The position numbers and the translations under genes were made by a program. Positions 1-64,000 of a stretch of DNA of 64,000 bases are shown here, piece after piece (the first letter of the stretch is position 1; each line of letters begins with the position of its first letter). The stretch spans positions 81,372,543-81,436,542 of the forward strand of contig OX465281.1 of assembly GCA_949987705.1 (NCBI GenBank). The letters are read 5' to 3'. The stretch is from Thereva unica (lineage: Eukaryota; Arthropoda; Insecta; Diptera; Therevidae). The notes beneath the pieces are model-generated. The model was not told the DNA's origin and did no database searches. It saw only the letters and a list, made by a program, of their open reading frames with translations.

Positions 1-899
1 CGGTACCCAATGGCAAAATTCGGCCGCCATCTTGGAACGCCATCTTGATTTTTTACAAACTGGTCAGATTGCATGGCCACGCAAACTATGCATATGTGCA
101 AAATTAGAAGTTGATCTCCTATACGGAAGTGTTGATCACCACCTTCTTCAGTACCCCCCCCCCTACCGGACCTTTATAATCCTTAACCTATTCCCCCTCC
201 CCCAAAACCCACTTCCTCGTACTAAGCTTACTGCTAGACATTGCACCATGACATGACAAATGACATGACGCACTGGTAGTACAAACGGTGACTCCTGAGC
301 TTAGCACTACCACATAAGAAAAAAAGTGGGTTCAAATCAGGTTGCAAGGTTTGTTTACAAAGAATATACAAACATACAAACGTACAAACATACATACATA
401 CAGGGAAAGCTATAAAGCTAAAACATGTATATATAGATATTCAAAAAAATTGCGTTATCAGTTATTTCAGGCACGTTCAGTACGAACTTTGGCGTTGGAT
501 TACTCGCAAACTATACAAGCGAGAACGATGACTAAGGGCTTATTCTAAAGGTAATCACTAGCACTATAAGTTTGGTAATCGGCATTAACCCACCCAAATT
601 AATATCTTACGAGTTAATCGCAAAAAACTGCATTCAACCTCAACCACCCGAACAAGTTCGAACTTTGAGCCAAATCAACTTACAGACCTCGTTGAGGGCT
701 CATTTTGTAGATAATTTTATTCTCCAACAGCTTGCTAGCGATCATTTTCAGCTATCATTGCACACAACCGAGTTATTTGGTATAAACGAGCTCTACCTCT
801 TTTTCAAGATGACGGCTTTTCCCATCACACTGCGACCCCACAAACTTGGTTTTAACATTGTCAGATGTACCCCAACAAATTCCAAAAAAAAATTTTGAC
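1..899. other. No recognisable gene; AT-rich spacer
   Basis: I see no domain, RNA gene or transposon end here. There is a C-run near 155 and a short run of CATA/CAAA repeats at about 365-403. The open frames are short, partly use non-ATG starts, and have no recognisable motif. It may be more degraded transposon, but nothing supports a family. Confidence 0.5.
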
Positions 900-1790
900 C
901 ATCATGAAATGCAATTTCATGCCCTTTTTTCGACTAATTGCTCTGAGCTATAGGGCTTTTATCGATTCGATTATTTTATCAGGCACTCCACGTCGCCGTA
1001 ATGACCGAGTCGAACCCTCTCTCATAGTCTACGAAAGCAACGTAAAGGGGGATCGGAATGCAGTAGACTGCTCCATTATTCTTCTCAAGGTGTTGATATG
1101 ATCAATACATGAGCAGCCCTTCCTGAATCCGGCTTGCTGCCTCCTAAGCGTTCAGTTTACTGCCTCTCTTATCCTAGATAGTAATATACATATGGGACAA
1201 AATTTTGCCCACAGTAGATAATAAACAGATGGCTCTTCCGTTGTGGCATATTGTTAGGTCCCCCTTGGTATTGGTATTTTGACTATGATACCTTCCGTGT
1301 GTTCCATGCTATTTCCAGGATTGGTTGTAGTGCATCTGCTATGAGGCTTTCACCGGTTTTCAACAATTTTGGCGAGATGCCATCAATTCCAGCTGCTTTA
1401 ACATTGGCCATCACATTAATTGCGGTTACAATTTAAGTATTGGATGGGGACCGGGTGGTGATTCTTATTAGCTGTGCATTGTTGCTGTTTTCGTGAGGTT
1501 CCTTTGTAAGTGAACCATTCAGGGCGGCGAAGAAATAATATCTCCATCTTTGGAGTTGCTCTTCCTCGCTGCACAGCAGCCTTCCATCCGCACTCTTAAC
1601 GGCATGTTTTTTAGTAGAGTGCTTTCCCGAGAGCTGTTTAGTGATTTGGTGTAGCACCTTACTATTGCCTGTGTCTGCCGCGTTTTCCGCTCTTTCTGCG
1701 AGCTCATTTATCTGCTGCCCTCTTATCACACCGGACAATTCTCTTTACCTCCCGGTGCAATTGGGAGTATTCCCGCCCAACTAGCAAACT
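900..1790 (-). mobile_element. Non-LTR retrotransposon remnant, linker and RT half (RTE-like)
   Basis: Read on the minus strand from about 1770 downward, the first part is a basic linker (REVKRIVRCDKR-like, then ELAERAENAADTGN) ending near 1433. Next comes the start of a reverse transcriptase: KAAGIDGISPKLLKTG at about 1420-1370, an LRRQQAGFRKGCSCIDHINT-like motif near 1110, a VDYERGFDS motif near 1030, and VPDKIIESIKAL near 970. The parts lie in different frames, with several frameshifts and stops, so this is a pseudogene. It has the same strand, family style and domain order as the endonuclease half at 38722-40020. I infer one element split by the later insertions between them. Confidence 0.75.
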
Positions 1791-1867
1791 CTCCAGAGCA
1801 AAACTTTTGCAAATTGTGAAATTATCTCATAACACTCTCTTAACACTCTTCGATAGTCTCAAGAGCA
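1790..1867. mobile_element. Left piece of split AT-rich element (approximate left end)
   Basis: This 78-bp stretch lies between the linker of the non-LTR remnant and the first LTR of the array. It has the CTCATAA / ACTCTT word style found right of the array (37544-38722). The simplest reading is one AT-rich element inserted in the non-LTR linker and later split by the array. Its left end is judged from where coding similarity stops, so it is uncertain by tens of bases. No transposase is visible. Confidence 0.4.
1864..1867. repeat. Left 4-bp target site duplication (AGCA) of the LTR array
   Basis: AGCA directly precedes the terminal TG of LTR 1. The same four bases directly follow the terminal CA of LTR 5 (37540-37543). 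Gypsy-type integrases commonly make 4-6 bp duplications. Internal LTR borders do not have this sequence on both sides. Confidence 0.75.
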
Positions 1868-3954
1868 TGTATTAGCATAATGGCGCGATAAAATAGTGGG
1901 CGCCACTTATGCGAGGTATTACCCCCTTAGCCATAAGCCCGGAAAAGCATGACCAAGGAGCCAACACCATACATAAGAAAGGAAACTAAATTCCGGAACT
2001 CCTACGCCGGCCACACGGAGTTATCTAGCTCGCCGGAGGGGTCGTGGGTTGTGTGGCCGGGCCTTACCGCAGTTGGTTCACCACTTACCTGTGACTATGA
2101 AAAATCTTATTCAATTCCCGTCGTCCTTCGGTCCTCGCCTGAGCCGTATCATGGCTATCTGCTTCCCTGACAGCTCATAGTATCGAAGGCTATCAGCTTC
2201 AGGGAAAGTCACTCTCTAGGACACCCTGAAAAAGAAATATCGCCCGCCCCAACCATTCCACAACAAAACAATCTAATGCACGGACATTACATTTATATTT
2301 ATATCAATTAACATTCCTGTTTATCACAGGTCAACAATGCACAAGATTACAACAATTTACTAACGATATTCAATATTCGTTCTCACTGCTATACTAACAG
2401 TATCAGATAAATAAAAAATAATCAATAAAAAAAAACAATTCTAAACTACACGACACGGAAATATATAATTAACTATGATTATACAATTAGGTCGACGAAA
2501 GATGTTGGAAAGAAAACGCGTCGTACGGGTACCCTTACGTCGCGTTTGTACAGACGATATCACATTTATTAATTCCGTATACTAGAAAACCAACTACCTG
2601 TAAAACACAAGAGAAAAAAATATCTCCAATACGGAGCCAACAAATGCAACCACAAATGTAAATGAAATGTTAATTGAACAGATTCAAATAAAATGCTGTA
2701 ATTCTAATTACACTTAAAATTATTATCTAATAATCAATTAAATTGGTGCATTCAAGCATACATAAAGATGTTATCTGTGAGGTGGGTATGTTTGGTTCTT
2801 CTCCTCTCCTATATAGGCTACGGGTAAACCCGGTACCGGTCAAGTAATCTCTTCTGTCCGAAGGGATTCCCTATCGTGAAAAGTTACCACTCACACCCGA
2901 ACACTTCTAGCAACGATGGTGAGGGTTTCGTGAATATAATCGGGATCTCTTAAATTCCCCTTCTGATGGAACCCATTTCCGCACATTGGACACTCAAACG
3001 GTGCGCAGTCGCAGGTCTCGTAATATTAAATTTGTTACACGATTGTATTAACCTGAAACACCGCCTTGCCGCCTTCGTTACAAACAAAAATTCTTACCTT
3101 CGAATGTTTGGTAAAGGTCACTTCCTTGCATACTGATGTTGACAATTTCTAGCGCATATACCGCCTTACCAGATGTTTGTTGTTGTTCCCTTCCGCACTT
3201 AGTCCAAACCATAACACAGACTTCACCATAACTGTCCGTCACTGGCAAAGGTTTCACCAGGCGCAAAGTTTCACCACCAGATCTGCTACCAGGTAACTCC
3301 TTCTATTACCCTACAGTCAAATCCCTCGATGATCAATCTTGAACCGTGCTTCTTCTTCCTTCCCTACACCGCCACCATCGCGCGTCGTCTGAGTCCAAGT
3401 CAAACGACCCACAATGAATCCACACGGCAGCCAGTCACTTCCGAGTTGATATTATGCAATTCGTGTATACTCTTGAGACACAGCTACCATCTTATTTTGA
3501 ACAACAGATGGGAAATCCAACGTATAACAAAATCTCCTTCGAAAATTGCCTCTTTGTGCAGGATTCCTTGTTGCTGGTTTCTCAGCCCTTTCGGTTGGTT
3601 CTTGCCAGATTTCTTGGTCGTTTCTGGATTCCAATTAGGTTGGGAGCTCACACGATAGCCGCAACTATTTTTTCCGTCCGGCAAAAAGAAAAACTGAATA
3701 TTCGAAACGGGTTACAAAACTTTCTATCGCCCGCTTAAAAAAACTGACTCCCCTCAAAACTCTAGGAACTCGCCGACTGTCAACACCGATTTTTAAAAAA
3801 CCTCCGACAAAACTTCTTTTCTCATCAATATCTTTTCCCAGACTGGCTTTTCCAAATTTTTCTTTTCCGTCCTTTGTTTTTTTCTCTCCCCGCCTACTGT
3901 TTGTTTTCGAACCACTTCTGAATTTCATTCTCGACAGTGATTTTTAGTCAAGTA

Positions 3955-3955
3955 T

Positions 3956-3986
<31 letters not shown>

Positions 3987-3990
3987 TTTT
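3955..3990. repeat. (TTTA)n simple repeat, retrotransposon tail
   Basis: About nine TTTA units on the plus strand, read as a (TAAA)n tail on the minus strand. They form the 3' end of the nested non-LTR element and mark its junction with the LTR. Confidence 0.9.
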
Positions 3991-4258
3991 CATATTAAAT
4001 AGGGATGTACACAAGACTTACATCTTTTAGAGTACATAAAACAATAAATTGATAAAAATAAATTTTAATATATGTACATATAAACTAATCTAAACTTAAT
4101 AAACTAAGAAGAGGGGAAAATAGGGAAAAGAAAGAAAATTATTTTGAAGTAAAGATCATAGAGAGGAAAGAGAACAGAGAGAATGAAAATAGTAATAAAA
4201 AACTTTACTAAGATAGGACAAGAATATGTGGAAGTAAAGAAGAGAAAGTTTAGAAATA

Positions 4259-5577
4259 CTAGAAAGAAGAAGAAGAAAGAAAAAGAGATGCTTGCCTTCT
4301 GAATGCTGTGACTGTGCCTATTCTTTGGATGTAGTTAGGAAGACTATTCCAGAGCCTGAGCGAGTGCACAAAGAAAGAACGACTACCAATTAAGGAGAAA
4401 TGTGCGGGAATGAGAAATTTAATTGACCGCAGGGATTGGAGGGGCGTAAGGAAGTCGGAAAGATAAGACGGACTGTTAGTACGGAGAACTTTATGCAGGA
4501 GGACCAATGACATAACATCAATAAAGTGAAAAAGGCCGCAACCCAGCAAGGAATTTTGCACACCAGACACATGATCAGACCTCCGCATGTGAAAAATAAA
4601 CCTTAAACAATCGTTAAAAGCAACTTGGAGCCGCTGACGGCAGGATGAATCGAGGGATATATATACAAGGGCACCATAGAGGAAATGAGGTAGAACGAGG
4701 GACTTAACAAGTTTGAGGCGAATAGATGGCGATAAAAGACTAGAATATAGCCAGAGTTTGCGTAAAGTGCCATAGATCTTGGAGATCATAAGTGAAACAT
4801 GTTTGCAACAGGATAGTTTGGAGTTAATAACAATACCAAGATTATTTATACAGTCAACAATAGGAAGAGGGGTATTATCAAGTAAGAGAGATGGGATGTT
4901 GTCAGTGGACAAAGAGCGACGACTAAGAAATAGTACTTGGGATTTATTAGGATTGAGTTTAAGGAAATTGAAAGAGCACCATTCATTAATTTGGGATAAA
5001 GTATCATTGAAATCCGAAATACAGAGTTCAAGCTGACTAGGAGGACATGATGTATACAGCTGGAGATCATCAGCATATAGATGAAAGGAGGAACGATGGA
5101 TAACAGAGGGAAGATCATTGACATATAGCGAAAAAAGAAGAGGGCCAAGTATAGAGCCTTGCGGAACTCCCAAAGGCACAGGTAGAAACGAGGATTCAAC
5201 ATTGTTATGGCGGACACACTGAAGTCTATTAGAGAGAAGAGAATAGAAAAGTCGAATAGCAGAGGAAGAAAAGTGGTAGAGTTGGCTAAGTTTGGAGAGC
5301 AGAAGAGAGTGAACCACAGAATCGAAAGCCTTAGAGAAATCCAGAAGAACCAGAATCGCAATATCACCCTTGTCGATCGCAGAGCGCAAGTCAGTCGTTA
5401 CCTTTAATACAGCTGTTTCACAGCTAAGGGATCTACGAAAGCCGGATTGGAATTTAGAGATGAGGTTATTATATTCAAGATGTTGCAGAACTTGGGTATA
5501 CACAATTTTTTCAAAGCCTTTGGCAAGAAAGGGAAGAATACTGATAGGACGAAAATCTGTTAAGTCAGCAGGAGAGG
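4259..5577 (-). CDS. Partial non-LTR reverse transcriptase (5'-truncated)
   Basis: One frame stays open from the 5' truncation point to a stop at 4259, about 440 residues. RT motifs in order: DFRPISILP near the start, QSGFRRSLSCETA, LLDFSKAFDS (first catalytic Asp), LGVPQGSILGPLLFSLY, YADDLQLY (catalytic Asp pair), NPNKSQVLFLSR and a thumb/connection region to the stop. The upstream endonuclease and ORF1 are missing, so it cannot transpose by itself. Motifs place it in the Jockey/CR1-type non-LTR assemblage; I cannot fix the clade without a tree. The uninterrupted frame suggests a recent insertion, later than the LTR it sits in. Confidence 0.88.
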
Positions 5578-5691
5578 ATTAATCATTTATTCAGTGAATA
5601 AAAACCGACCGTTACATACCCTCGGGTCACAAAGCCGACTCGCGAGGCAGTGAGGAGCCGAAAAAAACGGTCGCCGTAGGTCTAATATCTT

Positions 5692-5759
5692 TGGCGCCAA
5701 TGTGGGACTCGACTCACGACCTGAGAATAGGAGTCTCATAGTGACTGAGCTAGCCGGGC
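5692..5759 (-). other. tRNA-Lys-derived sequence in 3' end of unit 1
   Basis: On the minus strand it runs from GCCCGGCTAGCTCAGTC to CATTGGCGCCA, in tRNA order: acceptor, D arm, anticodon arm, T arm, CCA. Unit 1 keeps the canonical GCTCAGTC of the D arm but lacks about five bases before the anticodon stem that units 2-4 retain. It lies 75 bp before the 3' LTR, on the same strand as the element. It is probably not a working tRNA, because the D and T arms are altered. Confidence 0.75.
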
Positions 5760-6087
5760 ATCACAGATAAGAGTAGTAATACGGAACGAGGTTAGAGGAG
5801 TGCTTACGCCAACTTTTGAAAAGGTGGAGCAGTCAGTAGATCACTCGGAAGAATATCTGGAAGTACCAGGATCCGGCTGAAGGCAATTCCATATTGTCCC
5901 CCTCCGGTTCCCGTAAACTTACAGGCATTCTCGCCAGAACCGGTTTCCTCTCGTACCGTGGAGTCAATCTCACGCAATCCCACATTGCATGTGACTCACC
6001 CCAGTAGGACGACAGGCAACTAATTCGCCGAGGTACACCCACAGCCTGACCAAAATTTATAAAAATGAAACGGACACCTTTAGGACA

Positions 6088-9000
6088 TCAACGACGTAGG
6101 TCTTTGGCGTGATATACCCCTATGCTCTTCCCGCCCAAATCCTCCAGTTCGTACAAACTAGTTCCAATTCTTTTACGTATCCGAGCTTTCAGAAACCGGG
6201 GTGCCAACTTGGCACTGAAACGACCCGCTCGATTACTCACCCAGAACGTTCTCCGGTAAACCTCATCTCCTGGACGAAAACTGCCCACACGACACCGCAA
6301 GTTGTATTGGGTTTTAAGTCTGATGTGGGCGGCGGCTAAATTAACAGCAATCCGCTCACGAAGCATCTGCATTTTGTCCGTCAATGGTAGAAAAGCTATG
6401 TCACCCTCCTGGAGAACGTTCAGTTTCTTCAGGACTGGATATGCTGATCCGTGTAGAATCATGTGGCTACCAAACAGGGCCTGATATGGGGACATGCCGA
6501 TCGCCGCGTGGTGGGTACTACGAAGAGCACATTCAATGGACGAAAGATGTCTATCCCACTCACGATGATCCTCCTTTAAGTATGCCCTAATGGCGGTTAG
6601 GATGGATCTATTCACCCGCTCGGAAGCGTTAGGGTGAGGCGAATATACAGCCGTGCGCACATGGTGCAGGCCATAGTCGGTCAACAATTTAGCAAACTCT
6701 TTGGAGGTGAATTGCCGACCATTGTCGGAGAAGACCGTTTCAGGAACTCCAAAGGTATGGAAGATAGTTTGCTCGAGAAACTTGACGGACACCGCCGTGG
6801 TCTCAGCGGACACGGGGTGCAGGAAGACAAATTTGGTGAAAGCATCCAATACAACAAATACTGCCGTGTGGCCTTTCTTCGACCTGGGATAAGGACCTAA
6901 GAAATCGACGTATAAAAATTGGAACGGCCTCGACGCATCCATGGGGTTTCCCATAGGTGGTCGAAGTACTGAACTGGGGGCTTTGGTGGTCTTGCAGACC
7001 TCACACTTGGCGATGAACTCCCGAACTTGTTTTGCCATACCTGGCCCAAAGTACTTGCATCGCAATCGGGCTAGCGTTTTCCCTACTCCACCATGCGAGG
7101 CTTGGGGAGGCGAATGATACGATTCGACGAGCGACGCGGTCAATTCCATCTGAATCCACAACTTCCATGTCAGGTCGTCAGCAATCGGGTTTCCAGTACG
7201 TGGTGATGTACGCTTGAAAACGTACCCATCTTCAACTCGCAGGTCTGGTAGCTGCGGTGAGGCTTGCCTGAGGCTATCACCCAGACAAAGATATTCAGGG
7301 GACTTGAAAGACGGGGCATTTAAGTCCACGTCGAAACACAAGACAATTCGTCAACGCAATCCATGCGTGACAAGGCATCGGGAACCACATTGTGGGTGCC
7401 TTTACGATGTTCGATTGTAAAGTTGAACCCCTGAAGCTTAAGACTCCACCGGGCTAAACGGCCATTAAGCTCCTTCTGGCCCATGAGCCATTTCAGACTT
7501 GCATGGTCAGTAATGACCGTGAAAGTCTGTCCCTCAACATACGCTCTAAACTTCTTTATACTCAGCATGGCTGCGTAGCATTCGAGCTCAGTAATGGTGT
7601 AGTTCCGTTGTGCTCCGTTCAACTTCTTGGACATATAAGCAATCGGATGTTCTCCTCCATCCATGTCCTTTTGAAAAAGCACACTACCTACACCAGTTCT
7701 GCTGGCATCGCACTGAATATAGAAAGGCTTAGAAAAATCTGGAGTGACTAAAAGAGGAGCTACCGTCATCAGCTTTTTCAAGGTCTCGAACGCCTGCTGG
7801 GCCTCATCAGTCCAACTAAAAGATTTAGACTTCAAACAATCCGTGATTGGAGAAGCCACGCTAGCATAATTGGGTATGAAACGCTGATACCATCCGGTCA
7901 TACCCAAGAATCTCCGAGTCTGCTTATGAGACTTCGGAGTCGGGAAGTCCATGATGGCCGTCACCTTATTAGGATCGGTTTTCAAAGTCCCATCACCGAT
8001 TATGAAGCCGAGATACTTCACTTCCGTCACGCAGAATTTGCTTTTAGATAAATTGATGGTTAACCCCGCACGACGGAGACAGCTGGCCACTTCGTCCAAA
8101 AGCTTTAGGTGGGAGTCAAAGTCAGGTGACACAATGAGCAGGTCGTCCAGATAGACAAAAACGTTTTCACGTAAATGGCCCGGGATGGTCTTATCCATCA
8201 AGGGACACATGCGCTGTGGGGCGTTGCACAAGCCGAAAGGCATAACTGTGAACTGGTACAATGGACGACCAGGGAAAGTGAAAGCTGTCCGCTCTCGCGA
8301 CTTCATCTCTAGCGGAATTTGCCAGAAAGCGTCTTTGCGGTCTAAACTCGTGATGAACTTGGTGTCTTGAAGACGACCAAGAAGACCATCAATGTGTGGA
8401 AGTGGATAGGCGTCCTTCACAGTGACACTGTTCACCTTGCGAGAGTCAAGGCACAGGCGGACCTTACCTGGTTTACGAACCAACACCACTGGAGAATTCC
8501 AGGAACTATTTGATGGCTCAATCACCCCCAGCGACAACATCCTGTCCAACTCACCATACATCAGCTGTTGTACAGCGGGTGAGGCGGGATAATGCCTCTG
8601 TTTAATAGGAACTGAGTCACCAGTGTCAATGATGTGTTCCTCCAGGTTAGTCTTTCCCAGTCCGAAGACATCAAAAGAGGGAAATCTGGCCTTGACGTGT
8701 TCCAACCGTTCGCATTGCGAGGACGTTAGTCGTGCATTTTTGCAGACACGGATGGAGCGTTTATCTCGCCGACTATTTGGGGAGCGAGGCCGAAAAGATT
8801 CCAAAAATCCATCCCTAGGTACAGTCTCTGGCTGAGACTGGGCACCACATAGATGGTTATATCACGGGTCCTTCCTCCAAAGGATATCGGAACTCGAATA
8901 TAACCGCAAAGTCTCTGCGGAGCCCCGTCAGCAGTATGCACTACAGAGTGCAAAGTGTAGACTGTCACTTCGGGATGATTGGCTAGAAACGCTTCGGCAT

Positions 9001-9481
9001 CTCTCCCCAAACAGCTAACAGTGGCACCACTGTCCAACAACCCAACCACTTCCTCGTTAGCTACGAGGACCTTCGTAAACAGACGAGGATCTGACGAATC
9101 CGAGATGAAGGCAGAAACAATTTTCTGCAAACATTGTCGCTTCTCCTTAGCTCGTACTCTAATTTGGGGAGGGGTGCGCTTGGAAGTTAGGGAGTCCACA
9201 TAAGGTGGCTCTGAGAATATGCACGAACGAGCGGAGATATATCTCTTCCAACGGGAAAGGAATGACAGTTTAACCTCCTCTGAGGGAAAAACAGGAAGAG
9301 CATCAGTTGACGTAAAGTCGCTGATGGTAGTCATAGCAGGGGTAGTTAAAGTATAAACAGGGACAACGGGCGAGCTTAGCTCGGGAGCGGACTCCTGTAC
9401 TGTCTCACACCCCGGCTCCGGTTTCCCTGACAGGTGGGGCACACTGGTGTGACAACTCCTGGCTTGCCACACTTGTAGCAA
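6088..9481 (-). pseudogene. pol: Unit 1 Pol (protease, RT, RNase H, integrase), two frameshifts
   Basis: The polyprotein would process itself, copy the RNA and integrate the DNA. Segment 9481-8726 holds the protease (LLDSGATVSCLG). Segment 8804-7320 holds RT (LDRKDAFWQIP, FVYLDDLLIVS) and RNase H (YIQCDASRTGVGSVLF, ITDHASLKWL). Segment 7341-6088 holds the integrase zinc region (H-H-CEVC), catalytic residues in YVDFLGPY, FSDNGRQFTS and ASERVNR, and a GPY/F-like tail. One-base deletions near 8728 and 7341 break the frame. This is the only unit without the 4-bp RNase H insertion found in units 2-4. It also has a Trp-to-Gly change in the zinc region (KYFGPG). Confidence 0.9.
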
Positions 9482-10485
9482 AATAGGCCACGAGTTTCAG
9501 ACGGGCAGTCCATAAATGGATGACCCGGTTGCTGACAATTCCAACAACGTAAAGGTCGTGGATTCGTCTGGTTCTGACGCGGCGCCGTCATTTCGTCAAC
9601 TTCGGGTGTTGGTAAGTCCGGATGTAAATGTTCAGGCGGGTATGTAGATGGATATTCAACCTCGTGTAGCTGCCGATCAGGCCTGCGCTCTACGCGCTTC
9701 AGCTTCTGCCAGCGTTCGACTCGAACGCAAGTCTCACGCAACTGTTGCATGCTGGTGAAATTCTGTCCTATTATCGCCGAACCTAACGTGTAGTTTAAGT
9801 TACGAATCACGATTCCTATCAAACCGTGTTCCGACATCGGCTTATTCATTCGATTATGCAACGACAGCAGTTGAGCATAAAAGTCATCAAACGAAAGCGT
9901 GTGTTGTTTGGTATCCATCATATGGAGGATCAGTTCCTCATCGGATTCTCGCGTTCGGAAATAACTTATAAATTGAAGTTTAATAGTCGCCCAATCAGGA
10001 TCTACGAATTGTCGTCGAAACTGGGACCAGTACCAATCGTTAGCTCGTCCCGACAACATCGAGGAGAAATGTCGGCAGACTTCCGATAGTTCGACCCCAG
10101 CATCGCGAGCCTTCAGTTCCACCCGGAACAGAAATTCCTCCGCCGACAACAATCTGTCCTCGCCGGAGAACTTTAAATTCCAGTACGTAACTGGAGACTT
10201 GCGATGATGGGTCCCTGATAACGAGGTCAGCCTGAGGTCCGCAGGTGGTGTCATGACAGGTAAAGAAAATTGATCCCGAGTAACACAAGGGTTTATCGGA
10301 ACCGCAACAGGTCGCTGCTGAATTAAAAATGTATCTAGGACTTGTCGCAATTGCGCGATTTGCTCCTCCAGCGAAGGAGTGGGATCAGACCCATTCGATT
10401 CAGTAGCTTGCGCGTCTTGGGGTCTGTCTGGAAGATCACTATTACTAGGTACTGGGGTAGCAGTGTTTCCACTACGAAGTTCCAT
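9376..10485 (-). CDS. gag: Unit 1 Gag (369 aa)
   Basis: Gag forms the particle and binds the RNA. The start at 10485 (MELRSGNTATPV) opens an uninterrupted frame. A glutamine- and proline-rich N terminus is followed by a retrotransposon capsid-like region at about residues 95-260 (YWNLKFSGEDRLLSAEEFL, FISYFRTRESDEELI). Near residue 315 there is a nucleocapsid with a CCHC knuckle, CWNCQQPGHPFMDC, then a Cys cluster CYKCGKPGVVTPVCPTC in which the expected His is Val. The last 106 bases overlap pol in the -1 frame. Residue 7 is Asn here and in unit 4, Lys in units 2 and 3. Confidence 0.9.
   Translation of the reverse strand: MELRSGNTATPVPSNSDLPDRPQDAQATESNGSDPTPSLEEQIAQLRQVLDTFLIQQRPVAVPINPCVTRDQFSLPVMTPPADLRLTSLSGTHHRKSPVTYWNLKFSGEDRLLSAEEFLFRVELKARDAGVELSEVCRHFSSMLSGRANDWYWSQFRRQFVDPDWATIKLQFISYFRTRESDEELILHMMDTKQHTLSFDDFYAQLLSLHNRMNKPMSEHGLIGIVIRNLNYTLGSAIIGQNFTSMQQLRETCVRVERWQKLKRVERRPDRQLHEVEYPSTYPPEHLHPDLPTPEVDEMTAPRQNQTNPRPLRCWNCQQPGHPFMDCPSETRGLFCYKCGKPGVVTPVCPTCQGNRSRGVRQYRSPLPS
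9421..9427 (-). promoter_or_regulatory. -1 ribosomal frameshift slippery site, unit 1
   Basis: On the minus strand the heptamer is G GGA AAC, set exactly in the gag frame, with GGA as codon 354. Slipping back one base leads directly into the pol frame (GKPEPGCETV). The pattern X XXY YYZ is a standard retroviral slippery type. A GC-rich stretch (CCGGAGCCGGGG) follows at once and might form a stimulatory structure. Confidence 0.8.
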
Positions 10486-11024
10486 ACTGGTTACCGTTTC
10501 TTTAAACTTGAGTTAGATGAAAGAGAAGCGGAAAGCAAAAAATATCAAACTACCCAAGGAACAAAATCAACACCGATTAGTGTGTAGTGATAAAACAACA
10601 AGTTTGTATTAGTGTATATATATTAGTGTAGGTGAGTGGTTATATGCTTTGATTTAATACTGATTTAGGAATGGTTGAGGCAGACGCCAATCCCCTCAGG
10701 GCTCCCGCATGTCAATGTCCTCGATGGCAGTTGGTGAAAACTATGAAGCATAGTCATCACCCAGTGCCATCAAGGTCGCCGACACAGCTTCAGGTAGACC
10801 CGAAAGAAGGACGGAAACAAAACTCAAAATCGCATCGCCACGAAAAGAAAGGAAACTTCTTCAAAAATAAAAAAAATTTAGGGGATCCGCTGTTCAACCA
10901 CAACCGAGCTACCTTTCGGAAAATCAATCAGAAGGGTATGTACAGACGGAGAAAAACGAATCAGGACAAAAACAAAAATATAGAATTTAAAAAGCTGGAT
11001 GGACCTTCCGAAGGAACAAGGGGC

Positions 11025-11255
11025 GCAGTGGCAGGCGGTATCACGCCTGATACCAAAGACGGTTAAGCCCTTGTCCCAACTTCAACGTCCACCAGGAAAA
11101 TTAAAAGAAGATCCTGTTCACGGACCGACGCAGTGGCAGGCGGTATCACGCCTGATACCAGAGTCGCCGCCCCTAGAAACAGGACAAAGATGAACCACTA
11201 CTTCACCTGCACGCATAGCCAAGCGAGCACTCGCTTGTTAGCAAGCCGTGCAGGT
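11025..11255 (-). other. Structured leader of unit 1: duplicated hairpin and long stem-loop
   Basis: A 31-bp motif at 11025-11055 recurs exactly at 11130-11160. Each copy contains GGTATCA-CGCC-TGATACC, a perfect 7-bp stem with a 4-base loop. At 11205-11255 a larger stem-loop has an outer stem ACCTGCACG / CGTGCAGGT and an inner stem CAAGCGAG / CTCGCTTG. All lie between the PBS and gag in the RNA leader, where packaging and dimerisation signals usually sit. That role is inferred. Confidence 0.7.
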
Positions 11256-11559
11256 CAGCATGGTTCGAAGCTACTCCAAAAAGAAGAAGTTACCGCAGAA
11301 TAGAACGGGTAGGCCTAAAAGCGAAAACAAATAAAAATTCACATAGAATTTGGACAAGGATGCTGAAAAAAATTCGAAAAATCAGACAAGGACTAAGGCC
11401 TCGCGGTACTACCTTAGCCCACAGCGAGCGCTTGGTAATTGTGGTGAACAATAAACAAAAAAAAATCAAACGTTGTCCGTGAAGGCACAAGTGGTACTAA
11501 ACACCAAAAAAATTAAACTTCAAGGCCCGTGTAGGACGGTCAACGGGCTTTAAAAGCTG

Positions 11560-11571
11560 CGTTGGGCGCCA
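11560..11571 (-). promoter_or_regulatory. Primer binding site (tRNA-Lys), unit 1
   Basis: The minus strand reads TGGCGCCCAACG, 4 bases after the CA end of LTR 2. This matches the complement of the 3' end of tRNA-Lys(CTT) over 12 bases, the primer type used by several animal retroelements. Confidence 0.88.
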
Positions 11572-11575
11572 TTTA

Positions 11576-13688
11576 TGTATTAGCATAATGGCGCGATAAA
11601 ATAGTGGGCGCCACTTATGCGAGGTATTACCCCCTTAGCCATAAGCCCGGAAAAGCATGACCAAGGAGCCAACACCATACATAAGAAAGGAAACTAAATT
11701 CCGGAACTCCTTCGCCGGCCACACGGAGTTATCTAGCTCGCCGGAGGGGTCGTGGGGTGTGTGGCCGGGCCTTACCGCAGTTGGTTCACCACTTACCTGT
11801 GACCATGAAAAATCTTATTCAATTCCCGTCGTCCTTCGGTCCTCGCCTGAGCCGTGTCATGGCTATCTGCTTCCCTGACAGCTCATAGTATCGAAGACTA
11901 TCAGCTTCAGGGAAAGTCACTCTCTAGGACACCCTGAAAAAGAAATATCGCCCGCCCCAACCATTCCACAACAAAACAATCTAATGCACGGACATTACAT
12001 TTATATTTATATCAATTAACATTCCTGTTTATCACAGGTCAACAATGCACAAGATTACAACAATTTACTAACGATATTCAATATTCGTTCTCACTGCTAT
12101 ACTAACAGTATCAGATACAACAATAAAAAAAACAATTCTAAACTACACGACACGGAAATATATAATTAACTATGATTATACAATTAGGTCGACGAAAGAT
12201 GTTGGAAAGAAAACGCGTCGTACGGGTACCCTTACGTCGCGTTTGTACAGACGATATCACATTTATTAATTGCGTATACTAGAAAACCAACTACCTGTAA
12301 AACACAAGAGAAAAAAATTTCTCCAATACGGAGCCAACAAATGCAACCACAAATGTAAATGAAATGTTAATTGAACAGATTCAAATAAACTGCTGTAATT
12401 CTAATTACACTTAAAATTATTATCTAATAATCAATTAAATTGGTGCATTCAAGCATACATAAAGATGTTATCTGTGAGGTGGGTATGTTTGGTTCTTCTC
12501 CTCTCCTATAGGCTACGGGTAAACCCGGTACCGGTCAAGTAATCTCTTCTGTCCGAAGGGATTCCCTATCGTGAAAAGTTACCACTCACACCCGAACACT
12601 TCTAGCAACGATGGTGAGGGTTTCGTGAATATAATCGGGATCTCTTAAATTCCCCTTCTGATGGAACCCATTTCCGCACATTGGACACTCAAACGCTGCG
12701 CAGTCGCAGGTCTCGTAATATTAAATTTGTTACACGATTGTATTAACCTGAAACACCGCCTTGCCGCCTTCGTTACAAACAAAAATTCTTACCTTCGAAT
12801 GTTTGGTAAAGGTCACTTTCTTGCATACTGATGTTGACAATTTCTAGCGCATATACCGCCTTACCAGATGTTTGTTGTTGTTCCCTTCCGCACTTAGTCC
12901 AAACCATAAAACAGACTTCACCATAACTGTCCATCACTGGCAAAGGTTTCACCAGGCGCAAAGTTTCACCACCAGATCTGCTACCAGGTAACTCCTTCTA
13001 TTACCCTACAGTCAAATCCCTCGATGATCAATCTTGAACCGTGCTTCTTCTTCCTTCCCTACACTGCCACCATCGCGCGGCGTCTGAGTCCAAGTCAAAC
13101 GACCCACAATGAATCCACACGGCAGCCAGTCACTTCCGAGTTGATATTATGCAATTCGTGTATACTCTTGAGACACAGCTACCATCTTATTTTGAACAAC
13201 AGATGGGAAATCCAACGTATAACAAAATCTCCTTCGAAAATTGCCTCTTTGTGCAGGATTCCTTGTTGCTGGTTTCTCAGCCCTTTCGGTTGGTTCTTGC
13301 CAGATTTCTTGGTCGTTTCTGGATTCCAATTAGGTTGGGAGCTCACACGATAGCCGCAACTATTTTTTCCGTCCGGCAAAAAGAAAAACTGAATATTCGA
13401 AACGGGTTACAAAACTTTCTATCGCCCGCTTAAAAAAACTGACTCCCCTCAAAACTCTAGGAACTCGCCGACTGTCAACACCGATTTTTAAAAAACCTCC
13501 GACAAAACTTCTTTTCTCATCAATATCTTTTCCCAGACTGACTTTTCCAAATTTTTCTTTTCCGTCCTTTGTTTTTTTCTCTCCCCGCCTACTGTTTGTT
13601 TTCGAACCACTTCTGAATTTCATTCTCGACAGTGATTTTTAGTCAAGTAATTAATCATTTATTCAGTGAATAAAAACCGACCGTTACA
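11576..13688 (-). repeat. LTR 2 (shared by units 1 and 2)
   Basis: 2113 bp, TG...CA. It acts as 5' LTR of unit 1 and 3' LTR of unit 2. It shares diagnostic variants with LTR 5 (for example gaccatg near 11802, gtgtcatgg near 11855, aaactgctg near 12388), which the other LTRs lack. Short frames inside recur in every LTR and on both strands and have no known motif. Confidence 0.9.
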
Positions 13689-13764
13689 TACCCTCGGGTC
13701 CACAAAGCCGACTCGCGAGGCAGTGAGGAGCCGAAAAAAACGGTCGCCGTAGGTCTAATATCTT

Positions 13765-13837
13765 TGGCGCCAATGTGGGACTCGACTCACGACCTGAGAA
13801 TAGGAGTCTCATGCTCTAGTGACTTAGCTAGCCGGGC
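13765..13837 (-). other. tRNA-Lys-derived sequence in 3' end of unit 2
   Basis: A 73-base copy with the anticodon arm TGAGA-CTCCTAT-TCTCA and terminal GGCGCCA on the minus strand. Against the usual insect tRNA-Lys(CTT) the D loop GG is AC, the anticodon triplet reads CCT, and single bases are missing around the T arm and acceptor. The 3' CCA suggests descent from a mature tRNA. A run of seven T (13734-13740, read minus) lies 24 bases downstream, a possible Pol III stop. Confidence 0.8.
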
Positions 13838-14165
13838 ATCACAGGTAAGAGTAGTAATACGGAACGAGGTTAGAGGAGTGCTTACGCCAACTTTTGAAAA
13901 GGTGGAGCAGTCAGTAGATCACTCGGAAGAATATCTGGAAGTACCAGGATCCGGCTGAAGGCAATTCCATATTGTCCCCCTCCGGTTCCCGTAAACTTAC
14001 AGGCATTCTCGCCAGAACCGGTTTCCTCTCGTACCGTGGAGTTAATCTCACGCAATCCCACATTGCATGTGACTCACCCCAGTAGGACGACAGGCAACTA
14101 ATTCGCCGAGGTACACCCACAGCCTGACCAAAATTTATAAAAATGAAACGGACACCTTTAGGACA

Positions 14166-17100
14166 TCAACGACGTAGGTCTTTGGCGTGATATACCCCTA
14201 TGCTCTTCCCGCCCAAATCCTCCAGTTCGTACAAACTAGTTCCAATTCTTTTACGTATCCGAGCTTTCAGAAACCGGGGTGCCAACTTGGCACTGAAACG
14301 ACCCGCTCGATTACTCACCCAGAACGTTCTCCGGTAAACCTCATCTCCTGGACGAAAACTGCCCACACGACACCGCAAGTTGTATTGGGTTTTAAGTCTG
14401 ATGTGGGCGGCGGCTAAATTAACAGCAATCCGCTCACGAAGCATCTGCATTTTGTCCGTCAATGGTAGAAAAGCTATGTCACCCTCCTGGAGAACGTTCA
14501 GTTTCTTCAGGACTGGATATGCTGATCCGTGTAGAATCATGTGGCTACCAAACAGGGCCTGATATGGGGACATGCCGATCGCCGCGTGGTGGGTACTACG
14601 AAGAGCACATTCAATGGACGAAAGATGTCTATCCCACTCACGATGATCCTCCTTTAAGTATGCCCTAATGGCGGTTAGGATGGATCTATTCACCCGCTCG
14701 GAAGCGTTAGGGTGAGGCGAATATACAGCCGTGCGCACATGGTGCAGGCCATAGTCGGTCAACAATTTAGCAAACTCTTTGGAGGTGAATTGCCGACCAT
14801 TGTCGGAGAAGACCGTTTCAGGAACTCCAAAGGTATGGAAGATAGTTTGCTCGAGAAACTTGACGGACACCGCCGTGGTCTCAGCGGACACGGGGTGCAG
14901 GAAGACAAATTTGGTGAAAGCATCCAATACAACAAATACTGCCGTGTGGCCTTTCTTCGACCTGGGATAAGGACCTAAGAAATCGACGTATAAAAATTGG
15001 AACGGCCTCGACGCATCCATGGGGTTTCCCATAGGTGGTCGAAGTACTGAACTGGGGGCTTTGTTGGTCTTGCAGACCTCACACTTGGCGATGAACTCCC
15101 GAACTTGTTTTGCCATACCTGGCCAAAAGTACTTGCATCGCAATCGGGCTAGCGTTTTCCCTACTCCACCATGCGAGGCTTGGGGAGGCGAATGATACGA
15201 TTCGACGAGCGTCGCGGTCAATTCCATCGGAATCCACAACTTCCATGTCAGGTCGTCAGCAATCGGGTTTCCAGTACGTGGTGATGTACGCTTGAAAACG
15301 TACCCATCTTCAACTCGCAGGTCTGGTAGCTGCGGTGAGGCTTGTCTGAGGCTATCACCCAGACGAAGATATTCAGGGGACTTGAAAGACGGGGCATTTA
15401 AGTCCACGTCGAAACACAAGGACAATTCGTCAACGCAATCCATGCGTGACAAGGCATCGGGAACCACATTGTGGGTGCCTTTACGATGTTCGATTGTAAA
15501 GTTGAACCCCTGAAGCTTAAGACTCCACCGGGCTAAACGGCCATTAAGCTCCTTCTGGCCCATGAGCCATTTCAGACTTGCATGGTCAGTAATGACCGTG
15601 AAAGTCTGTCCCTCAACATACGCTCTAAACTTCTTTATACTCAGCACGGCTGCGTAGCATTCGAGCTCAGTAATGGTGTAGTTCCGTTGTGCTCCGTTCA
15701 ACTTCTTGGACATATGTATAAGCAATCGGATGTTCTCCTCCATCCATGTCCTTTTGAAAAAGCACACTACCTACACCAGTTCTGCTGGCATCGCACTGAA
15801 TATAGAAAGGCTTAGAAAAATCTGGAGTGACTAAAAGAGGAGCTTCCGTCATCAGCTTTTTCAAGGTCTCGAACGCCTGCTGGGCCTCATCAGTCCAACT
15901 AAAAGATTTAGACTTCAAACAATCCGTGATTGGAGAAGCCACGCTAGCATAATTGGGTATGAAACGCTGATACCATCCGGTCATACCCAAGAATCTCCGA
16001 GTCTGCTTATGAGACTTCGGAGTCGGGAAGTCCATGATGGCCGTCACCTTATTAGGATCGGTTTTCAAAGTCCCATCACCGATTATGAAGCCGAGATACT
16101 TCACTTCCGTCACGCAGAATTTGCTTTTAGATAAATTGATGGTTAACCCCGCACGACGGAGACAGCTGGCCACTTCGTCCAAAAGCTTTAGGTGGGAGTC
16201 AAAGTCAGGTGACACAATGAGCAGGTCGTCCAGATAGACAAAAACGTTTTCACGTAAATGGCCCGGGATGGTCTTATCCATCAAGCGACACATGCGCTGT
16301 GGGGCGTTGCACAAGCCGAAAGGCATAACTGTGAACTGGTACAATGGACGACCAGGGACAGTGAAAGCTGTCCGCTCTCGCGACTTCATCTCTAGCGGAA
16401 TTTGCCAGAAAGCGTCTTTGCGGTCTAAACTCGTGATGAACTTGGTGTCTTGAAGGCGACCAAGAAGACCATCAATGTGTGGAAGTGGATAGGCGTCCTT
16501 CACAGTGACACTGTTCATCTTGCGAGAGTCAAGGCACAGGCGGACCTTACCTGGTTTACGAACCAACACCACTGGAGAATTCCAGGGACTATTTGATGGC
16601 TCAATCACCCCCAGCGACAACATCCTGTCCAACTCACCATACATCAGCTGTTGTACAGCGGGTGAGGCGGGATAATGCCTCTGTTTAATAGGAACTGAGT
16701 CACCAGTGTCAATGATGTGTTCCTCCAGGTTAGTCTTTCCCAGTCCGAAGACATCAAAAGAGGGAAATCTGGCCTTGACGTGTTCCAACCGTTCGCATTG
16801 CGAGGACGTTAAGTCGTGCATTTTTGCAGACACGGATGGAGCGTTTATCTCGCCGACTATTTGGGGAGCGAGGCCGAAAAGATTCCAAAAATCCATCCCT
16901 AGGTACAGTCTCTGGCTGAGACTGGGCACCACATAGATGGTTATATCACGGGTCCTTCCTCCAAAGGATATCGGAACTCGAATATAACCGCAAAGTCTCT
17001 GCGGAGCCCCGTCAGCAGTATGCACTACAGAGTGCAAAAGTGTAGACTGTCACTTCGGGATGATTGGCTAGAAACGCTTCGGCATCTCTCCCCAAACAGC

Positions 17101-17566
17101 TAACAGTGGCACCACTGTCCAACAACCCAACCACTTCCTCGTTAGCTACGAGGACCTTCGTAAACAGACGAGGATCTGACGAATCCGAGATGAAGGCAGA
17201 AACAATTTTCTGCAAACATTGTCGCTTCTCCTTAGCTCGTACTCTAATTTGGGGAGGGGTGCGCTTGGAAGTTAGGGAGTCCACATAAGGTGGCTCTGAG
17301 AATATGCGCGAACGAGCGGAGATATATCTCTTCCAACGGGAAAGGAATGACAGTTTAACCTCCTCTGAGGGAAAAACAGGAAGAGCATCAGTTGACGTAA
17401 AGTCGCTGATGGTAGTCATAGCAGGGGTAGTTAAAGTATAAACAGGGACAACGGGCGAGCTTAGCTCGGGAGCGGACTCCTGTACTGTCTCACACCCCGG
17501 CTCCGGTTTCCCTGACAGGTGGGGCACACTGGTGTGACGACTCCTGGCTTGCCACACTTGTAGCAA
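14166..17566 (-). pseudogene. pol: Unit 2 Pol, two frameshifts
   Basis: Segment 17566-17012 covers the N-terminal part and protease, ending where one extra A near 17036 shifts the frame. Segment 17037-15667 covers RT with its FVYLDDLLIVS motif and ends soon after GGEHPIAY. There a 4-bp insertion near 15713-15719 (catatgtata for catata) moves RNase H into the frame of 15767-14166, which continues through integrase to the stop. RT has LDRKDAFWQ like unit 1, against LDLKDAFWQ in units 3 and 4. The integrase has a private Thr-to-Asn change after CEVCKT. Confidence 0.9.
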
Positions 17567-18570
17567 AATAGGCCACGAGTTTCAGACGGGCAGTCCATAA
17601 ATGGATGATCCGGTTGCTGACAATTCCAACAACGTAAAGGTCGTGGATTCGTCTGGTTCTGACGCGGCGCCGTCATTTCGTCAACTTCGGGTGTTGGTAA
17701 GTCCGGATGTAAATGTTCAGGCGGGTATGTAGATGTATATTCAACCTCGTGTAGCTGCCGATCAGGCCTGCGCTCTACGCGCTTCAGCTTCTGCCAGCGT
17801 TCGACTCGAACGCAAGTCTCACGCAACTGTTGCATGCTGGTGAAATTCTGTCCTATTATCGCCGAACCTAACGTGTAGTTTAAGTTACGAATCACGATTC
17901 CTATCAAACCGTGTTCCGACATCGGCTTATTCATTCGATTATGCAACGACAGCAGTTGAGCATAAAAGTCATCAAACGAAAGCGTGTGTTGTTTGGTATC
18001 CATCATATGGAGGATCAGTTCCTCATCGGATTCTCGCGTTCGGAAATAACTTATAAATTGAAGTTTAATAGTCGCCCAATCAGGATCTACGAATTGTCGT
18101 CGAAACTGGGACCAGTACCAATCGTTAGCTCGTCCCGACAACATCGAGGAGAAATGTCGGCAGACTTCCGATAGTTCGACCCCAGCATCGCGAGCCTTCA
18201 GTTCCACCCGGAACAGAAATTCCTCCGCCGACAACAATCTGTCCTCGCCGGAGAACTTTAAATTCCAGTACGTAACTGGAGACTTGCGATGATGGGTCCC
18301 TGATAACGAGGTCAGCCTGAGGTCCGCAGGTGGTGTCATGACAGGTAAAGAAAATTGATCCCGAGTAACACAAGGGTTTATCGGAACCGCAACAGGTCGC
18401 TGCTGAATTAAAAATGTATCTAGGACTTGTCGCAATTGCGCGATTTGCTCCTCCAGCGAAGGAGTGGGATCAGACCCATTCGATTCAGTAGCTTGCGCGT
18501 CTTGGGGTCTGTCTGGAAGATCACTATTACTAGGTACTGGGGTAGCAGTCTTTCCACTACGAAGTTCCAT
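17461..18570 (-). CDS. gag: Unit 2 Gag (369 aa)
   Basis: Full-length frame from MELRSGKTATPV at 18570. Domain order is the same as in the other full copies, but the CCHC knuckle reads CWNCQQPDHPFMDC, with Asp for the usual Gly before the zinc-binding His. The Pro of EVEYPSTYPP is Thr. The frame is intact, so this copy could make a Gag protein; whether it is expressed is unknown. Confidence 0.9.
   Translation of the reverse strand: MELRSGKTATPVPSNSDLPDRPQDAQATESNGSDPTPSLEEQIAQLRQVLDTFLIQQRPVAVPINPCVTRDQFSLPVMTPPADLRLTSLSGTHHRKSPVTYWNLKFSGEDRLLSAEEFLFRVELKARDAGVELSEVCRHFSSMLSGRANDWYWSQFRRQFVDPDWATIKLQFISYFRTRESDEELILHMMDTKQHTLSFDDFYAQLLSLHNRMNKPMSEHGLIGIVIRNLNYTLGSAIIGQNFTSMQQLRETCVRVERWQKLKRVERRPDRQLHEVEYTSTYPPEHLHPDLPTPEVDEMTAPRQNQTNPRPLRCWNCQQPDHPFMDCPSETRGLFCYKCGKPGVVTPVCPTCQGNRSRGVRQYRSPLPS
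17506..17512 (-). promoter_or_regulatory. -1 ribosomal frameshift slippery site, unit 2
   Basis: G GGA AAC in the gag frame on the minus strand, in the same place and context as in unit 1. Confidence 0.8.
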
Positions 18571-19109
18571 ACTGGTTACCGTTTCTTTAAACTTGAGTTA
18601 GATGAAAGAGAAGCGGAAAGCAAAAAATATCAAACTACCCAAGGAACAAAATCAACACCGATTAGTGTGTAATGATAAAACAACAAGTTTGTATTAGTGT
18701 ATATATATTAGTGTAGGTGAGTGGTTATATGCTTTGATTTAATACTGATTTAGGAATGGTTGAGGCAGACGCCAATCCCCTCAGGGCTCCCGCATGTCAA
18801 TGTCCTCGATGGCAGTTGGTGAAAACTATGAAGCATAGTCATCACCCAGTGCCATCAAGGTCGCCGACACAGCTTCAGGTAGACCCGAAAGAAGGACGGA
18901 AACAAAACTCAAAATCGCATCGCCACGAAAAGAAAGGAAACTTCTTCAAAAATAAAAAAAATTTGGGGGATCCGCTGTTCAACCACAACCGAGCTACCTT
19001 TCGGAAAATCAATCAGAAGGGTATGTACAGACGGAGAAAAACGAATCAGGACAAAAACAAAAATATAGAATTTAAAAAGCTGGATGGACCTTCCGAAGGA
19101 ACAAGGGGC

Positions 19110-19340
19110 GCAGTGGCAGGCGGTATCACGCCTGATACCAAAGACGGTTAAGCCCTTGTCCCAACTTCAACGTCCACCAGGAAAATTAAAAGAAGATCCT
19201 GTTCACGGACCGACGCAGTGGCAGGCGGTATCACGCCTGATACCAGAGTCGCCGCCCCTAGAAACAGGACAAAGATGAACCACTACTTCACCTGCACGCA
19301 TAGCCAAGCGAGCACTCGCTTGTTAGCAAGCCGTGCAGGT
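19110..19340 (-). other. Structured leader of unit 2
   Basis: The 31-bp hairpin motif lies at 19110-19140 and 19215-19245, and the long stem-loop at 19290-19340. All three stems are unchanged from unit 1. Confidence 0.7.
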
Positions 19341-19643
19341 CAGCATGGTTCGAAGCTACTCCAAAAAGAAGAAGTTACCGCAGAATAGAACGGGTAGGCC
19401 TAAAAGCGAAAACAAATAAAAATTCACATAGAATTTGGACAAGGATGCTGAAAAAAATTCGAAAAATCAGACAAGGACTAAGGCCTCGCGGTACTACCTT
19501 AGCCCACAGCGAGCGCTTGGTAATTGTGGTGAACAATAAACAAAAAAAATCAAACGTTGTCCGTGAAGGCACAAGTGGTACTAAACACCAAAAAAATTAA
19601 ACTTCAAGGTCCGTGTAGGACGGTCAACGGGCTTTAAAAGCTG

Positions 19644-19655
19644 CGTTGGGCGCCA
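19644..19655 (-). promoter_or_regulatory. Primer binding site (tRNA-Lys), unit 2
   Basis: TGGCGCCCAACG on the minus strand, 4 bases from LTR 3. Confidence 0.88.
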
Positions 19656-19659
19656 TTTA

Positions 19660-21771
19660 TGTATTAGCATAATGGCGCGATAAAATAGTGGGCGCCACTT
19701 ATGCGAGGTATTACCCCCTTAGCCATAAGCCCGGAAAAGCATGACCAAGGAGCCAACACCATACATAAGAAAGGAAACTAAATTCCGGAACTCCTACGCC
19801 GGCCACACGGAGTTATCGAGCTCGCCGGAGGGGTCGTGGGGTGTGTGGCCGGGCCTTACCGCAGTTGGTTCACCACTTACCTGTGACTATGAAAAATCTT
19901 ATTCAATTCCCGTCGTCCTTCGGTCCTCGCCTGAGCCGTATCATGGCTATCTGCTTCCCTGACAGCTCATAGTATCGAAGACTATCAGCTTCAGGGAAAG
20001 TCACTCTCTAGGACACCCTGAAAAAGAAATATCGCCCGCCCCAACCATTCCACAACAAAAAAATCTAATGCACGGACATTACATTTATATTTATATCAAT
20101 TAACATTCCTGTTTATCACAGGTCAACAATGCACAAGATTACAACAATTTACTAACGATATTCAATATTCGTTCTCACTGCTATACTAACAGTATCAGAT
20201 ACAACAATAAAAAAAACAATTCTAAACTACACGACACGGAAATATATAATTAACTATGATTATACAATTAGGTCGACGAAAGATGTTGGAAAGAAAACGC
20301 GTCGTACGGGTACCCTTACGTCGCGTTTGTACAGACGATATCACATTTATTAATTGCGTATACTAGAAAACCAACACCTGTAAAACACAAGAGAAAAAAA
20401 TATCTCCAATACGGAGCCAACAAATGCAACCACAAATGTAAATGAAATGTTAATTGAACAGATTCAAATAAAATGCTGTAATTCTAATTACACTTAAAAT
20501 TATTATCTAATAATCAATTAAATTGGTGCATTCAAGCATACATAAAGATGTTATCTGTGAGGTGGGTATGTTTGGTTCTTCTCCTCTCCTATAGGCTACG
20601 GGTAAACCCGGTACCGGTCAAGTAATCTCTTCTGTCCGAAGGGATTCCCTATCGTGAAAAGTTACCACTCACACCCGAACACTTCTAGCAACGATGGTGA
20701 GGGTTTCGTGAATATAATCGGGATCTCTTAAATTCCCCTTCTGATGGAACCCATTTCCGCACATTGGACACTCAAACGCTGCGCAGTCGCAGGTCTCGTA
20801 ATATTAAATTTGTTACACGATTGTATTAACCTGAAACACCGCCTTGCCGCCTTCGTTACAAACAAAAATTCTTACCTTCGAATGTTTGGTAAAGGTCACT
20901 TCCTTGCATACTGATGTCGACAATTTCTAGCGCATATACGGCCTTACCAGATGTTTGTTGTTGTTCCCTTCCGCACTTAGTCCAAACCATAAAACAGACT
21001 TCACCATAACTGTCCGTCACTAGCAAAGGTTTCACCAGGCGCAAAGTTTCACCACCAGATCTGCTACCAGGTAACTCCTTCTATTACCCTACAGTCAAAT
21101 CCCTCGATGATGAATCTTGAACCGTGCTTCTTCTTCCTTCCCTACACCGCCACCATCGCGCGGCGTCTGAGTCCAAGTCAAACGACCCACAATGAATCCA
21201 CACGGCAGCCAGTCACTTCCGAGTTGATATTATGCAATTCGTGTATACTCTTGAGACACAGCTACCATCTTATTTTGAACAACAGATGGGAAATCCAACG
21301 TATAACAAAATCTCCTTCGAAAATTGCCTCTTTGTGCAGGATTCCTTGTTGCTGGTTTCTCAGCCCTTTCGGTTGGTTCTTGCCAGATTTCTTGGTCGTT
21401 TCTGGATTCCAATTAGGTTGGCAGCTCACACGATAGCCGCAACTATTTTTTCCGTCCGGCAAAAAGAAAAACTGAATATTCGAAACGGGTTACAAAACTT
21501 TCTATCGCCCGCTTAAAAAAACTGACTCCCCTCAAAACTCTAGGAACTCGCCGACTGTCAACACCGATTTTTAAAAAACCTCCGACAAAACTTCTTTTCT
21601 CATCAATATCTTTTCCCAGACTGACTTTTCCAAATTTTTCTTTTCCGTCCTTTGTTTTTTTCTCTCCCCGCCTACTGTTTGTTTTCGAACCACTTCTGAA
21701 TTTCATTCTCGACAGTGATTTTTAGTCAAGTAATTAATCATTTATTCAGTGAATAAAAACCGACCGTTACA
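19660..21771 (-). repeat. LTR 3 (shared by units 2 and 3)
   Basis: 2112 bp, TG...CA. It is nearly the same as LTR 4, sharing gatgtcgac near 20915, atacggcc near 20937, cactagc near 21017 and gatgatgaatc near 21107, none of which occur in LTRs 1, 2 or 5. Confidence 0.9.
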
Positions 21772-21847
21772 TACCCTCGGGTCCACAAAGCCGACTCGCG
21801 AGGCAGTGAGGAGCCGAAAAAAACGGTCGCCGTAGGTCTATTATCTT

Positions 21848-21920
21848 TGGCGCCAATGTGGGACTCGACTCACGACCTGAGAATAGGAGTCTCATGCTCT
21901 AGTGACTTAGCTAGCCGGGC
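21848..21920 (-). other. tRNA-Lys-derived sequence in 3' end of unit 3
   Basis: By eye the same as the unit 2 copy through all four arms and the terminal CCA. Confidence 0.8.
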
Positions 21921-22248
21921 ATCACAGGTAAGAGTAGTAATATGGAACGAGGTTAGAGGAGTGCTTACGCCAACTTTTGAAAAGGTGGAGCAGTCAGTAG
22001 ATCACTCGGAAGAATATCTGGAAGTACCAGGATCCGGCTGAAGGCAATTCCATATTGTCCCCCTCCGGTTCCCGTAAACTTACAGGCATTCTCGCCAGAA
22101 CCGGTTTCCTCTCGTACCGTGGAGTTAATCTCACGCAATCCCACATTGCATGTGACTCACCCCAGTAGGACGACAGGCAACTAATTCGCCGAGGTACACC
22201 CACAGCCTGACCAAAATTTATAAAAATGAAACGGACACCTTTAGGACA

Positions 22249-25200
22249 TCAACGACGTAGGTCTTTGGCGTGATATACCCCTATGCTCTTCCCGCCCAAA
22301 TCCTCCAGTTCGTACAAACTAGTTCCAATTCTTTTACGTATCCGAGCTTTCAGAAACCGGGGTGCCAACTTGGCACTGAAACGACCCGCTCGATTACTCA
22401 CCCAGAACGTTCTCCGGTAAACCTCATCTCCTGGACGAAAACTGCCCACACGACACCGCAAGTTGTATTGGGTTTTAAGTCTGATGTGGGCGGCGGCTAA
22501 ATTAACAGCAATCCGCTCACGAAGCATCTGCATTTTGTCCGTCAATGGTAGAAAAGCTATGTCACCCTCCTGGAGAACGTTCAGTTTCTTCAGGACTGGA
22601 TATGCTGATCCGTGTAGAATCATGTGGCTACCAAACAGGGCCTGATATGGGGACATGCCGATCGCCGCGTGGTGGGTACTACGAAGAGCACATTCAATGG
22701 ACGAAAGATGTCTATCCCACTCACGATGATCCTCCTTTAAGTATGCCCTAATGGCGGTTAGGATGGATCTATTCACCCGCTCGGAAGCGTTAGGGTGAGG
22801 CGAATATACAGCCGTGCGCACATGGTGCACGCCATAGTCGGTCAACAATTTAGCAAACTCTTTGGAGGTGAATTGCCGACCATTGTCGGAGAAGACCGTT
22901 TCAGGAACTCCAAAGGTATGGAAGATAGTTTGCTCGAGAAACTTGACGGACACCGCCGTGGTCTCAGCGGACACGGGGTGCAGGAAGACAAATTTGGTGA
23001 AAGCATCCAATACAACAAATACTGCCGTGTGGCCTTTCTTCGACCTGGGATAAGGACCTAAGAAATCGACGTATAAAAATTGGAACGGCCTCGACGCATC
23101 CATGGGGTTTCCCATAGGTGGTCGAAGTACTGAACTGGGGGCTTTGGTGGTCTTGCAGACCTCACACTTGGCGATGAACTCCCGAACTTGTTTTGCCATA
23201 CCTGGCCAAAAGTACTTGCATCGCAATCGGGCTAGCGTTTTCCCTACTCCACCATGCGAGGCTTGGGGAGGCGAATGATACGATTCGACGAGCGTCGCGG
23301 TCAATTCCATCGGAATCCACAACTTCCATGTCAGGTCGTCAGCAATCGGGTTTCCAGTACGTGGTGATGTACGCTTGAAAACGTACCCATCTTCAACTCG
23401 CAGGTCTGGTAGCTGCGGTGAGGCTTGTCTGAGGCTATCACCCAGACGAAGATATTCAGGGGACTTGAAAGACGGGGCATTTAAGTCCACGTCGAAACAC
23501 AAGGACAATTCGTCAACGCAATCCATGCGTGACAAGGCATCGGGAACCACATTGTGGGTGCCTTTACGATGTTCGATTGTAAAGTTGAACCCCTGAAGCT
23601 TAAGACTCCACCGGGCTAAAGGGCCATTAAGCTCCTTCTGGCCCATGAGCCATTTCAGACTTGCATGGTCAGTAATGACCGTGAAAGTCTGTCCCTCAAC
23701 ATACGCTCTAAACTTCTTTATACTCAGCACGGCTGCGTAGCATTCGAGCTCAGTAATGGTGTAGTTCCGTTGTGCTCCGTTCAACTTCTTGGACATATGT
23801 ATAAGCAATCGGATGTTCTCCTCCATCCATGTCCTTTTGAAAAAGCACACTACCTACACCAGTTCTGCTGGCATCGCACTGAATATAGAAAGGCTTAGAA
23901 AAATCTGGAGTGACTAAAAGAGGAGCTTCCGTCATCAGCTTTTTCAAGGTCTCGAACGCCTGCTGGGCCTCATCAGTCCAACTAAAAGATTTAGACTTCA
24001 AACAATCCGTGATTGGAGAAGCCACGCTAGCATAATTGGGTATGAAACGCTGATACCATCCGGTCATACCCAAGAATCTCCGAGTCTGCTTATGAGACTT
24101 CGGAGTCGGGAAGTCCATGATGGCCGTCACCTTATTAGGATCGGTTTTCAAAGTCCCATCACCGATTATGAAGCCGAGATACTTCACTTCCGTCACGCAG
24201 AATTTGCTTTTAGATAAATTGATGGTTAACCCCGCACGACGGAGACAGGTGGCCACTTCGTCCAAAAGCTTTAGGTGGGAGTCAAAGTCAGGTGACACAA
24301 TGAGCAGGTCGTCCAGATAGACAAAAACGTTTTCACGTAAATGGCCCGGGATGGTCTTATCCATCAAGCGACACATGCGCTGTGGGGCGTTGCACAAGCC
24401 GAAAGGCATAACTGTGAACTGGTACAATGGACGACCAGGGACAGTGAAAGCTGTCCGCTCTCGCGACTTCATCTCTAGCGGAATTTGCCAGAAAGCGTCT
24501 TTGAGGTCTAAACTCGTGATGAACTTGGTGTCTTGAAGACGACCAAGAAGACCATCAATGTGTGGAAGTGGATAGGCGTCCTTCACAGTGACACTGTTCA
24601 CCTTGCGAGAGTCAAGGCACAGGCGGACCTTACCTGGTTTACGAACCAACACCACTGGAGAATTCCAGGGACTATTTGATGGCTCAATCACCCCCAGCGA
24701 CAACATCCTGTCCAACTCACCATACATCAGCTGTTGTACAGCGGGTGAGGCGGGATAATGCCTCTGTTTAATAGGAACTGAGTCACCAGTGTCAATGATG
24801 TGTTCCTCCAGGTTAGTCTTTCCCAGTCCGAAGACATCAAAAGAGGGAAATCTGGCCTTGACGTGTTCCAACCGTTCGCATTGCGAGGACGTTAAGTCGT
24901 GCATTTTTGCAGACACGGATGGAGCGTTTATCTCGCCGACTATTTGGGGAGCGAGGCCGAAAAGATTCCAAAAATCCATCCCTAGGTACAGTCTCTGGCT
25001 GAGACTGGGCACCACATAGATGGTTATATCACGGGTCCTTCCTCCAAAGGATATCGGAACTCGAATATGACCGCAAAGTCTCTGCGGAGCCCCGTCAGCA
25101 GTATGCACTACAGAGTGCAAAGTGTAGACTGTCACTTCGGGATGATTGGCTAGAAACGCTTCGGCATCTCTCCCCAAACAGCTAACAGTGGCACCACTGT

Positions 25201-25577
25201 CCAACAACCCAACCACTTCCTCGTTAGCTACGAGGACCTTCGTAAACAGACGAGGATCTGACGAATCCGAGATGAAGGCAAGTTAGGGAGTCCACATAAG
25301 GTGGCTCTGAGAATATGCGCGAACGAGCGGAGATATATCTCTTCCAACGGGAAAGGAATGACAGTTTAACCTCCTCTGAGGGAAAAACAGGAAGAGCATC
25401 AGTTGACGTAAAGTCGCTGATGGTAGTCATAGCAGGGGTAGTTAAAGTATAAACAGGGACAACGGGCGAGCTTAGCTCGGGAGCGGACTCCTGTACTGTC
25501 TCACACCCCGGCTCCGGTTTCCCTGACAGGTGGGGCACACTGGTGTGACAACTCCTGGCTTGCCACACTTGTAGCAA
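22249..25577 (-). pseudogene. pol: Unit 3 Pol, one deletion and one frameshift
   Basis: A 71-bp deletion at 25280/25281 removes the stretch before the protease and shifts the frame, ending segment 25577-25224. The frame then runs open from 25216 (GLLDSGATVSCLG) through RT (LDLKDAFWQIP, FVYLDDLLIVS) to 23750. The shared 4-bp RNase H insertion near 23797-23803 forces a switch to 23850-22249 (RNase H, integrase). The integrase reads YGVHHVRT, a variant shared only with unit 4. Confidence 0.9.
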
Positions 25578-26581
25578 AATAGGCCACGAGTTTCAGACGG
25601 GCAGTCCATAAATGGATGACCCGGTTGCTGACAATTCCAACAACGTAAAGGTCGTGGATTCGTCTGGTTCTGACGCGGCGCCGTCATTTCGTCAACTTCG
25701 GGTGTTGGTAAGTCCGGATGTAAATGTTCAGGCGGGTATGTAGATGGATATTCAACCTCGTGTAGCTGCCGATCAGGCCTGCGCTCTACGCGCTTCAGCT
25801 TCTGCCAGCGTTCGACTCGAACGCAAGTCTCACGCAACTGTTGCATGCTGGTGAAATTCTGTCCTATTATCGCCGAACCTAACGTGTAGTTTAAGTTACG
25901 AATCACGATTCCTATCAAATCGTGTTCCGTCATCGGCTTATTCATTCGATTATGCAACGACAGCAGTTGAGCATAAAAGTCATCAAACGAAAGCGTGTGT
26001 TGTTTGGCATCCATCATATGGAGGATCAGTTCCTCATCGGATTCTCGCGTTCGGAAATAACTTATAAATTGAAGTTTAATAGTCGCCCAATCAGGATCTA
26101 CGAATTGTCGTCGAAACTGGGACCAGTACCAATCGTTAGCTCGTCCCGACAACATCGAGGAGAAATGTCGGCAGACTTCCGATAGTTCGACCCCAGCATC
26201 GCGAGCCTTCAGTTCCACCCGGAACAGAAATTCCTCCGCCGACAACAATCTGTCCTCGCCGGAGAACTTTAAATTCCAGTACGTAACTGGAGACTTGCGA
26301 TGATGGGTCCCTGATAACGAGGTCAGCCTGAGGTCCGCAGGTGGTGTCATGACAGGTAAAGAAAATTGATCCCGAGTAACACAAGGGTTTATCGGAACCG
26401 CAACAGGTCGCTGCTGAATTAAAAATGTATCTAGGACTTGTCGCAATTGCGCGATTTGCTCCTCCAGCGAAGGAGTGGGATCAGACCCATTCGATTCAGT
26501 AGCTTGCGCGTCTTGGGGTCTGTCTGGAAGATCACTATTACTAGGTACTGGGGTAGCAGTCTTTCCACTACGAAGTTCCAT
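25472..26581 (-). CDS. gag: Unit 3 Gag (369 aa)
   Basis: Intact frame from 26581 with Lys at residue 7 and the standard CWNCQQPGHPFMDC knuckle. Private changes include MMDAKQ for MMDTKQ and PMTEHDLIG for PMSEHGLIG in the capsid region. The frame is complete although pol in the same unit is broken twice. Confidence 0.9.
   Translation of the reverse strand: MELRSGKTATPVPSNSDLPDRPQDAQATESNGSDPTPSLEEQIAQLRQVLDTFLIQQRPVAVPINPCVTRDQFSLPVMTPPADLRLTSLSGTHHRKSPVTYWNLKFSGEDRLLSAEEFLFRVELKARDAGVELSEVCRHFSSMLSGRANDWYWSQFRRQFVDPDWATIKLQFISYFRTRESDEELILHMMDAKQHTLSFDDFYAQLLSLHNRMNKPMTEHDLIGIVIRNLNYTLGSAIIGQNFTSMQQLRETCVRVERWQKLKRVERRPDRQLHEVEYPSTYPPEHLHPDLPTPEVDEMTAPRQNQTNPRPLRCWNCQQPGHPFMDCPSETRGLFCYKCGKPGVVTPVCPTCQGNRSRGVRQYRSPLPS
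25517..25523 (-). promoter_or_regulatory. -1 ribosomal frameshift slippery site, unit 3
   Basis: G GGA AAC in the gag frame on the minus strand. Confidence 0.8.
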
Positions 26582-27120
26582 ACTGGTTACCGTTTCTTTA
26601 AACTTGAGTTAGATGAAAGAGAAGCGGAAAGCAAAAAATATAAAACTACCCAAGGAACAAAATCAACACCGATTAGTGTGTAGTGATAAAACAACAAGTT
26701 TGTATTAGTGTATATATATTAGTGTAGGTGAGTGGTTATATGCTTTGATTTAATACTGATTTAGGAATGGTTGAGGCAGACGCCAATCCCCTCAGGGCTC
26801 CCGCATGTCAATGCCCTCGATGGCAGTTGGTGAAAACTATGAAGCATAGTCATCACCCAGTGCCATCAAGGTCGCCGACACAGCTTCAGGAAGACCCGAA
26901 AGAAGGACGGAAACAAAACTCAAAATCGCATCGCCACGAAAAGAAAGGAAACTTCTTCAAAAATAAAAAAAATTTGGGGGATCCGCTGTTCAACCACAAC
27001 CGAGCTACCTTTCGGAAAATCAATCAGAAGGGTATGTACAGACGGAGAAAAACGAATCAGGACAAAAACAAAAATATAGAATTTAAAAAGCTGGATGGAC
27101 CTTCCGAAGGAACAAGGGGC

Positions 27121-27351
27121 GCAGTGGCAGGCGGTATCACGCCTGATACCAAAGACGGTTAAGCCCTTGTCCCAACTTCAACGTCCACCAGGAAAATTAA
27201 AAGAAGATCCTGTTCACGGACCGACGCAGTGGCAGGCGGTATCACGCCTGATACCAGAGTCGCCGCCCCTAGAAACAGGACAAAGATGAACCACTACTTC
27301 ACCTGCACGCATAGCCAAGCGAGCACTCGCTTGTTAGCAAGCCGTGCAGGT
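27121..27351 (-). other. Structured leader of unit 3
   Basis: The hairpin motif lies at 27121-27151 and 27226-27256, and the long stem-loop at 27301-27351, with all paired bases kept. Confidence 0.7.
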
Positions 27352-27655
27352 CAGCATGGTTCGAAGCTACTCCAAAAAGAAGAAGTTACCGCAGAATAGA
27401 ACGGGTAGGCCTAAAAGCGAAAACAAATAAAAATTCACATAGAATTTGGACAAGGATGCTGAAAAAAATTCGAAAAATCAGACAAGGACTAAGGCCTCGC
27501 GGTACTACCTTAGCCCACAGCGAGCGCTTGGTAATTGTGGTGAACAATAAACAAAAAAAAATCAAACGTTGTCCGTGAAGGCACAAGTGGTACTAAACAC
27601 CAAAAAAATTAAACTTCAAGGTCCGTGTAGGACGGTCAACGGGCTTTAAAAGCTG

Positions 27656-27667
27656 CGTTGGGCGCCA
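27656..27667 (-). promoter_or_regulatory. Primer binding site (tRNA-Lys), unit 3
   Basis: TGGCGCCCAACG on the minus strand, 4 bases from LTR 4. Confidence 0.88.
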
Positions 27668-27671
27668 TTTA

Positions 27672-29785
27672 TGTATTAGCATAATGGCGCGATAAAATAG
27701 TGGGCGCCACTTATGCGAGGTATTACCCCCTTAGCCATAAGCCCGGAAAAGCATGACCAAGGAGCCAACACCATACATAAGAAAGGAAACTAAATTCCGG
27801 AACTCCTACGCCGGCCACACGGAGTTATCTAGCTCGCCGGAGGGGTCGTGGGGTGTGTGGCCGGGCCTTACCGCAGTTGGTTCACCACTTACCTGTGACT
27901 ATGAAAAATCTTATTCAATTCCCGTCGTCCTTCGGTCCTCGCCTGAGCCGTATCATGGCTATCTGCTTCCCTGACAGCTCATAGTATCGAAGACTATCAG
28001 CTTCAGGGAAAGTCACTCTCTAGGACATCCTGAAAAAGAAATATCGCCCGCCCCAACCATTCCACAACAAAAAAATCTAATGCACGGACATTACATTTAT
28101 ATTTATATCAATTAACATTCCTGTTTATCACAGGTCAACAATGCACAAGATTACAACAATTTACTAACGATATTCAATATTCGTTCTCACTGCTATACTA
28201 ACAGTATCAGATACAACAATAAAAAAAAACAATTCTAAACTACACGACACGGAAATATATAATTAACTATGATTATACAATTAGGTCGACGAAAGATGTT
28301 GGAAAGAAAACGCGTCGTACGGGTACCCTTACGTCGCGTTTGTACAGACGATATCACATTTATTAATTCCGTATACTAGAAAACCAACTACCTGTAAAAC
28401 ACAAGAGAAAAAAATATCTCCAATACGGAGCCAACAAATGCAACCACAAATGTAAATGAAATGTTAATTGAACAGATTCAAATAAAATGCTGTAATTCTA
28501 ATTACACTTAAAATTATTATCTAATAATCAATTAAATTGGTGCATTCAAGCATACATAAAGATGTTATCTGTGAGGTGGGTATGTTTGGTTCTTCTCCTC
28601 TCCTATAGGCTACGGGTAAACCCGGTACCGGTCAAGTAATCTCTTCTGTCCGAAGGGATTCCCTATCGTGAAAAGTTACCACTCACACCCGAACACTTCT
28701 AGCAACGATGGTGAGGGTTTCGTGAATATAATCGGGATCTCTTAAATTCCCCTTCTGATGGAACCCATTTCCGCACATTGGACACTCAAACGCTGCGCAG
28801 TCGCAGGTCTCGTAATATTAAATTTGTTACACGATTGTATTAACCTGAAACACCGCCTTGCCGCCTTCGTTACAAACAAAAATTCTTACCTTCGAATGTT
28901 TGGTAAAGGTCACTTCCTTGCATACTGATGTCGACAATTTCTAGCGCATATACGGCCTTACCAGATGTTTGTTGTTGTTCCCTTCCGCACTTAGTCCAAA
29001 CCATAAAACAGACTTCACCATAACTGTCCGTCACTAGCAAAGGTTTCACCAGGCGCAAAGTTTCACCACCAGATCTGCTACCAGGTAACTCCTTCTATTA
29101 CCCTACAGTCAAATCCCTCGATGATGAATCTTGAACCGTGCTTCTTCTTCCTTCCCTACACCGCCACCATCGCGCGGCGTCTGAGTCCAAGTCAAACGAC
29201 CCACAATGAATCCACACGGCAGCCAGTCACTTCCGAGTTGATATTATGCAATTCGTGTATACTCTTGAGACACAGCTACCATCTTATTTTGAACAACAGA
29301 TGGGAAATCCAACGTATAACAAAATCTCCTTCGAAAATTGCCTCTTTGTGCAGGATTCCTTGTTGCTGGTTTCTCAGCCCTTTCGGTTGGTTCTTGCCAG
29401 ATTTCTTGGTCGTTTCTGGATTCCAATTAGGTTGGGAGCTCACACGATAGCCGCAACTATTTTTTCCGTCCGGCAAAAAGAAAAACTGAATATTCGAAAC
29501 GGGTTACAAAACTTTCTATCGCCCGCTTAAAAAAACTGACTCCCCTCAAAACTCTAGGAACTCGCCGACTGTCAACACCGATTTTTAAAAAACCTCCGAC
29601 AAAACTTCTTTTCTCATCAATATCTTTTCCCAGACTGACTTTTCCAAATTTTTCTTTTCCGTCCTTTGTTTTTTTCTCTCCCCGCCTACTGTTTGTTTTC
29701 GAACCACTTCTGAATTTCATTCTCGACAGTGATTTTTAGTCAAGTAATTAATCATTTATTCAGTGAATAAAAACCGACCGTTACA
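27672..29785 (-). repeat. LTR 4 (shared by units 3 and 4)
   Basis: 2114 bp, TG...CA, sister to LTR 3. It carries ttccgtatac near 28367 like LTR 1, where LTRs 2, 3 and 5 have ttgcgtatac. Confidence 0.9.
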
Positions 29786-29860
29786 TACCCTCGGGTCCAC
29801 AAAGCCGACTCGCGAGGCAGTGAGGAGCCGAAAAAACGGTCGCCGTAGGTCTAATATCTT

Positions 29861-29933
29861 TGGCGCCAATGTGGGACTCGACTCACGACCTGAGAATAGG
29901 AGTCTCATGCTCTAGTGACTTAGCTAGCCGGGC
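29861..29933 (-). other. tRNA-Lys-derived sequence in 3' end of unit 4
   Basis: Same 73-base form as units 2 and 3. The downstream T run is six instead of seven. Confidence 0.8.
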
Positions 29934-30261
29934 ATCACAGGTAAGAGTAGTAATACGGAACGAGGTTAGAGGAGTGCTTACGCCAACTTTTGAAAAGGTG
30001 GAGCAGTCAGTAGATCACTCGGAAGAATATCTGGAAGTACCAGGATCCGGCTGAAGGCAATTCCATATTGTCCCCCTCCGGTTCCCGTAAACTTACAGGC
30101 ATTCTCGCCAGAACCGGTTTCCTCTCGTACCGTGGAGTTAATCTCACGCAATCCCACATTGCATGTGACTCACCCCAGTAGGACGACAGGCAACTAATTC
30201 GCCGAGGTACACCCACAGCCTGACCAAAATTTATAAAAATGAAACGGACACCTTTAGGACA

Positions 30262-33200
30262 TCAACGACGTAGGTCTTTGGCGTGATATACCCCTATGCT
30301 CTTCCCGCCCAAATCCTCCAGTTCGTACAAACTAGTTCCAATTCTTTTACGTATCCGAGCTTTCAGAAACCGGGGTGCCAACTTGGCACTGAAACGACCC
30401 GCTCGATTACTCACCCAGAACGTTCTCCGGTAAACCTCATCTCCTGGACGAAAACTGCCCACACGACACCGCAAGTTGTATTGGGTTTTAAGTCTGATGT
30501 GGGCGGCGGCTAAATTAACAGCAATCCGCTCACGAAGCATCTGCATTTTGTCCGTCAATGGTAGAAAAGCTATGTCACCCTCCTGGAGAACGTTCAGTTT
30601 CTTCAGGACTGGATATGCTGATCCGTGTAGAATCATGTGGCTACCAAACAGGGCCTGATATGGGGACATGCCGATCGCCGCGTGGTGGGTACTACGAAGA
30701 GCACATTCAATGGACGAAAGATGTCTATCCCACTCACGATGATCCTCCTTTAAGTATGCCCTAATGGCGGTTAGGATGGATCTATTCACCCGCTCGGAAG
30801 CGTTAGGGTGAGGCGAATATACAGCCGTGCGCACATGGTGCACGCCATAGTCGGTCAACAATTTAGCAAACTCTTTGGAGGTGAATTGCCGACCATTGTC
30901 GGAGAAGACCGTTTCAGGAACTCCAAAGGTATGGAAGATAGTTTGCTCGAGAAACTTGACGGACACCGCCGTGGTCTCAGCGGACACGGGGTGCAGGAAG
31001 ACAAATTTGGTGAAAGCATCCAATACAACAAATACTGCCGTGTGGCCTTTCTTCGACCTGGGATAAGGACCTAAGAAATCGACGTATAAAAATTGGAACG
31101 GCCTCGACGCATCCATGGGGTTTCCCATAGGTGGTCGAAGTACTGAACTGGGGGCTTTGGTGGTCTTGCAGACCTCACACTTGGCGATGAACTCCCGAAC
31201 TTGTTTTGCCATACCTGGCCAAAAGTACTTGCATCGCAATCGGGCTAGCGTTTTCCCTACTCCACCATGCGAGGCTTGGGGAGGCGAATGATACGATTCG
31301 ACGAGCGTCGCGGTCAATTCCATCGGAATCCACAACTTCCATGTCAGGTCGTCAGCAATCGGGTTTCCAGTACGTGGTGATGTACGCTTGAAAACGTACC
31401 CATCTTCAACTCGCAGGTCTGGTAGCTGCGGTGAGGCTTGTCTGAGGCTATCACCCAGACGAAGATATTCAGGGGACTTGAAAGACGGGGCATTTAAGTC
31501 CACGTCGAAACACAAGGACAATTCGTCAACGCAATCCATGCGTGACAAGGCATCGGGAACCACATTGTGGGTGCCTTTACGATGTTCGATTGTAAAGTTG
31601 AACCCCTGAAGCTTAAGACTCCACCGGGCTAAACGGCCATTAAGCTCCTTCTGGCCCATGAGCCATTTCAGACTTGCATGGTCAGTAATGACCGTGAAAG
31701 TCTGTCCCTCAACATACGCTCTAAACTTCTTTATACTCAGCACGGCTGCGTAGCATTCGAGCTCAGTAATGGTGTAGTTCCGTTGTGCTCCGTTCAACTT
31801 CTTGGACATATGTATAAGCAATCGGATGTTCTCCTCCATCCATGTCCTTTTGAAAAAGCACACTACCTACACCAGTTCTGCTGGCATCGCACTGAATATA
31901 GAAAGGCTTAGAAAAATCTGGAGTGACTAAAAGAGGAGCTTCCGTCATCAGCTTTTTCAAGGTCTCGAACGCCTGCTGGGCCTCATCAGTCCAACTAAAA
32001 GATTTAGACTTCAAACAATCCGTGATTGGAGAAGCCACGCTAGCATAATTGGGTATGAAACGCTGATACCATCCGGTCATACCCAAGAATCTCCGAGTCT
32101 GCTTACGAGACTTCGGAGTCGGGAAGTCCATGATGGCCGTCACCTTATTAGGATCGGTTTTCAAAGTCCCATCACCGATTATGAAGCCGAGATACTTCAC
32201 TTCCGTCACGCAGAATTTGCTTTTAGATAAATTGATGGTACGCACGACGGAGACAGCTGGCCACTTCGTCCAAAAGCTTTAGGTGGGAGTCAAAGTCAGG
32301 TGACACAATGAGCAGGTCGTCCAGATAGACAAAAACGTTTTCACGTAAATGGCCCGGGATGGTCTTATCCATCAAGCGACACATGCGCTGTGGGGCGTTG
32401 CACAAGCCGAAAGGCATAACTGTGAACTGGTACAATGGACGACCAGGGACAGTGAAAGCTGTCCGCTCTCGCGACTTCATCTCTAGCGGAATTTGCCAGA
32501 AAGCGTCTTTGAGGTCTAAACTCGTGATGAACTTGGTGTCTTGAAGACGACCAAGAAGACCATCAATGTGTGGAAGTGGATAGGCGTCCTTCACAGTGAC
32601 ACTGTTCACCTTGCGAGAGTCAAGGCACAGGCGGACCTTACCTGGTTTACGAACCAACACCACTGGAGAATTCCAGGGACTATTTGATGGCTCAATCACC
32701 CCCAGCGACAACATCCTGTCCGACTCACCATACATCAGCTGTTGTACAGCGGGTGAGGCGGGATAATGCCTCTGTTTAATAGGAACTGAGTCACCAGTGT
32801 CAATGATGTGTTCCTCCAGGTTAGTCTTTCCCAGTCCGAAGACATCAAAAGAGGGAAATCTGGCCTTGACGTGTTCCAACCGTTCGCATTGCGAGGACGT
32901 TAAGTCGTGCATTTTTGCAGACACGGATGGAGCGTTTATCTCGCCGACTATTTGGGGAGCGAGGCCGAAAAGATTCCAAAAATCCATCCCTAGGTACAGT
33001 CTCTGGCTGAGACTGGGCACCACATAGATGGTTATATCACGGGTCCTTCCTCCAAAGGATATCGGAACTCGAATATAACCGCAAAGTCTCTGCGGAGCCC
33101 CGTCAGCAGTATGCACTACAGAGTGCAAAGTGTAGACTGTCACTTCGGGATGATTGGCTAGAAACGCTTCGGCATCTCTCCCCAAACAGCTAACAGTGGC

Positions 33201-33656
33201 ACCACTGTCCAACAACCCAACCACTTCCTCGTTAGCTACGAGGACCTTCGTAAACAGACGAGGATCTGACGAATCCGAGATGAAGGCAGAAACAATTTTC
33301 TGCAAACATTGTCGCTTCTCCTTAGCTCGTACTCTAATTTGGGGAGGGGTGCGCTTGGAAGTTAGGGAGTCCACATAAGGTGGCTCTGAGAATATGCGCG
33401 AACGAGCGGAGATATATCTCTTCCAACGGGAAAGGAATGACAGTTTAACCTCCTCTGAGGGAAAAACAGGAAGAGCATCAGTTGACGTAAAGTCGCTGAT
33501 GGTAGTCATAGCAGGGGTAGTTAAAGTATAAACAGGGACAACGGGCGAGCTTAGCTCGGGAGCGGACTCCTGTACTGTCTCACACCCCGGCTCCGGTTTC
33601 CCTGACAGGTGGGGCACACTGGTGTGACGACTCCTGGCTTGCCACACTTGTAGCAA
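30262..33656 (-). pseudogene. pol: Unit 4 Pol, two frameshifts
   Basis: This copy has the longest single open stretch of N-terminal pol: 33656-32223 covers the protease and RT up to just past YLDDLLIVS. A 5-bp deletion near 32238 then breaks RT, and the frame resumes in 32245-31763. The shared RNase H insertion near 31808-31814 moves the rest to 31863-30262. Variants include YGESDRML for YGELDRML and KSRKQTRR for KSHKQTRR. The integrase matches unit 3. Confidence 0.9.
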
Positions 33657-34339
33657 AATAGGCCACGAGTTTCAGACGGGCAGTCCATAAATGGATGACC
33701 CGGTTGCTGACAATTCCAACAACGTAAAGGTCGTGGATTCGTCTGGTTCTGACGCGGCGCCGTCGTTTCGTCAACTTCGGGTGTTGGTAAGTCCGGATGT
33801 AAATGTTCAGGCGGGTATGTAGATGGATATTCAACCTCGTGTAGCTGCCGATCAGGCCTGCGCTCTACGCGCTTCAGCTTCTGCCAGCGTTCGACTCGAA
33901 CGCAAGTCTCACGCAACTGTTGCATGCTGGTGAAATTCTGTCCTATTATAGCCGAACCTAACGTGTAGTTTAAGTTACGAATCACGATTCCTATCAAACC
34001 GTGTTCCGACATCGGCTTATTCATTCGATTATGCAACGACAGCAGTTGAGCATAAAAGTCATCAAACGAAAGCGTGTGTTGTTTGGTATCCATCATATGG
34101 CGTTTCGTTTGGTATCCATCATATTGATCCCGAGTAACACAAGGGTTTATCGGAACCGCAACAGGTCGCTGCTGAATTAAAAATGTATCTAGGACTTGTC
34201 GCAATTGCGCGATTTGCTCCTCCAACGAAGGAGTGGGATCAGACCCATTCGATTCAGTAGCTTGCGCGTCTTGGGGTCTGTCTGGAAGATCACTATTACT
34301 AGGTACTGGGGTAGCAGTGTTTCCACTACGAAGTTCCAT
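33551..34339 (-). pseudogene. gag: Unit 4 Gag with 321-bp in-frame deletion (262 aa)
   Basis: The frame opens at 34339 and stays open, but 107 residues of the capsid region are missing at about 34103-34122. The break contains a partial repeat of gtttggtatccatcatat, giving a short foreign peptide between CVTRDQ and the MMDTKQ segment. The repeat suggests slippage or error-prone end joining. The nucleocapsid knuckles remain. A capsid without this region is unlikely to assemble. Confidence 0.88.
33596..33602 (-). promoter_or_regulatory. -1 ribosomal frameshift slippery site, unit 4
   Basis: G GGA AAC in the gag frame on the minus strand. Confidence 0.8.
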
Positions 34340-34878
34340 ACTGGTTACCGTTTCTTTAAACTTGAGTTAGATGAAAGAGAAGCGGAAAGCAAAAAATATC
34401 AAACTACCCAAGGAACAAAATCAACACCGATTAGTGTGTAGTGATAAAACAACAAGTTTGTATTAGTGTATATATATTAGTGTAGGTGAGTGGTTATATG
34501 CTTTGATTTAATACTGATTTAGGAATGGTTGAGGCAGACGCCAATCCCCTCAGGGCTCCCGCATGTCAATGTCCTGGATGGCAGTTGGTGAAAACTATGA
34601 AGCATAGTCATCACCCAGTGCCATCAAGGTCGCCGACACAGCTTCAGGTAGACCCGAAAGAAGGACGGAAACAAAACTCAAAATCGCATCGCCACGAAAA
34701 GAAAGGAAACTTCTTCAAAAATAAAAAAAATTTAGGGGATCCGCTGTTCAACCACAACCGAGCTACCTTTCGGAAAATCAATCAGAAGGGTATGTACAGA
34801 CGGAGAAAAACGAATCAGGACAAAAACAAAAATATAGAATTTAAAAAGCTGGATGGACCTTCCGAAGGAACAAGGGGC

Positions 34879-35106
34879 GCAGTGGCAGGCGGTATCACGC
34901 CTGATACCAAAGACGGTTAAGCCCTTGTCCCAACTTCAACGTCCACCAGGAAAATTAAAAGATCCTGTTCACGGACCGACGCATTGGCAGGCGGTATCAC
35001 GCCTGATACCAGAGTCGCCGCCCCTAGAAACAGGACAAAGATGAACCACTACTTCACCTGCACGCATAGCCAAGCGAGCACTCGCTTGTTAGCAAGCCGT
35101 GCAGGT
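34879..35106 (-). other. Structured leader of unit 4
   Basis: The hairpin motif lies at 34879-34909 and 34981-35011 (the second has cattgg for cagtgg outside the stem), and the long stem-loop at 35056-35106. The spacer between the motifs is 3 bp shorter than in other units. Confidence 0.7.
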
Positions 35107-35410
35107 CAGCATGGTTCGAAGCTACTCCAAAAAGAAGAAGTTACCGCAGAATAGAACGGGTAGGCCTAAAAGCGAAAACAAATAAAAATTCACATAGAAT
35201 TTGGACAAGGATGCTGAAAAAAATTCGAAAAATCAGACAAGGACTAAGGCCTCGCGGTACTACCTTAGCCCACAGCGAGCGCTTGGTAATTGTGGTGAAC
35301 AATAAACAAAAAAAAATCAAACGTTGTCCGTGAAGGCACAAGTGGTACTAAACACCAAAAAAATTAAACTTCAAGGCCCGTGTAGGACGGTCAACGGGCT
35401 TTAAAAGCTG

Positions 35411-35422
35411 CGTTGGGCGCCA
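35411..35422 (-). promoter_or_regulatory. Primer binding site (tRNA-Lys), unit 4
   Basis: TGGCGCCCAACG on the minus strand, 4 bases from LTR 5. Confidence 0.88.
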
Positions 35423-35426
35423 TTTA

Positions 35427-37539
35427 TGTATTAGCATAATGGCGCGATAAAATAGTGGGCGCCACTTATGCGAGGTATTACCCCCTTAGCCATAAGCCCG
35501 GAAAAGCATGACCAAGGAGCCAACACCATACATAAGAAAGGAAACTAAATTCCGGAACTCCTACGCCGGCCACACGGAGTTATCTAGCTCGCCGGAGGGG
35601 TCGTGGGGTGTGTGGCCGGGCCTTACCGCAGTTGGTTCACCACTTACCTGTGACCATGAAAAATCTTATTCAATTCCCGTCGTCCTTCGGTCCTCGCCTG
35701 AGCCGTGTCATGGCTATCTGCTTCCCTGACAGCTCATAGTATCGAAGACTATCAGCTTCAGGGAAAGTCACTCTCTAGGACACCCTGAAAAAGAAATATC
35801 GCCCGCCCCAACCATTCCACAACAAAACAATCTAATGCACGGACATTACATTTATATTTATATCAATTAACATTCCTGTTTATCACAGGTCAACAATGCA
35901 CAAGATTACAACAATTTACTAACGATATTCAATATTCGTTCTCACTGCTATACTAACAGTATCAGATACAACAATAAAAAAAACAATTCTAAACTACACG
36001 ACACGGAAATATATAATTAACTATGATTATACAATTAGGTCGACGAAAGATGTTGGAAAGAAAACGCGTCGTACGGGTACCCTTACGTCGCGTTTGTACA
36101 GACGATATCACATTTATTAATTGCGTATACTAGAAAACCAACTACCTGTAAAACACAAGAGAAAAAAATTTCTCCAATACGGAGCCAACAAATGCAACCA
36201 CAAATGTAAATGAAATGTTAATTGAACAGATTCAAATAAACTGCTGTAATTCTAATTACACTTAAAATTATTATCTAATAATCAATTAAATTGGTGCATT
36301 CAAGCATACATAAAGATGTTATCTGTGAGGTGGGTATGTTTGGTTCTTCTCCTCTCCTATAGGCTACGGGTAAACCCGGTACCGGTCAAGTAATCTCTTC
36401 TGTCCGAAGGGATTCCCTATCGTGAAAAGTTACCACTCACACCCGAACACTTCTAGCAACGATGGTGAGGGTTTCGTGAATATAATCGGGATCTCTTAAA
36501 TTCCCCTTCTGATGGAACCCATTTCCGCACATTGGACACTCAAACGCTGCGCAGTCGCAGGTCTCGTAATATTAAATTTGTTACACGATTGTATTAACCT
36601 GAAACACCGCCTTGCCGCCTTCGTTACAAACAAAAATTCTTACCTTCGAATGTTTGGTAAAGGTCACTTCCTTGCATACTGATGTTGACAATTTCTAGCG
36701 CATATACCGCCTTACCAGATGTTTGTTGTTGTTCCCTTCCGCACTTAGTCCAAACCATAAAACAGACTTCACCATAACTGTCCATCACTGGCAAAGGTTT
36801 CACCAGGCGCAAAGTTTCACCACCAGATCTGCTACCAGGTAACTCCTTCTATTACCCTACAGTCAAATCCCTCGATGATCAATCTTGAACCGTGCTTCTT
36901 CTTCCTTCCCTACACCGGCACCATCGCGCGGCGTCTGAGTCCAAGTCAAACGACCCACAATGAATCCACACGGCAGCCAGTCACTTCCGAGTTGATATTA
37001 TGCAATTCGTGTATACTCTTGAGACACAGCTACCATCTTATTTTGAACAACAGATGGGAAATCCAACGTATAACAAAATCTCCTTCGAAAATTGCCTCTT
37101 TGTGCAGGATTCCTTGTTGCTGGTTTCTCAGCCCTTTCGGTTGGTTCTTGCCAGATTTCTTGGTCGTTTCTGGATTCCAATTAGGTTGGGAGCTCACACG
37201 ATAGCCGCAACTATTTTTTCCGTCCGGCAAAAAGAAAAACTGAATATTCGAAACGGGTTACAAAACTTTCTATCGCCCGCTTAAAAAAACTGACTCCCCT
37301 CAAAACTCTAGGAACTCGCCGACTGTCAACACCGATTTTTAAAAAACCTCCGACAAAACTTCTTTTCTCATCAATATCTTTTCCCAGACTGACTTTTCCA
37401 AATTTTTCTTTTCCGTCCTTTGTTTTTTTCTCTCCCCGCCTACTGTTTGTTTTCGAACCACTTCTGAATTTCATTCTCGACAGTGATTTTTAGTCAAGTA
37501 ATTAATCATTTATTCAGTGAATAAAAACCGACCGTTACA
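35427..37539 (-). repeat. LTR 5 (outer 5' LTR of the array)
   Basis: 2113 bp, TG...CA, followed at once by AGCA. It is sister to LTR 2, not to LTR 1, although LTRs 1 and 5 would have been identical when the founder inserted. Confidence 0.9.
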
Positions 37540-37543
37540 AGCA
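37540..37543. repeat. Right 4-bp target site duplication (AGCA) of the LTR array
   Basis: Directly follows the terminal CA of LTR 5 and matches 1864-1867. Confidence 0.75.
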
Positions 37544-38722
37544 TAACTCTTTTAATAAGATTTAAATTAAGTCTCATAGTAGTATTAACTCCCAAGCCCA
37601 GAGTGTGAAAGGAGGAGAGTGGTCGATCTGCCGAATTACCCAGAATCGGGCAACCGAAGAAACTAGGCAAGAAATCGAATTTTTCAAAGCGGCACCGACA
37701 GCAGCGAACCCGTAGCGGGGACGTCCCGCTCGGACCGCCAGCTAACGGGTCAAAGAAGAAGATTGTAGTATTATTTTGAGATAATAAGACTACTAGAGTT
37801 ACTAAGTCTTTCATTCTCATAATGAGATAATGTTTATACTCTTATTTTGAGTGTAAGAAAATCTCTATTCTTATAGAGTATTTTTTATGAAAGCTTTACT
37901 CTCAAAGGTTTTAATTTTCAAAAAAATGTCCTTATGAGTGTTAAAGTGTTATAACACTTATAAGAAAAAAGAAAGTTCTTACAACACTTCAAGTATATCA
38001 AGTATATAATATATGTATATTATAAAAATGCTCTTATGAGACGAAAAATGTTAAAACCTTTAGAAGAAGACTTTTACTAGTGCAAAAAGGTTCCCATCTC
38101 ATAACTAGAGTTTTGTTCTTTTAAAAAAACTTAAACCACCGAGCGGCCATACTTTCACTTAATTTTATGGTAAAACAAAATTTCATAAATCAAGCTAATT
38201 TACTCAATTTTTTCAGATGATATACCATTTTGAAATAAATTATTGAGCAAGAATTAAAATTTCCAAAAATATATTAAAATTTGATTATTTTTAAGGCGCT
38301 TTGATTTTTATCGAAGTAAAATTGTTATTATTATCAGTAAAATTTCAATCGCAATAAAATTTTAGCTTATAATTTCTATATGTATGTACATAATAAATCT
38401 TAAATTCTAAAGTGATATATTTTTCGAATTATTTCTTATGAGAGTTATTTAGAGCAAATAACTCTCATAAAGATTATTTTATTCTAAATAACATCGCCTT
38501 TCCATATATTGCTCCCTTTCTAACAGTTCTGTTAAGGAGAGTATAGCTCTTATAACACCCTTATAGTTCCCCTTGCAAAGAGAGCTAAGGTATAAAAATA
38601 ACTCTCATAATTGTAGGTACTATTTAATTCTGACAACGCACTCATAAAGCATTTGTAGTGTTCTATAATAGTAAAGTCGAATATATTTTCATAAGACACT
38701 AGTAGAGTCTTATGAGACGAAT
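37544..38722. mobile_element. Right piece of split AT-rich element, rich in CTCATAAG-type words
   Basis: About 1.2 kb without a coding frame. The words CTTATGAG / CTCATAA and close forms recur on both strands throughout (for example near 37571, 37815, 37931, 38032, 38098, 38437, 38461, 38602, 38641, 38709). The two near-identical strings cttatgagacga lie at about 38033 and 38710. A more GC-rich segment is at 37600-37745. The right border is placed where the non-LTR linker coding resumes. I infer a non-autonomous DNA element; the family is not known. Confidence 0.45.
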
Positions 38723-40020
38723 TTTGTTGCTTGGGCGTTCAAGTTGGTAACGTCTTTCCGGGTCGCTTGTAGAGTTTAGGTTGGTTTTGAGGGCCCTTCT
38801 GCGTTCTATTTTTTGCCAGGTTGTGCCTGAGATCCGATCCAGTGTTGCTGGTTTCTTTGGACATAACCGATGCTCGTTTCCACAGCCGTCAATATAGCGC
38901 CTTTTGTAGTACTTCACAGCTCTTCAATATTTTTGTCATCAGAAACGGTTTGCTGGTTTAATATTTCTTGCAGGTTTCCAGCAAATTCTCGCTTTTTAGC
39001 GCTTTCCCGCAGAAGGTCTATGTTAAATCGTCTACGGGTTCTAACATCGTGTTGCACGTTTCTGATTGCAGCGATTTTAAGGCGAATAGTTACTACAACC
39101 AAATGGTGGTCACTTCCAGTATCTGCGCCTTTAAAGCTCCTGACATCCTTCAGAATAGTTCTTCATCTGCGGCTGACGGCCACGTGATCTATCTGATTTC
39201 TCGTTCTACCATCGGGCGATACCCAGGTCTCTTTCTGTATCTTCTTGTTACAAAAGTAAGTTCCACCTACCATGAGTTGGTGGGAACTACAAAAGTCAAC
39301 GAAAAGCTCACCATTGTTATTGGTAACTTGGCTTAGGCCGTGATTTCCAATTATTTGTCCAAGGCCGGTGTTGTCACGACCGTTCTGTGCGTTAAAGTCA
39401 CCAATTAATATAATGATGTCTCCCCTTGGAATAGAGAGAACCGGAACCGGAAAACTCATTCAGTCGCATATAGAACTCGTTTTTGCTGTCATCTTCTGCC
39501 TCTTCAGTTGGAGCATAGCATTGGACTAGCGTAGTACTTCTTAGTTTGGTACGCACGCGCACGGTAATAATCCTCTCAGAAACAGGTAACCAGCTAATGA
39601 AGCTGAACCTGGCTTCTTTGGAGAGTATCACGCCAACGCCGCTCCTACGGCCTTCAGTTTTGTTTCTCCCAGAATATAAGAAGTTCACACCGTTTGGACA
39701 GATGTGTTTGTCTCGCTAAGTCCCATAATCTTGATTTTATATCGATTCATCTCGTTGAGGACTTCATCCAGCCGTCCCTCAGCAAGCAGTGTTCTCACAT
39801 TCCATGTTCCGATTCGTGTCCTTGTTCGAAAAGCAAAGGTCGTCGTCGTGTTGTCCATCCGGTTCCGAGGCATTGTTTGCCGATTCGTAGTAATGGTGTT
39901 TTTTTTGGGAGCGGGTTGCTAACCCTCAGCCCAACCGGCTTAAAACTCTGTTTTGTGACGCAAAGAGCTCGACATACCTCAGTCTCCCGTTAGCTCCTTC
40001 CAAAGAACCCCAGGGGGCAC
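38722..40020 (-). mobile_element. Non-LTR retrotransposon remnant, endonuclease half (RTE-like)
   Basis: On the minus strand a short 5' leader near 39880-40020 leads to an APE-type endonuclease. It has RIGTWNVRTLLAEGRLDEV and MGLSET (39873-39685), GVGVILSKEA and VQCYAPTEEAEDD (39688-39398), then IIILIGDFNAQNG, TWVSPDGRTRNQIDHV (39459-39163). A basic linker follows down to about 38722. Frame changes between the parts make it a pseudogene. It resembles the sequence often annotated as craniofacial development protein 2-like in insect genomes. The matching RT half is at 900-1790. Confidence 0.8.
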
Positions 40021-40199
40021 CGTGGGGAGGTGGGATTAGGACTTGCTAGCAGGCCAGCTAAGTGTTCGTCTGCAATGATTTTCTTGGGTTTTGACAGAAG
40101 TGATAAATCGGGTGCCACCACCTTCTGAGGTCTTTGTTAGCAGTTCACCCCCTTCCTAGTCCCCTACAGTTTATAAAACATTTTTAAAATCCTTTTACC
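40021..40199. other. Short spacer without recognisable feature
   Basis: Between two divergent non-LTR fragments. No open frame or repeat that I recognise. Confidence 0.4.
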
Positions 40200-40312
40200 C
40201 TCGGTGAGAACGATTTTTCGTTGGCATTATGCTCTTCGTTTCGGCAGCTTCATAAACGTTCACGCACCTACAGAAGAGTCCCCGGATGATGATAAAGAAG
40301 AATTCTTCGAAT
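40200..40312 (+). mobile_element. Second non-LTR endonuclease fragment, left part
   Basis: The plus strand encodes FGSFINVHAPTEESPDDDKE and EEFFEL before the frame is cut by a TIR element at 40315. The coding sequence resumes at 46352. It is related to, but clearly different from, the minus-strand element to the left. Confidence 0.75.
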
Positions 40313-40314
40313 TA
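40313..40314. repeat. Left TA target duplication of the 6 kb TIR element
   Basis: TA precedes CCCAGCAGGCA. TA also follows TGCCTGCTGGG at 46350-46351. Taking one TA away restores an open endonuclease frame. Confidence 0.6.
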
Positions 40315-40609
40315 CCCAGCAGGCAATATGAGCTCACAAAACCAGAAATTTGTCTTACAACTCACAATGAGCTCAATATGATGAAAATATGACATCCCAA
40401 ATGCAAAAAAAAATTAAATCAGTTGTGAGAAAATATAATGAGATCATAATGAGAGGAAAGTGAGAAAGAAACCGAAATTGGATGTCCCACTTAATGTTAA
40501 TTGACTGGAAGGTTGTTATGAGCTAATTATGAGCAATTGGTTTGATAACAATTTTTAAGACGGAATCATCGAATTTTCGGAAGAGGAAGAATCAAATCGA
40601 ATGAGAAAT

Positions 40610-41700
40610 GAAGAAATGAATTATTTTTAAAACATTGTAGAAATAAACTCAAAACTTGTATCTAGATGTTTTTGGGCATGCCGATTACAAATTTGATGTC
40701 AAAATTTGGAAATTCAAAATGGCGGATCCAATATGGCCGACATAATTTTTCAAAATTGTTCAAAACTTGTATTTATATGATTTTGAGCATGCTGAATACG
40801 AATTTGATACTTGAAATCGAAAATTTTAAGAACAGGAACTTGAGTGACTCCCTTTACAAGATATGTAGGTTCAAAATAAGACCAAAATGCTAAAATATTG
40901 GAATTTTTCTGAAAAAACGAAAAACATTGGGATTTAGATCCCATTTTTAATTACATATCTTGTAAACGATGTCATTCACTTAATATCATATAAAAAAATA
41001 CACATTTACCTAAAAGACGAAGCGAATTACGTTGTTCTACTCTTTTCTTTCGTAAACACCCTGTACCTTAGTGGATAGTGGGGATAGCTCCCCCTCTAGA
41101 ACAATTTTTTTTCCTCCAAAACCATCCAAAAATCACGCCTGAAAATATTAGCCACGTAGTCCAACAGAGGATTTATTGTATGTCTGATGACCGATACAAA
41201 TTGCGTATTAGGTCATGTCAACAAATTCATGAACGGTGATTCTTTGTAGATAATCGCATTATCTACAAACTTTGTAAACAATATTTTAGAATGGGACTTG
41301 CCGTTTAAGAGATATTAGCCAAAAACGGAATTTTCTGTTTTTAGGAGCAGCGGACAACCAATATTCCGAAACTTTTTTAACATATTCTACTCACGAAAAA
41401 CTTGTTTTTTTAGAAAAAGTTTCGTGAGTTAACATTTAGTTAGAGGTCTGCATTCGCATTGTGCTTTGACGACTGAACTAATATTTATAGGTATATATAT
41501 CCGTGACTTTGAATTTCCTAATTTTGACATCAGATTCGTAATCGGCATGCTCAAAAACATATATGTAGATACAAGTTTTGAACTTATTTCTACAAATTTT
41601 CAAAAATTATGTCCGCCATATTGGATTCGCCGTTTTGAATTTTAAAATTTTGACATCAAATTCGTCATCAGCGACGTCGATAACATAATACCACAAAATT
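40610..41700. repeat. Inverted repeat block with ATGGCGGATCCAATATGG motif
   Basis: The left arm (about 40625-40830) contains aaaacttgtatctagatg, a tgccgattac segment and aaaatggcggatccaatatg. The right arm (about 41500-41690) contains the same words in reverse complement (ccatattggattcgccg, atcggcatgctcaaaaaca). The left arm also has an internal second partial copy. This is a degenerate foldback-like structure of non-coding sequence. Confidence 0.6.
41391..41427. repeat. Short imperfect hairpin
   Basis: CTCACGAAAAACTT and AAAAAGTTTCGTGAG lie about 10 bases apart and can pair imperfectly. Confidence 0.5.
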
Positions 41701-42072
41701 TCGTGCAAATTTAACAATATGGAGAATTTTCCCTCACTTTTATAGACATTTCATCAAAAATAAAATGTAGCAGCCGTAACTGCATATGTGGTTTACTAAG
41801 AGAGTTACGACTAGTAGCTGGATTTTCTTTTTTAATCCTGAAGTAAATATAATTTATTTTATAAAAACATACTTCACTTAGTTGTATTCCGTGGAACTCA
41901 TACTTATCTCTTAATTTCAATTGAATTTTATAAATTTTTCTCGTTATTATACATATTGTTTATTTCAATAACAAATGTTAACACGTCGCTTAAAAAGTCA
42001 TAAAGCATTTAAAATTTAGTATATACCTAGAGAAACATTCTCCATTTTCAATATTTCGTTATAATTTTATGC

Positions 42073-42918
42073 AAGTTTCAATTTGCACTACGTTTTTTAA
42101 GCACAGAGCCGAAAGTTTTACAAATTAACAATGACCAAGTTCGACCTGCTGTGCAGCTTCAAGGAAAAACAATTAACCGTTTCTACTGCCGGGATTTAAT
42201 AGTGCCAACAATACTGTAGTCAAACCAAAAGATGGAAATCCCTTAATCGAAACTTTTATTTTCGGACTTTTGTCCACGTTTTAGGCAATTCGTCCCACTG
42301 TGCGGTTATAAGAACACCTCCATCGTTAGGTATTAATTTAGACAAATCTCACAATGAGCTCATACGAGTATTTAGCTCATATTATATTTGTCATTTATAT
42401 AAACTCAAAGACGCTCTGGTGAGGCGCGAGGTCAGCCCCATGATTGTAAGGTGGGTGGACAGCATGCTGAATAACAGAGCGGTAAGGATTCAGACAAGTT
42501 TCAATTTGCACTACGTTTTTTAAGCACAGAGCCGAAAGTTTTACAAATTAACAATGACCAAGTTCGACCTGCTGTGCAGCTTCAAGGAAAAACAATTAAC
42601 CGTTTCTACTGCCGGGATTTAATAGTGCCAACAATACTGTAGTCAAACCAAAAGATGGAAATCCCTTAATCGAAACTTTTATTTTCGGACTTTTGTCCAC
42701 GTTTTAGGCAATTCGTCCCACTGTGCGGTTATAAGAACACCTCCATCGTTAGGTATTAATTTAGACAAATCTCACAATGAGCTCATACGAGTATTTAGCT
42801 CATATTATATTTGTCATTTATATAAACTCAAAGACGCTCTGGTGAGGCGCGAGGTCAGCCCCATGATTGTAAGGTGGGTGGACAGCATGCTGAATAACAG
42901 AGCGGTAAGGATTCAGAC
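42073..42918. repeat. Exact 423-bp tandem duplication
   Basis: 42073-42495 and 42496-42918 are identical by eye. The unit contains AT-rich DNA with GAGCTCAT words followed by the first ~80 bp of the LOA-like RT coding sequence (ctggtgaggcgcgaggtc...). It therefore arose after that retroelement was in place. Confidence 0.85.
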
Positions 42919-44651
42919 AGGAGACTCGCGGCTTCGAGGGAGGGTCAGCAAGGGATGCCCACAGGGCGGGGTCCTATCGCCCCTCCTGTGGAACATCACT
43001 GTGGACACTCTGCTCAGGCGGCTAGAGGTAATGGGCGTGCATACCGTTGGGTATGCAGATGATGTAGCGATTGTGGCACGTGGCAAGTTTATGAGCACTA
43101 CGGCAGATATCATGAGGAATGCACTCCAAGTGGTTGAGCAGTGGTGTACGGAACAGGGCCTCACCATAAATGCCAATAAGACAGACGCGATAATCTTCAC
43201 TAGGAAGATTAAAGATCTGGATTTTCAGCCCCTCATGCTTTTTGGATCGAGGATCAAGGTGTCTGGGATGGTCAAGTATCTGGGTGTATACTTGGACTCG
43301 CGACTAACCTGGAAATACCACGTTGAAGAGAAGATTAAGAAGGCGACAAGGGTGCTTCACCAGTGCAGAAGAGTATGTGGACTAAGGTGGGGTATCTCAC
43401 CAAGGTTAGCATACTGGACATATACCATGATGGTGAGACCCATCATAACTTATGCCTCGGTGGTCTGGTGGACTAAAGCCACACAGAAAACCGTCAAGAG
43501 GCATTTGGACAAGGTGCAAAGAATGGCCAGCGTAGGTGTGAGCGGTGCTTTCCGCACCACACCCGCCGCGGCATTGGAGGCGCTGTTAGGTCTGCTGCCG
43601 TTAGATCTCCAGGTGATGAAGACTGCGGCAGCCTCAGCGATTCGGATGAGACGGGATGCCGCATGGCAGGCGTCAGGAACCTTATATGGGCACATGAAGA
43701 TCCTGGATCGCATTAAAGGGATTAGGGAGCTCATGATGCCCATGGAAGGGATCACAAAAATGAGGGTGACCGAAAGGTATCATAAAACCCTCATAGGGAA
43801 CGGAACGCTCCCGGAAGGGAGACCGGAAGACATATATATCTTCACGGACGGATCCATGATTGACGGCAGAGCAGGTGCGGGAGTCTTCTCAGAGGACTTT
43901 AATCTGACCTGCTCTCTGGCCTTGGGGAATTACACCTCAGTCTACCAGGCGGAAATGCTTGCTCTGCTGCACGCGCTGGATCACATAAATGAGGGTCAGG
44001 TGCAGGGAAGAAGTATCCTTATAGCACTGGACAATCAGGCTGTGATTAAGCGCATGAATCAGACAGAGATTAATGCGTCTCTGGCGTTGGAATGTGTCCA
44101 AAAACTGAACAGGTGTGCGCAACAAAACAACGTGACGCTAGCTTGGGTTAGAGGACATACAGGCATCGATGGGAACGAAAAGGCTGACAACCTGGCAAAA
44201 CAGGGGTCAACCTCGGAATTCTGGGGACCGGAGCCATACTCTGCCATTGGCAGAGGGTTGGTAAGGAACTACATCGAGAAATGGGTCGCTGAGGAACACC
44301 GGAGACGGTGGGACGCTATAACCACGTGTAGGCAGGCTAAGATGGTGCTTACGTTGCCGATTACCGCAGCCAGAAGAAGGATCCTGCATATGCAAAGGAG
44401 AACCCTCAGATGGTTGGTGGCACTGATTACAGGACACGGATGTTTCAGGTATCACCTAAAAAGAATGGGAATTCTGGAGGATGACACCTGTCGGATGTGC
44501 CTGGAGGAACCTGAGACGGCCACACACATAGTGTGTCACTGTCCGGCGGTGGCGAGGAAAAGGGCTGCCATAACTGGACTCCATTGGATGGAGGACATGA
44601 GGCAGACTCCCTTCAATCAGCTGCTTGCGATAACTAGGGGAGTCGAAGTAA

Positions 44652-45621
44652 GGCTGCGGTCGCGTCTCGCGCCTGTAAGCTTGTTAGCTTGTTGCGCTTG
44701 TTCACGCTAGCAAGCGTTTACGCTTTCTGTGGTCAGATCTCACGCTTGTTATTATGAAGCTGGTCGCGCTTGCATTTACATTCGCCATTCGAAGCTAAAT
44801 AATTTATAGATCATATTTTGCACATTGCTTTCAATTATGGCACTTTCAAGAAAAGAAATGTTTTGTGCAGAAAGTAGCTTTCTTAGAGCGAAAGTATTAT
44901 TTTTTAAAAAGAAAAGATATACGGTCCATCCTATTTTTCGTGACCGCTATAAGTTTGGTGAGTTTCACCAGTTATTTAAGTATTTGGAGATAGACGACGA
45001 AAAATTTTATGAGTATTATAGAATGACTCGTGCTACGTTTAACTATATTTTAAATGAAATACAGCATTGTAGAAAAACAGCAGACTAATCTGAAAAAACC
45101 AATCACTGCAGCTGAAAGGTTGTCGTTCACTTTAAGGTTAGTAAAACTAAGCACGTTTTAAAAATATGTATATTTTAAAAATCATCAAATACAATATTAT
45201 GTTCTAAATTACCCCAGGATGTTGAAGGAGTAGGAGTACATATATGTATTCGTTCCAAGATTGGATGTAGATGATGCAGAAACTATTTCAAATAAAAGCT
45301 GGCTTACTTTCATTCGAAATCTTTATTTTTGACATCCCACAAAAGACTTCTTTTTCTAACTTCATTTATCATAATTTCCAGGTCCATTATAATTATGAAT
45401 ATTATATGCAAAGTAAATCTTTAAGGGCAACTTGTTCTCGCTTGTGCGCTTGTAAATCAAATGAATTTGATCTACCAGCTTACATGCTTAAACAAGCGTA
45501 CATGCCTAAAAGCTGCAATCGTTGAACGCGACCGCTCTCTTGAGTTTCCATGCTTTTGATTTACAAGCGTACATGCGCGAACAAGCTTACAAGCTTACAA
45601 GCGCGAGACGCGACCGCGGCC
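44652..45621 (+). mobile_element. PIF/Harbinger element (970 bp) with TAA duplication
   Basis: The left end is GGCTGCGGTCGCGTCTCGCG. The right end reverse complemented is GGCCGCGGTCGCGTCTCGCG, and the match continues through about 32 bases with two mismatches. TAA flanks both ends (44649-44651, 45622-45624), the usual TWA target of the superfamily. Subterminal GCTTGT words repeat on both sides. It interrupts the RT-RNase H reading frame above, so it is younger. Confidence 0.88.
44837..45088 (+). pseudogene. Harbinger transposase, N-terminal remnant (HARBI1-like)
   Basis: From ATG 44837 the 83-residue frame includes HPIFRDRYKFGEFHQL, YEYYRMTRATFNYIL. These resemble the N-terminal region of PIF/Harbinger transposases. 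After the stop, a +1 frame continues briefly with KKPITAAERLSFTLRL, also typical of the family. The DDE catalytic core is absent. The element is therefore non-autonomous. Confidence 0.8.
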
Positions 45622-45726
45622 TAAGGGAGCAATGGGACAACCCACTGCAACCCCAATAAGATGACTCTAGGCAGAGGGACGAAAAGGGACCCGCATATAG
45701 TGGTCTGATTCGATATCCCTCGAAAA

Positions 45727-45875
<149 letters not shown>

Positions 45876-45895
45876 TCTTACGGCGGCGTATACAC

Positions 45896-45972
45896 AGTAG
45901 TCTCAATAGCGCAGTTGGTAGAATGTTGGCTTCATGTTCCAGTGACCCAGGTTCGAATCTCGTACAAGGCAA
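45896..45972 (+). other. tRNA-derived remnant (SINE head or tRNA pseudogene)
   Basis: An A-box-like TAGCGCAGTTGGTAG and a B-box-like GGTTCGAATCT are spaced as in a tRNA, with CAT in the anticodon region. The T stem and acceptor do not pair well and an A-rich stretch follows. It is more likely a SINE head than a working tRNA gene. Confidence 0.55.
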
Positions 45973-46349
45973 TCGAAAAAAAATTCTCAAATCATGAGTA
46001 AAATATGAAAATATATAATATAATAATATAAAATTATATGAATATAAAAAATAGTAGAAAAAAGAGATAGGAACAAAAAAATATTAATGTGAAAATAGTA
46101 ATTTTGTTTTTTAACATTTCTCAGTACTTTTTTTCTGCTCAGTGAGCTCAATATGAGAACATTTTAAGATAGTATTAAGCTCTTGATTTACATCATATTG
46201 ACCTCATATTTAGTTCAGAAACATGCGCCAATTAACTCACTATTACCTCATATGTATCTCATAAATTACTATTTGAGACTTTAAACGAAAAAATTGCCAA
46301 TCGCAAATAGATCATATTTAGCTCTATATGAGCTATAATGCCTGCTGGG

Positions 46350-46351
46350 TA
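46350..46351. repeat. Right TA target duplication of the 6 kb TIR element
   Basis: Counterpart of 40313-40314. Confidence 0.6.
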
Positions 46352-46690
46352 GTTGAACGGGAACTTAATGCCTGCCCCAGGTATGATGTAAAAATCATAC
46401 TGGGAGATCTGAACGCCAAAGTAGGCCAGGAGCCCACATACAGGCAATATGTCGGCAACCACAGCTTGCATGAAAACACCAATGACAATGGAAAGCGGGT
46501 TGTACAGATTGCAGCAAGTAAGAACTTGGTTGTTGCAAGTACTAGATTTGCGCGTAAAGATATTCATAAAGCCACCTGGGTATCTGATGGAGCCACTCGA
46601 AACCAAATAGACCATGTGTTGATGGACTGCTGCCACCTTTCGGGTCTCATGACGGTAGGAACGAGCTTCTCGATTTGTGTGGTATTACTC
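46352..46690 (+). mobile_element. Second non-LTR endonuclease fragment, right part
   Basis: Continues the endonuclease cut at 40312: ERELNACPRYDVKIILGDLN (GDLN catalytic motif), NHSLHENTNDNGKRVVQIAA, IHKATWVSDGATRNQIDHVL (the SDGxxxNQIDH region). It ends near 46690 without RT. The frame is open through this piece. Confidence 0.8.
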
Positions 46691-46900
46691 CAAGGACCGC
46701 AAATCACGTATATTTAATTGAAATATAAATTGTTAAAAGTTTATTGCATACTTAAATTGAGCCTTTTAATTATCGTCAAACGTCTTTATCGACACGTATA
46801 GAGACGATAAGATTGTCGATATCGTGCCAATGCCAATTTTTATATATCGACAGAAGACGAAGTCGACTCGAGAAACCAAATACGGCCCCTGTTATAGCAA
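46691..46900. other. Spacer, no feature recognised
   Basis: AT-rich with short self-complementary words such as ATCGACA / TGTCGAT near 46790-46850. No element could be assigned. Confidence 0.4.
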
Positions 46901-48190
46901 TCAGTAAATGTAGTAAGACTCGGAGAGTCTTTTCTCTTTAAATAGGTCTTCCAGAGTCTATTTTTCTGATTCCTTAAATGTTTCAGCTCATTGTTGTATC
47001 AAGGTGGAGATGAATTGCGTAATTTTTGGGGCTCAAAAGGTACACATGAAACGATAGCTTCATATAATACGGTATAAAACCGTGCCGCATAGACAACCAA
47101 CTCATTTGCGGAAAGTAGGTTGCATTAGGGAGTTTACTTCTCAATTTGTTGTCAGGAAACTATTGTACGCTCGGTAGGTGGTTTCTTTAGTTTTGATTGC
47201 ATTCATGCACCCTCGATTAAACCATCTGTTGGGCCTAGGCTTCACAGATTTGGTAGAGTCGAGAATGAGCAAATGCATTCCTGCCTGTATGGTCCTGGTG
47301 ATACGGATAGCGGCAAATTTGACGTTTTTATTTCGGAAACACAGGTCCGAGTCAGTAGATTAGAAAAAATTAATGACTCTGCCAATTGGCCTTCACATAA
47401 TGCCACACAGTTCTCTTAACTGGTTTGGGAGGGGTGGGAAATTTGATTGGGAAATTGCCGAGAAGTGAATCAACTTCGACGGAGTAACGTGCTGGACGAG
47501 AGATTTGAAAAAGATCAAGGAGATAGGTTCTTTGATAAGCAACATCAGGGACTCTTGTGGGATGATCAACAATTTGATATAACTTATTGGTGTCTCGACG
47601 TCCTTGCCAGAAACACTGGTTTGAGTAAGTCAGCCATTTTACGTTGTGAACATTGAAATCACCTGCAACGATGATTGCACACCCAGGATTGACTGAAAAA
47701 AATCCCTAGATTTGTTCGGAAATGTTATCAAATGGAGCTTCGCTACTTGTGTTAGGACTTCTGTATAGAAAGCAGAAGAATATGACGTGGCTTTAGAAAA
47801 TGAATTTGACCAAAAGATAGTTAAAATCTGAAGTCGTGCTTAAATATATTTTATAAAAAGCCACGTCATCCCTAACATAGATGGCAATACCCCTATGGGG
47901 GAGAGGTTGTGCACTAAAGTGTACCTCGACAACCGCTAATGACCTAAGTCTGTATTGGGTGATATTTGGGTTTCACTGGGTTTCAAGTGCGAAGATTGCC
48001 GGTTTGAAATTATTTAAGTGGCACTCAAAAAAAGAGAAATTCGCATGAATTCCACGAATGTTGCAAAAGTCTATAACAAAGCATGACTTGTAACGGGACT
48101 TCGGTTGCGCGGGCTCAATCGTCACGTTCTCATGGATATTTCCCAAAATTACATCAGAGTCAACAAAATTTGTCCGCGTCAAAGTGTTAT
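46900..48190 (-). mobile_element. Degenerate non-LTR endonuclease and linker (Jockey/I group)
   Basis: Minus-strand reading gives an endonuclease start (VIDFCNIRGIHANFSFFECH at about 48090-48030, then AIFALETQ), a central IIVAGDFNVHN motif near 47670, LDLF and SLLGNFPIKF near 47500, and KRTVWHY. A linker with KPRPNRWFNRGCMNAIKTKE lies near 47220. Stops and frame changes break it repeatedly. No RT follows. An old dead copy. Confidence 0.7.
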
Positions 48191-48802
48191 GCCTTTTAAG
48201 ACGGGGAAAATTTCATCGACCGACAGATTTTGGGTGCGACACTTGCAGGTCCGAGATGCGAGAGAGTGTAGGGAGCAAGGATACTTACATGTGCTGTTCG
48301 TATGTCCGGTCGGTGGGCTGTGTCTATTGAAGGGTGATTAAGCCTTTGCGTTAGACTGCGCTGATTTCTTTTTATCACTGATTTTGTTGTGCTCTTTTTT
48401 GTTCACGTTTTCTGTTTTTAATTATTCCGTGTTTTTTTGCTTGTTGGCGGGTTTTTAAGGGAGCAGATCAGCACACGTCCGTTCACTGTGCTATCCCAGA
48501 CCAAACTCCTGGGATGTTGATTGTGTGGATCGAAAGGGTCAAATCCACAACCCAACTAGTTTGTTTGGAAATGAGCCACTCTTTTTTAATTGTATTTTTT
48601 GTTAGCTCGCGATGATTGTTGTGAGTAATGTCGATCGAGTAGACGTGTTTTTGAAGATTCCCGATATTTAATCACTTTCCGCTGTTTTTATCCAAATTCA
48701 CCAAAAAAAGTAAACATTCCCGACACCGCTATCCAAGTTTTGTTTCGTGGCCCATAAGCGTAGCAAAAATATGCCGTCAAAATCGAATTCAAGGGCAAAC
48801 AC
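48191..48802. other. Spacer, possibly 5' part of the degenerate non-LTR element
   Basis: A minus-strand frame at 48378-48196 precedes the endonuclease and could be the N-terminal part of its ORF, but it has no recognisable domain. The remainder is T-rich without features. Confidence 0.35.
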
Positions 48803-49230
48803 CAAGGGCCAGTTTACGCAATTCGACACTCAACGTCGACATCGATGCTTTATGAAAACGACATTAATTTCTACGCCTTTGAATTTGGGTTCATGTAAGT
48901 CGACCTGTCGAATGTCGTTTTCGCAAAACAATTTCTCCTAAAAGTATGCAAAATCCAATGGAACTGCTGCACTCTTCACATTACCCACAAGCGGGAAAAC
49001 TGCAAATAATATTAAAACTTCAATTATGTGACTAATTAAATTAATTAATAAAACAAATTCATAATAATATTGGAAAATCTTAACTCTGAAATTATTTTGT
49101 ACATTGTGGTTTTTCTAACTCTTGTTGGTAGTTTTAATTTTTATTTTCCAACTAATCTTTTTGTATTGCATTTCGCTCGTTCAGAACTACAAAAAGTTTT
49201 GTGTGAAATTATTTCTGCTCTTGCAATTCT
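48803..49230 (+). mobile_element. Partial copy of GGGGCCAGTTCACG-type TIR element
   Basis: It starts with agggccagtttacgcaattc and follows the copy at 49479 for roughly 400 bp with substitutions (cgacattaatttctacg, ctgcaaataata, cgttcagaactacaaaaag). No right end is seen. The rest to 49478 is AT-rich with no assignment. Confidence 0.6.
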
Positions 49231-49989
49231 TCGAGAATGTTGTGTGCCTTCAAGAATGTTGATTTTTCTGCTCTTGCCTAATTGGAGTGTTACATACTCT
49301 TGCAGTAGCTGCTTACTACGAAGACTTAGATGGAATATTTTAATCTTCTGTTTCCACCCTCAGAATTTGAATCTTTTAATAAGCTAATCAAATTTGCTTC
49401 AATCTTATCTGACAAAATTTATTGTAAAGTCAAACATTATTGCGGTCAGGTCCATATGATCTCGGCTTTCAAACCTGGGGCCAGTTCACGCAATTCGACA
49501 CTCGACGTCGACATCGACGCTTTATGAAAACGACATTAATTTCTACGACGTTGAATTTGGGCTCACTTAAGTCGACGTGTCGAATGTCGTTTTCCCAAAT
49601 TAATTTCTCCTAAAGGTATGCAAAATCCAATGAAACCGCTGCACTTTTCACATTATCCACAAGGGGGACAAGCTGCAAATAATACTAAAACTTCAATAAT
49701 GTGAGTAATTAAATTATTTAATTAAACAAATTCATAATAATATTGGAAAATCTCAACTCTGAATTAATTTTTGTACATCTAACTCTTCTTGAAGTAGTTA
49801 TAATTGTTATTTTTCAACTAATAGTTTTTCTTTTTCTATTGCATTTTGCTCGTTCAGAACTGCAAAAAGTTTTGTGTAAAATTATTTCTGCTCTGCTCTA
49901 ATTGGCACCACAACTCGTTTTTAATACAACAATAAATGAATTCGACGCTAAATCTGGCGTCGAGAAGATTAACGACACTTTTAAAACGA

Positions 49990-49994
49990 CAAAC
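49990..49994. repeat. Left target duplication CAAAC of the Mag-like element
   Basis: CAAAC precedes TGTTGGCAG. The same five bases follow the 3' LTR at 56433-56437. Confidence 0.85.
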
Positions 49995-50223
49995 TGTTGG
50001 CAGCCCTGACTTTTATATACGAGAGTGGAGCTGTATCTGAACTTCTTCTTCCTTTTTTATTCATTGAGTTTTCTTGTCAAGTGTAACGCGATGTCGCATC
50101 TGGCGCGCAACGAGATTAAATATTAAAAATAAATTGTAATACCGAACCACAGCGTGTTTCATTTAAAACAATACTTGTAAGAGTAGTTCAGTCCGAAACA
50201 TAAAGCCACTCGGCATCACAACA
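49995..50223 (+). repeat. 5' LTR of Mag-like Ty3/gypsy element
   Basis: 229 bp from TGTTGGCAGCC to CATCACAACA. It differs from the 3' LTR at one base by eye (aacataaag against aacacaaag), which indicates a recent insertion. Confidence 0.93.
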
Positions 50224-50226
50224 AAT

Positions 50227-50236
50227 TGGCGACGAG
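50227..50236 (+). promoter_or_regulatory. Primer binding site of Mag-like element, probably tRNA-Ser(GCT)
   Basis: TGGCGACGAG begins three bases after the LTR. It is complementary to a 3' end CTCGTCGCCA, as I recall for tRNA-Ser(GCT). The tRNA identity is from memory. Confidence 0.65.
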
Positions 50237-50359
50237 AGATTGTGGTAAGTTTTATTTCACACCAAGACTGAATTAAAATGGCGGACATGGAGAAAATTAT
50301 TCAATTGCTGGCTGGACAACAAAAGATTCTGGAGGAATTAACAAGTTCAAGACAAACTG

Positions 50360-50368
50360 AAGTACCTG
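50360..50368. repeat. Left 9-bp target duplication of foldback element
   Basis: AAGTACCTG, identical to 51892-51900. Confidence 0.88.
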
Positions 50369-51891
50369 AGGTACGTGAAGATGGCCCGGAAAATTTTCGG
50401 GCTGAGTGGAAAAACGTCGCATTCGAAAGCTTCTAGTTATTCCACGTTTTCCCACCAATTATTTTCGTTTTTCCACTTACCACAAATTTTTTTATGAAAA
50501 GAAATATTTTTTCGGGCTAACTTCACAAGCCCGAAAAATTTTGCGGGCTGGGTGGAAAAACGTCCCATTCCACAGCCTATCGTTAGACCTTGTTTTTCCA
50601 AAAAAAAATTTCGTTTTTCCACCCTTAGAAAAAAAGTTATTTCAAAAATAGTTTTTTTTTTTCAAAAATGGATTTATATCGATGTTTGGGGTTTTTTCCG
50701 TGTTCTCTTACCATCCTCCAACCGTTTTCATCCCCTACAATCAACCCCCTCGCCTTTTCCGCGGCATGTGAAGTTGGCCCGTTTTTTTTATTCGCATGGG
50801 CTAAGTTCTGAAGGGTGGAAAAACAAAATGGCGGTGTGGAAAAATCTTTCTAGGCAAGGGAGAAAAATGGTAAAACGTTTTCATCCCCTACAATCAACCC
50901 CCTCGCCTTTTCCGCGGCATGTGAAGTTGGCCCGTTTTTTTTATTCGCATGGGCTAAGTTCTGAAGGGTGGAAAAACAAAATGGCGGTGTGGAAAAATCT
51001 TTCTAGGCAAGGGAGAAAAATGGTAAAACGTTTTCATCCCCTACAATCAACCCCCTCGCCTTTTCCGCGGCATGTGAAGTTGGCCCGTTTTTTTTATTCG
51101 CATGGGCTAAGTTCTGAAGGGTGGAAAAACAAAATGGCGGTGTGGAAAAATCTTTCTAGGCAAGGGAGAAAAATGGTAAAACGTTTTTATCCCCTACGAT
51201 CAACCCCCTCGCCTTTTACGCGGCATGTGAAGTTGGCCCGTTTTTTTTGTGTGACTTATTCGCATGGGCTAAGTTTAGAGGGGTGGAAAAACAAGATGGT
51301 GGGGTGGAAAAACGTTTTTAGTCAAGGGAGAAAAATGGTAAAAGCTTTTGAACCCCTACAATCAACCCTATCGGCGTTTCCGCGGTATGTGAAGTTCTCC
51401 CGAACCCTCTTGGCGTTTTCAGGTCTTTTATCCGATTTTTGGAGTTCCGTAATTTCGCTATGGTAATACCATCCTATTCGCGGAGTTAAGAAATCAAAAT
51501 ACAGTGATGTTAGATTATTTTTGGAGGTTTCTTAGTTTTTACATGGTAAGAGAACACGGAAAAAACCCCAAACATCGATATAAATTAATTTTTGAAAAAA
51601 AAAAAAAAACTTTTTTTGAAATAACTTTTTTTCTAAGGGTGGAAAAACGAAATTTTTTTTTGGAAAAACAAGGTCTAACGATAGGCTGTGGAATGGGACG
51701 TTTTTCCACCCAGCCCGCAAAATTTTTCGGGCTTGTGAAGTTAGCCCGAAAAAATATTTCTTTTCATAAAAAATTTGTGGTAAGTGGAAAAACGAAAATA
51801 ATCGGTGGAAAAACGTGGAATAACTAGAAGCTTTCGAATGCGACGTTTTTCCACTCAGCCCGAAAATTTTCCGGGCCATCTTCACGTACCT
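50369..51891. mobile_element. Foldback element with ~345-bp inverted arms (Mutator-like)
   Basis: The left arm 50369-50713 (AGGTACGTGAAGATGGCCCG...) is nearly perfectly repeated in inverse at about 51542-51891. Loop differences are mostly in A/T runs. A 9-bp duplication and long inverted arms fit Mutator-like foldback elements; no transposase is encoded. The centre holds 153-bp tandem repeats. It sits inside the Mag-like gag, so it is the youngest insertion in this nest. Confidence 0.88.
50720..51420 (+). repeat. 153-bp tandem repeats inside the foldback element
   Basis: The word TCATCCCCTACAATCAACCC recurs at 50728, 50881 and 51034, with diverged copies from 51187 and about 51346. The first three units look identical; the fourth has an extra GTGTGACTTA-like insertion. 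Because 153 is divisible by three, a repetitive open frame of 304 codons results, which is probably not a gene. Confidence 0.88.
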
Positions 51892-51900
51892 AAGTACCTG
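51892..51900. repeat. Right 9-bp target duplication of foldback element
   Basis: AAGTACCTG; the gag frame continues after it. Confidence 0.88.
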
Positions 51901-54900
51901 CACCAAAAGGAACCGAATTCACTATAGAATCACTCGCCAGTAACATGACAGAATTTTGCTATGAACCAGAAAAAGGATTGACATTTCAAGCGTGGTTTGC
52001 ACGGTATGAAGACCTGTTCATGGAAGACGCAGCTAACCTGGACGATGGCGCAAAGGTCAGGTTGTTAATGAGGAAATTGAATCCTTTGGTACACACCAAA
52101 TATTCAAATTATATTTTACCAAAAACCAGTCGGGATTTCAAATTCAAAGAGACAATCAAAAAACTCACAGACATTTTCGGTGTTCAGGAATCATTATTTA
52201 ACATCCGATACCGCTGTCTGCAAACAACAAAACACGAATCAGAAGATATTATTTCTTTCGCTGCGCGAGTTAATAAAACAACCGAAAGTTTCAATTTGCA
52301 AAATCTTAGCTCAAACCAATTCAAATGCTTAATTTTCGTGTGTGGATTAAAATCTGAGGAAGACAATGACATTAGAACACGCCTATTGGCAAAATTGGAG
52401 AACGAATCGGAGGCGGATCCTGTCACTTTAGATAAGTTAGTCACTGAAGCACATAGAGTCATAAACTTAAAGAAAGATACGGTCTTAATTGCAAGACAGA
52501 GTCATCAACCAGCTATAAACGATCATTCAATAAACGCAATTCAAAAACAGCGTAGACATTTCACAAACAAACGGCAAAATAATAGCAGCAATAACCGATG
52601 CAACAACAGTACAAATTTCAAGCAAAAGCCTAACATTACAGCACCACGTACACCATGTTGGGGGTGTGGCGGCATGCACTTCTCGAAAAACTGCGAGTTT
52701 TTATCACATAAGTGCAAACAGTGTAAAAAGATCGGGCATAAAGAAGGTTATTGCCAGTGCTTCACAAAAAAGCCACCAGCAGCGCCAGCGCAACCCTCAT
52801 TTGAAAAGCGACATACAGCTCGCAATAATGCAGTTTTCGCGGAAATCAACAAAATAAATTTTACTAAACGTCGACGTTTCACAACAGTATATATTAGTAA
52901 CGTTCCTGGCAATGATTATATAGAAAAATTTCCATTGCGTCTGCAGATTGACACAGGATCAGATGTCACGGTGATATCTAAAGCAACTTGGGAAGAACTG
53001 GGTAAACCAACATCAAGAAGTGCTCCTGAAATTCAAGCAAAAAGTGCTTCTGGACATGGATTAGGCATATGTGCACAGTTCCAGTGCGATATTCAATTAA
53101 ACAAGGAAGTTATATCACATGAATTATTCGTAACTGACGTCAATGATATTAATGTTTTAGGTATTGATTTGTGTGATGCGTTCAATTTGTGGGAAACTCC
53201 TCTAAGTGCCATTTGCACTCGAATAAAGGCTACGAATGCGGACGAAATTAAGGTACTAATCTCAGATATCAAAAAAGAATTTGCAGAACTATTTTCGGAA
53301 AGCCCTGGTGTCTGCAAAAAGAGCAAAATACACCTCCATCTTAAAGAAGATGCCAAACCCATATTTCGTCCACGAAGACCCATTGCTTTTTCATCTGTGG
53401 CAGTCATAGAAAAAGAGCTACAGCGACTTCAGGATATGAATATAATTTCACCAGTCGATTACTCAGATTGGGCTGCACCCATAGTAGTGGCAAAAAACCA
53501 AATGGTCAAGTAAGAATTTGCGGTGACTATTCAACTGGATTAAATCAGTCACTTCAACCACATCAGTATCCGTTACCAGTCCCTGATAATATTTTTGCGA
53601 CTTTATCAAAAAACAAATACTTTACTCATATAGATTTATCGGACGCCTATTTACAAATTGAAGTCGACGATGAGACGAAGAAACTACTGACTATTAACAC
53701 CCACAAGGGCTTGTTCTCATTTAATCGATTAGCCCCTGGTGTTAAAGCAGCTCCTGGTGCATTCCAGCAGATAATGGACACAATGTTAGCTGGTATTGAC
53801 AACATAGCTACATATTTAGACGATATTCTTGTCTGCGGATCAGATCTGGAGTCTCATACGAATACTTTGAAGCAAGTTCTTCAAAGATTATTAAACTTCG
53901 GTTTTCGCATTAAAATCAGCAAATGTACCTTTTTGGCAAATCAAATTAAATATCTAGGTCACATCATTGATGAAAATAGTATCCGCCCGGATCCTGCGAA
54001 TATAGAGAAAATCAAGAATTTACCTGAGCCCAAAAATATCACGCAACTAAGATCATTTCTCGGGTCAGTGAACCATTACGGAAAATTTGTTAAGGAAATG
54101 CGACAGTTAAGGGTACCTCTTGATAAGTTATTACAAAATAATTCAAAATTTGAGTGGACGCAACAATGTCAGCAGTCATTCGACGCATTCAAAAAGATCC
54201 TCTCCTCAAAATTGTTATTAACTCATTTCGATCCAACCTTACCTATTAAAGTTGCAGCGGATGCATGAAATGACGGCATTGGGGCGTACATAGCCCACAC
54301 GTATCCAGATGGTAAAGAAAAAGTAATCATGCATGCGGCGAGAGCCTTAACGACAACAGAAAAAAATTACAGTCAAATTGAAAAGGAAGCATTAGGTCTC
54401 ATCTTTGCAGTAACAAAATTTCATAAATACATATACGGCAGAAGATTTCGTTTGTTAACAGACCATAAGCCTCTTTTAGCTGTTTTCGGATCTAAAAAAG
54501 GAATACCGGTGTATACCGCAAATAGGCTACAGAGATGGTCACTTACACTTATGATGTATGATTTTGAGATAGAGTACGTGAATACCAAGGATTTTGGATG
54601 TGTGGATATGCTATCACGCTTGATAGAATCGCAACCCAAATTGGATGAAGAAGTTGTCATCGCATGTACTCAGCTTGAGGACGATATATACAGGAATCTT
54701 CAATATACGATGGATATTTTACCCCTCACATCAAAAATGATACAAAAGGCAACAAGGAGCAGCAAATTCCATCAAACATTAATCAGCTATATAAACACAG
54801 GCTGGCCGTCTGTGCTAAATAAGGATTGCCCATCATATTCCGACTTACTGCACTTCTTCAATCGGAAGGAATCTTTATCAACAATTGATGGAATCATTTT

Positions 54901-56192
54901 AACTGGTGAACGAGTAGTAATTCCATATTGTTTCAAATCTCGCATACTAAAACAACTTCACAGAGGACATCCAGGTATTGAACGGATGAAATCATTGGCA
55001 CGATCTTTTGTGTATTGGCCACGTATCGACAGTGATGTTGCGGAATACGTGAAACAGTGTCAAAATTGCGCAGCTGTAGCAAAATCACCGGTTAAGACAT
55101 CACTACAGTCATGGCCCCTATCAGCTTATCCTATGGAAAGAATACACATGGATATTGCAGGTCCAATGAAAGATAAATATTATCTTGTGATTGTCGACTC
55201 ATACTCAAAATGGCCTGAAATATATGAAATGAAAAGTATCACATCATCAGACATAATAAAGAAACTTCAGATGTTTTTCTCTAGCTATGGAGATTGTAAA
55301 CAGCTTGTGACGGATAATGGAACGCAGTTCACCAGTACTCACTTCAAAGGCTTCATAAGGTCCAGGGATATAAAACATCTTACAAGTGCACCGTATCATC
55401 CCCAATCAAACGGTCAGGCTGAGAGATTTGTTGATACCTTGAAACGCGCGTTGAAAAAACTTCAATCAGAAGGAACTAGTGAGGAAAACCTGCAAATATT
55501 CTTGCAAACATATAGGTCCACACCAAACCGTTCCTGTCCATTCGGGTTATCACCAGCCGAGTTGTTTATCGGAAGAAAAATGTGTACATCACTTGATCTT
55601 ATTAGACCGACATCAAGTACGGATAAACCACGATGCAACGAAAAGCAGAACTTACAATTCAACAAGCATCACGGTGCTAAAGAGAAGTCATACCAACCTG
55701 GTGATTTGGTTTACGCTAAGACATATACTAAAACCAACTTTAGTTGGAGCAAGGGCGAAATTATCGAGCGAAGGGGTAACGTCATGTATAACGTTCTGGT
55801 AGAAGTAGGAGAAAAACTGAAAATGATCCGTTCACACGCTAACCAATTAAGAGATCGCTTTCGTACAAATGAGGCGTCAAAGCAGCAGTTGGCAACTGAT
55901 ATTTTATCAGAATATTTTGATATGATACCAACCCAGGATAATGGAGATGCAGGACGTTTTAAACAGCAGACGGAGCCAGGCCCTAATGATGCGTCGTCGT
56001 TGTCAATTGATGAAGACTGTTCGCAGCAACAAGCAACACGGCCTAGGCATTCAAGTCATCATTCTGGACTAACGGAGTCAGCAGTTTCCCATCAAGAAAT
56101 CCCACCATCTTGCCATGAAATGGAGCCCGAGCAGCGATCGTCGTCTGGAAGATTAATTAAACGTCCAACATATTTGGGGGACTATACCACCT

Positions 56193-56203
56193 AAAAGGGG
56201 AGG
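56193..56203 (+). promoter_or_regulatory. Polypurine tract of Mag-like element
   Basis: AAAAGGGGAGG ends one base before the 3' LTR and overlaps the gag-pol stop codon. It is the expected plus-strand primer site. Confidence 0.88.
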
Positions 56204-56432
56204 TGTTGGCAGCCCTGACTTTTATATACGAGAGTGGAGCTGTATCTGAACTTCTTCTTCCTTTTTTATTCATTGAGTTTTCTTGTCAAGTGTAACGCGA
56301 TGTCGCATCTGGCGCGCAACGAGATTAAATATTAAAAATAAATTGTAATACCGAACCACAGCGTGTTTCATTTAAAACAATACTTGTAAGAGTAGTTCAG
56401 TCCGAAACACAAAGCCACTCGGCATCACAACA
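56204..56432 (+). repeat. 3' LTR of Mag-like Ty3/gypsy element
   Basis: 229 bp, followed by CAAAC (56433-56437). Confidence 0.93.
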
Positions 56433-56519
56433 CAAACATAAAACGTCGACTTGCGTGAACCCAAAACGACATTTAACGCGTCGTTTTCAGTCGACGTCGA
56501 ATTGCGTGAACTGGCCCCT

Positions 56520-57029
56520 GCTATTGATATAACAATTTCCTCTGTTGGCGTTATATGAAAAGCATCCACAATCCACACCCAGTCTTGGCAATTAAATTCT
56601 TATTTGCAATTAATTTTTTTTGATGTTATATTAAAAACCTCGCTATACCTAAAATAAGTCTAATACAACAAATTGTAAATTTTTTACTTTTTTTTATTCA
56701 GATACTTTTTGCCATCCATTAGAATTTCTTATTGGCAGTCCACTTGAATTTAATATTTCAGTTAATTGGCAACATAACTCGTTTTTAACATAAAGATAGC
56801 TGAATTCGACGCCAAGAAGATTAACGACACTTTTAAAACGACAAACACAAAATGTCGACTTGCTTGAACCCAAAATCGACGCTAAATTGCGTTGACGTGT
56901 CCTGGGCTGTTGCCACTAGGCGCAATTGTGCGAGCAGCAACAAAACCGTGAGATCCACATCAATATCTGCTTCGAGAACAATCTTGAGCTCTTGGAAATT
57001 ATCTTCGTTTTGTGACTTTAAGTCCATAA
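56520..57029. other. Spacer with diverged TIR-element end
   Basis: 56760-56910 matches the right part of the GGGGCCAGTTCACG-type element (gacacttttaaaacgacaaac, then acaaaatgtcgacttg). A minus-strand frame at 57027-56833 has no recognised domain. Confidence 0.5.
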
Positions 57030-58796
57030 ATGTTCTGGCTCTATTGCAAGAATGCTCCTACTCCAAGCTTACCCTTAATCTGTCCCCAGAGAAACTTTGG
57101 ACCAACATTAAGCAACTTGGTATTCTTGGTAATGAAAGTGAAACGCATATCAACCTTAGCGCTAATGAGCTCAATAATTACTTTACGTCTGCATCAAGTA
57201 TACGCGAAGATCCTTATTACTTAAGCCAAGCTAATAGTAATACTGGTCTTTTTTGTTTTCGCAATGTGGATCACGCGAAAGTCCATAATGCCTTTTATTT
57301 AATTAAATCCGAATCTGTTGGTCCAGACAATCTACCACCCATATTCCTAAAGTTGATTTTTTCTCTGGTTCTTTCCTTCATCACACATAATTTTAATAGT
57401 TGCCTCACAAAATCTTACTTTACTTACTTCTTACGTATAGCCCCGCTGATTTTCGTCCTGTGAGCATGTCTCTCAGCCAAAGTACTAGAAAAAATAATGT
57501 GGTGGCAAATCGAAGGGCAATGCGAAATATGGTCCCTGTTGTCCCATGTACAGTCCGGTTTCCGCAAGAGCAGTAGCTGTGAAACTACACTACTGAAAGT
57601 GACTACCGATTTGCGAATGGCTCTTGATTTCTTGCGCTTCTCGACTTTAGAAAGGCATACGACAGTGTTGGCCCTACGCTCCTTGAAACTAAGCTAATAG
57701 ACCATATCACATTTTCATCCTCTGTGGCCTCCTTTATTCGGAGTTGCTTGAATATTCGATCTCAAAAATTAGGGCTACAAAATTAAACTTCCGATTCTTT
57801 GTCAATCACCTGTTCAGGGAGGAGGTTCCATACTAGGACCGCTTCTTTCCAGCATATATATAAATGATCTCAGCAGTGTCATAACAAATTGTAAGCAGAA
57901 ACATGCTTGTATATGATGTCCAAATTTACTTAAATAGTCCTATTGGTTTGGTTGAGAGCTATGTTGACAACATTAATTTCTCAATGGTCTCTTTCCAACC
58001 ACTTACTGCTAAATGCATCTAAATTCTGCTGCATTCCAATGTATAGGAGTCAAGATGCGCTCACCTTATCAATTGCGAGTCAAGGTACCCATCTGAACTC
58101 ACAATTTACTTGCTGTGACCAGATCTCTCTCACTCTATCTCTATGTTAACTTTACTGCACTCCCCTTATGTTAGCTTGGTCTTTCCGTCCCTTGATGCGC
58201 CATGTCGTGTTAAACTCAATGTAGCCTTCAATGATTGTGCAAGGTTTGTTTATAGTCTTCACCGATCTGACCATATAAGGCGATATCGTTCTTTCGTTCT
58301 ATGGTGCACACTTCATGTATACTAATCGCTCAAGGTAATGACATTTATTTATAAACTCCTACACTCTGGCCGTCCATCATACATCCATGAGTATCTCGAT
58401 TTGGTCGTACGACTAGAAGAATACTATTTATCCTATCTAGATTCTCCCATTTAATTGCGCAGAGATCTTTTTTGTTCATTCTACTCAGTTATGGAACAGT
58501 TTACCCGCCGATATACAGAGTGCGGGGTCACTGGTTATATTTAGGAAACGTGACTTCAGCTACTTTACTACTCAATAATATATTACTCCTTGAGCTCATT
58601 TCTTTTTTGTTATTTAAGTTTTTAGTTATTCTTTCTCCTGGTCTTATTTTCTATTTATCTTTTCTTCAGATATGATTTGTTATTTGAAACTGTATATATA
58701 TTTACAACTATTTTTTTTCAATTGCCAGATTATAATTATTAGTGTAAGATATTGTAATCTTAATGTACTAATATTAAAATAAAATAAATAAATAAA
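57030..58796 (+). mobile_element. Degenerate non-LTR element with (TAAA)n tail
   Basis: Plus-strand fragments of a Jockey/CR1-type ORF2: KLWTNIKQLGILGNESETHI and SESVGPDNLPPIFLKL (57085-57350), QSGFRKSSSCETTLLKVTTD (57553 on), and a VAFNDCARFVYSLHRSDHIR thumb region (about 58220-58280). Frames change several times. The 3' end is AAATAAAATAAATAAATAAA at about 58776-58796. Motifs and tail match the intact-frame copy at 3955-5577, so both belong to one family. Confidence 0.8.
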
Positions 58797-59269
58797 TGCT
58801 GAACACATATTGCATAACCACAATTGGGTCGACAACTACGGAGATGACCACTGTTGGGGTTCTAGCGGCGAAAGTAGTCGTAGGAGCACATTGTAAAATA
58901 ATGCGCCATATATGTATGTATGTACACATGTATTTATAAGCCGCTATATAAACTGCTCAAAATAATGTACTATCGTTTCATGTCGAAAAACAAAAATCAC
59001 AAAGTAGGAATTTATCTGACTTAGAATGGTCGTGCTTGTCGCCGTGGGCGGGGTTCAATTTTGGGCAACTTTATAAAAATCGTGTGTATTATATATGTGT
59101 TTGACAGTAGCTGCGACGATAGTTTCGCCCCATGAGATTTTTTTTCACAATTCCATTCCATGTCGCAGGATACAAGCCGCACCGATCGCACGCACGTTGG
59201 ATAACGACGGAAGTGTTCGGCACGTGAAATCATGTCGAAAGTTGATTGTAGCAGGGGGCTAGGAGACCT
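58797..59269. other. Spacer, no feature recognised
   Basis: Mixed composition; a minus frame at 59233-59021 has no known motif. Confidence 0.4.
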
Positions 59270-59657
59270 GGGGGGTTATCCTGGAATGCGATTCGAAAGT
59301 CATGAAATTCGGAAATAAGAAAATGGTATTGCCTAATGCCAATTCGAATCAAATTTGTCCGTTTGTCATCGGATTTCAATCTGTGAGTAAATCCATTGAC
59401 GGATGCGTTGAAATTATTTATTTGTTTTCAAAAATTCTAAAAACTTTTTAAACATTTTTCAAACAATTGTTCGCATCAAAATGCCAAATTAAGTTGATAA
59501 ACGAAGTTTGTTGGCTGAAAAAATCTTCTTTTCGCATTATTATTAGGCAATCATTTCAATACGATACGACCGCATTCAGAGATTCAAAAACTAAATCGCA
59601 TCGCAACTGGCTTCCGTTTGCTTTTCACTTTCGAATCGCATTCCAGGATAACCCCCC
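59270..59657. mobile_element. MITE 1, 31-bp perfect terminal inverted repeats
   Basis: GGGGGGTTATCCTGGAATGC begins at 59270 and its exact inverse ends at 59657; the match runs 31 bp. The element is 388 bp and non-coding. No clear target duplication. Confidence 0.75.
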
Positions 59658-59974
59658 TGGGCTTATACTCCCGAAGACGAAACGAAACGAAAACGAAACC
59701 GTTTTGTCAAAATGCTCGTCTAAACAAACGATAATATATTATTGTAATCGTCTTCGTTCAGACGTTAGTGATTGTTGTTTATCAGTGTTTTTAAGGTTAA
59801 CATGTAAGTTGGGATTGTTAATTATTTTGATGGTTTTAATTTATTTAGCATAATAGGTCAAAAATTACAAACGCAAGCCAGTACGAGATTATCGTCTTCA
59901 GGAATAGGAAATATATTTTCGTCTCGTTATTTCGTTTCGTTTCTTGATCGTCTCGTATTCGGGAGTATAGGCCC
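59658..59974. mobile_element. MITE 2, GGGCTTATACTCCCGAA ends
   Basis: The left end (from about 59659) tgggcttatactcccgaaga pairs with the right end ttcgggagtataggccc at about 59957-59974. Both subterminal parts contain CGAAACGAAACG or its inverse. It abuts MITE 1 directly. Confidence 0.7.
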
Positions 59975-60717
59975 TGTTTTTTGTCGCTTCGTGCTGCTTC
60001 AATGGAAACACTGAGTGTAGCATGCGTCAGTGCCGCATGCTGTATGTTGCCTAAAGATGCAGTTACATAGCAGCGTTGCGCTGTGTTGCGTAGCTTAGCT
60101 GAGGATGACTTTTCACAAACTAGTCACATAGCAGCTTAGCGTTGCGTTTACAGAAAAAGTTCCATTAAGTGCTGTAAAGTATCAATAAAATTAGCAGAGT
60201 GTGTTTCATAAAAAAGTGCAACTTTTTTGTATTGCCTATTGACACTTTTTTAAATTGCCAACTTAGGTTATAGGCGGGAAGCCGGTGACACTGAAAGTCC
60301 CGTCATCAGTTAGAACAAACGAGAACAGAACAATTAGACACACAAGAAAAGCTTGGTATGCATGGATTTAATAAGCCGGAAAGATCGGGCTTACATAACT
60401 ATTTGAAAGGTGTGATAGGGGTGAAATTTCTCCGTATCATGTAGCAAGTTGGTTTGTTTTCGTTGAAAATATCTTGGTATGCCGGCTCAAAAACTGCCGG
60501 AGGTATTCGTCATACCAGTTTTTATTGCAATCAGCTTTGTTCCCTTTTGGACAACCAATTGGTTGTCCGGATCACTGACATATAGGAATGGACTGCTGAT
60601 TGACAATGTTGAATGGCACCATTTTTCTCCAGAAATAGAAAACCTTTTTTTCTTCGAAATTAGGAGAAAATAAGTGATAAGATATCTGTTATAATTAATA
60701 GAAATAAATTTCCATCA
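59975..60717. other. Spacer with GCAGCGTTGCG-type words
   Basis: Near 60060-60150 cagttacatagcagcgttgcg and gtcacatagcagcttagcgttgcg are related direct repeats. No coding evidence; the family is not known. Confidence 0.4.
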
Positions 60718-61027
60718 GTCGCTTGCGAGCTCTTGAATTGAGCAGTGTTATCGATTCAGTGCGGGTTTTTTTGTCTCTACGCCAGTTTCATATTTTTCTA
60801 TTGTTCTTTGTTTTTTTTTCTTCTTTTGTTTGTGAAATTTAATCGTGTTCTTTCTGAACCGTTTTCACAGTTTTTTTCGGTTTGATTTTTCTTTTTTGGT
60901 TACTTTAAAGGATAAGTATTTTTGGAAGTTTTTTTGCAACCAGTACCTTTATTTATTTTAATATTTAATTATTCTTCATTTAATATAAGTGTTTTTTTTC
61001 CATAATTTTTGGGGCATAGCTTCCAAT
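60718..61027 (+). other. Probable 5' UTR of the terminal non-LTR element
   Basis: From AGTCGCTTGCGAGCTC onward the T-rich sequence leads to ORF1. The 5' end is a guess by composition; no target duplication can be checked because the 3' end is outside the window. Confidence 0.4.
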
Positions 61028-62418
61028 ATGGGGCCGGACCCCGGTGGGTCTAATCGTTATGCCATTTTGGCTGAAAATCATCTGCACATCCCTAAAAAAA
61101 GGTCGAAACGTGCGCTCACAACAACTTTTGCGTCTCCCTCCACCATTCTTGATTTCCCACCCTTACCTGTTCAACAGTACTCAAATCCAGCAAAGTTTAT
61201 AACGATTCAATCGAGTAAACCTGATAAAACTCTGAGGGATGAAAATGCTTTCATCCTTAAATTGGCTGTCGATGCCATCAGCAAACAATATTCCAAGTTC
61301 TCATGGTTACACGATGGATCTCTGCTCCTACTTTGTGACAATCAGCAGATTGCTGAGAAATTCATTTCAACGAAAATGCTACCTGGTCCTATACCAGTTA
61401 ATATAGCTTTTCACGAAAAATTGAATCAAACCAGAGGCACCATTTACTGTCGCTCCATAGCACATCTCTCACTCCTAAAGACTTAATAGATGGACTATCT
61501 AAATATAACGTAACTGACGTTAGAATCCATACAAGGAAGGATGGAGAAAAGGATACTCCTACCGGGCTCATTTTCCTCACTTTTGATCGCCTGACACTAC
61601 CTGAAAAAATTGAAATTCGATTCGAATTGGTCAAGGTCCGTGAATTCATCCCAAATCCTATGCGATGTCGCAAATGCCATCGCATTGGTCATACCGCTTT
61701 ACGATGTTCCGGTAATGAATTATGCGCCTCATGAGGTTACCCTCCCCACCAAGGCAACTGCACCAGGGCATTCTGCATTAACTGTGAAACAGACTCGCAC
61801 ACGTCTCAAGCAAACGACTGTCCAAAATATAAAGAAGCCAAAGAGGTTCTTAAAATCCAGACTAAACACAAGTGCTCCAGATATGAGGCTAGGAAGCGAT
61901 ATTTCGAGCAGCTAAAGCTCACTTCTACCGACCCCAACATCTCCTACTCGTCGAGTCTTTCAACTACTCCTCCTATAGCGTCTAAATTACCAAACCTTTC
62001 ATCTTCCTCTTCTCTTTCAACCGCTCCACTAGATTTACCGCACTCACCTTCTAAGTCTATTTCATCTTCACGAAGCATCACCCAACCTACCGTTGCGCAC
62101 TCTAACAATTTACCGAACCCACTTACACTCGCCGACAATTCACCTCCATTACCCAACAATTGCTCCTCCTTAATTACAACCAGCACCCAATCAAACACTA
62201 TTTTTGCTAATTTTGTCGAACCTACACTACCTGCATTAAATACATCTCAAAAAAGTCCAGACATTCAAATAATGGAAACTACTTCTTCACTTTCTGAATC
62301 GGATTCCGCGGCCTCCGCTGCACCAAAAGCGAAACCACGCCACAAAAAGAAACCACAAACCAAGGGGAAAATTAACTCCAAAGCCCCACTAAAAGATCTA
62401 CTTAAAACCGTCAGTTAA
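61028..62418 (+). pseudogene. Non-LTR ORF1 (Gag-like, zinc knuckles), frameshift and stop
   Basis: ATG 61028 opens MGPDPGGSNRYAILAE. An RRM-like fold may span LRDENAFILKLAVDAISKQY to LIFLTFDRLTLPEKIEIRFE, which would bind the element RNA. A frameshift lies near 61450. Zinc knuckles follow: CRKCHRIGHTALRC at about 61664-61705, a second beginning CAS in which a TGA replaces a residue at about 61732, and CINCETDSH. The tail is Ser/Pro/Thr-rich and ends with basic PRHKKKPQTKGK before TAA 62416. ORF2 starts 40 bases later. Confidence 0.82.
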
Positions 62419-62458
62419 GTTTTCTCGCACTTTCTTTTAACTTCAGTTGTTATTAAAT

Positions 62459-64000
62459 ATGATCTCAGTAAAAAATCTTATTTTTCTTCAATGGAATATT
62501 TGTGGCTTTTACAATAACCTTGCAAACCTATATATCTTAATAGAATCTTACAAACCACACATAGTCTTGCTACAGGAAACTAAGTTGTTACTTGGAGAAG
62601 GGCCGACCCGAGTTGGCCAGTATACTTGCTATCACCACAACAACATCTATCCAAATAGGAAGAGTGGCGTTTCCATACTTGTTCACAAATCTATTTCTCA
62701 CAGTCATCTAACCTTACGCTCAGATCTTGTGACGATCTCCGTTCTTATCCATTCGTGCCCCCCTACAGCCTTTGTCAATATCTATCTAGAAATAGATGAT
62801 AGAATCTACCTCACCGACCTCCAAAATCTATATGACCAATTGCCAAGATATTTTATTATTGGCGGTGATTTCAACGCCCACAGCCCTTGCTGGGGTAGCC
62901 TTTCCCACGACACTAGAGGTAAAGTAATCGAAGATTTTCTTTCTAATAATCGAGACCTAGTCCTCCTAAACAATGGCTCTGTTACCCATCTATCCACCCA
63001 CAATACCCTAACGTCCATTGATCTTACTTTCTGCTCTTCCAACATATCCCAGTATCTTAACTGGGAGACTCACTCCAGCCTCGAGGGCAGCGACCACTTT
63101 CCCATCGTTATCCGCTCGAATATTTCCCTTGCCAGTACAAAGCACGTTTCTTTCTTTCTCTTGAAAAAGGCCAAATGGAACCTTTTCTCAGCAACTGTTA
63201 CAGAACTATCGGCAGCCTGTCCATGCTCTGAGAATATCAACCAGGAAGCAGCCAAGCTTAGAAAAATTCTCCGTGGTGCTGCGTCTGTTTCCATCCCTGA
63301 TAGCCATCCCAAATCCACATCCCAACCTAACTGGATGACGCGCGAAATTCTCTCCTTGATAAAGACGAAAAACAAATCCTGACAACTTTGTCGTCGTCGT
63401 TTCTCCCAGTACAATTTCCTGAGATTTCGTAGGGATTCAGCCATCCTTAAAAGAACAATTAAAAAAGCAAAAGCAGACTCATGGATCTCCTTTGTGAAGT
63501 CCATAGATGTCCAGACTAATCTCAAAGAGGCCTGGGCAAAGGTTCGTGCTGTTTTCGTCGGTCCATCAGTCAGGCTCATATCGAACATCAGCAACTCAGG
63601 CGGTGTAAATCTTACCAACTCTCTCGACATTGCTGAGGAATTCGCCAGAGTTTGGACGAGTTACTCAGCAGACAGCAACTTCACCCCTGAGCATAAGCGA
63701 CGTAAGGAAAATATAGCTTATGATATGTAGCAATTTCCTGGGGACCCACACATTACGCTTAGTCATCCCATCACCTTCAGTGAATTTAAATATGCGTTAA
63801 ATTCCTTCAAGGGTACAACTCCCGGGCTCCCATTTCATTCCAAGTTCGTCTCCTCAACCTGTATAACCAAATCCTTGCAAAAAAATCTTTTCCTTGCGCC
63901 TGGAAACACGCCATTCTTGTACCTATTCCCAAAGAAGCTTCTACTTCTCTATGCGTCAATAACTTCCGACCCATATCCTTGATTTCTTGTTTTTCAAAAA
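62459..64000 (+). pseudogene. Non-LTR ORF2 (endonuclease, start of RT), runs off window
   Basis: ATG 62459 opens the frame. APE-type endonuclease: FLQWNICGFYNN, IVLLQETKL (catalytic Glu), GVSILVHKS, IIGGDFNAHSPCWGS (Asp/Asn), and SLEGSDHFPI (terminal His). Then a connector with WNLFSATVTELSAAC and QPNWMTREILSL. In-frame stops at 63380-63382 and 63728-63730 and a frameshift near 63810 interrupt it. The beginning of RT (PITFSEFKYALNSFKG, then VNNFRPISLISCFSK) reaches the window end. Jockey/I/LOA group; the clade is not determined. Confidence 0.85.

Follow-up and report, generated by a model that had tools for sequence, protein, structure and literature searches.

A tRNA-Lys-like copy before the 3' LTR is a family-wide feature of an abundant insect-type retrotransposon

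Introduction

Ulysses is a member of the Osvaldo lineage of retrotransposons. As described, elements of this lineage have a tRNA-Lys primer-binding site (PBS), LTRs of about 1-2.6 kb and 4-bp target-site duplications, and an Isis-like element of Calliphora has a pol of 1137 aa (PMC3286476, PMC3630058). The Osvaldo-like cqgypsy_1 of Culex carries CCA-bearing copies of tRNA-Lys and tRNA-Glu, which were ascribed to reverse-transcribed mature tRNA; the tRNA dimer lies at the PBS, accompanied by a duplication of 26 nt of the LTR, and it is absent from the Aedes relatives (PMC3286476). Helenus TRIMs are described as short, non-coding elements with a tRNA-like sequence inside the LTR, which has conserved A and B boxes and no PBS complementarity (PMC10886601). 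HIV-1 is described as having a tRNA-like element in the PBS region that mimics the anticodon arm, with reported LysRS binding and the primer handed over from LysRS (PMC8473020). Ty3 is described as having a bipartite PBS, in which U3 segments hybridise with arms of the primer tRNA (PMC5371799). In the titles, abstract openings and passages searched, which did not extend to subscription papers, we found no description of an element with a copy of tRNA-Lys ahead of its 3' LTR.

Here we describe such a copy in a 64,000-nucleotide stretch of Thereva unica DNA (the window) and in further copies of the same element.

Results

Structure of the array

As listed below, the window holds one tandem array of five LTRs and four internal regions with a single 4-bp target duplication.

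35427..37539, minus strand: array 5' LTR, 2113 bp, TGTAACGG...TAATACA, from self-BLAST and boundary reading
1868..5616, minus strand: array 3' LTR; a LINE insertion divides it into pieces at about 5578-5616 and 1868-3952
1864..1867, no strand: left target-site duplication, AGCA, flanking the array
37540..37543, no strand: right target-site duplication, AGCA, flanking the array
35411..35422, minus strand: PBS of the 5'-most unit, TGGCGCCCAACG, tRNA-Lys type, 4 nt past the LTR
27656..27667, minus strand: PBS of the second unit in sense order, TGGCGCCCAACG
19644..19655, minus strand: PBS of the third unit in sense order, TGGCGCCCAACG
11560..11571, minus strand: PBS of the fourth unit in sense order, TGGCGCCCAACG
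9376..10485, minus strand: gag-like ORF in the left-most unit, with Retrotrans_gag (Pfam) and a zinc knuckle slightly below cut-off
6088..9481, minus strand: pol pieces of the left-most unit, spread over several frames: protease-like, RT/RNase H, integrase
5894..5905, minus strand: polypurine-tract-like GGAGGGGGACAA, roughly 280 nt ahead of the LTR
5661..5667, minus strand: T run (7 T) between the tRNA-like copy and the LTR
5617..5660, minus strand: GC-rich pre-LTR block abutting the LTR start

Each unit has one PBS, of the tRNA-Lys type. Pfam matches to the ORF pieces gave the order gag, protease (slightly below cut-off), RT-RNase H and integrase, which is that of Ty3/gypsy. Placed by domain order, PBS, LTR length and 4-bp duplication, the element appears to be an Osvaldo-type Ty3/gypsy retrotransposon. 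At 11 of 20 other loci, an LTR starting with TGTAACGG or TATAACGG adjoined the flank without the pre-LTR block; the stretches retrieved from the remaining nine loci showed no such start. The pre-LTR block was 0.98-1.0 identical in 25-nt windows between representatives of five flank clusters.

Identity of the tRNA-Lys-like copies

Local alignment was performed against tRNA-Lys-CTT plus CCA. The following copies were obtained.

29861..29933, minus strand: tRNA-Lys-like copy, 73 nt, 65/73 identities
21848..21920, minus strand: tRNA-Lys-like copy, 73 nt, 65/73 identities
13765..13837, minus strand: tRNA-Lys-like copy, 73 nt, 65/73 identities, Rfam tRNA match of 24.8 bits inside
5692..5759, minus strand: tRNA-Lys-like copy of unit 1 with a 5-nt D-arm deletion, 61/68 identities

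A sequence-only reading of the window had proposed tRNA-Lys-derived sequences in all four units, in sense orientation about 75 bp before the LTR, with a mature CCA-bearing tRNA as the likely source and a tRNA-Lys PBS in the element. The alignment reproduced its coordinates exactly, the copies were found on the sense strand of the element, outside the LTR and 75-76 nt before it (4/4 units), and the window copies hold both tRNA termini. Since the four units form one tandem array, they are not four independent witnesses. The alignment score for 13600-14000 was 91, far above chance: 1000 dinucleotide shuffles scored 25 at most, and 600-base window chunks clear of the four copies scored no higher than 24. 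Two controls, another gypsy element in the window (score 13) and the L053 element (score 16), lacked the feature. In the window copy, the anticodon loop is CTCCTAT, not CTCTTAA, and the acceptor end is short of one G (TTGG-CGCCA).

In the covariance search, the match around unit 2 scored under the curated Rfam cut-off of 29 bits, and neither ARAGORN nor Rfam at its gathering threshold called a tRNA within the window. ARAGORN called tRNA-Lys (CTT) in the sibling copies L014 and L016, and L014 scored 35.3 bits with Rfam tRNA, so that the identity does not depend on the alignment reference alone. Counting against tRNA-likeness, among copies picked by their integrase (below), Rfam matched at E<=1 in 3/10 and reached 29 bits in 0/10, and ARAGORN called none of three (L105, L106, L109). 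Overall, the derivation of the segment from a CCA-bearing tRNA-Lys, the same type as the PBS, is supported.

Spread through the host genome

All copies came from the host genome (G000, 910 Mb). Thirty-five were chosen by integrase without regard to the tRNA-like feature, 20 out of 100 listed from 14752 candidates and 15 out of 150 listed from 9248. The tRNA-like segment was present in the 3' region of 34 of the 35 (19/20 and 15/15). The exception, L090, has an insertion ahead of the site as judged by eye, and it was dropped from the 34 because its piece stops short of the site. The integrases of these copies diverge by up to 19%. Downstream of the segment, 21/34 stretches contained the LTR start and 32/34 contained the beginning of the pre-LTR block; L105 and L109 have different sequence at the place of the block, and their fetched stretches stop short of the LTR. 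Of 24 stretches searched for a tRNA-Lys PBS, 16 had one (12/20, one with a mismatch, and 4/4) and eight gave no site. The tRNA-like copy is thus a family-wide feature of an abundant insect-type retrotransposon and not an oddity of the array, which is the main new fact here. Its presence in 34/35 copies suggests that a captured primer turned into a part of the element.

Another set, L053-L084, was picked by tRNA-Lys similarity (32 of 41 matches inspected), so its near-perfect match exaggerates conservation. As we read them, ten of these 32 were primer copies beside an LTR end and 17 were the module with a downstream LTR start; the remaining five (L059, L061, L062, L073, L076), in which the LTR start was not found, were left unassigned. 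In IMG/VR, 3 and 146 stretches fitted peptide patterns for relatives with none confirmed, and two DNA patterns gave no match. A scan of GTDB gave four distant relatives, 34-37% identical, from metagenome-assembled bins; these were left unused.

Conservation of the segment

Between representatives of the five flank clusters (26 of 28 tRNA-picked loci, two of three window units being omitted), identity was 0.87-0.98 in the tRNA-like segment versus 0.38-0.56 in the 75 nt upstream, and windows 100-300 nt upstream attained 0.66-0.83. Across eight rows (seven integrase-picked copies and the window), upstream windows gave 0.72-0.86 versus 0.64-0.77 for the tRNA-like segment. A pairwise set of eight copies (six integrase-picked, the window and the tRNA-picked L061) gave a mean mismatch of 0.134 in the tRNA-like segment versus 0.271 in the adjacent 140 nt; the segment was the less mismatched in 26 of 28 pairs and the more mismatched in two. 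In these pairs its distance was 0.06-0.24 (mean 0.15) versus an integrase dS of up to 1.10 (mean 0.69), exceeding dS in four. L116 and L117 differ by a dS of 0.01, yet by 7/60 mismatches and 8 gap positions in the tRNA-like segment. As this pair shows, lineages exchange 3' modules by recombination, so the pol clock cannot date the segment.

The TTCGA T loop was found in 0/21 distinct integrase-picked copies. The anticodon was readable as CTT in 16/34 and as CCT in 18/34, and the GGCGCCA end was kept in 12/34. Among copies with long open pol frames, L091, L092, L098 and L100 have lost this end, L110-L113 have lost the D arm, and some have lost the Lys anticodon; the B1' copies L110-L114 are all without a D arm. 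The D and anticodon stems were recovered in a predicted consensus of 12 sequences, two of them integrase-picked.

Primer copying elsewhere in the genome

The exact 3' 29-mer of tRNA-Lys occurs 11 times in the host genome. In 10/10 contexts inspected, CCA was followed by antisense LTR-end-like sequence, and BLAST to the LTR end of this element confirmed five of the ten. The chimera L065 has, on one side, the element 3' region with the element-type 5' part of the tRNA-like segment and, on the other, an exact tRNA 3' part, CCA and an antisense LTR end. In L083, a tRNA copy is flanked by two LTR-end copies. The CCA-bearing scars and the L065 chimera show that primer tRNA is copied into DNA. Capture of the primer by reverse transcription, one of the origins previously suggested, is the likely one.

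Pairing of the pre-LTR block

The pre-LTR block was examined as a Ty3-like 3' PBS for tRNA-Lys and rejected (p 0.185-0.985 versus shuffles, seven sequences), as it was as a partner of the element's own tRNA-like segment, where pairing was no better than in shuffles. A weakly supported helix predicted by RNAalifold, which joins the T-arm region to the block, had 94.1% paired cells, versus 40-56% in slid versions and an average of 92.3% in shuffles, with weak covariation.

Discussion

The explanation we favour, with a probability of roughly 0.48, is that a captured primer was retained as a lasting component of the 3' module under moderate constraint, probably as a cis-acting RNA segment. An ancestor of the Osvaldo-type Ty3/gypsy lineage would have copied its mature tRNA-Lys primer, CCA tail included, into its own 3' non-coding region by reverse transcription, presumably in a single event. 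During minus-strand synthesis, the enzyme may have left the element RNA for the CCA end of the primer, copied the tRNA through to its 5' end and then jumped back. The copy would have persisted in a 3' module of purine tract, tRNA-like segment, pre-LTR block and LTR, where it changes about half as fast as the neighbouring sequence. In this view it serves neither as a functional tRNA nor as a Pol III promoter nor, generally, as a PBS partner. Weighing against this explanation are the equal conservation of other 3' parts, the exchange of 3' modules, the loss in copies with long open pol frames of features that might be needed for a function, and the Rfam misses in 7/10 integrase-picked copies.

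A primer copy captured once and devoid of function could instead have been carried along by a big recent burst and by 3'-end recombination between lineages, perhaps occasionally refreshed from packaged tRNA. Because the segment is about two-fold more constrained than the sequence beside it, we regard this as possible, if somewhat doubtful. It fits with the shuffled 3' ends, with recurrent primer copying, with long-open-pol copies that miss the D arm, the Lys anticodon or the CCA end, and with other 3' segments that are equally conserved. However, the slower change relative to the adjacent 140 nt, the altered T loop left unrefreshed in 21/21 distinct integrase-picked copies and the presence across integrase-sampled subfamilies argue against it. 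A bolder reading, that the segment may serve recruitment of the primer or of the synthetase, seems unlikely. In its favour, the copied tRNA is exactly that of the primer, with a tRNA-Lys PBS in 16 of the 24 stretches, CTT in 16/34 copies and the predicted D and anticodon stems; against it, CCT replaces CTT in 18/34 and the B1' copies have no D arm.

Functions linked to the CCA end or to transcription are far less probable. In the window copy, seven contiguous bases of the GGCGCCA end are complementary to the PBS, and pairing was earlier suggested to circularise the RNA or let it prime itself. The -19.0 kcal/mol duplex is matched by 18.6% of 500 shuffles (a control run on the window copy), and the joined 3' half in L065 is that of the real tRNA, not the element version. 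As GGCGCCA is present in just 12/34 copies, such pairing is not general, and we consider this role very improbable. A Pol III promoter of the kind found in Helenus and tRNA SINEs, with transcripts stopping at the T run, is highly improbable. A T run does follow the tRNA-derived sequence in many type-A copies as well as in the window, but the B1 copies L064 and L079 have just three consecutive T at that place. The promoter boxes, which the sequence-only reading had called altered, indeed are so (B box 0/34, A box 3/34 integrase-picked copies). The least probable reading is that a tRNA-Lys SINE landed in the element, a hitchhiker option raised at the outset. A tRNA head is SINE-like, but this origin was rejected, since 28/28 inspected matches (of 40 listed) sit in the same element module, and neither a SINE tail nor flanking duplications were seen by eye.

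To our knowledge, the acquisition and handling of primer tRNA by retroelements has been well studied in only a few viruses. A lineage that carries its own primer copy is a natural experiment on primer recruitment, with natural variants that have or lack the D arm, the Lys anticodon or the CCA end, and the primer scars form a genomic record of how far reverse transcription enters the tRNA. Even a mere passenger would be a clear fossil of primer capture.

Among known systems, the element resembles Osvaldo in its tRNA-Lys PBS, 2113-bp LTR, AGCA duplication and open pol frames of 1136 aa, and differs from Osvaldo, as far as the cited descriptions go, in the tRNA-like segment before the 3' LTR (PMC3286476, PMC3630058). 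With Helenus, it shares the carriage of a tRNA-like sequence by an LTR retrotransposon, but here this lies outside the LTR, gag and pol are present, and the A and B boxes are rarely or never kept (PMC10886601). As in HIV-1, the element RNA resembles its own tRNA-Lys primer, here with an anticodon divided between CTT (16/34) and CCT (18/34); the HIV-1 element is not described as a tRNA copy in that account, whereas a tRNA copy stands before the 3' LTR here (PMC8473020). A 3' RNA region is linked to the primer tRNA as in the Ty3 account, but the tRNA-like segment is a sense copy and therefore cannot pair with the primer as the Ty3 segments do (PMC5371799). L083, with its tRNA copy between two LTR-end copies, resembles cqgypsy_1; compared with that element, the family reported here additionally carries a single sense copy at its 3' end across subfamilies (PMC3286476).

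The array element and its tRNA-like segment

Self-BLAST resolved a single Ty3/gypsy tandem array. It holds five LTRs, about 2113 bp long, and four internal regions, with 99% identity, and the array as a whole has one 4-bp target duplication, AGCA, at its two ends. Pfam matched gag, protease-like, RT-RNase H and integrase pieces in the element, whose PBS, TGGCGCCCAACG, begins four bases after the LTR. Among the 120 matches listed for the RT piece, most without a species name, the named ones were insects, including Drosophila bipectinata, Calliphora vicina and Eurosta solidaginis. The array 3' LTR is interrupted by a LINE.

1868-37539, minus strand: the Ty3/gypsy array
About 3953-5577: the LINE, about 38 bp into the array 3' LTR, with its RT on the minus strand and a TATT-repeat tail
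5692-5759, 13765-13837, 21848-21920 and 29861-29933, minus strand: tRNA-like segments of units 1 to 4
5894-5905: polypurine-tract-like GGAGGGGGACAA
10671-11066: ORF of 131 aa on the strand opposite to the element, lying between PBS and gag at the same place in all four units
11573-11700: second TGGCGCCCA within the LTR
42072-42919: perfect tandem duplication of about 423 bp
49995-56432, plus strand: second gypsy element; its LTRs are 229 bp long, and a purine tract immediately precedes the 3' one

The second TGGCGCCCA, 38-43 nt before the PBS, was also seen in 8 of 12 PBS-bearing loci, and could form a hairpin with GCGCCA.

The sequence-only reading had proposed a tRNA-Lys-derived sequence in all four units, in sense orientation about 75 bp before the 3' LTR. 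Alignment confirmed this: tRNA-Lys-CTT with CCA aligned end to end in every unit (65/73 identical in units 2-4, 61/68 in unit 1), with a score of 91 versus a maximum of 25 in 1000 shuffles and 24 in the rest of the window, and the sense segment lies 75-76 nt upstream of the LTR. In Rfam the window copy scored 24.8 bits against a cut-off of 29, as a decayed tRNA would. Over 20 loci, 10 reached at least 29 bits, 3 matched below 29 and 7 were unmatched; all 10 integrase-picked loci given to Rfam were below 29 bits or unmatched. ARAGORN called tRNA-Lys (CTT) at the tRNA-like place in 7 of 20 loci, including element copies L014 and L016.

Presence throughout the family

The host genome (G000, 910 Mb in 930 contigs) was searched for the segment. 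From 700 first-look candidates, 40 were scored and 28 of these were read, three being units of the window array, and all 28 showed the tRNA-like segment, a spacer, the GC-rich pre-LTR block and the LTR start. To avoid selection by tRNA similarity, copies were also sampled by their integrase. One search had 14752 candidates; twenty copies were taken from its best 100, which are 96% identical or better and often have a 1136-aa open frame. A further 15 came from the 150 rows listed when a sister subfamily served as query. The segment was present in 19/20 and 15/15 copies, respectively; in L090, the one copy where it was not seen, the site is preceded by an insertion. Of the 34 segment-bearing stretches, 21 show the LTR start and 32 show where the pre-LTR block starts. 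A different sequence after the tRNA-like segment replaces this block in L105 and L109, and also in the tRNA-picked L061, all three being B1 copies whose stretches stop short of the LTR. Compared integrase pieces ranged down to 81% identity, with dS up to 1.10. Two control elements, the window's other gypsy and the element of L053, lacked the segment. The tRNA-like segment is a property of the element, not peculiar to the window array.

DNA copies of the primer

An exact match to the 3'-terminal 29 nt of tRNA-Lys occurs at 11 places in the host genome. CCA came next in 10 of the 10 sites read, then antisense LTR-end-like sequence, and none of these 10 was an ordinary tRNA-Lys gene without CCA; the search did not turn up the true genes. 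BLAST found similarity to the array element's LTR end at L054, L065, L083, L131 and L132. At the CCA-bearing sites, the primer itself has been copied into DNA. Copying into tRNA usually stops at m1A58; in 13 of 15 script-parsable loci the copy starts between tRNA positions 1 and 45, so copying ran beyond this base. L131 is a lengthened PBS, because the normal post-PBS region lies beyond the tRNA copy, and at L083 the tRNA copy is flanked by two LTR-end copies. L065 strings together sense 3' region, the element-type 5' part of the tRNA-like segment, a 3' part identical to the tRNA and carrying CCA, and LTR end in antisense. This aberrant product shows that the copied primer and the 3' segment have exchanged sequence.

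At L053-L057, L065, L083 and L130-L134, a CCA-ending copy of the primer tRNA-Lys abuts an LTR-end-like sequence. These loci, lengthened PBSs as well as aberrant joints, preserve in the genome how copying ran on into the primer. Beyond the tRNA in L054 and L065, the LTR end runs first antisense (about 115-153 nt) and then sense; the antisense stretch may reflect how long minus-strand strong-stop DNA is.

Constraint, passenger or recruitment

Conservation by tRNA part was scored against tRNA-Lys over 21 distinct integrase-picked sequences. Agreement was best for bases 8-9 (0.98), the anticodon-stem strand on the 3' side (0.97), the acceptor strand on the 5' side (0.96) and the T-stem strand on the 3' side (0.94). 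The D loop was variable and gapped, TTCGA occurred in 0/21, and the CCA end (0.62) was among the poorest-matching parts. The anticodon was CTT in 16 and CCT in 18 of the 34 integrase-picked copies. Some of the copies with open frames of 1122-1159 aa have lost either the CCA end (L091, L092, L098, L100) or an intact D arm (L110-L113), suggesting that neither is required for recent transposition. Recruitment of primer or synthetase by the tRNA-like segment is a bolder reading, which we regard as unlikely.

The tests run either contradicted or failed to support pairing with the PBS, a second PBS as in Ty3, and transcription by Pol III. GGCGCCA, through which the functional mimic of the sequence-only reading would pair with the PBS, was present in 12 of the 34 integrase-picked copies, an A box in 3 and a B box in 0.

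A GGGGACAA purine tract lies upstream of the segment in 30 of these 34 copies and was not found in L105-L108; it is about 280-330 nt from the LTR in copies showing both. The polypurine-tract-like GGAGGGGGACAA is separated from the LTR downstream of it by about 280-330 nt, and many copies have a short inverted repeat (GACAAT..ATTGTC) after it. In the B1 and B2 copies read, the LTR was not preceded by purine-rich bases.

Mean divergence was 0.134 in the tRNA-like segment versus 0.271 in the adjacent 140 nt (28 pairs of 8 copies), the segment being less diverged in 26 of 28 pairs; when L061 was left out, the means were 0.148 and 0.285 (21 pairs). An about two-fold constraint is likely but not proved. 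Against it, conservation elsewhere in the 3' region equals that of the segment (windows up to 0.86; 0.66-0.83 in a second comparison), and the pre-LTR block is conserved at 0.98-1.0. L116 and L117 have near-identical integrase (dS 0.01) and clearly different 3' modules; 3' ends are exchanged between element lineages. Because of this exchange, and because the tRNA-like distance exceeds dS in 4/28 pairs, the pol clock is unable to date the segment.

We tentatively favour a captured primer that became a lasting, constrained part of the 3' module, at a probability of about 0.48. The segment would then remain as a cis-acting RNA segment of that module; function of some kind has about even odds. A captured copy carried along without function is a somewhat less probable alternative, to which the Rfam misses and the equally conserved neighbours gave weight at the expense of the favoured reading.

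Comparison with known systems

Our literature search found no description of a tRNA-like segment before the 3' LTR, although one may exist beyond the literature covered. Helenus was the nearest published tRNA-bearing LTR element found; going by the portion of its description consulted, the array element differs in tRNA-like location, coding content and promoter boxes (PMC10886601). Members of the Osvaldo lineage are described, in the sections consulted, as having long LTRs, a tRNA-Lys PBS, a 4-bp duplication and a pol of about 1137 aa (PMC3286476, PMC3630058), and the array element, provisionally placed there on these features, shares all four. In the same sections, CCA-bearing tRNA copies in cqgypsy_1 of Culex are ascribed to reverse-transcribed mature tRNAs, and its arrangement, a tRNA copy between two LTR-end copies, is much like that of L083 (PMC3286476).
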